The notes under the pieces were generated by a model. That model saw only the letters and a list, made by a program, of their open reading frames with translations, ran no database searches and was not told the DNA's origin. Positions 1 through 64,000 of a DNA stretch of 64,000 nucleotides are shown piece by piece (position 1 is the stretch's first letter; each line of letters opens with the position of its first letter). Both the position numbers and the translations under genes were made by a program. Source of the DNA: Apostichopus japonicus (taxonomy: Eukaryota; Echinodermata; Holothuroidea; Aspidochirotida; Stichopodidae); the NCBI RefSeq assembly GCF_037975245.1, contig NC_092582.1:21228577-21292576 (forward strand). The letters are read 5' to 3'.

Positions 1-599
1 GAGGTGTGAAACAGAGGGAAAAGCAAATCCCTCTCGCAATAGATGGATGGCAACATTATTGCTCAACGTTATTGCGGTTTTCAACAACTTAAAAGACCCA
101 TCAAATATTACTCAAGATGAGATAGTTATCGTAAAGTAAGACATACTTTTAAAAAAAATCATGTGAAGGTCAGCAGGGAGAATAATAAAGGAAAAGGTAT
201 TCGATCCTCAACTCTTTTCGCTCGCCCGATTACTTCCCAAAACACCAGTTAGGCCCGTATAGAACTAATTCCGACCCCGGGCGATGATGTCAAATGTCCT
301 CCTTTATGACTTTAGCAGTCCCTTCGCTGTATTCCCCTGGCGGGACGCGAATATTTTTTTCCCAAACTGAACTGACACTGAAATTATTTCCTCGATTTAT
401 GAACATGCTAGGATTTTGCTCAAAAGGTTAAAACAACTGTGTAAGCCGTGGCAAAATATCCGTGAGTTGTAATTCATTTCAACTAGTAATTTTTGTCTCA
501 CAAAATTCGAGTTCATCTGTTGCTTCAAGTGTTTATACATATGCAAATGAAAGATATTCTATAAAATGCAGACGGTTGGTAGCCATTGATCCAGCATAA
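1..599. other. Unassigned sequence at window start
   Basis: No open frame with recognisable protein similarity, no tandem repeat and no clear inverted repeat is visible here. It may belong to the LINE that is recognisable from position 600 onward, but the upstream frame closes at 597-599 and earlier sequence is too decayed to assign. Confidence 0.4.
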
Positions 600-806
600 T
601 ATCTTACCTCAAAGAACCATCAAGTTCCAACCAGATGTGAAAACACCCAAGCCTATCATAATCCACATTGTTCTAGAGACTATTATAGGATGTCTCTTTT
701 CCCCTGTACTGTACGTGATTGGAACTATCTATCTGAGGAGTCTAGTAGGGCCCAATCTGCTGAAGCTTTTAAAAACCTAATACAGTTAGACCCAATGTCC
801 ACATAG
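600..806 (+). mobile_element. LINE (non-LTR retrotransposon) ORF2 C-terminal fragment
   Basis: One open frame reads through 600-803 and stops with TAG at 804-806. It contains DYYRMSLFPCTVRDWNYL followed by a segment ending AEAFKNLIQL. This is the characteristic C-terminal tail of non-LTR retrotransposon reverse-transcriptase proteins (usually SFFPRTIRDWN...L followed by ...FK..L). Only the last ~68 codons are recognisable; the polymerase core is absent and the frame is closed just upstream, so this is a dead 5'-truncated copy. The clade cannot be assigned from the tail alone. Its stop codon abuts the candidate hAT-like element that starts at 807. Confidence 0.75.
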
Positions 807-1291
807 CAGAGCTCCCAACTGACCCGCATTTCGCGGGTTGGACCCGCATTGTAACACCCAAACCCGCTGACCCGCGCAAGCGTCCGAAAAGCCCGCATAG
901 TAATTGTCAAGTATACATACAAAAAATTACAGTAAATTTTGACTTAGCAACCATCATTTCTTTAGCATTTAGCATAATAGAGTATAAAACCTCCTTTACA
1001 GCATCATTTGAACCTCAAATTTGCCTATATTTCTTTTCATTGGGGCGAGCAGCGAACATTTTCATGCCACGGGAAAGAATGAATTATCACCTGGTTACAC
1101 ACAAAAAAATGCATATTTCTCAGAAAAGTTTGGGTGACAAAAGCCTTTCTAAGTGCCACCATTTTACATGCAGGCATCACCAGGATTCCACAAAAAAGGG
1201 TAGGGGCACACCCCCTCTCCTTATACCCCTCCCCCAGGACGGCGATTCGTGGCATGGACAGCATTTGCCTTTTCAAGAGTTGGGAGCTATG
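807..1291. mobile_element. Candidate hAT-like MITE (degenerate)
   Basis: The left end reads CAGAGCTCCCAACT (807-820). The right end is its near-perfect inverted copy, AGTTGGGAGCTATG (1278-1291). ACATAG flanks both ends (801-806 and 1292-1297), giving only 6 bp of clean duplication instead of the 8 bp typical of hAT. The CA(G)...TG termini and the 485-bp size fit a non-autonomous hAT copy. The imperfect duplication and single mismatches suggest age, or a different superfamily. Confidence 0.5.
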
Positions 1292-1602
1292 ACATAGCCA
1301 ACCTGTCAATCAATTGCACGAGTCTTCAAAGATGAAGTTAGCACTACACTGGAAGAGTCGTTGGTTCTTGGTGAAACAAGATGGCGCGAGTTGAACTTCA
1401 AACTGCTGCAAAGCGTATCGTTGTAAGCTGGTGCAAAGTAGTTTCTATTATGGAACGCCGAAAAGACAATGTATTATGTTGTTCACTTCTAAGTTCTATG
1501 CTGTCTGTTATCATGTTGTTGTCTCTTTTGATGTTGTTGTCTCCTTTTATGTTGTTATCTCCTTCAATGTTGTTGTCGCCTTTGATGTTGTTGTCTCCTT
1601 TG

Positions 1603-2649
1603 CAGGCGCGGCGGAACTGAAAAATTATTGGGGGGGGGGGGGCTAATGTGAGGAGACTATCTCAGCGGAGCGCCACCATCGGTTGGCGCGGAGCGTACAA
1701 GAAAATTTTGGGTTTTTTCAAACTCCCAGATGGCCGGAAACGGCACTTCCCGAGTGTTTTATGCTGCGAATACCTAGCCCTAAAATATGGGTCCCAAGCC
1801 TGCAATTTCTCAGATTGCACGTAAAAGTCTGTAAAAACATTGTAATTTGTATATTCGATGGTGTTTTAAGAGAATAGCTATTACTCGTAGTGTACTCGCA
1901 AAGACGTTTTTGAGTGTAGTAAGGGCAGTGGCGGAGCTAGGGGTATTGATCAGAGGGGCAAGAATGGTCTGTAGGGGCGCTTTGACACTATCTAAGCGGA
2001 GCGCCACCACAGGTTGGCGCGGAGCGTAGAGAAAATTTTTGAGTAAAGATATTCCCTAGATTGCAGGAAATGATCCTTTCCGGGCCTTGCTAATTGTCAG
2101 ATAAACGGAGAATAAATAGGTGTCGTCGCCATTTTGTCGGAAAATTACACCAACAGAATATGGCAAATGTCAAAAGGTAGATGAGAGCGCAATAAAATAG
2201 TCAATAATCGCGAATAAGTAAAAAGTAGTGAAAAGCTGAAATGAGGGCCAGCAGTCCATTTGAGTCCGTCAGGGGGGGGGGGGGGGCATCCGCCCCCTGA
2301 CTGTATGGACGCTCCGCCACTGAGTAAGGGGATGTTGGAGAACTGGCTGAAATGATGCAAGTCATTGGCCTAAGACGAAGTTGTGTTGCGCTTACCGGTA
2401 CTCACACTCACTGCTTCCACTTTTCACGGGGCGTGAAGACGCGGTTGAGGTGTTGAGGTTACTAAAATTATTACACCTATATAGTATACGTGTGCATCGG
2501 ACAGATCGACAAGTATGTAATGAAAAATGGACAGATGCACGTTTCGGAGCCTTGGTAAATATTGGGGGGGCTTATCATGCATTTGCCCCCTCAACTTTTT
2601 CATTGGGGGGGCTGAGCCCCCCCAAGCCCCCCCGGTTCCGCCGCCACTG
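1603..2649. mobile_element. hAT-family MITE (outer), perfect 8-bp TSD
   Basis: Left terminus CAGGCGCGGCGGAAC (from 1603), right terminus GTTCCGCCGCCACTG (to 2649). Both are flanked by a perfect 8-bp target duplication CTCCTTTG (1595-1602 and 2650-2657). That target lies within an 18-bp unit of the foldback arm, so this copy inserted into the foldback element. No transposase frame is seen. Without the nested copy the element is about 640 bp. Poly-G tracts (about 1630-1643 and 2270-2286) lie inside the composite. Confidence 0.85.
1926..2322. mobile_element. hAT-family MITE (inner, nested), perfect 8-bp TSD
   Basis: Terminal inverted repeats CAGTGGCGGAGC (1926-1937) and GCTCCGCCACTG (2311-2322) lie inside a perfect 8-bp duplication AGTAAGGG (1918-1925 and 2323-2330). 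Its interior (about 1994-2040) shares the GCGGAGCGCCACCA...GGTTGGCGCGGAGCG module with the outer element (about 1664-1702). The two are therefore related subfamilies and one landed in the other. Non-coding. Confidence 0.88.
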
Positions 2650-2803
2650 CTCCTTTGATGTTGTTGTCTCCTTTGATGATGGCGGCGCTGTTAACTTTTA
2701 TGACGTCAAAATACGTGTACAAATTCAAAGAAGTTAATGCTTCAGAATTAGCCAAAATGTCCGAGAGAGACCGACTAGCCCATCTTGTAGGACTAGGTTA
2801 TAC

Positions 2804-2835
2804 CCACTGACCTCTAACAACTCTAGAGGTCAGTG
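2804..2835. mobile_element. Ultra-short palindromic insertion A with 7-bp direct repeats
   Basis: A hairpin with 12-13 paired bases (CCACTGACCTCTA and TAGAGGTCAGTG) around a short loop is bounded by GTTATAC at 2797-2803 and again at 2836-2842. The direct repeat can be read as up to 9 bp (GGTTATACC). It lies in the loop of the foldback element. Its layout matches three other tiny palindromes in this window. Confidence 0.6.
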
Positions 2836-2842
2836 GTTATAC

Positions 2843-2876
2843 CATGGAGGTAAAACAGATCTGTTTCACCTCCATG
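2843..2876. repeat. Palindrome with CATGGAGG arms
   Basis: A 34-nt near-perfect palindrome: CATGGAGGT and ACCTCCATG arms around AAACAGATCTGTTT. It shares arms with the palindrome at 4197-4220 but has no matching direct repeat on its right side. It immediately follows palindrome A. Confidence 0.6.
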
Positions 2877-3251
2877 TAATGGGAACAGTGAACAATGAAC
2901 AGTGAACAACGCCGCCAGCGTTTAAGGAGACAACAACATCAAATGAGACAACAGCATCAAAGTAGACAACAACGTTGAAGGAGACAACAGCATCAAAGGA
3001 GACAACAACATCCAAGGAGAAAACAACAATGAAGGAGAGAAAACAAAATAAAAGGAGACAACATCGTCAAAAGAGACAACAACATGATAACAGACAGCAG
3101 AGAAGTAAACAACATAATGCATTTCCCTTTCGGCGTTCCATAGTCAACCTTTTTAAGCGGTTAGTTAGGTACAGTACAAAGGGCCCCCTCTCCATTTCTA
3201 TGATACAGTACCACGTTAGACTCAGGATCATTTGCCCCATCTCAAAAAGTC

Positions 3252-3437
3252 ATGGATAACACGATGGAAAACTGTTTTGAGGCGAGGAACGCAATGAAAA
3301 GGGATGCATTTTACACAGATGCAGCCGAATACTGGTCAAAAGTACCACGAACTGTGGATGGTATGCTTGGTGGTTACGGAAAAATATCGGGCGTCGACGT
3401 TGAAGGATCTTTGAATTTCTTGAAGCCATATCTTACT
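3252..3437 (+). CDS. NTMT1: NTMT1 coding exon 1 (residues 1-62)
   Basis: Starts with ATG at 3252 and ends in phase 0 before the donor GTACGT at 3438. It encodes the N-terminal extension that covers the substrate-binding groove, including TVDGMLGGYG. The foldback element ends about 110 bp upstream, so promoter or 5' UTR sequence may derive from it. Confidence 0.93.
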
Positions 3438-6400
3438 GTACGTGCTTTTATTTGTTCATGTGTTTGGACCTTGGCCTACAGAAACCTATAACTAACTTAA
3501 GCCTAACGACTCGAGTCTCGAGTAACGTTATATTTATGCTATTTTTGTGATCACTATTTCACATCACCAGAGAAAATGCAGAGAAGTCAAAACAGGGATT
3601 TACCAGAATCGAGTGGCATGCATCTATATTGAATACTCAGTAACTGTAGTGTTAGTGTAGGCTAGGCTCGAGGAGTAAGTTTTTAGACTTTTGTCAATTT
3701 GTATGTGCATGTCATTGTATCACTCAGAAATTACAGTATGTATATAATGTACTTGGACGGCTACAGTAGCTGCAGTCAGTGGGTCTGTCAGTATAGGCTT
3801 TCACGTATAGCAGTGTGGGGTAGGTATGTACCATAGAAGCCTCTCTGTGAGTTATGTTTGTTCTTACAAATGTTATGGTAGTTGGTACATACAGTAATGT
3901 GAGCCAAGCGTCAAGGAATGAGAAGAGGCTTAGATTTACTAGATATCTTCGTATGGAAAGCAGAAATTTTATTTATTGGAATTTGTTATGAATTCTTATT
4001 GTTTTTCAAGTTTAAATTATTTAAAGGTGGGGGCGCTCGTATACTTCTAGAAATAGGGGGCTTTGATTTCAGTGGTTTTGTGTGTCACCCTTTACTCACA
4101 TGACTTTTCTGAGTGGTCACCTGATCGTAGATGTACCTGGCTGTGAAAGGTATTGTGTTGCCAGCTATGGCCGCGGGTGATGTACGTTTGTTTACTCATG
4201 GAGGTGTTTTTACCTCCATGGTTTACTGTGCGTTGGTCAGTGTTGTGGATATTCAAGTTGATAGGTAATTAGCACAGTGTTTCCGTACGTATTTTGAATA
4301 CAGCCAGTTTGCAGTAACACAGTATCGAGATTGTAATTTGAAGCACGAAAGGTTGCTAAACATGGAGGCGTATTCCGGAGAAAGAAAAAGAACGTATCTG
4401 AACAAAAGAGATCATACATACAACAGGGGCAAGCACTTTTCCCAGAATTTCATTAACAGGTCGTGCGACATTCACAAACCGTTGGATCTGCAGCTATTGA
4501 TACATCTGCATCTCCAGATTGAGAACAATTGCTTTCGTCCACTTTGTTCGATAGTAGAGCTGAATGTGAAGCAGTCCCTTGGCCACCCTCTAATTCAAGG
4601 CGGGCAAGGTTGGGGAAATTCGATGAAGGAGAAACATTCAGCTTTGTATTATTGTATATAGGCCTACACGCAGTTAAGGACGGCGAAGCCGTCAATCTAC
4701 ACGATTTAACAAGCCGGAATAGTTGCGGATTAACAGCGGGTATAAATATCTGTATCGGTTTATTTATACTTGTGTTTATTTCCGTTGCCAAGAGGGGATA
4801 TGATATTGAACGTGGGGGAGGGTGTGTGTGGGGGTGGGGGCAGGGTCTTAGCTAGCGATGCGTCTCGCCGTCTTTGAGACGGCTAGATCGAAATGAAAGA
4901 CGGCCGAATTTGAGTGGGACGGCTTTTGAGACGCCAATAAATGGCTCTGTCCAGCCTCCCAATTTAACGTAACTATTAGTTATTTGCATGTACTACTCAG
5001 TCAACGGGCGCCGCACGTTTAAATTGATGACACAACACTGTGAAATAAATCACTGAAAAAACCCTGACAGTCTAGTCAACAACACAATATGATAACCAAC
5101 ACTCAATAGCCAACCAACTAGCTAGGTAAAAAAAATCGTTTCTTCGCGTGATCATTTTCGCACACCCGTGTATATGTATTTTTTTCCTCCTAGCTAGGTG
5201 TTGTGTATCACGGTTCTGTGAAAAGAGTGAGCTAATATTGACAGCTCCTGCGATGTTTTCCTAATATACCTGAAAAGGCAGTAGGAAAAAATTTTGCGTC
5301 GTAATAACGACCATGCAGTCTGTCTAGTTATAAAATGGCGCGAATTTCCGATTAATTTTTTATTAATGTGATAATGCGCGGGTTCGAGAAACCATTTGTC
5401 AAGGCAATACATGTATGCAACACAAGCGATCTTGCCTCGCAGTTAGTATGAATATCAACCCTTTTTCATTACGGTCGCCATGGTCGCATTGGCGACGACC
5501 ATTCTCGGCTGGCGATGAGAATTTCTGGAAAAATTAACGCTAGTCCCCAGACCCATAATACTGTGGCGATCAGTTTGCAACTGAAAATTTCACCAATGCT
5601 TTACAAAAATAACGAAGGTGCCCGCCCGATGCGGTACTACCCGGTTCCTAATTTATTACCCGAATCCTACGCAAAGTGTGATTTTTTTTGGGCAAACCGA
5701 AGGTTAGGCAGATTTCCCATTGATTTAGTGTGTTGTTAGGCTACCATGTGGTCGAAGATAACAGCAATAACGAAAGTATTCCATGGATATCTTATAACTG
5801 CGTCACAATTTCAGCGAATAAACAGATGGTTAGGCTTAGCTAGATTTCCGTTGACTTAGTGTGGTGTTAGGCTACCATGTTGGAGAAATTATTATTTATT
5901 CAATCGTTCCTTCTATTTCATAGAAGGAAAGGCTGACAAGGAAGTTTACGAGATGTTTATGGGTTATAGAAGGGATAACTAAAAAATAATAATCGCAAGT
6001 AGCTTTTTACTAATCGTTTATTGCAATGCGATCAAATTGGGCGAATAGCGCAATCTAGAGGCTATATGCGAACCCTGGGCCTGCATATTAGATAGTAGTA
6101 CTAGTAGTAATAACTGTTTAAGAGCTAAATTGGATACTTATATGGTCTGATCCAATAAACGTGGAGAGCAAGCATAATCAGCGGCGGCAGTGTGATGTTG
6201 GTAGTAATGTTAATTATATGAAGTCATTAACAAGTTAATGAAAGAAACAAAAGCAAATAGAAATTACTGAGGAAGGTTTTATACCTTATATTACACCTAC
6301 GTATTTGAACATGAAAACATAAAGTAAGATTTTTTTCACCGTACCCATTTTGTTAGAAAATAATATACATTAGCCTATGTCATTATTTTAATCAAAATGT

Positions 6401-9400
6401 ACTAGCCACTGTCATGATTACTAACTAGTACTAGCTTTAAAGTAACGTTAGTAGTCAGTACTGACAGTAGTGCTACTCGATGTTGAGGCTAGGTCTAGTG
6501 TTTTTTGTACTAATATTTAGCATATCAAAGTGGTTATCAAAGTTTCATTCAGGCTATCAAAGTTTTATTCTGGGCCGGGGAAAATAAAGATTTGGTCGCC
6601 ACAGGATTTTCTGTGACCGCATTCACTGGGGAATGTAAAAGGGTTGAGTATGATTGTTACCATGGTAATATATGAAGGCATGAGCTTTTTGCGCGGATTT
6701 CCTTGCTTTCTTTTCTACCTCCGTAATTTATACTTCTCAATTTCCGTGAATTTCTAACAACAGCGTTACTGTATCATTGATCCGTCATTCGCATGTTCTT
6801 CATTACCGAATCGATGCATATCCAACCTGCAGAGGGACAAAAACTATTATCCTAACACACTGTAGCATACGCAAAATACCGCAAATTGTTCTCTGGATTT
6901 TCAAAACGTTCCCAACATTATTGCAACGATATTTTCATAAATTTCCCATGATTTTCAATATTTTAGTATCATTAGAGTAAGGACAATTGAGGAGAAGTGT
7001 AGTGCTGTAGCTGCTGACTATTATTCCAGATTAAAACAGACCATTGTGTTCATTTTATGAACAGTAACATTTTAAGTATGGGTCGCCATGATGGAAAGAA
7101 CAAGTAGGGTGAAAACGACAGGCTAGGCATGTGGCTTCAGTGTGCACATTTTGGTGTGAAACTTTGCTTTTGAGTGTTTTAATCAATTTAAAAATCTTTA
7201 TAAAATAGGCACCAAAATGTTGTCTTTATACCTCAAATTTCTCAGAGCCTCCAGGGGCTTTGACCCCTGTACCCCAACCGGGGCGTTGCCCATGGACCCT
7301 ACCACAGGCCCTAAGGCAGGCCCATGGACCCCACCTATAACTGTGTCGCACTGCAAGCTGACTGACGCCCTCGGCGTTAGTATAGTATCACCCACAAAGT
7401 TCTGTGATTTTTTTTTTACCCCAGGCTCATCCCTGTATATCGATGACATTAACAGAATAAAGGCATATACTCTACAAGATACACAGTAGGCTATTTTATA
7501 GTACATAATGTTCATAAATAATTCCACAAGATATTGTTTGAACTTTTTGGTGCTCAAATTCTTTGTAATATATCAATTACTATAAGCTGTTTTCATGGTG
7601 CACTTTTGCACCTAGTGTTTTATAGCATTTTTTTATGTTTGAATGCCCCAAAAAATCATGATGGCTAAGGTGCTTTCACAGCTTTCTAAGCATACTTTTT
7701 ACCCCAATTGTGTCAAATAAACCATTGATAGGGGCTGGGCTTCCAGGGGCCCTAAGGCGGGCCCCTGGACCCCACCCGTTATAGGCTTCGCGCTTCGCGC
7801 TCGCGCAGGCGCCTCCGGCGCCAGATGGATAGTCTCCTGAGCAGATGAGACACCCTATTTGAAATTCCTGGCTAAGACCCTGGGTGGGGGCGGAGGAGGG
7901 TCCCCTTTGTAGTGTTGTGACCAGGCCACATTTTACGTCTATCTTCGTGTATCACATGTATATTAAAAAAACTATCGATACGATCAATCAGTCTTGTCAC
8001 TCACCTCCTCTCATGCACTGTTGTATTTCCTTCCCTCTGTTTACCCTGTATTTTTTAATTTGCCGACTCCCCTCCCCCCCCCATCCCCCCAAAAATATAT
8101 GTTCACAAGGTTGACAATTCTATAGTCCCAAGCTTATTACACTTGTTGTGGTGAACGTTCACTATACTTGCGGATCAAAACAGACCCCCCCCCACCCCGT
8201 ACTTCCTACAGTAGTTTCAGGATTCGGCAAATGGAAGATTATTCAGAGTTTTCCCAAAAGCTAAAAAACAAAAAGTTGTTTGTGATGGTTCAATGATCTT
8301 ATCGTCAGACATAGGCCTATGTATGGTTCTTTTTGTCGTTCATTGACGTCGAAGTTTGAAATGAATTAATCATGCTAGGAACGTTCGGGCAATTTTTAAA
8401 TTTCTCTGGCAAGAAAAATAGCTTCCCCCAGTGTTCCTCCTGGTTGACTAGAACCCATACGCCTATATGGTCACACAATAGTATAGAGTACGATCCATGC
8501 AGACAGCTAGTATTTATTTTTTTTTTAATTCCATCCAATTTCAGTTCAACTCTCGAAGGACAATTTTTGGTTGACTAGTATCAAGTTGAGAGTTGTAATT
8601 CGAGTCAGTCGTGATGAGGTGAATGGTGGGCTGGGTACCCCCCCCACCCTCATCCCCGTTGCCGACTTTTTGGCATTTCGTTGGGAGCCTTTCAGAACAA
8701 GAAGCAGGATATTCAATTCTAGAGTCCAGTAGTTCAGTGGAAATAACTGTTAATTTATTGTTCATTTCTTATTCCCTTTTTGCCAATCCTTTCTGAAGAG
8801 GGTCACGTGGAGCCGCCCCTTATGGCAACGTCTTTTACTTCCCTTTTACCGTTCAAGTTTCGTTATTTTTAATTCGTTGCACCGGTTACGAGGATGGGGT
8901 GCAGCTAGGGCAAGTGCTCTGTGATCGCCTAAAGGGCCTATGGCCAGGAGCCCAAATATAAGTAAATAGGCTATACATATTTATCTATATACTGTATGAT
9001 ATATGACAAAAAAATGGTTGGTCTTTCCCTCCTGATATAAATCTAAAATGCTTATATAAAAAAATAAAAATACAGACTGTGTCTATATATAATTCATACC
9101 TAAATTGTATGAAATACCAATTGTTCACAAATGACGGACTTGACCATACGTTTGATACCCAATGTTGTAATCACTTCACAAAAGAATTTTCACTTTGTAT
9201 TTGTGTTTTTACTTTTTGTGACACGAGTCAGTATGTATCGGACTTATATTCACTATTAGTTTCTTGAGCTGTAAAAAAGTCGACTCGCGACTTCGGTTAC
9301 AATATTTGCAAATACTTTACTCCAGTTAGTACAAGACTGGTGCATCTGGAAAAGTTTGAAATACACTGGTTTGTTACAGTAAAATAGTATTAGGTTACTG

Positions 9401-12400
9401 CACTTCTGTCTATAGGCTAAAAATTTGATATTCGATATAGCATGCACAGCTTTCCCAATGGGTGAATCAACTACGAAACCAGGGCACCCAAACCGGTCGG
9501 ACTTCGACTGCTCACCATGTAGGCCTAAAAATATTATAGTCAAACCATGGAGCTGCTAGAGTAGCAACTCCATGGTCAAACTACAGCCTACGCCTGATGC
9601 AAAACTCGACCATAACTGTACAACCCACTAGTCTTGAACAGTTCTGAACGTATGAACAAACTACAGAGTTTTGTATCACACAACACACACGAAAAGGCGG
9701 TGTAATAATTTACTACTGACACTTCCACAGACAAGAACTATGCAGGAATTTCGCCAAGGCCATCGCTCCATTTACCCAAACCCGTATATTGCTTAATAGC
9801 CGTAACTACGGGATTGCTAAAAAATTACGTGACAACAGCGACGAACCGGTAGAGGGTAGTATTGATATTATTTTTGAATCGGGTGGTGTGACGGGTGGTG
9901 TGAAGGACAGAATCCACGAGCGAGCCCACCTTTAAGCCAAAGGTAGGCCATACATGAAATTTGCTGCCAGTTAAAGGCATTGAAGACTCGCCCCAAACCA
10001 CGTGCGGCCATCTGTGACGTTTTGTTCGTGTCGCTACAAAATGCAAACAGTAACAAAATATGATACATGATAACAAAACATGATACCTTTAGCTGGACCT
10101 GAGATGTCCATTGCTGTATCATTTATACACCGTGCTGTGGGTATCGACCGCAGCTGTATGTACTGAATGTACACTAGTGTCTAATTACCGACGGTAGCAA
10201 GCTGTGTGTGTATTTTCAGTTTACACTTCTGTTACACCTCATTCGAAACTAGGTCAGATTACCTGCATTAGACGTTTCTTTTTGCGAAAGTCTTCACACC
10301 CTTTAAGCCCCAAACATTGACCAGTTTTGCTTCAAGTGCCAACCAACCAACGCAATACAAGTAAATATTTGCAAGAAATTTCTAGAGTATCCACGACACA
10401 TTCCAAAAGATGTTTTAAACTTGTTCCAATATATTGTGGTCTTGATCCGTCTGCATGTAATAACAGTATTTTATGACAACAGTGTTAGTGTTTTAATAAA
10501 TAATAAATCACCATGGTTTTAAGAAACTTTCTGGTATCATTTAGTCTACATGTTCTTACTGTATATATGCAAATAATTTCTATTCCTGAAAAAGCAATGT
10601 TTTATTTTAAGCTGGCATTACCCAGAACATATGAGTTTCAAAAATTTATTGATCTCCAGAAGAACAGTTTTGCTGGAAGCTGTCTGACATCGGATCACAT
10701 AATTTTGGAGTTGACCATTGATGTCGGTGCTCTATGTAACAGATTGGCCAAAATCTCATTAGCTTTAAATGTGTCCAATAGGCTGTACATTGATCTATAT
10801 GTAAGAAGATTTAGAATGCAAAGTCTATTGGATTGGTTGGTGTAAGCCTATTGCACATTCTGCTACTGTAGCTGCTCTTAAACAGATGATTGTGATATGG
10901 CATGTAGCTGTGTACATACCATTCATCCTTATTTTCTTCCCTAAACACATTAACAAGTTAGTATGCCACCTGATCTTTCACATGAGCTTAAAGCTATGTC
11001 ACAGTTATTTTGTTGCACAGTGAATTGCCAGTCACTTGCATTTCAAGATGTCTTCCAGGGTTGTCTATCAGAAGCTGTCATCTTTGCTTTATATCAGATT
11101 GTAAAATGTTGTTTGTTGTTGTGGATGGTAATCTTGTCAAATTGGCGATAGCTAGCTTTCTCTGTGATTGAATATTCATTAACTGGCTCAGGATAGCCAT
11201 AGTATAAAGGTTTGGTGAGAATTTCACCAAGCATTAGGATAGTATCTTCTGGTGGAAAGCTTGAATGCCTGCTAAACAACCATTTGATGTCGCCACCATC
11301 TTAAGCTGTATCTTCCTCCTGAGATACACCAGCATAGAGCATCACATTCCAAGTGTTACTAACAGGAGCAGCCTTCACAAAGGATGGCCATGTGGTGCTA
11401 ATACAGAATAATCAATGCACTGGACAATTGCCATCAGATGATTCTGGTATTAAACAAGGACTCTTAAAAACTAGTTGAGGGCTATATTACTTCTTTAAAT
11501 GCTGGTTGAATTCTGATGACATGAATGAGTGGTCTAATATTAAAATGACTAAGATTCCAACAGAAGACATGAAAAATAACTTGTCCAACGGCTGTGATTG
11601 GTTTATGTCATTACCAGTGAGTCATGTGTAAACGTGAGAGAGTGGTAGACATGCTTGTTTGTTGTAGACTTATTAACTGATAAGACTTGTAATTTAAATA
11701 AGTTAAAAACAAAGTACTGTATCATTACAAGACAAGTCTAGGAAAGGTATGAACACTGAAGACATTCAGTTATGTGATTGGGTTGAAAAGTTTGTACCAT
11801 TTGATGCAAACCATTAGATGGCAACATTGCCATAAATTTGAAACCTAATCAGCCTAGCAGTCAAGTAGTTGTACTTAAACCATTAATGTATATATCGGGG
11901 GAGGGGCAGAGGAGGGATATCTTGGGTATCATAGTCCACAAAGTTTAACTGGGTATAGACGGATATCATATTGGGGTGGACATGCAGCACATTACTGGCC
12001 TAACTACAGTAGTAGAACCACAGTGGCAAACTGGTTTGGGACAAACTGGCAATGTGGTGAAATGACCTGTTTTGCAGAAAAGAATAACATGACACTTATT
12101 TCTGTGGGGTTTCAGTTACAAGTCAAGGTTTTGATATAATTATTCATTCATTTTGCAGGCTCCTTGGCCAGAGAGAGTCCAGTCCCGGAAAGCCCTAGAT
12201 TGTGGAGCTGGTATTGGCAGAATCACTAAGCACCTGCTGCTGCCGTTGTTTGAAACTGTTGACCTAGTTGAACAGGATAAGGACTTTCTTGAAGCAGCAC
12301 CAAAGTATATAGGGCCCTCTGCTAAAAGAGTAGGACGTTACATCAACGAAGGACTCCAAAGTTTCACTCCTCAGCCAAAAGAATACGATGTTATTTGGAT

Positions 12401-12671
12401 CCAGTGGGTTTTAGGACAATTGACTGATGAGCATGTGGTCAACTTTTTGAAGAGATGTGTCACAGGGCTTGCAGATGATGGAATGATCTTCATCAAAGAA
12501 AATATTTCAAAGGAGGGCCTTGTCTTTGATGATGAAGACAGCAGTGTAACCAGATCTCCCACAGAGCTGAAGGCATTGATACAGACTGCAGGACTCAAAA
12601 TTCTCAAAGTTGAGAAACAGAAGAAATTTCCTGTAGGTCTTTTTAAAGTTGAAATGTATGCTATGAGGTAG
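3252..12671 (+). CDS. NTMT1: N-terminal Xaa-Pro-Lys N-methyltransferase 1 (two coding exons)
   Basis: The product is a SAM-dependent methyltransferase that methylates the alpha-amino group of proteins with X-Pro-Lys N-termini exposed after Met removal; known substrates include RCC1 and ribosomal proteins, in nucleus and cytosol. Joining 3252-3437 to 12159-12671 (both phase 0, GT and AG present) gives 232 aa against 223 in human. Visible signatures are YWSKVPRTVDGMLGGYG (27-43), the SAM-binding DCGAGIGR (76-83), DVIWIQWV (139-146) and FDDEDSSV (185-192, with the Asp equivalent to human Asp180). The position equivalent to human His140 is Gln149. The ATG at 3252 is chosen because the methyltransferase N-terminus follows it directly; a second Met lies at residue 5. 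An ATTAAA at 12761 could be the polyadenylation signal. The intron is 8.7 kb and transposon-rich. The gene is convergent with VARS. Confidence 0.95.
3438..4840. other. NTMT1 intron, 5' part
   Basis: Intronic sequence with no convincing exon. Apart from the small palindrome at 4197-4220 no structured repeat is recognised. G/T-rich sequence just before 4840 supplies the target site of the hAT element. Confidence 0.6.
4197..4220. mobile_element. Ultra-short palindromic insertion B with 7-bp direct repeats
   Basis: CATGGAGGT (4197-4205) and ACCTCCATG (4212-4220) form a 9-bp stem with a 6-nt spacer. GTTTACT lies immediately on both sides (4190-4196 and 4221-4227). The whole insertion is 24 bp. 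Confidence 0.65.
4841..7882. mobile_element. Non-autonomous hAT element, 3.0 kb, perfect 8-bp TSD
   Basis: Left terminus CAGGGTCTTAGCTAG (from 4841) is mirrored by CTGGCTAAGACCCTG (to 7882). GGTGGGGG flanks both ends (4833-4840 and 7883-7890). No transposase frame is evident in its 3042 bp, so it is probably mobilised in trans or dead. Near the right end lie two copies of a G/C-rich module with CCCTAAGG and CCCCTGGACCCCACC (about 7245-7345 and 7735-7785), also found in the hAT element at 15195-16744. Inside, about 125 bp apart, are two diverged copies of a segment ending GTTAGGCTACCATGT (about 5703-5755 and 5828-5880). Confidence 0.85.
7883..12158. other. NTMT1 intron, 3' part
   Basis: Mostly unique, A/T-rich intron with no supported exon. 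It contains the palindromic insertion at 9546-9574. About 10260-10310 holds GCGAAAGTCTTCACACCC, whose diverged inverted relative lies at about 46235-46265 in a CRYZ intron, so this is probably one end of a dispersed element. The intron ends with the acceptor at 12157-12158. Confidence 0.6.
9546..9574. mobile_element. Ultra-short palindromic insertion C with 7-bp direct repeats
   Basis: CATGGAGCTGCTA and TAGCAACTCCATG pair with one mismatch around a 3-nt loop. The 29-bp palindrome is bounded by GTCAAAC at 9539-9545 and 9575-9581. Confidence 0.7.
12159..12671 (+). CDS. NTMT1: NTMT1 coding exon 2 (residues 63-232)
   Basis: The acceptor TTCATTTTGCAG ends at 12158; the frame opens at Ala63 and stops with TAG at 12669-12671. 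It carries the whole Rossmann-type methyltransferase core. The codon at 12417-12419 is CAA (Gln149), where the human enzyme has His140. Confidence 0.95.
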   Translation, partial: APWPERVQSRKALDCGAGIGRITKHLLLPLFETVDLVEQDKDFLEAAPKYIGPSAKRVGRYINEGLQSFTPQPKEYDVIWIQWVLGQLTDEHVVNFLKRCVTGLADDGMIFIKENISKEGLVFDDEDSSVTRSPTELKALIQTAGLKILKVEKQKKFPVGLFKVEMYAMR

Positions 12672-13514
12672 TCAATATTGGAAAGGAAGGTTTTGAAATA
12701 GCAGATTTTGTCTGTAGTTCTTGACAGTTTGGGTAGTTACAGTACTTTTACTTCCTATGAATTAAAGGAGTTGTTTTGTGAAAAATATTCTCTCAAATTA
12801 ACTTTTGTTTTATACTACATTCACCTTAGTTCTTGCTACAACTTAAAGAGATGGAATTGGTTTCAGTGTCATTGTTAACATTCCACCTTGAAATGTGATA
12901 TGAAAGCAAAGAGGAAATGAATGGTTCCAGATCCTAATAGTACCATGACATCACAGGTTTACATAGTGACAGCTCCCAGCTCTCCAAAACAGAACCAAAC
13001 TTTTTGCAACTGTTTGGGAATAGTTAATCACATAGATTTGTCATATAAGCCAAGATGATGGTTGGGTTTGTGTCCAAATTTGCTGCCATGTCATATATAT
13101 ATTTGAGATAACACATATTTGGTTACCAATACCCTGTAACATGGAAGACTTGTCCCTGATTGTGGTTAATGCATATCGTTATTATACTGTACATGTGCTA
13201 CTAGGAATCTTGAGTACCTCATGTTTGATAAATGCACATACCCCAATGATAAACTTGAATCTCTGAAACACTGATGTAGGCATATATATCATCTTGTCAT
13301 TTTTTTTATGATTGGAATGTGCATCTTTTCTATATTGGTTAAATCATTCAGCCATGTTTTTGAATAGTTTCCACTTAGAATAATACTCACTTGTTTAATT
13401 AGTGTGTGTGGTCTTCAAATTGCTGGTACAAGTATATACTTACACAAGACTTGTTGAACCACTAGAAAACTGTTGATTAGTTTCAAAGTGTAGCAAACAC
13501 CTTACAGTATGTCA
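12672..13514. other. NTMT1 3' UTR and downstream sequence
   Basis: No exon is seen. ATTAAA at 12761-12766, about 90 bp after the stop codon, is a plausible polyadenylation hexamer, with A/T-rich sequence after it. Nothing else is recognised before the dispersed repeat at 13515. Confidence 0.5.
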
Positions 13515-14200
13515 TTTTTAGCTCATACCAGCATGCTGGTGTGAGCTATTGTTACAGTGCGGCGTCTATCACTCTATCATTCTATCACTCTATCCGTCAA
13601 CAATTGGTAAAACCGCTCCCACTCGCACAGTGTTTAATGGAATTTCATGAAACTTGGACACAAGGACCATTGGGTATAGGGCCATCAGAGATGGTCCGAA
13701 ATTTGGGGTCAAAAGTCACCTGTGGGCCGTAATGGGCCATTTTGTGGAAATACGCAAAATGCTTCTTCTACAGATTCCATGGTACAATGTTGAGGGTTTG
13801 TCACAATAGTACTATGGAAGTTTTATCTTCAGGGTGTTCATGAATTTGAAATCAAAGATCAACTAGGGGTCTCTTGTTGCCCGGGCCGCATCCCTATATT
13901 TTCAAATTGCTTCTGTTCATACAGTGTATGGCCAGTTATAATGAAACTTGGTCACAACATTCCTCGGGATGAGGGTTACGAGTGGTGTTCGGAAAATTGA
14001 GGTCAAATGTCATTTAGGGGGTCATCGGGGGTCATTCTTTGTAATATTTTCAAATATCTCAATCTCCTCAAGATTTCGATGGATCATATTAAAAGTTGAA
14101 CTGATGATTGTTGGATTGTGTATCAATAAGGTGATGCCTAAAAATTTTGGGTCAAAAGTTAATTAATTACAATTAATCCCCATTGTTTAAAAAAATCTGA
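13515..14200 (+). repeat. Dispersed repeat with palindromic head
   Basis: It begins TTTTTAGCTC and opens with a 28-nt palindrome centred on GCATGC (13520-13547), followed by GTTACAGTGCGGCGTC and a run of TATCACTC/TATCATTC. The body has repeated wording such as GAAACTTGG and GGTCA. I recognise this head-plus-body architecture as a dispersed repeat of marine invertebrate genomes, but cannot name a family. No target duplication was identified and the 3' limit is approximate. Confidence 0.55.
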
Positions 14201-15194
14201 GCCTTAACATTTTTCCTAAGCTCCTTTAATTTATCTACCAGTCTCTGCAGTGTTTATTTACATTTGTGGTTTAAGCTCTGCAGAGAAGGATTGGGAGTTG
14301 TTATTAACTGTTGAACTGTAAGCATGAGAGCTTTATAGCCAATCAGCACTTGCCGATTCTTAAAAGTCTTTGAGCCTGAGGTATGTAGGCAGCCAGCCAA
14401 AATTTTGGGAAGGAGTGCTTGTGAAGTTATTTCTGCTCAGGTAGAGGGGAGAAAGTTTAATAGGGTAGGTCAGTGGTATTGTTTGAGAGAGTGGGTAAAA
14501 TAGGACTTAAAGGGGGAAAATAGGAATTATAGCCAGTGGTGTGGCCAGGATTCTGCTAACGGAGGGGGGGGGGGGGTTATCGCCGTTTTGAACTAGGGGT
14601 ATAAATTTGTCTTTGAACCTAAATTGTTTGGCCTCATGGGCCCAAAATTGGTGGAATCTGAAAAATGGCCTGAAATTTGGTGGGCCATAAAGTTTTGTGG
14701 GCCCTACATTTTTGAGCTCGAAAAGGTATGAGCTTCTGCACCATTGGTGCTCTAGTGAGTGTATAGTGCAAGAAATGCACCATGGTAAGATAAGAACTGG
14801 TAAGGTCTAAGGATATTAATTTCTCTTAAAGCAGGGATTCAGTTGTGACCCCCCAACCCCTCCCCCCCCCCACCATGTGGCTTGATTTCTTAATTATTAG
14901 GGAATAATCTCTCCAGTCAGCAACTGGGAAAATTAACAAAAAAACTCAACAATGTACAAATTTCCTGCTCCTTGAAGCATGTTTTAGTTTGAGAAACAAA
15001 TAAACAAGTCTCAAATTACAAGATGTTTACAGTATGTTGTTCCTTGATCGTTTTTTTTTCTTATTATATTTAAAAATAAAGCTGATAAACTGTTGTATCG
15101 TTATCAATGAGGCTGAATGTTGTCAGAGTGACAATTGTACCACTTGACAAGGAAATTTATTAGCCAAATATGACAAGTAATTGTCAGTCTTACC
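14201..15194. other. Intergenic, no gene recognised
   Basis: Contains a G-run (about 14562-14577), a CAGTGGTGTGGCCAGG start at about 14524 resembling a hAT terminus with no matching right end found, and C-rich sequence at about 14845-14875. No exon is supported. Confidence 0.5.
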
Positions 15195-16744
15195 CAGTGT
15201 TCGATTTTTCCGGTATCGCATCGCAAAATGCGATCCAAAACGACAAACTTGCGAGACGTTTCCAAATCAGCATCGCACATTGTGCCGATTTGTGCGATAC
15301 AAATTCCTAGTCAGATTTGGGAGCAAACACTCAAACCTTAACTTACGAACTGTCGATCACAATGTAGAAGTTATAATTTGAGTTTATACTCAATGTACAA
15401 CTTATTCACTTGACCGTATAGCGAAAAAAACCCTGAAAAATAATATCCTACCATAGTTAAGTGTAAAGCAAAAAGCCAAACCACCTCGGCGGTTACGGAT
15501 CTCACGTAACTAAAAGGTTCCCTGGCAACGTGCCAAAAAAATGTTAACAAACAGGTGTTACACAGGGGATGAGCTCACAGTTGTTGAGAAGGTACCTGGG
15601 CAAATTCGCAGCACATGTACCGTGGTACAGTAGTTGGGTATAGGATTAAACACTGCAGTTGTAAAAATGTACGCATAGTGCACGCTATTCATTGTTAGGC
15701 AGTCTAGAAACGGGGCTTTGCTGAACGTTGTTTGTTTCATAATATCGGAAGTTTTGTAAGTTGCACTTTCTAAAGATTGAAAGACAGATTAAATCTCTTT
15801 TCATTTTGTAACATAAATTAATATAGCTACTTTAACTTGTCATTTTAAAATTTTCATCAGTTTTGTGACAATTTAAATAAAAAAGTTGTCAGTATTTTGC
15901 ATCCTCAACTGGGAATTTTTCATCGCCAGACATCGCAAAAAATGCCAATTTTCGGAGGCTTTCGCCCCCAGGATCCCCACGAGGGGTTCTACCCCATGAC
16001 CTCACCATAGCCCTAAGACGGGCCCCTGGACACCACGCCTTTTTGCTTGCACGTTACGCGTGCTAGGCAGGCGAACATCGGCGGGAAATCGGCAGTGTGT
16101 TCGCGGGAAATTGAACAAGGTTTTCCAACACCGCTGAACGGTGCAGTTACTGTATGCATCATGTTCAAGGTTTTCACGGAGGCCTTTGAGGAAATGAATG
16201 GTTAGTACAGTGTATACATGCTGCACTAATGCTGTGTGTAGGCCAAGGTTCACGAAGGTCATTGGTTATATTCGCGCGCCGTATACGTGTTTTTAGATGT
16301 TACGGAGAGTCAGGTTTCCATGGATATTAATCGAAAATGAATCTGAGTTTAACTGACGCTAAAGAAATGGATCGTCTTGGGCAGATTAACAAATCATTGC
16401 AAGTATAAATAAGTACAGGTAGCTCTGCTGTTAAAAAGAAAAGTTCAATATCGGTTTGCTGTTATCGGCAATTAGGCAAAATTTTACCGATACCGATATG
16501 CTGCCGATATTGCAAATATTGGCCGATACCGATATTGAAAACGATTATCGTAGCAACACTAGTATAAATAATAATAATAAACAAACATTTTCTAGTTAAT
16601 ACATTGATCGCCAACATTTGGTCCGTTTTGTGGTTATTTCAAAACTGATATTCAATATTGGGGAACTGCTATGCAACAAAAATATTGTATAACAATTGTC
16701 GAAATTTGTTGCTATGCAATTTTTTGGCCATAAGTCGAACACTG
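15195..16744. mobile_element. Non-autonomous hAT element, 1.55 kb, perfect 8-bp TSD
   Basis: Termini CAGTGTTCGA (15195) and TCGAACACTG (ending 16744) are inverted copies. Both are flanked by GTCTTACC (15187-15194 and 16745-16752). There is no transposase frame. The interior has several ATCGCAAAA/TGCGAT stretches and, at about 15955-16040, the G/C-rich module with CCCTAAGACGGGCCCCTGG shared with the 3-kb hAT element in the NTMT1 intron. Confidence 0.87.
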
Positions 16745-17097
16745 GTCTTACCCCATTACTCTAGAACAAGCTGCTTTGCAAGTACTCAATCATTGACTTA
16801 AATATCTTCTGTCAACAGTGACATTGTCTGAAATACTATACCTCACCAGCCTCTTGTGGTCCAGTCATCAGTTCTCATTTTTCGTGGTACGAGATTTTCT
16901 TTAACATGTGTTGGTAATGGATGTCTCTAAAAAACTGGTTCTCCAGATATGCTAAACCCAATTCAGTCTAGCAATATGTAGAGCAAAATTGACCATAAAA
17001 GTGAAATTATTTTGATTCATTTATGAAGGATCTTCATTATGAGACATTCTGAAATGGATGCTGAAGTGAAGGATGGATAGTTTCATACCTAACACCT
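16745..17097. other. Short intergenic spacer
   Basis: Apart from the target duplication of the hAT element at its start, nothing is recognised before the 45-bp array. Confidence 0.5.
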
Positions 17098-17994
17098 GGC
17101 TGAATGTTTGGTCTTTTGACATTTCCCATAGGTCAGTGTTGGGACTGAATGTTTGGTCTTTTGACATTTTCCATAGGTCAGTGTTGGGACTGAATGTTTG
17201 GTCTTTTGACATTTCCCATAGGTCAGTGTTGGGGCTGGATGTTTGGTCTTTTGACATTTCCCATAGGTCAGTGTTGGGGCTGGATGTTTGGTCTTTTGAC
17301 ATTTCCCATAGGTCAGTGTTGGGGCTGGATGTTTGGTCTTTTGACATTTCCCATAGGTCAGTGTTGGGGCTGGATGTTTGGTCTTTTGACATTTCTGATA
17401 GGTTAGTGTTGGGGCTGAATGTTTGGTCTTTTAAATTTCCCATAGGTCAGTGTTGGGGCTGAATGTTTGTTCTTCTAAAATTTCTGATAGGTCAGTGTTG
17501 GGGCTGAATGTTTGGTCTTTTGACATTTCCTATACGTCAGTGTTGGGGCTGAATGTTTGGTCTTTTGAAATTTCTCATAGGTCAGTGTTGGGGCTGAATG
17601 TTTGGTCTTTTGACATTTTCCATAGGTCAGTGTTGGGGCTGAATGTTTGGTCTTTTAAATTTCCCATAGGTCAGTGTTGGGGCTGAATGTTTGGTCTTTT
17701 GACATTTTCCATAGGTCAGTGTTGGGGCTGAATGTTTGGTCTTTTGACATTTTCCATAGGTCAGTGTTGGGGCTGAATGTTTGGATTTTTAAATTTCCCA
17801 TAGGTCAGTGTTGGGCCAAATGTTTGTTCTTTTGACATTTCTCATGGGTCAGTGTTGGGGCTGAATGTTTGGTCTTTTGACATTTTCCATAGGTCAGTGT
17901 TGGGGCTGAATGTTTGGTCTTTTGACATTTTCCATAGGTCCGTGTTAGGGCTGAATGTTTGGTCTTTTTGACATTTCCCATAGGTCAGTGTTGG
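17098..17994. repeat. 45-bp minisatellite, about 20 units
   Basis: The unit is about 45 bp and contains TGTTGGGGCTGAATGTTTGG, then CTTTTGACATTTCCCATAGG. Most units keep the length, some are shorter by 2-3 bp (TTTTAAATTTCCC variants). Because 45 is a multiple of three, unit-length frames stay open on both strands; these are repeat artefacts without a start context or splice signals. It sits between the 3' ends of NTMT1 and VARS. Confidence 0.9.
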
Positions 17995-19776
17995 AACAAT
18001 CTTTTAGCACGCTGAAATTGCTGAAAGAGTTCACTCACTACTCTAATGGAAGCTTTTGCTTCCTAAAATATTTCCAGACATTAGAAAAGGAGCTTATTTT
18101 GAAACACTGTCTCAGTGTGAGTTAAATCATTGAGAATGGAAAGTGCATGGAGGTGTGATCAAGAACGACCATTAATTAAATTTCCGACACACATTTAGTT
18201 TGCAAAACTGGTAACCTTTACATTGCATATCATATTTGAGTATGTTTAGCATGATAAAAAATTTGCAATGTAATTTTCTGGCACTTCAAATACAAAGATA
18301 AGAAGTGTTAAATTAGAACAAGAAATGAACTTATTAACTAGAACATTAATGGCCATTATTTGGAAAACTGTTCATGGAAATGGTCAGTTATTTGTCAAGT
18401 TCCAACCAAAGGATAGCAAGTAAAAAAAAAAGTGAGCAAGAAATAAGTGACATGCAAGAAAGTATAGTAAAGAATTGCTTGTATTTTATTTCATTTATCA
18501 TTCTCAATTTAGATGTATGCAAGCCTTGATTTAAGCCCCCATATAAAGTGACCTTAATGTGTTGGTATCCTAACTGAATGGCAGGGTACTTATATACACT
18601 GTATATATATTATTTTCCATCACCTGTAAACAGATTAACACTTAATCATTCTGATATAGTACAGTACTTTGCTTCTGCTATCATTAGCCAATGTCATTAT
18701 GAAAATGATTTGTCTCTTCTGATGCATGTGATTAAAGTTTGATTGAAGCCCTAAATGAATCTATGGTTTGGTATCTCTTTGCTGAAGCATTATTTGTTCA
18801 GTCCTTTCTTTGCATAAGTATCATTTCCTAATTGAGTGCCCTATGGTTATATTATGATATGGGGAATCCATGTAGTAATTTATTAGCAATCAAATTTCAA
18901 AGAAATGCAAATGTTAAATTAGTAGAATAAATATCAGTTACTCTGCTTGGTACTTGGTAATCTGTTGCAGAAATGATTTTATTTTAACAATTTCACAGAT
19001 GCAACAATCAATCTACTGGAATGTGTATATGATTAATTAACCTGCTTCACAAACTGTCTAAACCTAAACAAACAAGAAGTTTCCAACTGGCTGTTAAGCA
19101 CCCAATCACCTAAGAAGTAAATGTAAGTACTTGTGCTATACTTCAAATGTGACAAATATTACCAAATACCGGAACAAAAACACCAAAGCAGATCCCCTTC
19201 AAAAATGAACTTAACACTAACAAACGTGATGCGGATATCACAACAAAAATAAACAAATCAAGCATGGTAGTGGTGAACACTACAAGAAAAGTAATTATAG
19301 AGAAATATTATTGTTACATGGAAGGTGACTTCAAGTTCCATGATTTTGGTAGACTATTTCTGCATCTGATGCTGACTTCATTATTTAGTCAACCATTAAG
19401 AATCACAGAATATAATTATCATGTGTTCAAAATCAGCAATTCAAGCACGAAAGTGTTAACATGTCATGTTTTTTCAATGAAGAAACATAACATGATAATT
19501 CACAGAGGGCTAATTTGGTTCACCTATAACAAGATTTGATAAGCATTCAGAACGCAGCTCTTTCTTGAGATGTTCATCTGTTTTTAAAGTGAACTATCAG
19601 TCTCTTTATCTCACATAAATCCAGGGAATACAACGATACATTAATATGTGGTATGCAACCTGTTAAGTGTATGCCAAGCTATTTCTCTGCTATTCAATAC
19701 AGTATACTCTAAACACTCTGATTAGGTAGAATACAAACATTTCCTGAAGACAACTGTATCCAAGTAGCAATGAGAT
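17995..19776. other. VARS downstream/3' UTR region
   Basis: Sequence immediately 3' of the VARS stop codon (minus strand) and the intergenic gap beyond. No exon, tandem repeat or inverted repeat is recognised, and no clear AATAAA on the minus strand is seen close to the stop. Confidence 0.4.
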
Positions 19777-19857
19777 TCAGGCACTGCCATCAGCTACCAG
19801 CTTAAACATCTGAATTGCTTCTTCAATCTTCTTAACTTCTGTCTCCATGTTGGAAAA
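19777..19857 (-). CDS. VARS1: VARS1 exon 23 (residues 1045-1070) and stop
   Basis: 81 nt including TGA (19777-19779). [20 protein letters not shown] matches the family C-terminus. The acceptor CTCACTCAG precedes it. Confidence 0.93.
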   Translation of the reverse strand, partial: FSNMETEVKKIEEAIQMFKLVADGSA

Positions 19858-22800
19858 CTGAGTGAGAATGAGATAATTGACATTATGGAATGCTGGCATG
19901 AACACTTTACAAAGGTCTTAATCAGGAGTGTTACAGTTGTATTTAAAACACTGGCAAACTATTTAGGGATACAATAAATATATTGTAATATTACTTGAGC
20001 TATTTTAATCCTACAATTGATCAAGCATCAAAGCAGCACCTGTTATGCGTTCTCGACATTTAAATTGTCATAAATACACCAATAAAATCACTATTAAAGT
20101 GAGAGTGAATAATGAAGGAATCAGATACCATGTCTCTACCAGTAAGGTAGCAATGAAGGTTCAATCGGGCAAAAAAGAAAAAACTGAAATGACTCGCATG
20201 TGTGACAGGGAGGGGGTGATGGAAATTCACTTAACTTTCAATCAAAGATAACTTGATGAGAAACTAATTTCAAACACTTTTTTCAGCGGAGAGAAGTAAA
20301 CGTTTGATAATTGACTATAACGGAACTCAGGAGAAGGCCTTAAAATGGGTAAATATTTAACTCACTTATTCACAGGGGAAAATATTATTTCTACAGCTGT
20401 TGATTTAGAGCAAATTCTATATACTGAGAAACTTGACAGCTAAACAAACATTCCAAATATCATCAGATTTCAAAGATAAATCAACAAGAAGACTATAATA
20501 GACATAAAGCTTTTGAAGAACATTTGCCTGTCTGACATCACATATCTACTGTAATCTACTCCAGGGAATACTGTAAGTTCAACCATATCTTGAGCTGGCA
20601 GTTCGGGGCAAGACATTGAGATAGGGTTTTCAACTAACAGTGGAATATTTTTCTTCCAACATAAGTGTCACATTTTCTGCCACAGGAATATCTCTTCCGG
20701 AGTTGACCATTAACCAACTTCAAGTGATTAGCAAGGCAATTGCACTAATGTGGAGGTTCATCCATGCTTTGTTTATTCCTTGCCAGAGGCAAAAGGAAAC
20801 AAGGTGATGTTGCATAAGTATGTGTGTGAATGACACCCTGGCTTGTAAACACATTAACTCAAAACCTGTATGGTCGGTGAACTTTATATTTGGTATGTAC
20901 ATGCACCTTATTTGAAAAGAAGAACCATATTGTTTTTGTGGTGATCCATCTTCATTTGAGGTCACCAGAGGTCAACATCCAAACACCTTTAAAACATGTT
21001 AAATCACAAAGTGGAGGTTGGATGAACTCCATATGTAGTACATGGATCCACCTTATGTGGTAGAAAAACATTGTTTTCTGAAAACTTGTAAAAACAATTT
21101 GACCCTATGTGGACTTCAAATGATATTTCTACATGCCAAGTGTTAAGTTCACCTATGCTAAACTTACTGTGTTATTGTGTTATGACAATTTTCAGTCTTT
21201 GTTCTATGTTGACCTTTCACCACCAATTTCAATATGGCTCTTCTACACACCAAGCAGGATCTATTAACCAATGATAATTTCAACCTTGATGCACTTTTTG
21301 ATGTAATCATGCTAACCACAATTTCAGACTCTGTGACCTGGCACTCAATAAAGATGGATGGATCCACATGTGAAGTATGAAGTTCATTCACCACATATTA
21401 TCTTGAGTTACAGTGTTAAGCCAATGTAACACACCCACAAGCACACACCATAGAACAGATTCTTTTTGCCTTCCACAAGATATAAAACATAATGTAAAAC
21501 AAAAGTCATCACCAATGCCATCAGAAGCATCTTTTACTCTTGGTCAAGACAGATGAACATGATTTACCTTCTGCAATCCAAGGGTTTGATGCTATCAATC
21601 TGTTACAAACTACCATTTCATTACACTCACCTTTTCAGAATTTGATTTCCTAACATTCTCTGGTACTTTAGTTTGGTAACCCTCAACCTCCATCTTCTCT
21701 TTGAGTTTATCTTGCTGTGATACCAGTTTCTCTTTCTGCTGCTCAAGTTTAGATACCTCCTTGTTGGTATCTATGACTCCCTGGGAAGGATAAATTCAAA
21801 CTAGTGTTGGCATGGTGTATGAAAGAGTCCACATTACTGCATCACATAAGTCTTAACTTTATTACATATTAGTTCAGCTTCCTGTTTGTTGGTATCTATG
21901 ACTGCATTAGAAGGATAAATTCAAACTAGTGCTGACATGGTGTATGAAAGTGTTCACAGTACTGCATCACATAAGTCTTAACTTTTTTACATATCAGTTT
22001 AGCTACATCTTTGTTGGTATCTATGACTGCATTAGAAGGATAAATTCAAACTACTGTTAACATGGTGTATGAAAGTGTTCACAGTACTGCATCACATGAG
22101 TCTTAACTTTATTACATATTAGTTCAGCTTCCTGTTTGTTGGTATCTATGACTGCATTAGAAGGATAAATTCAAACTAGTGCTGACATGGTGTATGAAAG
22201 TGTCCACAGTACTGCATCACATGAGTCTTAACTTTATTACATATTAGTTCAGCTTCCTGTTTGTTGGTAGCTATGACTGCATTAGAAGGATAAATTCAAA
22301 CTAGTGCTGACATGGTGTATGAAAGTGTTCACAGTACTGCATCACATAAGTCTTAACTTTTTTACATATCAGTTTAGCTACATCTTTGTTGGTATCTATG
22401 ACTGCATTAGAAGGATAAATTCAAACTACTGTTAACATGGTGTATGAAAGTGTTCACAGTACTGCATCACATGAGTCTTAACTTTATTACATATTAGTTC
22501 AGCTTCCTGTTTGTTGGTATCTATGACTGCATTAGAAGGATAAATTCAAACTAGTGCTGACATGGTGTATGAAAGTGTTCACAGTACTGCATCACAAAAG
22601 TCTTAACTTTTTTACATATCAGTTTAGTTACATCTTTGTTGGTATCTATGACTGCATTAGAAGGATAAATTCAAACTACTGTTAACATGGTGTATGAAAC
22701 AATCAAGTTAGTTTATACTAGATTCCCTTGTACAAATATTGAATATGTTTGTTGTGACTTTTTAGACATGAAGTTAATCAACAATTTCTAATCTAGTTGT

Positions 22801-25800
22801 AACTGAATGTGGTTAGGTTGGCTTGGTGAGAAATTCAAACTACTTAGCTTCATGTGGCTCTGTTTTCTGGTTTCTATAAGAATCAGTTGAAAAGTTAATT
22901 ATTTCTGAAGAAATAACTGTTTGTTTACACCTACCCGAAGTAACATATGAACTTCACATTTCTCTGAGGCAGTTTGCATTGCACAACCGACTGGAGGAGT
23001 CTCATTAAGGAGAATGGAGACTTCGCCTGATGAAGATAGAGTCTTCACAGTCTCTGCATAATCTGCTAAGGCCTTCGCTGTAGCACTGTCTGTACACCGT
23101 AAATATACTGCAGAAAAGAAATGCATAAAGTATCATTACATGGATTATCACCAGGGGGAAGCAATAAGAATGGAATGTCATTTGTGTAAGTTCATCAAAC
23201 TGAGATCAATTTCATAATTGCAGTCAAATTAAAAAGAATATTTAGTGATTAGTTACCATCAGCTCGTTGTTTTGTTAGTTGATAGTCAGATCTCATCGAC
23301 CTTGCTTTGTTCACAATGATCTGCACAAAGTCCACTGTTTGCTCCAGTTCTTGGTTATACCATGGAAACTAGACAAAACAGAACCAGTCTTTTAAAATAT
23401 AGCAAGAAAAAACTGAACATACATACTAATAGGAAGGAAATAAGAGGTAATACTGCTCAGGTAGTTACTTGCAATAGCTTATCATGCTGTACATTGTTAC
23501 CATATAATGGTCACAGTATCTTAATCCACCATAAACCAGTTGGCCTACATAACTCATCTGGTACTTATGCCAATTTACCAACTACTGTATCAGAACATCA
23601 GGTAATCAACACTATTCCCTTCACCTTTATATATCACTTAACCAGGCATGGAGACTTGGAGAGTCCACCACTCTTTCTAAACTAATCAAATCAATTTTAA
23701 TTACTACATGAAATCTTTACCCACTTTTACCCAATTTGGCACACAGTCAAGAGAGGAGGGTGAAGAGGAGGGGGGGGGGGGGGGAATACAGACAGGCCAT
23801 GATGAATAAATCAAAAGATTTTAAAGCAATGAGTTATCGATGATATATAAAGCGATGCACTTGCAAGTATCTTTGTTCGTTCTAAAAATACTTGGAAACT
23901 AAGCTAAAGCTAGTACAATGTTCTCTACCTATTGGTATACTCACATCTTGAGTTTCAGGATATGGCGATACACAAATACTGGGTGGAGCCTCTGAGATCC
24001 TTCTTGGCAATCGTTGGAACAATTCCTCTGATATAAATGGCATGAATGGACTGATGAGACGTAGCCCCACATCTAGACAGGTGTACAGTATCTGGCGGAT
24101 ACCGTCTGTCCTAGAGTTATTGGTCTGAATGTGAGGCTTTGCATATTCCTGAACAAGATAACAGAAAACCACAGATTGCTGATACTATATGATCATATAA
24201 GAAAGCTACTTGTATTGTAAAGGAGGTGAATAAAATGCATAAGGTTGGGAAATCTTCCAGTTACATGCACCAGTAACATTACAGCTATATTCTGCCACTA
24301 TATTTAAAACTCTCCACCATAGGCTGTCGTTCTACTTGTCTTTAAGTTAAATTCATATTTTTGAAAGACATTGTTGCAGAACTCTAAGCATTCAATGACA
24401 CAAATAGAAACCATTCAGATTGAAGTGGACATAGTGAATATAGAACAAACCCTTACCAAGTAAACATCACAAAGGTCATACAGCCAGAAGGAGAAGATGG
24501 CTGTAGTAATAGCTGGGAAATCATATGCTGGCCAGCCCTCCTCACATTTCTTGACAGTTCCTGACAATCTGCTGAGAATCCATAGGTCAACAGGATGCTC
24601 ACTTCCTGATAACTGGTTTTATATAAAGAAGAATTTGGGATAAATTGTGTTATACAATGAGCAGCACTAGTCATGCTTTAAAGATTTACACATTGAAAAA
24701 ATGTTAGAAAACATTATGTATTAAAACTACGTCAAGGATCTTCATCAAAGGTAAACTAATACCAGAGTTGTTACAAAAAAATTTCATTTTAATATCATTT
24801 TCCTCACATAAGTCTTTTCCTATATGAGGGGGGGGGTGGGGATTGGTGCACATATTGCAGTCACTTCATGTTTGAAATTTAGTAAATACAAACAAAACAC
24901 ATAAATAGCCAACAAACACATGTATGAATATGAAACAACAGTGCTTACTTTGAATTCCTTCAGTGGTTTGAAATCGTCTCCCAATACCATTAGAGCAAAT
25001 TTGGTGGCATTCCATAGTTTGTTGCAGAACCTTCTGTATCCTTCCACACGTAGCACATCAAGATTGATATCACGACCTAGGCAGATTGAAAAACAAATAG
25101 GAGAGTCTTACACTGAGCTAATATAGTTCTAGATCATCATATCAGTTAAACTAGCAATGTTGTAGCACTAGTAACTTTGCAAAGTGTCTTGTATCACCTA
25201 TCATGGGTCACACACCATGATGAAAACCACTTCATGTTGTTTTAATGGTAGCAGAAATAAACCACATTTTGTACTGTTTGCTTCCAAATTGTGGAAGCTT
25301 GTAAGCAACTTCCAAACATGACACATGATCAAGTTGTTTTAACACCCAAAAACCAAACTACTGTAACTGCACACCAAGTTACAGACCCACTCAGACAGTC
25401 CAGCAACCAAACTACTGTAACTGCACACCAAGTTAGAGACCCACTCAGACAGTCCAGCAACACAACTACCGTAACTGCACACCAAGTTACAGACCCACTC
25501 AGACAGTCCAGCAACCAAACTACTGTAACTGCACACCAAGTTACAGACCCATTCAGACAGTCCAGCAACAAAACTACTGTAATTGCACACCAAGTTACAG
25601 ACCCATTCAGACAGTCCAGCAACAAAACTAATGTAACTGCACACCAAGTTACAGACCCATTCAGACAGTCCAGCAACAAAACTACCGTAACTGCACACCA
25701 AGTTACAGACCCATTCAGACAGTCCAGCAACACAACTACCGTAACTGCACACCAAGTTACAGACCCACTCAGACAGTCCAGCAACCAAACTACTGTAACT

Positions 25801-28800
25801 GCACACCAAGTTACAGACCCACTCAGACAGTCCAGCAACCAAACTACCGTAACTGCACACCAAGTTACAGACCCATTCAGACAGTCCAGCAACACAACTA
25901 CCGTAACTGCACACCAAGTTACAGACCCACTCAGACAGTCCAGCAACCAAACTACTGTAACTGCACACCAAGTTACAGACCCATTCAGACAGTCCAGCAA
26001 CAAAACTACTGTAACTGCACACCAAGTTACAGACCCATTCAGACAGTCCAGCAACCAAACTACTGTAACTGCACACCAAGTTACAGACCCACTCAGACAG
26101 TCCAGCAACCAAACTACTGTAACTGCACACCAAGTTACAGACCCATTCAGACAGTCCAGCAACACAACTACCGTAACTGCACACCAAGTTACAGACCCAC
26201 TCAGACAGTCCAGCAACCAAACTACTGTAACTGCACACCAAGTTACAGACCCATTCAGACAGTCCAGCAACCAAACTACTGTAACTGCACACCAAGTTAC
26301 AGACCCACTCAGACAGTCCAGCAACCAAACTACTGTAACTGCACACCAAGTTACAGACCCATTCAGACAGTCCAGCAACAAAACTACCGTAACTGCACAC
26401 CAAGTTACAGACCCATTCAGACAGTCCAGCAACAAAACTACCGTAACTGCACACCAAGTTACAGACCCACTCAGACAGTCCAGCAACCAAACTACTGTAA
26501 CTGCACACCAAGTTACAGACCCATTCAGACAGTCCAGCAACAAAACTACCGTAACTGCACACCAAGTTACAGACCCATTCAGACAGTCCAGCAACCAAAC
26601 TACTGTAACTGCACACCAAGTTACAGACCCATTCAGACAGTCCAGCAACCAAACTACTGTAACTGCACACCAAGTTACAGACCCATTCAGACAGTCCAGC
26701 AACCAAACTACTGTAACTGCACACCAAGTTACAGACCCACTCAGACAGTCCAGCAACCAAACTACTGTAACTGCACACCAAGTTACAGACCCATTCAGAC
26801 AGTCCAGCAACAAAACTACCGTAACTGCACACCAAGTTACAGACCCATTCAGACAGTCCAGCAACAAAACTACCGTAACTGCACACCAAGTTACAGACCC
26901 ACTCAGACAGTCCAGCAACCAAACTACTGTAACTGCACACCAAGTTACAGACCCATTCAGACAGTCCAGCAACAAAACTACCGTAACTGCACACCAAGTT
27001 ACAGACCCATTCAGACAGTCCAGCAACCAAACTACTGTAACTGCACACCAAGTTACAGACCCATTCAGACAGTCCAGCAACCAAACTACTGTAACTGCAC
27101 ACCAAGTTACAGACCCATTCAGACAGTCCAGCAACAAAACTACCGTAACTGCACACCAAGTTACAGACCCACTCAGACAGTCCAGCAACCAAACTACTGT
27201 AACTGCACACCAAGTTACAGACCCATTCAGACAGTCCAGCAACAAAACTACCGTAACTGCACACCAAGTTACAGACCCATTCAGACAGTCCAGCAACAAA
27301 ACTACCGTAACTGCACACCAAGTTACAGACCCATTCAGACAGTCCAGCAACCAAACTACTGTAACTGCACACCAAGTTACAGACCCACTCAGACAGTCCA
27401 GCAACAAAACTACCGTAACTGCACACCAAGTTACAGACCCACTCAGACAGTCCAGCAACAAAACTACTGTAACTGCACACCAAGTTACAGACCCACTCAG
27501 ACAGTCCAGCAACCAAACTACCGTAACTGCACACCAAGTTACAGACCCATTCAGACAGTCCAGCAACACAACTACCGTAACTGCACACCAAGTTACAGAC
27601 CCACTCAGACAGTCCAGCAACCAAACTACTGTAACTGCACACCAAGTTACAGACCCATTCAGACAGTCCAGCAACAAAACTACTGTAACTGCACACCAAG
27701 TTACAGACCCATTCAGACAGTCCAGCAACCAAACTACTGTAACTGCACACCAAGTTACAGACCCACTCAGACAGTCCAGCAACCAAACTACTGTAACTGC
27801 ACACCAAGTTACAGACCCATTCAGACAGTCCAGCAACACAACTACCGTAACTGCACACCAAGTTACAGACCCACTCAGACAGTCCAGCAACCAAACTACT
27901 GTAACTGCACACCAAGTTACAGACCCATTCAGACAGTCCAGCAACCAAACTACTGTAACTGCACACCAAGTTACAGACCCACTCAGACAGTCCAGCAACC
28001 AAACTACTGTAACTGCACACCAAGTTACAGACCCATTCAGACAGTCCAGCAACAAAACTACCGTAACTGCACACCAAGTTACAGACCCATTCAGACAGTC
28101 CAGCAACAAAACTACCGTAACTGCACACCAAGTTACAGACCCACTCAGACAGTCCAGCAACCAAACTACTGTAACTGCACAGCAAGTTACAGACCCATTC
28201 AGACAGTCCAGCAACAAAACTACCGTAACTGCACACCAAGTTACAGACCCATTCAGACAGTCCAGCAACCAAACTACTGTAACTGCACACAAAGTTACAG
28301 ACCCATTCAGACAGTCCAGCAACCAAACTACTGTAACTGCACACCAAGTTACAGACCCATTCAGACAGTCCAGCAACAAAACTACCGTAACTGCACACCA
28401 AGTTACAGACCCACTCAGACAGTCCAGCAACCAAACTACTGTAACTGCACACCAAGTTACAGACCCATTCAGACAGTCCAGCAACAAAACTACCGTAACT
28501 GCACACCAAGTTACAGACCCATTCAGACAGTCCAGCAACAAAACTACCGTAACTGCACACCAAGTTACAGACCCATTCAGACAGTCCAGCAACAAAACTA
28601 CCGTAACTGCACACCAAGTTACAGACCCATTCAGACAGTCCAGCAACCAAACTACTGTAACTGCACACCAAGTTACAGACCCACTCAGACAGTCCAGCAA
28701 CAAAACTACCGTAACTGCACACCAAGTTACAGACCCACTCAGACAGTCCAGCAACAAAACTACTGTAACTGCACACCAAGTTACAGACCCACTCAGACAG

Positions 28801-31800
28801 TCCAGCAACAAAACTACCGTAACTGCACACCAAGTTACAGACCCATTCAGACAGTATCTTCTCTACTCTTCTTTCTGTGAGACAAAGTGGCCAGTAGACC
28901 ACACTTCACATTTATCCTGACAATTGTGCTTATTGGTATCTAACAGAATGGAAAGACATTTCAAATCTTTGTGACTTCTCTCAAATAAGCATACTTCATA
29001 AAATCTGCATAGCTTTGGTTCTGGTATTTCACTAACCCATCCACTGTAGTGATAAACATTATAAAGCAAAACAATTAAAATGACACGATTGCTTGTGTGC
29101 CATCTGGCTTACCTTGAGCAGTGTAGGCACAGAGGGCAAATCTAAGAGCATCAGTCCCACACTCTGGGATTCCATTTGGATAGTCTTCCTTCTGTCCAGC
29201 TTTAGCTTTAACTACTTCTTTTGGATCCAAATTACCCTTTTCCAATAATTTGTGCAAATCCTATGATAAAAAAGATTAAAAAGGTCTTGGAGAATTCATA
29301 GAAACATGGAGCGAAATCAAAGTGTAATCCTCAGACTACAAAGTCTTGGAGAAGATTATCAAGTCCATAAAATAGGAACACCTTCACTCATTGCTGGCAC
29401 ATCAGTAATGCCTCTCTTAATCTTGACAGAGAAATGGATGACTAACCATAGATACTCCACAGCAAAATGCCACTCTCGTAACACTAAATAAAGGATATTT
29501 GAATAAGTTGGAACTGACTAATGATCTCGGATGTGACAACATTTTCCAGCATTTCTATTTTTCAAATGGCTCTTCTCAGCACATAATACAAAGTTGAATG
29601 TGGCTAAACAGTAAAACAGGCAATAATACAATATCCATCATACATGAGACTTTCAATTGGATTGAAGCAGAGATTATCCTGCTCAAGCTGTTCAGATATT
29701 ATAAACTCACTTCCAGGGTGATTCCTCTGATAACATCTACTGGATCAATCACATTTCCCAGTGACTTGCTCATTTTCCTACCATGAGCATCTCTGACCAT
29801 GGCGTGCAAGTACACCTCTTTAAATGGTAAGTTGCCCATGAGCTTGGTTCCCATCATTACCATACGAGCCACCCAGAAGAAAAGAATGTCATGACCAGTT
29901 TCAAGCAAAGTCCCAGGATAGAAAACCTCCAGATCTTGGGTCTGAATTAGAAGAGAAGTAGATATTTAATCAACCGTTGGTTCCAGTGTCCTGAGTGTAA
30001 TGATCTAAAGCATCTGCTTGGATTACTTTCTTTGCCATCAACCATGCTTGTAACAGAAACCCTTTGGTTAGTTTATTGCATTCAAGATACAAGACATATT
30101 TAATCTGCTCATAAGGTATCTGTTTGTCTTTCAAAGTAAATATCAGTATTTATCCTTGCACTTTCACACTATCATAGCAGGTGTACAAAAATCTAACCTA
30201 CTAGATGTAAGAGCATGACCTTATCTGTGGTAGCATGACCTTATCTGTGGTAGCATTACCCTATCTGTGGTAGTATTACCTTGTATGTGGCAGCATTACC
30301 CTATCTGTGGTAGCATTACCTTGCATGTGGTAGCATTACCCTGTCTGTGGTAGCATTACCCTATCTGTAGTAGATTACCTTATCTGTGGTAGCATTACCT
30401 TATCTGTGGTAGCATTACCCTATCTGTGGTAGCATTACCTTGTATGTGGCAGCATTACCCTATCTGTGGTAGCATTACCTTGCATGTGGTAGCATTACCC
30501 TATCTGTGGTAGCATTACCTTATCTGTGGTAGCATTACCTTATCTGGCCAACCAAAGATAGAAAATGGAAATAATCCAGAAGAAAACCAAGTGTCCAGAA
30601 CATCTTCATCTGCGAAGCATAAACAGACAACAATAAGATTAACTGAATGAATCAGAAAGCAACCCATTCTGGCATTTGTGAATAGTTTAGTCCAAAATAT
30701 ATGCTTCATATGCAACGTTGTAAGGCAAAGCTACATTCATCAATATGAAGCTGTTAAAAATACTGTTTTATTTGACTTACATTGACTACTCCGCATGAAA
30801 TGCATCCATTCAATGAGAAAACATGGTGTGACTGTTCTGTGCAATTACCAATCACCAGTTCTATTTAGAATCAAAGACATCCAACTATTTCCATTGTCTT
30901 TATGAATTCTTCTCTAACTTGGAATCACATATGATACGGCAATCCAATTACACAGAGCAACATACAAAAATTACCAAAGGAAAAATAACTGCTTCAAGCC
31001 ATCATAATGGCCTGTTTGATCTCTAGTAGAGGATGTGTTTATAGCGCAGCATGAGACAAGAATTATTTTAGCATGAAGTTGTGAGGGACTGTGAACATAT
31101 TGTAAGTGTCAATCCAGCTTCCGAAGCCATAATAAAGGTCCACCTCATTCCTTGAGTTACAATACCATGTATGAACAATTACAGTTTTCATTTACTGTTA
31201 TCATCTTACCCCACTTTAGGGATATCTTGTCTTTACTGACTTTGAATCTAGCAGCTGCCTTCTCTTTGGCTTCTTCTTCTGTGTGCCCACAAACCCAGTA
31301 CTTCATGTCTGTGTCCTACAGCAAATAAAAGGAATGAACCTGTTTCATTATTCATTGAAATAACCCAAAACATACCAGTGAATTGCTTAACAAAATCAAT
31401 GAAACTTGGACTATGTATTCAAGCTTTACACTTATCAAGTTTTTATTGCAACATGGTGATTTTATCTTCAACAGGCTGATATCACTACGTATGTCAACTC
31501 TATTTTGAAAACTTCAACCTGTTTTAACAAATTAGACAGAAACTTGTAGCGAATGCAAAAACTGTTACCAATCAACTATCTTGTTTCTTTAACTCATGTC
31601 ATCTGGAAATACTTGGAAATACAGACACTGAAGGACATCAAAGTAAACTGTTTTATTTTAGTCATTCAGCCTTATTTCCTCACATTGTTATCCTGGCAAT
31701 GGAACTCCTTCACTGAAATTGTCTCATTGTAACTGCTCACCTGATCTTCTATAGTACCTACTAATCATCATTGTTTGTATCATGTGACATAAATTAACCA

Positions 31801-34800
31801 ATGAACAACAAGCAGTTAGTGTTAATTATGTAATAAATGGGTTTACTTGTCAATACTTATGTATTTATCTTCAAAACTCAAACACTTCTAAGCTGATGGA
31901 CAACATATGAAAGCCAAATTGCAATGCTACATATGGTTTATTATCTTAATAAACTGTTTGTATATGTCAAATGTTATTTACAGCTATGATTGGTCATTGA
32001 CAGAGCACACGGTGTTGAAACCTTCATTAGCACAGGTCTACACAAAAGCAGTGAGAAATAACAAGTACTTCCCTCTCTACCAGCTTCATTTTCACCAGTT
32101 ATAATATAGGATAAACCCTGCTTCAAAGAACACTAATTTACACATAGAGTCAAAATGGGGCCCGTACCTCTCCTGGCACCACATCTGAATCGTGAACAGT
32201 CACAAAGTATGCTGGGATACGGTGACCCCACCACAGTTGCCGAGATATGCACCAATCTCTGGAAATAATGTACAAAATATATTAGATGTTATTACTTTAT
32301 GTAAAACCAGAGGGAAACCCCTCCCAACTGTTACTCTCTTTAAATACATTATATATTAAGCACAAGAGTAGTTTGCAAAATAAACATGGCTGAGGTTCAT
32401 ACTGCATGTACCTGCCGACCTTTGACCTCCCCCTAAAACAGCTACTACATATGAGGAAGTCAGGTCAGCATAAATTTCACACCTTATGTGAGACCCGAAC
32501 TTTAGAAATTTCATAGGATTTGACTTCTGGAAACCTTAAATGAGTTTTCACCTATACCAAATTATGGAGCCATTTTACTTATCATGTGGGTATCCTATCA
32601 TGCATATATAATATCATTTGAAGGTAAAGATCTCACGATAAAGTACTTTTGATATTTTGACATCTGCTGACCTTTGACCTCAACCCAAAATAATAGGGTT
32701 CTTGCACTCACTATAAGAAGGACATATGCCAAATATGAGCTATGTAATGTAATATTAGGATATCATGTTTACAAGGTTTGTTTATGAGGATTAAGAGAGT
32801 GTGACCTTTGATGAACCCAATGACCTTTGACCTACACCAAAACAATAAGGTTTTTTTACTTATTATCGGGAAGCCACATGCCCCATGCAAAGAACTGCAG
32901 AGGTTTCCTATCTGGTGGTACAGCATTTTAAAGATTTTCACACTTTGCCCTCTTTGACTTCCACCCAAAACAATAGGGTTCTTGTACTAATTATAAGGAA
33001 GCCACATGCCAAATATGAACCTGCAGGTTTCCTATCTGGAGATATCGTGTTTCAAAGATTTCAAGTTTTGACCCCTGGTAATCTTAAATGAACTCTGACC
33101 TACACCAAATTGTTTAATAACTTTACACTACATAAGGCTATACTACCATTCATATATGAGCTCCTTTGATGTTCCGGTTCTGGAGATATGGCATTTTTTA
33201 GATTTTTACATTTTGCCCTCTGCTGGCCCCAAATGACCATTGACCTCCACCCAAAACAATAGGTTTCTTGTACTAATTATGGGGAAGCCATAAAATAGGG
33301 CATCACAGACACACACACACTTACACACACACACATACAAACTTGACTGCATAGGTTACTTGCCTGCCTATGGCAAGTAACCACAAAAATGTCATTCTCA
33401 CAAGAAAAGGTACACAATAGATTTAGCTTGAGATGGAAAGGGGAAAAATATCAATAATGTAACTGTCAATCTATTGTGCCTTCTTGCATAAGCAAAGGCT
33501 CCAGTACACAAAGTAAGAAAAGTAAAAAGGATATTCATCCAAATAAGATCATTCAACAGAAGCAGGAGAACTCAAAGATAATGCATCCAGCAGGTAGGCA
33601 TGACACACAAATTAGCCACCCATAAACCAAGATATGAAACCAGAATGCAAAAATGCATTGTGGTTCAAATTCAATGATGTAACACAAGCAGTTTTCTTCA
33701 TGAATTTGACGTAATGTATAGGGAGGGTGTAAAACATACTTGGTCTAAGTAATAGAGTGAAAAGCAGTGTGGTGTGACAAACAATACATTCAACATGACA
33801 CAGGCTGTCCAGAAATGACCATTGACCTCAACAACAGGCTTCTTGTATTAAATGTGATAGATACATCAACATACTAAATATGACATCTGTCCTTGCTGAG
33901 ATATTGTGTAAATCTTGGTTTTCACAATTTGACCCCTGGTGAACTAAAAGAACCATTGACCTCTGCCCACATCATTAGGCTTCTTGTACTCAATGTGGTA
34001 CATTTACATAACAAAAATGCGATCTGTCCAAGCTTCCCTTGCGATATTATGTTTAGGAAGGTGTGTAGAGAGACAGGTAAGAGGGGAGCAAAGTAAATGG
34101 TTGACGTTTGTTGACTTCAAATGACCTATGACCTCCACCAAAAGCAATAATAGACTCCTTAAATTTGTACATCTACAAACTAAATATGAGATCTGTCCAA
34201 GGTTCCCTTCTTGCAATATCATGTTTACAAGGCTTTCACGATTTGACCTGTTGTCCCCAAATGACTTTGACCTCCACCAAAATCAATAGGCTTCTTGTAT
34301 CTCAATGTTTAATATACACCTTCATACCAAGTAGAGATCTTCCCAAGCCTCCCTTTTTGAGATATTGTGTTTACAAGGTTTCCACAATTTGGTCCCTGGT
34401 AACCGCAAATGATCTTTGATTTCCACCCAAAGCAATAGGCTTCTTGTTCTCAGTATGGTTCTTCTACACATCAAATATGAAATTGGTCCAGCATTCCCTT
34501 CTTGAGATATCCTGTTACAAGCTGGGCATCACAAACGCACCAACACACACACACGCACGCACACTTATACGCCATCATGAATGCAAAGGTTACGATTACC
34601 ATTGAAACAAAAAAGTCTATAACAGAACAAAACTCAATGTGTCTAAGCAATAATAAAAGACTACCTGATATTTTTCAGCCAGTGGTTCCAGGTTTTGATG
34701 TGCATGTCAGGAATGATCTTCAGGTCGCCTTTCTCTACAGCTTCAACTGCCTGTTTTGCCATATCTGAGCAGTTCACAAACCACTGAGATTTCAACAGAG

Positions 34801-37800
34801 GTTCTACGATATCTTTTGAGCGACTACAAATGGAACAAATTAATATCAATAACAAAGTGAAGGCTGTAAAGGATGCTTGGTGCCAATGTCAACAAAAAGT
34901 CACGTTTAAACAAAACAAGTTATATTACATGAATTAGCTACAATACTAACTGTATCATATTCATTAGCAATTTTGACTAACATCCACTGCTTTATCAAAC
35001 TTAACAAACAGTTAACACTGTCAAAGTTACAACTTCTCAATAAGCTACCTGCCTTCCTTAAATTGATGTAAAGCATACATGGAAGCAGGTAGGCAAAGTT
35101 TACATACAAATGTTAGCTGTATTATATTAAACTACAGAAATGTTGAAAGCAAATGTGAGGATGTGGGAGCTACCTGCATATTGGAACAACCATTGGATTT
35201 TCTTTGATGCCTCTGAATAGACCTCTCTCCTTCAGAGCTTCTGTTACAGTCTTCCTGGCATCAAACCTCTTCTGACCCTGTATCATGGAACAGGAGATTC
35301 AATTTTTTCACCAAACAGAATGGCTTGATAAATCAAGACCTGAGGTTACATTTCATGAAATTTTATCATAACAATTTCAGCAGAAATACTAGACAAACTT
35401 CATAAAATGAATTGCTTACCTCAAACTGACCACCAACTTTTGAAACTAGGCCATTGTCATCAAACAAAGTCAAGAATTCCAGGTTGTGTCTCTTCCCAAC
35501 TTCATAATCTGTATGATCGTGTCCAGGCGTAATTTTCACGGCACCTAAAAAAAGAAAATTATCCAAGAGAGATTGGAAGGAATAATCTTTCTTCAAAGGT
35601 AACCCTGGAAGGTCTTATTATCTCATTGCAGACACACTACCCAAAAAAACCATTTATTTTCTGATGTATCCTTGGCTGTATATCAATATAAACACTAATG
35701 GAAACCAAGAAGTAAGAGATGAGCGGTGCTTATCATATCTGTAACTTTATTCTACAAGAGTAAATGCCCAACTTGCATACAAATACAAACAAGGACTAGA
35801 TGGAGCCACAGTGAGGATACGGTGAGGTCACCTAGTAGACCAGTGGATCTAAAGTAGAACCCTGGGAGTAATCTGTGACTTAACAACATTTTCAATGTAA
35901 CACGTATGTTAGATGTTCACACAAGCCATTCCTACCTGTTCCAAATTCTCTGTCCACAAAGTCATCGAAAACAATGGGAAGAGTACAATTCCTGAATGGA
36001 TGTTGGACACGTTTACCTCGGAGGTGCTTGTACCTTTCATCTTCTGGATGGCAAGCTACTCCTGTATCGGCAAGCATTGTTTCAATCCTGGTAGTGGCTA
36101 CAACAACCTCCTCCTCTGTAAAATACAACAGACACTTTATGGAATTACAAAAAACAAAAGCATGAATCATGTGAGAGACTTGTCCTATTTGCTGCTGCTG
36201 AGGAGCAATTAGGAAGGCTTCCATACTATTAAGAAAATACATAATCACTCAAATCAATACATGAAGCATCCAACACGTTTATCAAATGTAAGATGTTAGT
36301 ATTTATCTACATACATCAAAAGTGTGTTCCAGACATTTCAATACTGCTCAAATAATACTGCTTGAGGATGTTAATGTCTTAGCATACATTAATGAGTTTC
36401 ATTGGTACTCCTGTTATATCTGTGATATTCTGATCTTACACTGTCATAAAGAATAGCTTGTCATGGATACTTCACTGCTCTAATTGAGTTTCAAAAGAAT
36501 ACCCTAGCGGCCTAGCCAAGGCTTAATCAGTAACAGCTACCAAGATATGGATCACCAACTTACCAGAACCCTCCACTCGGTAGGCAAATTCTACCAGGAC
36601 ACCAAATTCTACTTTCTCATCGTACCCAGGCACTGCCAAGAGGGTGCGGCCAGTTAGTTCTCTCTTCTCAACCTAATAGTAAAAAAGAAGTGGCACATAC
36701 AAATTATAGTAAAAGAAAACAGACAAAATCACATAACTTTTGTTATCTGCCACAAATAGAGCTGCCATAGTTATACAGTGCAGCAGCAGAATAAAACAAA
36801 ACAAAAATTTAAATAATTGCAGAATTGATAAAACCCTTAAACTTTGGAATTAAAAGCTGTTACCAGACTTTCCTAATGGTTCTGTAGATATTTGCAATAG
36901 TATTCTCATTCTGGACTCCAAGGACTGGTGTCTTTGACACTGTATTGGTGATACCCTAAAGTACTTGCCATCCACTCATAATTTTCAGTGTTTTCAACCT
37001 TTAAACCCTTACTTTGTACAGTTTTGTTGTATTTTGTAAGATGACCAAATTTTCACTTTACCATGCAGACAACATATCTCTCTGGATAATTCCTTAAAAT
37101 CACTCCAAAATCAGTCAGTTTGGGCCTATGAATAATTTAGAATTCAATACTGCATACAGTCTGGAAAGTTGGTGAAGTCAAATACCCATTTATTACAGTA
37201 CAGTTAGATAGTATGTTGTTAATTGTCAACTTAAGGAAATAACATAGACAAAAGTATGTGTGTGAACAGTGCAGGGCCATGACAAAAAGTGTTGAATGAC
37301 AAATAACCAGTTTGAATCCTGGCAATATATGATAACCACATTTTGGATGAAGATATGACATCAGACACAATTGCACAAGGGTGCCACAATCTTTGTAACT
37401 ATTTCTTGTGCAGACACTCACACATTCCTTTTACTGGTTTCTTCCCATGAACACCTCTCTGTCAAACTCTTCCCCTTCCCCTATCCTTCTTGTCAACTCC
37501 CTTCCTGTCCACTTTCCTCTCCACAATCTTTCTCCTTGTCAAGCTACTTCCCATCAAACCTCCTTCTCATCACTATTCATCTAAACCTACTACAGTACTA
37601 TGTTCGCTCACATGTTCCATCCCTTTCAATGTTGCTTAACACAATGTAGGTTCAACATTAACACAACAGACTTATAGTTGGTAAGTTTATACAAACATTA
37701 TGTACTACAAATGCAAAATTACGTATTGCAAGTCTCAAATGAAGGACACTCCATAGGCCAGGTCACAAGGTAAACAAAGAGGAACATAATTGCTCATTGA

Positions 37801-40800
37801 AGATATCAGATTTGACAAAAGATATAAGATCACGAATCATACTGTAGCTCACACTGACCACAGTCACCAACATGGCATCTTTCTGTGTCTACACAGTCAC
37901 TAACATGGCATCTTTCTGTGTCTACTCATTCACTAACATGGCATCTTTCTGTGTCTACTCATTCACTAACATGGCATCTTTCTGTGTCTACTCATTCACT
38001 AACATGGCATCTTTCTGTGTCTACTCATTCACTAACATGGCATCTTTCTGTGTCTACTCATTCACTAACATGTCATCTTTCTGTGTCTACTCATTCACTA
38101 ACATGGCATCTTTCTGTGTCTACTCATTCACTAACATGGCATCTTTCTGTGTCTACTCATTCACTAACATGGCATCTTTCTGTGTCTACTCATTCACTAA
38201 CATGGCATCTTTCTGTGTCTACTCATTCACTAACATGGCATCTTTCTGTGTCTACTCATTCACTAACATGGCATCTTTCTGTGTCTACTCATTCACTAAC
38301 ATGGCATCTTTCTGTGTCTACAGTCACTAACTTGTCATCTTTCTGTGTCTACTCATTCACTAACATGGCATCTTTCTGTGTCTACTCATTCACTAACATG
38401 GCATCTTTCTGTGTCTACTCATTCACTAACATGTCATCTTTCTGTGTCTACTCATTCACTAACATGGCATCATTCTGTGTCTACTCATTCACTAACATGG
38501 CATCTTTCTGTGTCTACTCAGTCACTAACATGGCATCTTTCTGTGTCTACTCATTCACTAACATGGCATCTTTCTGTGTCTACTCAGTCACTAACATGGC
38601 ATCTTTCTGTGTCTACACAGTCACTAACATTGCATCTTTCTGTGTCTACTCATTCACTAACATGGCATCTTTCTGTGTCTACTCATTCACTAACATGGCA
38701 TCTTTCTGTGTCTACTCAGTCACTACATGGCACCTTTCTGTGTCTACTCATTCACTAACATGGCATCTTTCTGTGTCTACTCAGTCACTAACATGGCATC
38801 TTTCTGTGTCTACTCAGTCACTAACATGGCATCTTTCTGTGTCGACTCAGTCACTAACATGGCATCTTTTTGTGTCGACTCAGTCACTAACATAGCATCT
38901 TTCTGTGTCTACTCATTCACTAACATGGCATCTTTCTGTGTCTACTCATTCACTAACATGGCATCTTTCTGTGTCTACAGTCACTAACATGGCATATTTC
39001 TGTGTCTACAGTCACTGACATGGCATCTTTCTGTGTCTACAGTCACTAACATGGCATCTTTCTAGGTCTACTCAGTCACTAACATCTTTCTGTGTCTACA
39101 GTCATTAACATCTTTCTGTGTTTACACCAGTTCCTTACAGATAAAGACAACCATTCATTCCATGAATAGCTTGAAAGACACACAAAAAAAGTATTAATGT
39201 TACATTTGGTCATATGATAGGGTACTATTCTGTACCTGTACATAGAATGGGTAACCCTAACAATGTGTGCAGCTCTACAATGATATTTGTGTTTAAAGAC
39301 TAAAACATATTTTACAATTAATATTTCAGCATTATTGAATTTTCAGGGTTATTGATGTTTTTGTCTCAATTTCTGAAGCATATTATGTCATTCCAAAGTA
39401 CCAATAAAGCAAATACGCACACTTCTAAAGCTGTATCTGGTCATTAAAATTTGTTTATTCTTACTTCAATGTCCGAGATGGCTGATTTCAGAGTGCACGA
39501 AAAGTTGATAAGTCTGTTGCTTCTATAAATGGTCCCATCCTCCATAAGTCTGATGAAAGCCTCAGTTACAGCCTTGTATAGTTTTGGTTCCATGGTAAAG
39601 CATTCTCTGTCCCAGTCATATGAGGAACCCATCAATTTAAGTTGGTTGTAAATTTGATCACCTTTCCTGAAATATATGACATGTCTTGCTTGCAGATTCA
39701 AATTACTAGTTAAACATCTTGGATACACTTATGCAGAGCATTACCTTACTAAACTGAAAATGGTAAGTGTTGATAAGGATTAAGTTTGCGCATCTTTTGG
39801 ACAAGAACAAGAAGTCTGAACATGTTAGTGAATTGCCAACTACAAGCTTTCATCCATTCTACCACTTGTTGCATTGAATAAGAAAACAAGCTAAGGTATC
39901 TTCCATTGCAATGAGAAAGTAGCAGTTCATAGGCATCCACCGAAACAACTTTAATAATTATAGCATTAATATACACATTCTGACATATCAATGCACAAAC
40001 AAGAATTAAAGCAAATGGTTTACCATCTGAAGAGTAGTCTTTAATCCAGACATTCATGGCAGATGTTGTGCAGTAGTGGTTTGCAAATTAACTAAAGTAA
40101 CAGCAAAGTAAAGGGTGTATAAAGTAATACTAAACTCCAGCCAACAACTTTGATAAATTAACACATACTCATTTTTCCAATTCCAAATTTCATCTACAAA
40201 TTTCTCTCTCCCAAGATCATGTCTTGTTAGCTTCTTTTCCCTCCACAGCTTCTTCTCAACAACAACTTGAGTAGCAATGCCAGCATGGTCACATCCAGGA
40301 TTCCACAGTACAGTTTCACCTCGCATTCTGTGCCTAAATTCAAGACAGAAATAACAATGATAAAACGGGTCTAATGGCTTCAACCTGACAAAAAGTTGCA
40401 GACAACTATCTCTAGATGGCCGACATGTACTTAGCCATTTCACACAAGTGTCATTGCAACAACCGATACCCCTGTAAGCTGTTACCAATGCACATTACAT
40501 GCTGAAGTACAAATCACTTGAATACTTAAAATGTATGATGATCATGGAAGATATAAGTTACTCAGAGGTTATACACAGAAAACTCAAGTAATGATGCAAT
40601 GAAAATTGTCTGATGGTAATGTTTTGACTAACATTAAATAATATTGCACTTGGGGCTATCCTTTGGTTGATCAAAACCTTCTTTGCTTACCATCTGGAAA
40701 GAGCATCCTGAACAGATGATGTAAGAGCATGTCCCAGGTGAAGTGTGCCAGTAACATTAGGTGGTGGAATGACCATCATAAACTGACCTTTAGGATTGGG

Positions 40801-43800
40801 TTTGCTGATATCTCTTCCCTGAGAGAAAAAAGTTAACATTTGATATAACATGAATAGTGTCGGACAATAACCTGTTTGACATTTTCACTCGGACCAATTG
40901 TGGCACAGTTAAAAAAAACCAATAAAAACAAATAAAGCTTAAAACTTATAGATTTAAATTCCATTCCTTTCATTAATGTGACTTGCAGTTGACGAAATGA
41001 GTATAGTAGTCACTAATTACTGTATCAACAGAACCAAGCTTTTCTCATTGTCAAATAAACAGAATTCTGACAGCAATTGGCACAAACCTGTCTAAGACAT
41101 TGTGAACTATGTGTACAGTTTTTTGGGCCATAAATACAATTGACATGGACTATCTGAACTCATTGTTCAGTATGCTACCATCTGGCATCTATCACCGTCT
41201 TCTAATTAACATTTCCTTTCATGCTTTTTTTCATGAAATAACTACTTCTGGGGGTTTCAAAAATGTATTTGCCCTTGTGGAATCAATGATAATGATTGGT
41301 TTACTGGAGCTTGAGAGCAGAACATTGGAAACTGACCAATCAGGCACAATCAGTGAGATACACTCTTCGAGTACATAAACATAAATATTAACCATTCCTA
41401 GAAAAGGTATTATCAGAGATGAAATTAATTTTTCACAATCGAGGGCCAATTTCTGTAAACAGTTGCCCTTGGTTCATTGTAGGCTTATGGTCACTGGAGT
41501 GTAACATGGTGAAATTTGTCATTTCCTAAGTTATCAATAATACTCATTTTGATGTTCAAAACAATCATGCAGCATTAACACTGCTGGCATGATTTGGTTG
41601 GTTCAAATAAGCATTATAAGATGGCTCCTGGTGTATTGGATCTAACAAGACTACAGTTCTTGGCAAGTTATGTGGGCCATTGGTACCTTATCCCCCAGTC
41701 CTCTTCCCATATAACATAAGGCATGTTAAGAAAACTATCTATTTTCTGTTAGGGTGGTCTACTGTAATAGCTGAAAGCCTGATATTGACAAAACATGTCT
41801 CGTCATACCTCCTCTGCTGGATTATAACAACAACCTAAAGATGATATGTCCTGGAACACAACCAACATTACCAGATATCATTGTCCAGTTATTAAGAAAA
41901 GCCATCAAAGACAGAAGAACAAAAGCAAATGAAATACTTCACCAGAATAAACTAACAATTATAATTAAATGCTCACAATAATTCAGCATCTGGATACCCA
42001 CTGCTTACAGGAACACTTTCATGACACTTAACTTACTCCAAACTCAGGCTTAAAGAATCCCGACTTCTCCCACCATGGGTACCAGGCTGCTTCCACATAA
42101 GCTGGGCTGTAGCTGTCAGGCATTGCACCAGAGACATCTGAAAAAATATGAATATTTGAATGTACATATTTTTACTGCGAATAAATGATTTTGCTATTAG
42201 TAGAAATGTCTTTCGGTATTTTTTATTGCAATTCTATGATTCGACTCTCAATCACACTGTTATCAAATAATAACAGACATGTAGCTTCACTAAATGTAGA
42301 TACATGAAAACTAGACTTTTCTTGTTATTCCTATTTTTGAATTATTAGTTACTGGAGCTAAACATGTCTCCAGATGTGATCTGGGTAAAGTCATTAAATT
42401 CCAGGGTAAAATACAGAGCCAATGATGATTATCTTGAGTTAATGGGATCTAACATACAGGTATTTGTAAATATGGAATATGAAAATAACTTATTGTAATT
42501 GCAGCCTACTCCCAGTTAAAACACTTCCACTAATGTTGACCTAAAACATAAGATTGAATATGAAAAATCAGTTATATTGGCTACTACTATAAAAAGTGCA
42601 GGTTATATACATTCAAATCATTTATGTAGACTGCATCATTAATTGATTAATTAATGGGCAGAGATGATTCCACAGAAATAGTTGAAGTGTCATTAATTTT
42701 ATCTAAATATTATAAGTACATGTAGCTAACACGAAACCAAAAGTAATTACCATAATAAAGAAGGGCTCAACCCTTTGTGGATGTCAGTGAAAAATGCTAC
42801 ACCAGTCATGTAACTTGCAGGGCAATATTTAAGCAAATGAAACCCATATTTGATTTGTGAGTTTGCATATGATTCAAAGTAAATTTTTAAATTTAGGGCC
42901 ATGGGGCTTAGAATTCAGTACAATAATTATGAAGGTGCATAGTTACTGAACTGCGAAAGGAAAACCTCAAATTGGCTGATATTTTACTTGAACATTATAC
43001 TTCAAAGACATGAAATTTACTTTTGGGTTTAAATTACCTTTCCTCTCTCCAGGCTTCGTAGGTTTATCATAGGTAATCAAAGTCCTCTCTTTTTTCTTCT
43101 TTTCCTTTTTCTGTATGAAGAATAACAGTATTAACACCATTGAAAATACAGTAGGCCAGGTACTCTACAGATCGATCTAACTATATCTAGTTGCAATCTT
43201 ATAGGTAATATAAAGAGTACATTAGCTCAACAAAAAAAGTGTTGCATTTTTATGAAATTCTAAACATAAGAACATTGACAGCTTAGCAAATATTCTAATC
43301 CTTCAAGGATAAATGAACAAGGACATTATGATACTTGAGTAAAGCTTTTGGAGAACATCTGCCATGATGACATCGATACAGATCACTTGTAAGGAACAGT
43401 TTAGCCGATCAAATAAAATTAGTCCTCGTGGTCGATGAGCAAGATCTCAAGTAAGGGGTATAAATGATGCTTTCAACTAACAATGTTGAAGATTCTTAAA
43501 ACAATTAAGTATCTGTCACTGGGCTTTAATACACATTTAGCCAGGGTGGATCTGTTGCTGTTATGCCCCAATCTCCAAATAGAGGAAACCTTACAAAGTA
43601 ACAACATAGGCCTACCTCTTCTTTAGGCTTAGCATCTTGTTGTACAGCTGCTTGTTTTGCTTTCTTGGCATTGAATTTGTCTAGTTTTGCTTGTTTTTTT
43701 GCATCTTTCTTCAACTGAGCAGCTGTCTTTTGAACCGGCCCTTCATCTCCATCACCAACTGGCACATTGGGGTTACTTGCTTCCATTTCAACGTCCTGGG

Positions 43801-43831
43801 GTCCTTTGGTTGTACCTGCAGCTGCAGACAT
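19777..43831 (-). CDS. VARS1: Cytosolic valyl-tRNA synthetase (23 coding exons)
   Basis: A class I aminoacyl-tRNA synthetase that charges tRNA-Val in the cytosol and hydrolyses mischarged Thr-tRNA-Val. The 23 exons listed separately join with consistent phases to 3213 nt, 1070 aa. Domain order: Lys-rich N-terminus (35-96); catalytic Rossmann fold with HLGH (157-160); CP1 editing domain (about 300-560) with TTRIETML and [24 protein letters not shown] (586-600); KMSKS (666-670); anticodon-binding domain (about 740-940); C-terminal coiled-coil tail (about 995-1060). There is no N-terminal GST-like domain, unlike vertebrate VARS1 (about 1264 aa). The ATG at 43831 is the first in frame; earlier codons lack ATG. 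Transcription is divergent from CRYZ. Introns 6, 11, 14, 16 and 21 contain repeat arrays, two of them derived from its own splice junctions. Confidence 0.97.
19858..21630. other. VARS1 intron 22
   Basis: No exon. About 20930-21430 contains diverged, loosely periodic sequence with GGTCAACATCC, GTTGACCTTTCACC and GGATCCAC at irregular intervals, probably an eroded dispersed repeat related in style to the intron 11 module. The rest is unassigned. Confidence 0.45.
21631..21780 (-). CDS. VARS1: VARS1 exon 22 (residues 995-1044), coiled coil
   Basis: 150 nt. [19 protein letters not shown] is the C-terminal coiled coil that clasps t[19 protein letters not shown] follows. Its first ~40 nt together with the acceptor are copied in each unit of the adjacent 125-bp array. 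Confidence 0.94.
21741..22698. repeat. 125-bp tandem array seeded by VARS exon 22 acceptor (8 copies)
   Basis: The landmark GGTATCTATGACT (one copy GGTAGCTATGACT) recurs at 21766, 21891, 22016, 22141, 22266, 22391, 22516 and 22641, exactly 125 bp each time. The first copy is the real exon 22 start plus intron 21 end; the other seven are intronic. Two subtypes appear in order a b a a b a b (GTTCAGCTTCCTG versus GTTTAGCTACATC), suggesting partial dimeric growth. On the minus strand each extra copy has TAATGCAG before TCATAG, a decoy acceptor followed directly by an in-frame stop. Confidence 0.92.
22935..23107 (-). CDS. VARS1: VARS1 exon 21 (residues 937-994)
   Basis: 173 nt. Ends with CEVHMLLR before GTAGGT. 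Intron 21 (1154 bp) is mostly the 125-bp array. Confidence 0.93.
23257..23368 (-). CDS. VARS1: VARS1 exon 20 (residues 900-937)
   Basis: 112 nt. [20 protein letters not shown], then [16 protein letters not shown], ending in phase 1. Intron 20 is 149 bp. Confidence 0.93.
23945..24148 (-). CDS. VARS1: VARS1 exon 19 (residues 832-899)
   Basis: 204 nt. [19 protein letters not shown] and [10 protein letters not shown] belong to the anticodon-binding domain. Intron 19 (576 bp) includes a G-run at about 23769-23785. Confidence 0.96.
24457..24612 (-). CDS. VARS1: VARS1 exon 18 (residues 780-831)
   Basis: 156 nt. Encodes [12 protein letters not shown] and [20 protein letters not shown]. The acceptor AAACCAG at 24613-24619 keeps phase 0; a nearby TTATCAG would break the frame. 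Intron 18 is 308 bp. Confidence 0.93.
24949..25076 (-). CDS. VARS1: VARS1 exon 17 (residues 737-779)
   Basis: 128 nt. [20 protein letters not shown] continues into LWNATKFAL, the junction to the anticodon-binding helical domain. Intron 17 is 336 bp. Confidence 0.95.
25347..28857. repeat. 54-bp minisatellite, 65 units, no length variation
   Basis: The landmark AAACTA recurs from 25355 to 28811 with 64 exact 54-bp steps, giving 65 units without a single indel. Variation is almost confined to three sites (CTC/TTC, CCG/CTG and C/A at the unit boundary). Read on the + strand a unit would encode [18 protein letters not shown]. Three long frames (two on the minus strand) are open because 54 is a multiple of three. 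It occupies most of VARS intron 16. Unit order shows nested duplications: units 9-24 equal 40-55, and 17-24 equal 25-32. Confidence 0.96.
29113..29260 (-). CDS. VARS1: VARS1 exon 16 (residues 688-737)
   Basis: 148 nt. [17 protein letters not shown] is highly conserved in ValRS. Intron 16 (4036 bp) is almost entirely the 54-bp array. Confidence 0.96.
29711..29941 (-). CDS. VARS1: VARS1 exon 15 (residues 611-687), KMSKS motif
   Basis: 231 nt. Contains [14 protein letters not shown] and [22 protein letters not shown] (666-670) is the second class I signature. Intron 15 is 450 bp. Confidence 0.97.
30212..30546. repeat. 20-bp minisatellite made of VARS exon 14 donor site (17 units)
   Basis: On the minus strand the unit is CAGATAAGGTAATGCTACCA: the last 8 nt of exon 14 followed by its 5' splice site. 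Seventeen units run into intron 14, nearly all 20 bp. Fifteen keep GGTAATGC (one altered just after it) and the two most distal have GGTCATGC. Exonic halves vary (CAGATAGG, CATACAAG, CATGCAAG). Confidence 0.93.
30539..30609 (-). CDS. VARS1: VARS1 exon 14 (residues 587-610)
   Basis: 71 nt. [20 protein letters not shown] then WPDK. Its last eight bases CAGATAAG plus the donor GTAATGCTAC form the first unit of the 20-bp array that fills the start of intron 14. Confidence 0.96.
31210..31315 (-). CDS. VARS1: VARS1 exon 13 (residues 552-587)
   Basis: 106 nt. [19 protein letters not shown] to [11 protein letters not shown]; ends in phase 1. Intron 13 is 600 bp, nothing recognised. Confidence 0.94.
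32168..32258 (-). CDS. VARS1: VARS1 exon 12 (residues 521-551)
   Basis: 91 nt. [20 protein letters not shown] is the catalytic-core segment that contacts valine. Intron 12 is 852 bp, nothing recognised. Confidence 0.96.
32400..34600. repeat. DR1-rich ~153-bp module repeated in VARS intron 11
   Basis: A diverged module recurs through two blocks (32400-33385 and 33770-34600). It contains GACCTTTGACCTCCACC, AATAGGNTTCTTGTACT, CCAAATATGA and GAGATATNGTGTTTACAAGG. Two copies, 32668-32680 and 32821-32833, have the perfect sequence TGACCTTTGACCT and lie 153 bp apart. Each block ends in a CA-rich tract; the first is followed by a hairpin GGTTACTTGC...GGCAAGTAACC (33353-33382). A related copy in the opposite orientation lies at 52840-53230. 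I recognise the wording as a dispersed marine-invertebrate repeat. Confidence 0.7.
34665..34823 (-). CDS. VARS1: VARS1 exon 11 (residues 468-521)
   Basis: 159 nt. [19 protein letters not shown] begins the return from the editing domain to the catalytic core. Intron 11 (2406 bp) is filled with the DR1-rich module. Confidence 0.95.
35174..35277 (-). CDS. VARS1: VARS1 exon 10 (residues 434-468)
   Basis: 104 nt. [19 protein letters not shown] matches the family closely; ends in phase 2. Intron 10 is 350 bp. Confidence 0.95.
35420..35544 (-). CDS. VARS1: VARS1 exon 9 (residues 392-433), editing site
   Basis: 125 nt. [20 protein letters not shown] includes the conserved Asp of the HDxxDYEVG motif used by IleRS/ValRS/LeuRS editing domains. 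Intron 9 is 142 bp. Confidence 0.96.
35936..36115 (-). CDS. VARS1: VARS1 exon 8 (residues 332-392), editing site
   Basis: 180 nt. [16 protein letters not shown] is the threonine-rich peptide of the editing pocket; [16 protein letters not shown] follows. Intron 8 is 391 bp. Confidence 0.96.
36564..36672 (-). CDS. VARS1: VARS1 exon 7 (residues 296-332)
   Basis: 109 nt. [20 protein letters not shown] opens the CP1 editing domain. Intron 7 is 448 bp. Confidence 0.95.
37861..39127. repeat. 33-bp minisatellite, about 38 units
   Basis: The unit includes ACATGGCATCTTTCTGTGTC then TACTCATTCACTA. Variants have CAGTCACT or shortened ACAGTCACT, and the right end decays. It lies in VARS intron 6. Frames of 11 residues per unit ([11 protein letters not shown]) are open only because 33 is a multiple of three. 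Confidence 0.93.
39465..39666 (-). CDS. VARS1: VARS1 exon 6 (residues 228-295)
   Basis: 202 nt. Encodes [15 protein letters not shown] through [12 protein letters not shown], leading into the editing insertion. Intron 6 (2792 bp) holds the 33-bp minisatellite. Confidence 0.96.
40169..40333 (-). CDS. VARS1: VARS1 exon 5 (residues 173-228)
   Basis: 165 nt. Encodes [20 protein letters not shown], part of the active site. The donor GTATGT was chosen because it keeps phase with exon 6 (GA joins G to give Glu). Intron 5 is 502 bp. Confidence 0.94.
40691..40818 (-). CDS. VARS1: VARS1 exon 4 (residues 131-173), HIGH motif
   Basis: 128 nt. [16 protein letters not shown] carries the class I ATP-binding signature (HLGH at 157-160). 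Ends in phase 2 inside the Trp173 codon. Intron 4 is 357 bp. Confidence 0.97.
42037..42137 (-). CDS. VARS1: VARS1 exon 3 (residues 97-130)
   Basis: 101 nt. Encodes [20 protein letters not shown] and the Trp-rich start of the catalytic core. Donor GTAAGT. Intron 3 (1218 bp) has no recognised feature. Confidence 0.95.
43038..43110 (-). CDS. VARS1: VARS1 exon 2 (residues 73-97)
   Basis: 73 nt, phase 0 to 1; [20 protein letters not shown] matches the linker before the catalytic domain. Intron 2 (900 bp) has no recognised feature. Confidence 0.92.
43616..43831 (-). CDS. VARS1: VARS1 exon 1 (residues 1-72)
   Basis: Starts [10 protein letters not shown], ends in phase 0 before GTAGGC. It encodes the Lys/Ala-rich basic tail ([20 protein letters not shown]) that in eukaryotic ValRS assists tRNA binding. 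Upstream, 43850-43910, is an imperfect ACT trinucleotide tract in the presumed 5' UTR. Intron 1 (505 bp) shows nothing notable. Confidence 0.92.
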
Positions 43832-45304
43832 TTTATCACTAGTAGGTACTATAGTATTACTAGTAAGTACAGTAGTAGTAGTTAGGCCAGTAGTACTAGT
43901 AGTAGTAGCCAAGGCCCTAGTCTACGGAAGTTAGTTTTGAGCACAAAAGGTTGAAATATATCCGCAAGAATGATGTTTGTATATAACGTTAGGGGTACAA
44001 CTACGGAAAATAATCTACTGTACTACCGTTAAATTAGATTTGTTACTTTAACGACGAAACCTGGTCCTCCTAACGCAACTTTTCGACGATATTGCATAGC
44101 CCTATGTATTTAACTGAATGACACACATGTCTCAGGCTAGATTGCATCATCATAATAAAATATAAAATAAACAAATATGTATAGAACAATTAAATAATTG
44201 TACAATAGATGTATTCATTTGTGATATTTCATAATTGTTTACAGTTTTAAAATATTATTACTAATTTATTTAAGACCTTTTTCATATATTTAGTAATTAG
44301 ATTAGTTTTCAAAAATGTCAATATCTGGTTCAAGGTTGTAATGGCAGCTTCCATGTTATCTAGGGGCCTAGCCTGCCTCTATGTATTTGTCTAAGCAGGA
44401 CCGACTGTACGTAATTTCATACTATATAACCTATATATAGCTAAGTTGTTAAGTATTGCCATCGATAGGTCTATATTATGAAATTGTGCTTGTAAGTAGC
44501 ATACCAGCACGTTACGCAAAACTTCCATGATCATAAATGTTTCAAACTGCAAGCCCAGGAGTGTAATGTCGCTGATGTTTCAAGCAATGAATAATAATAC
44601 TACATGTACTGTAGGCTAGTCCTAATTACTAAATTAGTTTATCTTATGACCTTTAATTTAAAATAGTAATATCATTACAGTGACTGCTTAGGCTCAGTTG
44701 TTACTGTTAGTAATAGTAGTACTGTTCAACAGTTCAGTGTGACTGTGAGCGGAGTAGATGCTAGAGAAATGGACCCAGGGTTATATTGAGCAAAACATTT
44801 AATTCTCTTTTAACAAATTCACAAACAGTTACCATATAAAATATGTAATTCGATTGAAGGTAGATTTTTGCAGTTATTGCTGCATTATGCATTCCATAGT
44901 GAGCATAACCTAACTGACCCCTTACTCTACAATCTGTTTAGTACTATATTATTGGAAAGTGTGGCACGATATTTGTTGGCATAGTGACAAGGTTTTCCAA
45001 AAAACTGTTCATCTCTATACATCTATATTGTACTTGTAGCAGATCAAGCTTATTGTATATCTAGAAAAGGTCCATTCCAAAAGCAAATTGAAACTGCCTG
45101 CTCTATAATGACAATTGAAAAGAAGTCTGTATTAATGTGATAGTGGCCATCCACATTAAGTGCTCCTCGATACGATCATGGATGCATGACTGAATTGTAA
45201 AGTGACTGTGGAGCTTTGTGTTGTAATTTGAAAGTTTGCAGTAGAGGGACCTGCTTTATAACTTACTCAAGTTTCTTTTGAAAACCATACTTTTTGTTTT
45301 ACAG
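43832..45304. promoter_or_regulatory. Shared upstream region of divergent VARS1 and CRYZ
   Basis: About 1.5 kb separates the two start codons, which point away from each other. It should contain both promoters and any 5' untranslated exon of CRYZ, since the first CRYZ coding exon begins at a splice acceptor (TTTTACAG ending 45304). No TATA box or CpG-rich core can be assigned with confidence. An imperfect ACT/AGT trinucleotide tract at 43850-43910 lies just upstream of the VARS start. Confidence 0.5.
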
Positions 45305-45433
45305 CCTTCCATGTCTTTATCTAATAGGATAGGACCATTGACAATGAGAGCAATCAGAGTGGCAACATTTGGAGGTCCAGAGGTCCTTCAAGTTAAGACT
45401 GATGTAACCATACCTCAGCCTGCTGATAATGAG
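45305..45433 (+). CDS. CRYZ: CRYZ exon 1 (residues 1-41)
   Basis: The exon begins at the acceptor TTTTACAG (45304) with six untranslated bases before ATG at 45311, and ends in phase 0 before GTATGT. It implies an upstream non-coding exon. Confidence 0.9.
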
Positions 45434-48400
45434 GTATGTAACACAATTTAAATTAAGCTACTGCTTGCTAGAATGTATTTAAACATGTTACATATACAGC
45501 AAACAAATTACCTGTGTCCCTGCTTCTACTACCCTGCTTATTGAGAGATTAAAAAACAAGTTTTGTTTCCTTACAGGTCTTGGTTAACATTAAGGCAGCC
45601 GGTGTGAATCCAGTGGAAACTTACATCAGAGCAGGTGTTTACAAACGCTTGCCTCCTCTTCCATTTACCCCAGGATCTGATGGTGCTGGAGTAGTCGACA
45701 AAGTTGGATCAAAAGTCAAAAGATTTAAGGTAAATAGAACTTAGGGATTTCAGTTGTAGATAGAATGAATTCTGTCATCCCCTTATTGATAATCAGGAAT
45801 AATTAATTTGGTTGGTTTAAAACCAACTAATCGGGTCAAGCTTAAGTTCATCGCCATTGTTGTATAACCTGTGACCCTATCAACATCAGAGGTACATAAA
45901 TAGGACTGGTTGGACCACCCATGTCCAGCACAAAGGAAATCAGGTCAGGTTATCAGAAGCAACTCTAAATTCAATAGAAAAATTAGACTTTTCTTGTCTC
46001 AGAACATGTTTGCATTGCATTTATGATCATTTTTTTAGGGACAACTATTATCCTTGCATGGATGCCGTGATATGTAATATAACATTAACAGGCAATTTTA
46101 TGGTCACTTTTTCTGAGTTATTACAATGTATAAAGCAATGTATTAACATTGTTTAGGCCTGGACTGTGAAAGAAGCATCACCAATACTTCTGTATGGCAA
46201 GTATTAAATGTACTTTGAAAGGTGAAGATCATTTAAAGGGTGTGAAGACTCGCGCAAAAAGATGGTTCCCCTGATACTGACCACTATTGGCGTCTCCACA
46301 GAAGCCTGGCTCTCGGCTACTACAGGAACCCTTTAACACTATTTTAACTATATTCACTCCCTGACGTCCTCGTCACATTGGGAGATTTATTACTGTTCTA
46401 ATTGGAGGATACTTACTTTACTTTAGCCCGCCCTTGTTGTCTCTTTGGAACTTTATTTCTCATTTCTTTTGGATGGACCTCGAGTTTGGAACTTTGTAGG
46501 AAGCCTATCCTGGATTTTACTCATGGTTAGATTACAATGGTGACAATTTAGTCTTTGCATGAATTTCTCTGATCCATAAAATTTCATTTTCAAGCCGATT
46601 CATTTCAAATATTTACAGCCTACCTCATTTAATTTAAACATCGATGATCTAGGCCCTTAACTTACTTAGTTTTACCCTTAATGATGAAAACTGAATGTGA
46701 TCTTTAAGTTGATTGAATGAGATTAAGTAATATACACTGATATAAAACCAGACTGCAAATCAGGGAATGAAGCATACTGTATTTATGTCTTTTGACCATT
46801 CCATAGTTAATTATATTACCTAACTTTGCAATGCCTGTAACTTCACTGAAGTGCAACTTTCTTTTATGCATGATTTTATTTTAAACCTCCTTCATTTTTA
46901 GCCAGGTGATCGAGTGTTTCTTTGTCAAACTGTGAGTGGAAGCTATGCTGAGTATGGAACAGTTAATGAATGCTACACTCATCCTTTAACAGCAGCTCTG
47001 GATTTCAAGCAGGGTGCTGCCTTAGGTGTGCCTTACTTCACTGCTTACAGAGCTCTTTGTATTAAGTAAGTATTTCAATCAATAATATTGGCATGGTCTG
47101 TAATTACATCCAAATAAATCCTGCTAGTCTGAGAGTCAAGAAATATCGACCTTCAGTATAATTGATAAAAAATACTCGGTGTGAAGTATGTCTACCTAAG
47201 ATAATCTTTTGAGCAGTTTAAACATTTCATTTTTGCATGATAATAAATAAATAGTATATCCTGTTATTTGTTGGATGGACCAATTTATGATTCAGTGATC
47301 AATCTGTAATTGAAACATGAGGAATATTCTTTATTATGATGATAGGAATGCTTCACGATTTAGCAATAAATATTTGATGTTTTTTCAGAGCAAAAATACA
47401 ATCTGGCCAAAGTCTGCTTATACATGGTGCAAGTGGTTCTGTAAGTCATTTCTCATTCTTTTAGTGGCGCTGATATTTTCAGATATTATTTTTTTGTTCA
47501 CATCACTGTTTGCAGATAAACTACATTTCTGAAGTGATTTTGGAGCTCAATACACACATTTTACAATTCCAATTGGAACATTTCTTCTTGATGCACACAT
47601 GAGGACAACAGTGTGCGGATAACATTTAACTTAATGTTTGAATTCATGGTTGCATGAATCATGTTCAATCATTAGTTATAGAAATTATTTGTATAGATCA
47701 GTCCATTATTCCTTTGCTAACCCCCTGAAGTATCTTGCAAGGTAACATAACTATTAACTTTGAAATGGAAAGTAGCATACTGTATATATTGGTTGTGGAA
47801 TAAAGGTCATGGTCATTTTATTTAAAAGTAATTTCAATAAGACTTGTAAAACTCAGTAATTTAGAGTGGCACATACTGAGTATGGCATTCATATCAAGAT
47901 TGGCCATATTCTTAGTATTTGTGTCTCAAGCTGTTATATAAAAAATGTTATAATATATATGTGCTGATAATTAGCATCAGTGAAATTGTCTGATGGTAAG
48001 TGTCTTTTATATCCAGGTAGGTATTGCTTGTATTCAACTTGCAAGGTCTCGGGGATTAACAGTTTATGGGACAGCTGGATCTCAAGATGGATTGGACCTC
48101 ATCAAGAAGCTTGGAGTTCATCATGCCTTTAACCATAGGGAAGAAGGATATGAAAAAAGAATAATGGTAAATGGATGCATCCTTACTTGATCAGTATAAC
48201 CAACTAAAGCATATAAGGGGGTATTTGGCAATTTGTATGCATGATTCCTCAGAAGACAATGTAAACATCTTACCATACATGCAACATTTGGGATCTGTAT
48301 CTTATTGGTAATTAAATCTGATATTACTTCAAAAGCAAGCTTGGATGATGATCTTACTTAAGGCACAACTTAACTAGTGAAAGAAACCTAGTGATCTATG

Positions 48401-51400
48401 GACAAGCCAGCAAAAGTCAGATTCTGAGAACTTTGCAAACATTACAAGAATCCAATATGTGTAGTTGCAGACCTTGCATTCCAAAATTTGGTATATGACT
48501 ACTATGATGTCATCCCACCACCTATTCCTATATCACAGTGATGTAAAGTTTCTACACCATGCATTTCCATGGCAACCATTGCTATAGTAATCGAAACAGT
48601 AACAATGAGTGCAAATCCAATTGTCTACAGTATCTCATCCCGATGTACATTACTTGAGATGAGATGATAAGTTCTAACAAAGAAAAGCTTGGATAAAAGT
48701 ATTTATGAATTTTGGATCCACCTTAAGGCCCGGTCACACTACAGCGATATTTTATCGGAATATGGTCCGATTTTTTCGATTTTAGGCGGAAAATTGAGGT
48801 TTGTGGTAGTGAATGCAATGAATGCAGTGGAATATTTGAATACCTGCTCCAAATCCGAGGGGTTCTGGAACGGACTACATTATGAAGTGACGTCACATCG
48901 AAAACGATAAAAATCGAAAGAGAAATCGGATAGCTTTCCGATAAAAGGAAACGGAGTCAATATCAAAAGTTAGGAGAGGGCTATTCCACATCAGAATGGC
49001 TCAACAGATAGCAAATCAGGTCCTTTATCACTGTGGCTAGAAGACCCGAACGAAAAACTGGCTGTTTCGATTCCTCTGGGAAAATCGGATAGTATTCCGA
49101 TAAAAAATCGGTATAGTGTGACTGGGCCTTTACTGTACACACCTATAGTTCTTTGTGGTGGTCAAAATGACATTGTCTTGAAACTCATGCATGAGCATGA
49201 AAACTCCAAAAGTAGTGCTGAAATCAAGTTCATGCTTAGTGTGTAGGATTCACCTGTTACAGTGAGTACCAGAACTCACTTGTGATCTGTCAAACCTTTA
49301 AATAGTTGTGTGAAGTGTTACATTAAATGTTCGTTAATTAAATATGGCACAGAATTACAAACCCTGTTGGCTTTCTGGAATGTTACTCTATTAGCTCAGG
49401 ACATGCTACAGTATTTAAAGTGCCATTGTCCTACAGTAAGCACAAAAGTATAAGCAATTGTAGATAGGGCTTCCTCTTTTGAAGCATACCCCTCTGGGAG
49501 CAAAATAAGTGAGCTAATCAAATATCTTTCTAACTATGAGTTAAACATTATCCTGAAGCTGCTCTTTCTGACATATACTGGCTGCTCATGTGCTAAGCTT
49601 GAAAAAAACAAATATGCCCACCTGTTTTTTATTGGCCCAAAGCAAATACTTTTTCTGGATAAGCAAATGAAGCACACTTCTCTATTATGGATCCACTTAG
49701 TTATAACTCAAGACATTTTTTCTTGCCAGGAGACTTCAAAGGATAAAGGAGTGGATTGCATTGTTGAGATGCTGTCTAATGTCAATCTCCAAAAGGATTT
49801 GGACATGGTGTCTGTTAATGGAACTATTGTGGTACGTTCAATTTGGGTGATTTTCACCTGTATTTAGTAGTTTGATGTAAACCAATTCTTTATTCCTATA
49901 CACTAGCTGTGCAGAGCTTCTTTGATTTGAAAATATACAACAAGTTGCACCTTTGAAAGCTTTTTGTTCATGACGATGTGAATGACAATGGAGATAATAC
50001 TACACTTGAATTACTTAAGAGGTATGCCCGGAAGGACATAAGTTCCAGTACTACCATTTATCTGTCTTATAAGTATTTAACTGTCTGTAAAAAGGAAAAG
50101 ACCATTTGGACATATTATTAGGTGTACATAGTTGGTTTAGTGCAGTTTACTACTCTCATGCTGTCATGCATGATATTTGCTACTCATAGTTACTCTGAAA
50201 AGCTCCCTGAATAGGAATATTTATGTGCCTTTGCTTCTGGTTCAAATGTCCATTCCCACTGTACATTAATAGTATTATCTGGAGTAGATTGGATCCTATG
50301 CATATTTGTCCCACATATCTTCCTACCCCTTTCTCTCCACTAGCAACATAAATAGTATGAGCCAACACCCACTGAAATGTAATGCAGCCATGTAATGCAC
50401 ACATCCCATAATTGAAAGTGCTTAAATGATTTTACTGATCATCCACAGCACAGCAGTCTCTTCTTGGGTATGGTTATTGGAATGTAAAGTGAAAAGTGCA
50501 GTGAAGCAGCATAGATTTATGGTTCAGAAACAAAGATAACATCTGTATTGCTCAGCTTTTAATGACTTTGACAATAGGTAAACAGAGGTCAAATTTTTCC
50601 CCGTAAATTTTCCTTTATAAAGGGCAAGCTGAGATAATTATTAGTGTGTGATATATGTCAATTTGTGTTTTTCAGGACTTAAGCCAAAGACGATCTCTCC
50701 CTACTGTTGATGATGTTTAATTATAAACGTAAAGGAAAAGTTTTTATTACTCCTATCTTTTGACTGGAAGGGAGGTAACTTTTATTATACTCACATGGTG
50801 TAAGGTGATCTCTTGTTTCTCCTCTAGGTCATTGGAAGCAGAGGAAATGTAGAGATTTCTCCGAGGTCCATCATGGCTAAGGAAGCTAATATACTGGGTG
50901 TCATGCTCTGGAACTCATCTGAAGTTAGCATTTGTCAACTTTCTCAATACTATTATTACAGCCACTTGATTACATATTTGCTTCAGGTTGTATAAACTTC
51001 AATAATTCACAGAGGCATGTTGAATGGAAAATCATTTCTAATATGGCCAGAGTTCTTCCAACTTAGCTTCAAAGTGCACAGACTCCATATTGTATAAACA
51101 CAAAGTTTTGTTGGCATTCAGAATCGATGTTAGTTTTAATGGTGTTTAAAGCAGCATTTTGCGTCCTTTTCTATGATTTTTCTCAACCTCACTGACTCCA
51201 CTATGCCATAACAACATACATAACTAGCTTATCTATTTATATTTTACTTCAAATGGTGGCATAAAAGTCGAAAAATTGCAACTTTCAACTTTGTTGTTCT
51301 CCAAGATATTGCCGTTGCCGTTGGGAACCCAATAAACCTCGCCCATAATATGAATATTTAAACACTACGAACGTCATTGACAGATACGTAATATAACACC

Positions 51401-52426
51401 ACGCTTGATTTGTGTACAGTCTATATGGCAGTTGTACCAGAGAGTTGCATAACAACTCCCTGGTTGTACCAACGCAAAGTCTTGAATCTATTTTTTAGCA
51501 ACGGCTCATAACTAAACCTGCATCTCTGATTGGTTGAATTCAAACTAGTGGGTTTGGGAACTGAATGCGATTAATTTTGTATGTGGAATAGTCGCCAATT
51601 AACGTTTTTGGCAGGGAAAAACTTGGCTAATATCTTAATTTGCTGTTTTGTGATTTGATGTATGTAAACAACTCGATGGACATGTCAAAAAAGTAGAAAA
51701 CGGCGACCAAACGCAAAATGCTCATGAATAAACATACTATTCACTGATTGGTGGAATTCAAACTAGTGGATTTGGAGATATGAAAACTTTGTCGAGGACA
51801 CTTTCACTCGTTATCGACATAAATCGTTAATTACTCGCTAATTAACGCTCTTGGCAGGGTGAAACTTGGATGGTATCTTAGTTTGCTGTTTTATGATTGA
51901 TACATCTAAAAAAATTGATGCACACGTTAAAAAGGTGGAAAAAAGCGACCCAACACAAAATGCTGCTTTAATAGTCTGATAGGTCAGCCCATGTCACTGT
52001 TGCTTCTACGCTGTGTCAAGCAAAATCTTATGTAAAATTTATCAATATATGCTGTGAAAGAATAAGTCATGCTGGGTAATACTGCATAAGAACAATAGAT
52101 TAATTAATAAGTTTGGCAAGATCAGAGATTTTTACTTCAAGTTCAATATTATATTCGTAATTATTGAGCAAAGTAGCACAATCAACTGTGTGCTGTTTGT
52201 TACCACTCTGCCATGATAGATTTACATACAATATACAACGTATTGAATTCTGTTAATCTTTCAGGAAGAAATGCAAGAAACAGTAAGAGAGGTGGTAAAA
52301 GGAACAGAATCTGGAGAATTGGTGCCAGTTATTGGTAAGGAATACACACTAGAAGAAGCCAGCCAAGCACACTTTGACATTGTCAACACCAAATCTTCTA
52401 CTGGTAGATTGGTTCTGATACCATAA
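45311..52426 (+). CDS. CRYZ: Quinone oxidoreductase / zeta-crystallin-like (8 coding exons)
   Basis: A zinc-independent medium-chain dehydrogenase/reductase that, in the zeta-crystallin family, uses NADPH for one-electron reduction of quinones and can bind AU-rich RNA; cytosolic. Eight exons join in phase to 1002 nt, 333 aa (human CRYZ 329). Visible landmarks: [15 protein letters not shown] (12-26), [16 protein letters not shown] (48-63), [28 protein letters not shown], the NADPH-binding HGASGSVG (159-166), [31 protein letters not shown], and C-terminal STGRLVLIP. No zinc-ligand cysteine cluster is present, as expected. The ATG at 45311 is the first in the exon; Met12 at 45344 aligns with the conserved start. 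A 5' non-coding exon must exist. The last donor, GTTAGC, is weak. Confidence 0.93.
45577..45729 (+). CDS. CRYZ: CRYZ exon 2 (residues 42-92)
   Basis: 153 nt, phase 0 to 0. Contains the [10 protein letters not shown] signature and GSDGAGVV. Intron 2 (1172 bp) contains AAAGGGTGTGAAGACTCGCG at about 46236, a diverged inverted relative of sequence near 10260-10310. Confidence 0.95.
46902..47065 (+). CDS. CRYZ: CRYZ exon 3 (residues 93-147)
   Basis: 164 nt, ends in phase 2 before GTAAGT. Encodes [20 protein letters not shown] and [16 protein letters not shown]. Intron 3 is 323 bp. Confidence 0.95.
47389..47440 (+). CDS. CRYZ: CRYZ exon 4 (residues 147-164)
   Basis: 52 nt micro-exon. Encodes [16 protein letters not shown]; the next intron (576 bp) interrupts the Rossmann GASGxVG motif exactly between Ser164 and Val165. 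Confidence 0.93.
48017..48166 (+). CDS. CRYZ: CRYZ exon 5 (residues 165-214)
   Basis: 150 nt, phase 0 to 0. [20 protein letters not shown] then [13 protein letters not shown]. Intron 5 (1563 bp) carries a MITE at 48727-49128. Confidence 0.95.
48727..49128. mobile_element. MITE with long terminal inverted repeats, TTAA-type flank
   Basis: The left end GGCCCGGTCACACTA and the inverted right end GGCCCAGTCACACTA continue as imperfect inverted repeats for roughly 45 bp (CGATATTTTATCGGAATA versus CGATTTTTTATCGGAATA). The flanks are TTAA (48723-48726) and TTTA (49129-49132), compatible with a decayed TTAA duplication. Size 402 bp, non-coding, in CRYZ intron 5. Confidence 0.75.
49730..49831 (+). CDS. 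CRYZ: CRYZ exon 6 (residues 215-248)
   Basis: 102 nt. [20 protein letters not shown] matches the family. Intron 6 is 996 bp with nothing recognised. Confidence 0.94.
50828..50923 (+). CDS. CRYZ: CRYZ exon 7 (residues 249-280)
   Basis: 96 nt. [20 protein letters not shown]. The donor that keeps frame with exon 8 is GTTAGC, weaker than the other donors of this gene. Intron 7 (1341 bp) holds a TTAA-flanked MITE. Confidence 0.88.
51150..51967. mobile_element. TTAA-flanked MITE with internal duplication
   Basis: Termini AGCAGCATTTTGCGT (left) and ACACAAAATGCTGCT (right) are inverted copies, flanked by TTAA at 51146-51149 and 51968-51971. Inside, about 51515-51730 and 51740-51967 are diverged direct copies (GGTGGAATTCAAACTAGTGG, TTAACG, TTGGCAGGG, and CGACC then AACGCAAAATGCT or AACACAAAATGCT). 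The right end therefore exists twice. The 818-bp element lies in CRYZ intron 7 and hosts palindrome D. Confidence 0.75.
51438..51462. mobile_element. Ultra-short palindromic insertion D with 7-bp direct repeats
   Basis: CAGAGAGTTG and CAACTCCCTG pair with one mismatch around a short loop. The 25-bp palindrome is flanked by GTTGTAC at 51431-51437 and 51463-51469. It is nested inside the TTAA MITE. Confidence 0.7.
52265..52426 (+). CDS. CRYZ: CRYZ exon 8 (residues 281-333) and stop
   Basis: 162 nt including TAA at 52424-52426. Encodes [18 protein letters not shown] and the C-terminal STGRLVLIP. Confidence 0.95.
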   Translation, partial: EEMQETVREVVKGTESGELVPVIGKEYTLEEASQAHFDIVNTKSSTGRLVLIP

Positions 52427-52839
52427 CTGTCACAGAGAGTAAATAATAATATCATTGATCAGAAGACAACCTACTACAGTCAATGATGAAAACTGTTTGT
52501 GGAAATGAAATCCTACACCAGATGCAGATTGTGCAAGAACTTTGGTAGTTAGGTTGTTATGAATAATCACTGCTAAGAGCAACAGCAAGGTAGTCATTTC
52601 TTCATTGCTTCTAGATGCTCTAGTTACTTCTCAGTACTAACTAGACTCAAAAATATCAATTTATGATAGAGTCAAGTGTTTTTAGTTGTTTTATTCCTAA
52701 GATTTGATGACAATAATTCAGGAACCTGCTGACATTTTATGCTTTGCTTTTTTTTGCTTTGTACAGTTCAGTTAATATTCATACTGCTTTGTTACAGAAT
52801 AATTATTCAGAAAAAAAATTGATCCTTGCCTAGTGTTTT
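52427..52839. other. CRYZ 3' UTR and downstream
   Basis: No exon or repeat is recognised. AGTAAA at 52436 is a weak polyadenylation candidate, and no AATAAA lies close to the stop codon. Confidence 0.4.
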
Positions 52840-53230
52840 GGTTATATGCCAAAGGCTCAGTAACCTTTACAATCGAGCCGGCTTGTGTGTATGTATGTGT
52901 GAGTATGTGAAGGCTAGCTTGTTAACATGATATCTCAACAACCACAAGTTGAATCAGTGTCATATGTTGTAGGTAGATGCCCCATGATGTGTAGCTATGC
53001 CCTATTGTTTTTGGTTCCCATCTCGTGAAGATCAACGGGGGGCTGCCAGGGCTGGCTTACCATAAAACTATAAAAATGTCAGTATCTCTGCAACTGTACG
53101 TCCAATTTAGTTTATACTTGAAACCACAAGATGAATCAATGTCATACATAGTAGGTACATGCCCTGTGATGAGTAGGTTGTTTTTGTTTCCCACGATGAC
53201 ATTTTAGAAATAGGCAGGGTTTAATATAAA
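52840..53230 (-). repeat. Dispersed repeat, inverted relative of the intron 11 module
   Basis: Starts with CAGTAACC and a GT-rich tract (GTGTGTATGTATGTGTGAG), then ATGATATCTCAACAACCAC, TGCCCCATGATGTG and CCCTATTGTTTTTGG. On the opposite strand this parallels the CCAAA(N)CAATAGG...GAGATAT...CA-rich order of the VARS intron 11 repeats. Two partial copies of the module are seen (about 52930 and 53100). Confidence 0.55.
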
Positions 53231-55800
53231 CTTTTGTTCATACTGGTATGGTGATGTTTGTATGTAATAAGCACATTTGCATGACCTCTTCAGCTTGATG
53301 TCATAAATATTCATCAGATTGCAAGATATGGCTTTTAAACACAAGACAAGACCAAATGTTTGGTTTTCATCCTTGGTATATTAGGTTTGTCACACTATAT
53401 TCATAGAATCATCTGTGTTTTTTGGTGTGCATATCATGAATTTTAATCAGTGAACATTAATTCTTTATCAGATATGTCTGAAATAGTGTGCCTATTTAGC
53501 TTTATATATGTACTTGGATGATACAATGTAAAAATATAGATACATGCTTATGAGATCATAAAATTTGACCTTATAAATATTCATGCATTGATCTGTTTTT
53601 ACACTATATTCTGATTCCTGGTAACTTCCTTTATTTATTGCTGCATTAGTCAATAGGTAATCCCTGTGCACAAGTTCATGAATATTAATATATATGGCTT
53701 ACCACACTATGAATATCTTTTGGCATCGGCATCACTAAACAATTTCGTTTTCTGGTTGAAACATGGAATGATTTCACTCTCAAAATATCTTCATTTGTAG
53801 GTTTCTATTTTTTATTACTGTAAGTAAAAGAAACTATGACCCTTTAAATTAATGAGTTATATCAGTGTCTACTACATGCCTTACATCCTCTGTTGACTGT
53901 TTCTATGGTAGTCTTCTAAATTTAAAATTCAGTATAAACTGACAACTATAGCTTTTGGCAATGCACTGGGAGGGAAATGATGGGAGTTATTGATGTCCAA
54001 AGTCAAGGGATAATTCTTATAAAATATTCTTCACATTCCATAAATAGTAACAGACATGATATTCACTGGACCAAAACATAGTAGACATTTCATGATTTAC
54101 CTACAGAAAACAAACCCTTATGCTTCCCTCTGATATCATCCTACTATATGGTTCAACTCCACCAGAACTACCCTCTCATTATAAGTCAATAATATTTGTT
54201 ACAATGTAATGAATTGCAACCAGAATCACACACTGACATGAATGCTCTACAAACTACATTGCAGTGTTCTCATAAATTAAATATTTCTGTCAGCTGAAAT
54301 ATCAAACAGCCAGCATTTATGGTATGTTTCATAATTTCCTATTGCAGCTGTTCCATTAAAATATGTGAATATCCTTGCAGGTTCAAACAGAAATGTAAAA
54401 AAGTTTGAAAATTTTTTGTCACAATAAAAGAGAAGGCTACAGAGTTTCACAAACAATTTCTTCACTATAGTATGCTGCAACATGCATGCATCATATGGAG
54501 AACATTTTAGGGTTGGTAGAATAGAAGAAGGCAAGATATCATTAGCAGTTAAAAAAAATATGGCATGTTACATAATGGAAAGCATTGGAGGGGGCTATTT
54601 AAAATCTTCCCAATTGTAAACTACAGCCATTGATAGCAGTAATAATGTATTTATTGTAACATGAAAGATATAAAAATCCTCATCATTGCTTTTTTAATTA
54701 AGATAAATTCAATGGGTTTTAACATGCAAACATTTCTATTATTTCTGATATATTGTACTGTCAGTCTAACGATTCAACCTTGTTGACAATTAAATGAGAT
54801 GATGAATGCAATAAAACAATAATATGCCTTTGAAATGTAATTATTCTATAATCATTATTTCTAAAATATAGGCTAATTATACCATTACCCTTCCAGCCAA
54901 TGACTAAGTTTTACTCCCCTTACCACATTTCTTCAGTATTTGAACAATCTCTGAAATCAATTACAATCTCTTTATGAGGAAAAACATATATGGTAGTACT
55001 TTCTTATGTACCAGTGGAAAAGTGAAAAGTAAAGATCACAAAATTCTAGATATATTTGTACCTTACCACAAAATAGATAACATAAATATTATAAGGTAGC
55101 TAGACAGAACTTCTGTACCCTGCCCTCCTGCACTATCCTTATCCTTACATACTAATATCTACCAATGGAATAGATACTGATTGGTCAATGGGCCATCCAT
55201 CCCTCGGGGGTGGACGGCTCATTGACCAAAATGACCCCTCGTCAGGGACCTCTCTCAGCCATTGACCATGCGTGCCCACATGATGTCAAGTTAAAAACTA
55301 TTCCCGTTTTAGGTTAATGAAGGGTTCCCATAACGAGCATTAATTTAGCTAGCACCCTGCACGGTAGAACCATATCACATGTCAGGTGTCTTCAAACAAC
55401 ACTGCTGCATAAAATGAAGCAAAATATTCAGGGCCACTTTACTTGATGTACACACACCTTTCATTACAATATCCTTGAAAGAGTGAAAGACCATTTATAT
55501 TATCTATAACTTCATCCATCAATTTATACCTGGGTTTTATTACAGGTAGGGTTGATTTATATAATGCATATGTGACAGGCACAGAAATGTTAGATTGTGA
55601 ATACCGCTCCCTATTTAGTATCAAGTTGAATATGCTGATGGGATTTGGGGAATTTCAACCTCTGGTAAAAGCTGAATCCCATTGTATTCTTACTACTGCA
55701 CATGTGCTAAACAAATCGTGAACCTTTATCTTTAACTATCTTGCCGTATCCTGCTCTTCTAAGGGTAGATTTTCATGAAGATGATTACCTGGTAACTTTC
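53231..55800. other. Intergenic, no gene recognised
   Basis: A/T-rich. An imperfect hairpin at about 55181-55229 has arms TTGGTCAATG and CATTGACCAA. No exon-like frame with splice signals was found. Confidence 0.5.
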
Positions 55801-55945
55801 TGTGTATTCAGGAAGACTTGATTATCTAGTTTGAAGGAGTTTGAAGAGGGGAGTTTGTTCGGAAAACAAACAGTCAAGATCCACAATAAAGAACACAGCA
55901 CCACAGATGGCGTATTAGACCATTCTTTGCATTCCACCTGTTACA
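55801..55945 (+). repeat. 5' LTR of the Ty3/gypsy element
   Basis: Starts TGTGTATTCAGG and ends CTGTTACA; about 145 bp, matching 60165-60303 nearly throughout. Unusually short for an LTR. The true left edge could be some bases further out, because AACTTTC precedes both copies. Confidence 0.8.
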
Positions 55946-56039
55946 TTTTGGCGTCATGGACAGCATGTGGAAGACACTTGGCACTCCCCTCTTCATGGTA
56001 TTCAACTAAGGCGGACGTAGGCTTGTCAGAAGGTACATA

Positions 56040-56972
56040 GTGATAGAGGTACAGTACTGGCTGGAGTCAAGATGGAAAGCTGAGCTGGAGCAGCAGGAAG
56101 TGGAAAGCACTGCCTCAAGTGCTGCAGACGTCACGCCCGAGATACGGCGGATGTACATCTCCCACGACAGACGCCTCGAAAGATTCAAGGACCGTCCCCA
56201 GAAGCCAGGAGACCAAACTATTGCTGAATGGGTAGCAGATGTAAGGCGACAGATGGCATCGAGGGGAATGACGATGGGCGAGCAGCCAGCGTACATTCTT
56301 GACCACCTGGCTGGTAAGGCAAGGAAAGAGATAGTGGGCAGAGGAGATGCTATAACCAAAGATGCTGAGAAGATATTTCAGGTGCTACTGAAAGTATTTG
56401 GGGATGGTGAGAGCCTAGCTCTTCTCCAGCAGCAATTCTTCTCCTACAGGCAGAGGGAGGAGGAAGACCTTGTGACATGTTCGCTGGAGCTGGTCGACCT
56501 GTACGATAGAATCGTGGCACTAGATTCTTCGTTCTCTACATGCAAGGAAAGCAACTTGAAGGGAAGACTTGCAGAGTCTGTCAGGGACGAAGGCCTTCGC
56601 AGAGAGCTTAGGAGGATTAACCTTGAAAATTCTAAGTTAAGCTTCTTTGATGCCAGGGATCAAGCCCTTGTTTGGTATGGGCGCTCAACCAAGACTCACC
56701 CAAAACCGAGAAACGTTGCGACTGAGGAATTGACGGCTGACGAAACCTCTGTAGAAAACATCGTGAGAGTGCAGTCAAGACAAATTAAGGCTCAACAGGA
56801 ACAAATCAATCAGTTGTTGGAATTTGTCACTAGAGGGAGACAACAACACCCTCCTGATAGGGGGCTCTGCTTTAAGTGCAACTCACCGGACCACATAAAG
56901 AGAAACTGTCCGGAGATGGAGAAAAAGGCAGCAAGCCCAGCTTCGACTCAGCCACCTGCAAATTTAAACTAG
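56040..56972 (+). CDS. gag: gag-like region of the LTR element
   Basis: A frame of about 310 codons with a charged helical N-terminal part typical of gypsy capsid regions, a run of QEQINQLL-like heptads and a C-terminal CCHC knuckle (CFKCNSPDHIKRNC). Part of the LTR element. Confidence 0.8.
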   Translation: MIEVQYWLESRWKAELEQQEVESTASSAADVTPEIRRMYISHDRRLERFKDRPQKPGDQTIAEWVADVRRQMASRGMTMGEQPAYILDHLAGKARKEIVGRGDAITKDAEKIFQVLLKVFGDGESLALLQQQFFSYRQREEEDLVTCSLELVDLYDRIVALDSSFSTCKESNLKGRLAESVRDEGLRRELRRINLENSKLSFFDARDQALVWYGRSTKTHPKPRNVATEELTADETSVENIVRVQSRQIKAQQEQINQLLEFVTRGRQQHPPDRGLCFKCNSPDHIKRNCPEMEKKAASPASTQPPANLN

Positions 56973-57520
56973 CTCCACCTGTTGTGAAGAGTCGCACAGC
57001 AGGTGTCTCGATGTTGACAACTGGCTCATTACTGAAGAAGGCGGTTAGCAAATGCCCAGAGGTGACACTAGAAGTAAGTAGTGTTACAACAAGATGTCTA
57101 ATTGATACTGGCGCGCAGGTTTCAACTATTACGGAATCCTTTTTCTACCAAAATTGCCCATCAGATGAACTAATAGACATCTCCACCATACTGCAGCTGT
57201 CTGCGGCTCAGGGGCTAGATGTGCCATATGTCGGCTTCGCGGAACTACCTGTGACAGCTCTGGGGCAAAATTTTTATGCTGGGTTCCTTGTTACCAGGGA
57301 TCTGGTTGGTACGCCCATGGCGCAGCTTAAGGCGGCAGTTCCTGGCCTGCTGGGGTCCAACATCTTCGAGCAGTTGTCCGAATTATTGAAGAAGTCACTT
57401 GGTGAAAGCTACTTACAGCAACTTATTTCCAAAGGAAATAAGTTGGCTCATGTCTTGGCCTTATATCAGGAGAAAGTGGCAGGCTCTCTCGGGATGAGGA
57501 GGGAAGAATCTGTGAGGTGA
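56876..57520 (+). CDS. pro: Protease region of the LTR element
   Basis: The retropepsin-type active-site signature CLIDTGAQVSTIT and a downstream LLGSNIF flap-like segment identify an aspartic protease region. It overlaps the end of the gag-like frame; gypsy elements commonly express pol by frameshift or read-through. Confidence 0.8.
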   Translation: MQLTGPHKEKLSGDGEKGSKPSFDSATCKFKLAPPVVKSRTAGVSMLTTGSLLKKAVSKCPEVTLEVSSVTTRCLIDTGAQVSTITESFFYQNCPSDELIDISTILQLSAAQGLDVPYVGFAELPVTALGQNFYAGFLVTRDLVGTPMAQLKAAVPGLLGSNIFEQLSELLKKSLGESYLQQLISKGNKLAHVLALYQEKVAGSLGMRREESVR

Positions 57521-59982
57521 GGATTGCTGGTAAGGAACCGGTACTGTTGCCAGGAAGAACAGCTGTGTTAGTTGAATGCACAGTGAAGCCAGCAGTGTCA
57601 CAGACCCCCTATGAGGCCCTCATAGAGCAGCAAGAAAATTTGAGCGCCCACCTACAGAATGGTGTCTTCGTCTGCCCTACCATGGTGAAAGTGTCAGAAA
57701 ATGGTAGGATTCTGTCTCAGGTACTGAATCTAGCTCCTTGTGATGTCTATCTACAGCCCCAAACACCGGTTGCCATTCTGAGAGCAGTTGAAGACCTCAA
57801 CGAGCCGGTCAATGTTTCCTTGCAGGAGCAGAGAGTAAGTGAAACCCAATGGTATGACAAAGTTCTACCGGAGATTGATTTTGGTCCAAACATCACAGAG
57901 TCAGAAACGAAGACGGTACTAGGGATGCTATCCATGCATAAAGGAGTCTTCAGCACCAGTGATGATGATGTGGGGTTTTGTGACAAGATCAAACACACAA
58001 TTCCCCTTAGTGATGACACTCCGATAAAGGTGCCACACAGGAGGATACCACCACATGAATGGCAAGAGGTGAGAGAACACCTACAGAAGCTACTAAAGCA
58101 GAAAGTCATACAGGAGTCAAGCAGCCCTTTCGCTTCGCCGGTTGTACTAGTCCGGAAGAAAGATGGAAAGCTGAGGTTGTGTGTTGACTATCGTGCTCTC
58201 AACAACAAGACTCCAAAGGATGCGTATCCTTTGCCGAGGATAGAGGAGGCTTTGGATGCTTTAATAGGGGCAAAATATTTTTGCAGCCTTGACCTTTCTC
58301 ATGGCTACTACCAAGTGCCGGTTGCAGAGGAAGATGTGGAGAAAACCGCCTTTCCAGCAGGTACCGGAGGCCTGTATGAATACCTCAGAATGCCTTTCGG
58401 ACTCTGCAATGCTCCGGCAACGTTCATGCGACTCATGGATCACATATTTGGCGATCAGAATATGCAAACACTTCTGATTTATCTAGATGACATTTTGGTA
58501 TTTGGCTCCACTGTAGAGGAGACAACTGCTCGTCTGAAGATGGTCATTGAGAGACTGGAGAGACACAACTTAAAGCTTAAGCCCAGTAAATGCCAACTTT
58601 TCAGAAAGAAAGTCCGATACCTGGGACACGTTGTGTCAAGTGAAGGAATATCGCCCGATCCTGAAAAGATTCGAGCTGTCAAGGACTGGCCACTACCAAG
58701 AAACGAGAAGGAGCTAAGAGGGTTCCTGGGCTTGACGGGCTATTACAGGAGGTTTGTGCAAGGCTACGCAAAGATAAGTGCACCTCTACATGCACTTGTA
58801 GGCTCCACCCAGGTGGGTAAGAAAAAGAAAGTCAAGGGTACAACATTGCCAGGGAGAACTCCCACCTTCTATGAGAAATGGGAATCAGGGCATGAAGAAG
58901 CTTTCTGCAGCCTGAAGGAGAAACTTCTCTCCTCTCCTATCCTGGGGTATCCAGTCTTCACAGAGCCATTTATACTGGAGACAGACGCTAGCTTCCATGG
59001 GCTTGGTGCAGTGCTGTCACAGAAACAAGGTGAGAAAGTAGTAGTTCTAGCCTATGCAAGTAGAGAGCTCAGGCCTCATGAAAAGAATATGGAAAACTAC
59101 AGCAGCATGAAGTTGGAACTGCTTGCCTTAAAGTGGGCAATCACTGAGAAGTTCAGAGATCTGCTGATTGGAGCCGAGTTTGTGGTGTGGACAGATAACA
59201 ATCCACTAAGTTATCTCCAAACATCTACTAAACTGGGAGCAACAGAGACACGATGGACGGCTGAACTGTCACCTTTCAGATTCAAAGTGAAGTATAGAAG
59301 CGGTAAAAGCAATCAGAATGCAGACTCACTCAGTCGCAAGACTCAGCATGGAACAGAACCGCAGACGGTGAGGTTTGAACAGATTCTTGCAAAACAATTG
59401 GAAAAAGCACCCAGACAGACATCCTTGATCCCACCTGAGCTGGTCCAGAAAGTCTGTGATAATACCGACCAGGTATGGTTACGAGAAATTGGCTGCAAAT
59501 CTGCTAACACCAGGCCATCATCAACATCCACCTTTCCATCGTTCAACCAGATCAAACTGATTCAGCTGCAACAAAGTGACCCCATATTGAAAAGGGTTTG
59601 GCACTTCTGGAATAAAGGAATGGAGCCTGAACATCACATTTTGAAACAAGAAGTACCATTAGTACGGAGAGTAGCAAGAGATTGGAAGAAGCTCCACAAG
59701 GCCAATGGCTTGTTGTACAGACGAGTAATCCTGGCAGGGCATGAAACTTTACAACTATGCCTACCTCAGACCCTGAAAGAGACAATCCTAGAATCCCTCC
59801 ATGACAAGGTTGGGCACCAGTCACCAGAAAAGACCATTCAACTCTTCCAAAACGTTGTTTCTGGCCAGGAATGGTGGCTGAGATTACAGACTACTGTCAG
59901 AAATGCCAGAGGTGCTCATTGGCCAAAGCCGGAAAAAGAGTGCGAACGAAGATGGATACCCTCACTGCAAAGAAGCCCTTAG
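57517..59982 (+). CDS. pol: pol region: reverse transcriptase and RNase H
   Basis: RT motifs include KLRLCVDYRALN, SLDLSHGYYQVPV, MPFGLCNAPATF, the catalytic LLIYLDDILVF and KPSKCQLF. RNase H is marked by ETDASFHGLGAVLSQ and WTDNNPLSY. The region continues toward integrase. Part of the broken LTR element. Confidence 0.9.
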   Translation: MRIAGKEPVLLPGRTAVLVECTVKPAVSQTPYEALIEQQENLSAHLQNGVFVCPTMVKVSENGRILSQVLNLAPCDVYLQPQTPVAILRAVEDLNEPVNVSLQEQRVSETQWYDKVLPEIDFGPNITESETKTVLGMLSMHKGVFSTSDDDVGFCDKIKHTIPLSDDTPIKVPHRRIPPHEWQEVREHLQKLLKQKVIQESSSPFASPVVLVRKKDGKLRLCVDYRALNNKTPKDAYPLPRIEEALDALIGAKYFCSLDLSHGYYQVPVAEEDVEKTAFPAGTGGLYEYLRMPFGLCNAPATFMRLMDHIFGDQNMQTLLIYLDDILVFGSTVEETTARLKMVIERLERHNLKLKPSKCQLFRKKVRYLGHVVSSEGISPDPEKIRAVKDWPLPRNEKELRGFLGLTGYYRRFVQGYAKISAPLHALVGSTQVGKKKKVKGTTLPGRTPTFYEKWESGHEEAFCSLKEKLLSSPILGYPVFTEPFILETDASFHGLGAVLSQKQGEKVVVLAYASRELRPHEKNMENYSSMKLELLALKWAITEKFRDLLIGAEFVVWTDNNPLSYLQTSTKLGATETRWTAELSPFRFKVKYRSGKSNQNADSLSRKTQHGTEPQTVRFEQILAKQLEKAPRQTSLIPPELVQKVCDNTDQVWLREIGCKSANTRPSSTSTFPSFNQIKLIQLQQSDPILKRVWHFWNKGMEPEHHILKQEVPLVRRVARDWKKLHKANGLLYRRVILAGHETLQLCLPQTLKETILESLHDKVGHQSPEKTIQLFQNVVSGQEWWLRLQTTVRNARGAHWPKPEKECERRWIPSLQRSP

Positions 59983-60164
59983 AAGTATTGGCGATGGACT
60001 TCACCATGTTGGAAAAGAGTTCCAGTGGCTATGAAAATGTCTTAGTACTTACAGACATTTTTACAAAATTCACTCAGGCGATACCAACCAAAGATCAGAG
60101 AGCAGAGACGGTGGCAAAGGTTCTTGTTAAGGAGTGGTTTGTTAAGTTTGGAGTGCCAACTTTC
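59871..60164 (+). CDS. Integrase region (partial) of the LTR element
   Basis: YCQKCQRCSLAK is the CxxC half of the integrase HHCC zinc-binding domain. LEVLAMDFTMLEK and VLVLTDIFTKFTQAIPT match the start of the integrase catalytic core. The domain is incomplete in this copy. Confidence 0.8.
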
Positions 60165-60303
60165 TGTGTATTCAGGAAGACTTGATTATCAAGTTTTAAG
60201 GAGTTTGAAGAGGGGAGTTTGTTCGGGGAACAAACAGATCCACAATAAGAACACAGCACCACAGATGGCGTATTAGACCATTCTTTGCATTCCACTTGTT
60301 ACA
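60165..60303 (+). repeat. 3' LTR of the Ty3/gypsy element
   Basis: Starts TGTGTATTCAGG and ends TTGTTACA, collinear with the 5' copy. Confidence 0.8.
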
Positions 60304-63097
60304 CATATTAAGTTCTTATTCTCATCACAATGGAGACATGAATTTTGGGCAACATATCCATTTTTGATATATATTTACAAGGGATTGGCATCTTGAACCA
60401 TCGAGCACACCCCAGTTTCGTTTTACTACCCCTTGAACACACCAACCTTTTTTGCCATCCGGTTTCTTCATTAGGAATGTTTCCAAAACCCAGCTCTCAT
60501 ATGGGCTTTGTATTCACTGATATTGTAGTATGAAGAGTCTGGCAGAGACAATTGAACTAGATTTTTGTCTACTGAGTCCAATCTGATATGTATTAATTAA
60601 TACAGATTGGAGTTTATAAACCTCATTAAAACAAGAAGTAATACACATAAATACAGAAGAATAAAGATAAATATAATGTTAAATTACCATTTTGAAACAG
60701 GTACTATTCTCACAACACATGCTCCTTAACGGTCAGCAAATTAATAGACATAACAATGACTATCACACACTAACATTTCTTTGAGCGATACTCATCAAAA
60801 CTTCCATTTTCCATGAAGCAAATGTATTATATAGTAAAAATACTGACAGTTGACCCACCAAAATCCTGTCTACATATAAGATCAGGTGTTTTAGTACATG
60901 ATGTCCAGAATACTGAGGATTGGTAGCTGACAGTTCATCACAGTCCATAGTTCTAGATGGGGTAACAATGAAGTTGGCAAATGAAATCACACCTCTTGCT
61001 GGTGTATTGTTTGCTACCTTTGTTGTGTCGGTATGAATGAAGCACATACTGAAGCATTGAAGGGGACTGTAAGTCCGCTGTAAGTCCGCAAGGAATAATA
61101 TACCCGATTCAAATTAAGTAGTAGCTCAGAGTTTCATGAACCATCACAAAGATGGCAAATGATGTAGTCATCTCTGCAAGTGGTCTAAAAGAACATTGCA
61201 TTTCACCATTGTTCCATGGATCTAAAGGAAAGAAATGTAAGAGAATAGACCTCAATACACACAACTAATATGAGATTGTTGGGACTCGTCACTGCTTTTG
61301 TCAAACCAAAACATATCTTATTTAAACTAATTCAGACAAGAGCCAAAGGGGCACTATGGGGCCTTGCTGATGTGGAATATTTAAGTTTGTATGTCGTCAG
61401 TCAATATCATAATACTAATGCCCACATATACCAGCTATTAACCAGCACCTGTATTCCAAGTTTGGATAAAATCTAATTTAAGGTTATGGAGTTCTTGCAA
61501 TTTTAAAATTTTGGCCCTTCCCATAAAACTATTGCACCTAAATGGTCCCAAAAATATTTTGGCACTAACAAAGATGGCTCAAAAATATATTTGCACCCAA
61601 AAATTAATCCCCCATAAAGTCCAACAAATATTGGGCCCCACAAATTTTGGCCCAAAGAATGTGTCCCAAAATTCATGAGGCAAATGCATGAGGTGGGGCC
61701 CAGATGGCCTACATGTACCAGCTATTATCCAACAACTGTATATTAAGTTTGGCTACAATCCGACTTAAAGTAGAACAATGATATTCAAGCATTGAGGAAA
61801 ATACACAATTTTATTCATAAGTTTTCTTAGTGGTTTCCTTTTTACATATCTGAAAATTAAAGTCAATCAGATGTCGGGAAATGCTGTAAAATACGGCCTA
61901 CACTTGTCGATTTTTTTTAAAAGAGCATTTTAAGAAAGCCTATGATGATCACATGATCCACATGGACCTGCGACGTCACTATGCTGATAACATGTACTAA
62001 GCGCTGTACCGTGTTTGTGTCCAAATGTTGAATTTCTTTCACGCTCAATGTGACCTTTCTTTTGGATTTATTGATATATGAACCAAGGAAAGTTTATTTC
62101 TGACTCTTTTAGTGAATAAAAGGGGTTCTACTTTAAATAATGTGAGTTTGGTAGTTTTAAACCAGCATACCTTTGGGATTATTATTACTATTGTGCCAAT
62201 TTGAGATGTATGTGAGCATGTTCATACTGCCTACTGTATCATGCCGCCAACTGTGTGATCTTGTAATTGCCATGACCATTGCTTTTTGGTCAGTTTGCGA
62301 AACAGTTATTGCAATATTGTGAATCATTCAACCAGAAATAGTCGTCATTGCCCAGGTCAATAGATTCTTGAAGGGATGAGTTAATTATCATTACTGTTTT
62401 AGAAGCCGCTTTTATCATTGCTTATACCTATAGGAGTTTGCTTGCTTGCTGGGTGAATGAAATACAAGACCTTGTGGAGAAGAAATCATTGCAAAATTAC
62501 ATACAACTTTTACATACTTGGTGAGATTATCAAGAAGCACAATGACATTAATTATCAATATAGGTCATGAACATTGGGTCTTAAATTAAACTAAACTAAC
62601 AGTTATGCGGGCATGAAACAGCTCCGTACTGAACAGAGCACTACAATCTGCAGATCATCATAGTGATGTCATTCACTGACCTGAGTGTTGTTCAAGGTCG
62701 TTGCAGTGTTTGCAAATTCCTAAAATCATATCAATTACATTTTACTTATTGTTTAGTTGATAAGTTATATAACTTCCTGGTGTGCTATTACAAAAAATAA
62801 AAAAAAGCATGTTGTTTAGTAAAATGCAAACTACACTCTGTGTAAAAATTGAGGGTTTTTTGTTGCATGTGCAGGTTCCTTTACTTCCTGCAAGGAACCA
62901 ATTGATTGAATTGAGTCAGACAGTACACATGACATACAAAGGATGTGAATCTGAAATTCACATAGAAACATCTTGTTGAAAATTTCATAATTTGAACTAC
63001 AGTGCTTGATGAGAGTCATAATTTTTTGCTAGTGAAAGCCAGAAAATATTGTATACATCTTAATATTCTACTAGTCTTGCTACATGAGTATACTTAC
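60304..63097. other. Intergenic or intronic, no gene recognised
   Basis: About 61270-61800 has low-complexity sequence with AAAATTTTGGCCC-like wording and two copies of CCAGCTATTA about 290 bp apart, probably an eroded dispersed repeat. Nothing else is assigned. If the candidate exon at 63098 is real, this stretch may contain further minus-strand introns or exons. Confidence 0.45.
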
Positions 63098-63211
63098 TGA
63101 ATAGGGATACTTTCTAATTCTACTCTCAGCTGCAGTCTGGGTAGGTTTCGCTGGGTATTTTATCATCAAACGACGAGATACAAAATCGCAACAACTAGTG
63201 AGATGACCAAC
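63098..63211 (-). CDS. Candidate internal exon of an unidentified gene
   Basis: On the minus strand TTTTCTCTTTAG precedes a 114-nt open segment followed by GTAAGTAT, both strong splice signals. The segment is 38 codons, phase 0 at both ends: VGHLTSCCDFVSRRLMIKYP, then AKPTQTAAESRIRKYPYS. I do not recognise the protein. The rest of the gene would lie beyond 64000 (5' side) and possibly below 63098. The GATATC-rich array would then be in its intron. Confidence 0.45.
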
Positions 63212-63276
63212 CTAAAGAGAAAATGAGCCAATGTTACAGATATTCTATACTCGATAACTGCGATGACAGGTTCTTC

Positions 63277-64000
63277 GATATCCTTGGCAACTGGTTTTAA
63301 TATCTTGGATATCAGTTGATATCAGTATGTTGGATATAAGTTGACAGCAAGATCTTGGATAACATTTGAAATCAATGTCTTGAATATCTGTTGATATCTA
63401 ATATCTTTGATATCAGTTGATTTCAATATTGTGGATATCAGTTGATATCAATATCTTGGATATCAATTGTTATCAATATCTTGGATATCAGTTGTTATCA
63501 ATATCTTGGCTATCATTTGATATCAATATTGTGGATATCAGTTGCTACCAATATCGTGGATATCAGTTGTAATCAATATTGTGGATATCCTTGGCAACTG
63601 GTTTTGATATCTTGGATATCTTTGATATCAATATGTTGGATATTAGTTGACAACAAGATCTTGGATAACATTTGAAATCAATATCTTGAATATCTGTTGA
63701 TATCTAATATCTTTGATATCAGTTGATTTCAATATCGTGGATATCAATATTGTGGATATCAGTTGATATCAATATCTTGGATATCAGTTGTTATCAATAT
63801 CATGGATACCAGTTGATATTAATATCATGGATATCAGCTAATATCAATATTGTGGATATCAGTTGACATCAATATCTTGGATATCAATTGTTATCAATAT
63901 TGTGGATATCAGTTGTTATCAAAATTGTGGATATCACTTGATACCAATATGGTGGATATCAGTTGTTATCAATATCATGGATACCAGATGATATCAATAT
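63277..64000. repeat. GATATC-rich 25-bp array, continues past window end
   Basis: Units of about 25 bp such as ATATCTTGGATATCAGTTG then TTATCA. GATATC palindromes are frequent. A longer period is visible: GATATCCTTGGCAACTGGTT occurs at 63277 and 63584 (307 bp apart) and the following ~150 bp are near-identical. The array is truncated by the window. Confidence 0.88.

Follow-up and report, generated by a model that had tools for sequence, protein, structure and literature searches.

Short flanked palindromes in the sea cucumber genome as probable end-joining scars of P-superfamily transposons

We propose that short palindromes bounded by direct repeats in the genome of the sea cucumber Apostichopus japonicus are, very probably, scars left by end joining where P-superfamily cut-and-paste transposons were excised, and not insertions in themselves. 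The excision process is already known from fruit flies, and the present case is best read as many natural scars of that process, standing beside a related transposon that is still in the genome. The observations that carry this reading are the duplications around the palindromes, the recurrence of a predicted transposon end, the presence of complete sister elements, a P-type transposase in one of these, a cutoff of the retained end at 17–18 nt and the diversity of the junctions.

The window, i.e., the whole stretch of 64,000 nucleotides that was analysed, contains four such palindromes and a fifth one with no right-hand repeat, and for all five every coordinate and letter of the preliminary description checks out (the palindromes are given on the + strand and the duplications without strand). 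At the first site the extra leading C of that description is not needed, because in an equally valid reading the 8-bp repeat GTTATACC stands as the left and right target-site duplications at 2797–2804 and 2836–2843, enclosing a 31-bp palindrome that starts with CA (2805–2835, arms CACTGACCTCTA and TAGAGGTCAGTG); this site is assigned to family C, with related palindromes elsewhere and 8-bp duplications there around the same palindrome type. The C at 2843 does double duty, ending the right copy of GTTATACC and starting the family A-like 34-bp palindrome at 2843–2876 (CATGGAGGTAAAACAGA followed by TCTGTTTCACCTCCATG), which is read as both cut tails retained whole; no right duplication is recognisable in its flank, and it has a paralogous copy in L136 that is partial, the stretch ending inside the copy. 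The family A scar at 4197–4220 (24 bp, CATGGAGGTGTTTTTACCTCCATG) lies between copies of GTTTACT at 4190–4196 and 4221–4227, and its 24-mer has 24 exact copies genome-wide, with 0 for the reversed control. The site assigned to family D (9546–9574, 29 bp, CATGGAGCTGCTA plus GAGTAGCAACTCCATG) lies between copies of GTCAAAC at 9539–9545 and 9575–9581 and has six related palindromes elsewhere, and the 25-bp palindrome of family B (51438–51462), which sits within a high-copy dispersed repeat, lies between copies of GTTGTAC at 51431–51437 and 51463–51469. The window holds no tRNA, and nothing in it reaches Rfam gathering scores.

The excess over shuffled sequence that had been suggested as a check is seen in the window. 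A scan for CA...TG inserts of 14–60 bp in which 7 or more of the 8 terminal bases pair, with exact 7- or 8-bp repeats outside, returns these four sites and no others, against 8 matches summed over 150 dinucleotide shuffles (at most 1 in each) and 0 in the reversed sequence. A stricter 7-bp scan returns three of the four sites and two further matches from a tandemly repeated stretch at about 63.4 kb, against 4 matches in total in 30 shuffles. When the CA...TG condition is dropped, many spurious matches arise from tandem arrays (25.4–28.8 kb and 63.4–63.7 kb), and the reversed sequence gives 68.

The suggestion that the palindromes derive from transposon ends is borne out genome-wide, since the end that the scar arms foretell, CATGGAGGTAAAAACAG, occurs exactly at 545 places and its reversed control at 0. 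An exact 23-nt match to the end is found at 3 places only, among them L086, which is a scar itself. Among 72 family A rows picked by a 17-nt match to the element end, the match runs for 17 nt in 19, 18 nt in 49, 19 nt in 2, 20 nt in 1 and 29 nt in 1; among 15 rows of the sister family A' it runs for 17 nt in 3, 18 nt in 10, 19 nt in 1 and 21 nt in 1. The retained end piece is thus cut off at 17–18 nt in both families.

As had been supposed, the direct repeats have the behaviour of target-site duplications. With the A and A' samples being the first places in contig order, not random ones, and with at most one mismatch allowed, the 7-bp duplication is present in 55 of 70 family A entries (exact in 40 and with a single mismatch in 15), in 10 of 14 A' entries (7 exact) and in 6 of 6 palindromes of family D. 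A permuted-partner control, which covers exact matches only, gives a mean of 0.43 in 72 and a maximum of 3 exact duplications, and the 40 exact ones of family A are 36 distinct 7-mers. It is noted that among the 70 entries L108 is counted twice and L083 and L084 are likely a paralogous pair; that the duplications of L080 (12 nt) and L057 (72 nt), which resemble chance matches, lie beyond the limits of the count; and that the one of L110 (46 nt, one mismatch) may be chance and is kept in the count. The duplication was not found in 15 of the 70 entries of family A nor in 4 of the 14 of A', which speaks against the reading; deletion or decay of the flank is assumed for them.

The complete sister elements of family A' bring the source of the arms into view, the A' arms of the scars matching the ends of intact transposons. 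An exact 7-bp duplication is present in 10 of the 10 end pairs looked at, and the inverted ends, starting with CA, have 33 bp common to both ends in 8 pairs; in the C17 element (10,646 bp) the two ends differ by one mismatch. The protein encoded by C17 matches PF21787 (E 2.2e-26) and the P transposase structure 6p5a (E 5.6e-07), and the P-type RNase H core is found in the L115 and L114 frames (PF21787, E 2.2e-26 and 3e-27, respectively). The source-element transposase has 27% identity over 266 aa to the protein of L066, in which the full set of four Pfam domains of P transposase is present. The GTP-binding insertion PF21788, present in L066 and in L067, whose proteins are related, was not found in the 675-aa and 643-aa frames, which stop 67 and 64 aa past PF21787. 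With a P-type core, a 7-bp duplication and inverted ends from CA, the source elements very probably belong to the P superfamily, for which duplications of 7–8 bp and inverted ends of about 31 bp are typical. Since PF21787 was not found in the 8 shorter complete pairs nor in the C9 pair, the transposase is known in one complete element only. First attempts at end pairing around six transposase loci gave nothing convincing, and the link between scars and element came via the L114 and L115 ends and the 23-nt pattern.

The L115 and L114 frames also match PF12560 (RAG1_imp_bd), a RAG1-like stretch at the N-terminus, and no THAP family is matched at E up to 0.001 in these two frames, the ones scanned. 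This RAG1-like stretch would favour another origin, in which the scars or remnants come from a non-P superfamily such as hAT, Mutator or a Transib/RAG-like one, and so would the 8-bp duplication of family C, because hAT elements also make 8-bp duplications. By contrast, the catalytic region is a P transposase match (PF21787; 6p5a), the duplication is 7 bp versus the 5 bp given for Transib, and the 17–18 nt of end retained are consistent with the P cut as described in PMC7776569, so that a non-P source is highly improbable.

Based on the P-superfamily reading, the following pathway can be proposed. An element whose inverted ends measure about 33 bp and begin with CATGGAG would insert and duplicate 7 bp of target (8 bp in family C). 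The transposase would then make a staggered cut, breaking one strand at the border of the element and the other strand about 17–18 nt within it, which would leave each chromosome flank with the outermost 17–18 nt of the element as a 3' tail. The two tails would have one end sequence in opposite orientations, and cellular end joining would trim, fill and ligate them, with the residue expected to be duplication, left tail, right tail and duplication, i.e., a palindrome with a length of at most about 36 bp, which trimming of a tail would shorten and added filler would lengthen. Of this scheme, the cleavage itself and the repair pathway are what we infer.

The junctions are as such joining would leave them. 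The family A interiors are mostly end pieces of up to about 18 nt, variously joined and with filler in some. Simple joins of two ends account for 40 of 55 family A entries and make up 16 distinct products, and among the remaining 15 are filler (L086), what seems a templated copy of the left end (L108), a product mixed with family B sequence (L056) and point changes. Some products are one-sided: in L072, L050, L088 and L054 the exact duplications enclose only 16–19 nt from a single end. One nucleotide of microhomology is seen at 25 of 40 sites versus 6 of 36 for uniform joins, an excess that is much smaller when counted by kind of product (4 of 16).

These junctions bear on the view of the preliminary description that the palindromes form a family of ultra-short insertions, and on a rival reading in which they are MITEs of 24–35 bp that are mobile in themselves, with a transposase reading the outer arms only. 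A mobile mini-element would also give the recurrence of the most repeated family A product, a 26-mer at 15 of 55 entries, and of one exact 24-mer between 8 distinct 7-bp duplications, all of them exact and lying outside the GTTTACT repeat; empty sites are compatible with it too. However, one end pair has given 16 different simple joins plus filler variants, where MITE copies would have a common interior and spread as one unit, and the one-sided products are not inverted-repeat elements. Because the interiors vary between sites in the manner of repair junctions, the palindromes are not taken as ultra-short mobile insertions. Moreover, the match to the element end halts at 17–18 nt, which is the cut position of P transposase, the internal cut being placed at 17 nt in the account of PMC7776569, and the intact ends extend to 33 bp; internal transposase-binding sites of P elements are also described in the same source. 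Mobile mini-elements are thus very unlikely.

Hairpin-templated repair had also been considered. In this reading, to which slippage may be added, fold-back copying at a break makes the palindrome, with the flanking repeat arising incidentally. It would account for the perfect palindromes, for the filler of L108, apparently a templated copy of the left end, and for two family B copies in which the palindrome runs on into the flanks. By contrast, the arms do not stem from the sequence around them; they belong to a small set of fixed ends that recur across the genome (545 and 697 exact copies), and the A' arms match intact transposon ends. Such copying is unneeded, as the joining of two long 3' tails is enough, and there is hardly any chance that it made these palindromes.

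The predicted empty sites are present in paralogous repeats, a bare single GTTTACT standing at each of 5 such sites; that part of the expectation held, with the sites being paralogous repeat copies and not orthologous loci.

Families B, C and D are assigned as scars too, by their likeness in anatomy and without a source element. For family C, exact 8-bp repeats (GTCCACAT and GTTTAAAT) also bound the palindromes at two places that do not duplicate the window region. Among the five places fetched, four have palindromes with 8-bp repeats (three exact, one of these being a copy of the window region, and one with a mismatch) and one is not palindromic; the related 31-bp and 22-bp palindromes are in L136, L138 and L139, and in L140 with 1 mismatch in the repeat. 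The genome search with the family C pattern gave 8 matches versus 8 in the reversed control, no excess. The six related palindromes of family D, hand-picked and three of them taken because they were listed as facing pairs, are of 29–36 bp, with the 7-bp duplication exact in 5 and with one mismatch in 1. The family B 25-mer has 2873 genomic matches with at most 2 mismatches versus 3 in the control. Family B does not amount to thousands of independent scars, as two fetched copies share the flanks of the window copy; the flanks are inverted, not direct, in 2 of 2 fetched copies, which speaks against the reading.

That no described family has these features, as had been stated, does not hold, since excision junctions with this anatomy are on record for the P element of Drosophila melanogaster. 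The products reported in PMC2895639 have an 8-bp duplication and up to 17 nt of each end, with microhomology or (templated) filler between, the duplications bounding joined end pieces as in the sea-cucumber scars. Here, by contrast, the duplication is 7 bp in A, A', B and D (8 bp in C), retention reaches 18 nt, and the scars are standing copies in a reference genome, where those of PMC2895639 were recovered from laboratory crosses. Galileo, also of the P superfamily, has mostly 7-bp duplications with the palindromic GTATTAC or GTANTAC as given in PMC4168063, and its ends differ from the ends here. The GTNNNAC bias pointed out among the repeats resembles this consensus and looks like a target preference of the transposase. 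Zebrafish Pdre2 and THAP9 provide an animal P-like element and a transposase able to excise it, with 13-bp ends, 8-bp duplications and a THAP-type protein (PMC10983969, PMC7776569), unlike the two frames here, in which no THAP match is present. N-RAG-TP of Aplysia encodes RAG1 N-terminal-like sequence as here, but is said in PMC8355894 to consist wholly of it, whereas here it shares a single open frame with an RNase H domain of P type.

If the scar reading is true, P-excision scars occur not just in engineered fly crosses; in the genome of a wild animal, too, they form a class of repeats that can be read, one that is easily confused with a new family of tiny transposons. They would tally past excisions, expose families whose elements are almost gone, and offer many independent repair outcomes from one defined break. 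A RAG1-like N-terminal stretch and a P-type catalytic core in one protein bear on the origin of that part of RAG1. Tentatively, and with somewhat less than even confidence, we suggest a P lineage marked by a transposase with a RAG1-type N-terminal region, an 18-nt and not a 17-nt stagger, hundreds of germline scars and a ratio of truncated to intact ends above 10:1. In that case the scars would document, in nature, the joining of long 3' tails in an animal germline, frequently with one 3' terminus paired through a single base to the other tail, and the N-terminal region of RAG1 would be linked to P elements besides Transib- and Chapaev-type transposons.

Finally, we note that in family A, of which only unpaired ends and no complete element were isolated, two extended ends (L130 and L131), likewise unpaired, have matches to P transposase at distances of about 2.4 and 8.2 kb.

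We read the short palindromes lying between matching 7- or 8-bp repeats as scars, i.e., as end-joining products left after the excision of P-superfamily transposons, and we hold this reading with high confidence for family A (window palindrome at 4197-4220) and its sister family A', of which complete elements are present. When the sequence was re-read, all four palindromes with their direct repeats, and also a fifth, A-like palindrome (2843-2876), were located where the preliminary description had placed them. For the first palindrome (family C, 2805-2835) the repeat is present, while the extra leading C ascribed to it is unneeded, the reading with an 8-bp repeat, GTTATACC, being equally good. 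A CA...TG scan of the window recovered exactly these four palindromes, and there is an excess over shuffled sequence: 4 in the window versus 8 in total across 150 dinucleotide-preserving shuffles, with 0 in the reversed sequence. Empty sites with a single 7-mer were also found in the genome (671.6 Mb, 35 contigs), with the flank of the 4197 scar joined across one GTTTACT, with no palindrome, in 5 places (1 exact and 4 with one mismatch; control 0). It is noted that these are paralogues rather than alleles, belonging to the same dispersed repeat as the scar; in the aligned segments they are about 89-96% identical to the window.

Exact copies of the 24-mer at 4197 number 24 in the genome, and allowing up to 2 mismatches gives 43 places, 30 of which (the 24 exact ones and 6 with one mismatch) were read. 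An exact 7-bp repeat flanks 24 of the 30; 15 of the 30 share the GTTTACT context of one dispersed repeat, and the remaining 15 lie in differing contexts, 11 of them with exact, mutually different 7-mers. According to PMC7776569, Drosophila P transposase cuts one strand 17 nt inside the element, so the scar arms are expected to represent a single transposon end, CATGGAGGTAAAAACAG, in shortened form. This 17-mer has 545 exact genomic matches (control 0) and 892 at up to one mismatch (control 10). The element end continues past position 17 with AAGGAG, as seen in two extended ends (L130, L131), and the exact 23-nt end occurs in 3 places genome-wide, namely these two and scar L086. Among 72 family A rows the match to the element end stops at 17 nt (19), 18 (49), 19 (2), 20 (1) or 29 (1), and among 15 A' rows at 17 nt (3), 18 (10), 19 (1) or 21 (1), where the rows were selected by a 17-nt match and thus cover retention of at least 17 nt on that side. 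In both families the end retention halts at 17-18 nt, with 18 commoner.

The family A sample consisted of the earliest 73 of the 545 exact places by contig order, giving 72 rows after removal of the identical duplicate L046 and 70 entries after merging opposite-strand readings of one scar, with L108 counted twice and L083 and L084 resembling copies of each other. A duplication is present in 55 of the 70 (40 exact, 15 with one mismatch) and absent in 15, while permuted partners gave a mean of 0.43 exact duplications per 72 (maximum 3). At position 2, 34 of the 40 exact duplications carry T; position 6 is A in 32 and position 7 is C in 26, a bias resembling the target preference of Galileo (PMC4168063). 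Simple joins of two 18-nt ends account for 40 of the 55 interiors, with 16 distinct products, the 26-mer product being seen 15 times; the other 15 include interiors with filler (L086), with the left end copied again (L108), mixed with family B (L056) or altered by point changes. A 1-nt microhomology is present in 25 of the 40 joins versus 6/36 expected if every join with a left piece of 17 or 18 nt were equally likely, and in only 4 of 16 when counted per product; for A' it is 4 of 8 versus 9/36 expected. We infer that in the recurrent 26-, 31-, 20- and 17-mers the last base of one tail paired with a matching base on the other tail and was then extended. PMC2895639 describes fly P-excision junctions of the same layout: the 8-bp target stands on both sides, and between its two copies lie two tails, of up to 17 nt, joined through filler or microhomology.

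For A', source elements are also present. The 23-nt end at up to 3 mismatches has 152 genomic matches (control 5), and among the matches listed 48 by count are the A' variant CATGGAGCTATAAACAGAAGGAG, several as facing pairs. In 10 facing pairs read at both ends, an exact 7-bp duplication occurs in all 10; eight span about 4.45-5.1 kb, one 10,646 bp (contig C17) and one about 11.2 kb (contig C9). The C17 element has a 675-aa open frame (L115, 3357-5381, minus strand) with domain matches to PF21787, the P-type RNase H domain, and to PF12560 (RAG1_imp_bd), a RAG1 importin-binding-like N-terminal stretch; against solved structures it matches P transposase (6p5a, 5.6e-07) and RAG1 (21wb, 0.0004). 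A second frame with both domains lies at L114 (1724-3652, plus strand), where the left end alone was observed, and no PF12560 match beyond these two frames was found in the genome. Of 45 genomic PF21787 matches, none lies inside the nine complete pairs other than the C17 element. In a narrow and partial literature search, judged by titles and abstract openings and thus giving weak evidence of novelty, no report was found that treats scars of this kind as a repeat class across a genome, and none of a RAG1-like N-terminus on a P transposase. We regard the mechanism as already known, the setting as new and the transposase as unusual.

The 17-mer of the A' variant has 697 exact genomic copies, so that (545 - 3) + (697 - 48), or about 1,200, truncated 17-mers belong to A and A'. 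Because a full palindrome contributes two 17-mers and a duplication is lacking in 15 of 70 (A) and 4 of 14 (A') sampled entries, the scars of the two families are put at several hundred genome-wide, as extrapolated from the first contigs. Note also that nine of the 697 lie at G000:C2:31519238-31519738, mostly spaced 35 bp apart, as though a tandem array had taken in a scar.

For families D and C the same reading is held with moderate confidence. The end pattern of D (9546-9574) has 221 matches at up to 2 mismatches (control 5), the window itself being the sole exact one; in six places read, three of them picked as facing pairs, the 7-bp duplication is exact in 5 and has one mismatch in 1, with interiors of 29-36 bp. 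In five places of C, the 8-bp repeats are exact in three (one of which, L136, is a copy of the window region) and mismatched in one, and one place is not palindromic. Confidence is lower for family B (51438-51462), which has 2873 matches at up to 2 mismatches (control 3). Two copies read (L134, L135) and the window copy have flanks in common. In these two the bounding 7-mers form an inverted pair (GTTGTAC/GTACAAC) instead of a direct repeat, so that the palindrome runs on into the flanks. We hold that B is one old palindrome multiplied along with its host repeat; the palindrome itself likely originated as a P scar.

At L018, L045 and L056 family A scars lie at or within a GTACAAC-flanked family B palindrome, and in the window the family C scar abuts an A palindrome in a similar scar-beside-scar arrangement; a GTNNNAC flank is perhaps a preferred target.

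The window also contains an open frame (12153-12671) that matches the AdoMet-dependent proline di-methyltransferase domain (PF05891, 1.4e-63), retrotransposon-like frames (56040-59982) with zinc knuckle, reverse transcriptase, RNase H and an integrase zinc-binding match under its cut-off, and large tandem arrays with units of 45 bp (17098-17994), 125 bp (21761-22699), 33 bp (37864-39085), 25 or 50 bp (63299-64000) and 54 bp (25351-28855), the last with three frames open over more than 1100 codons.
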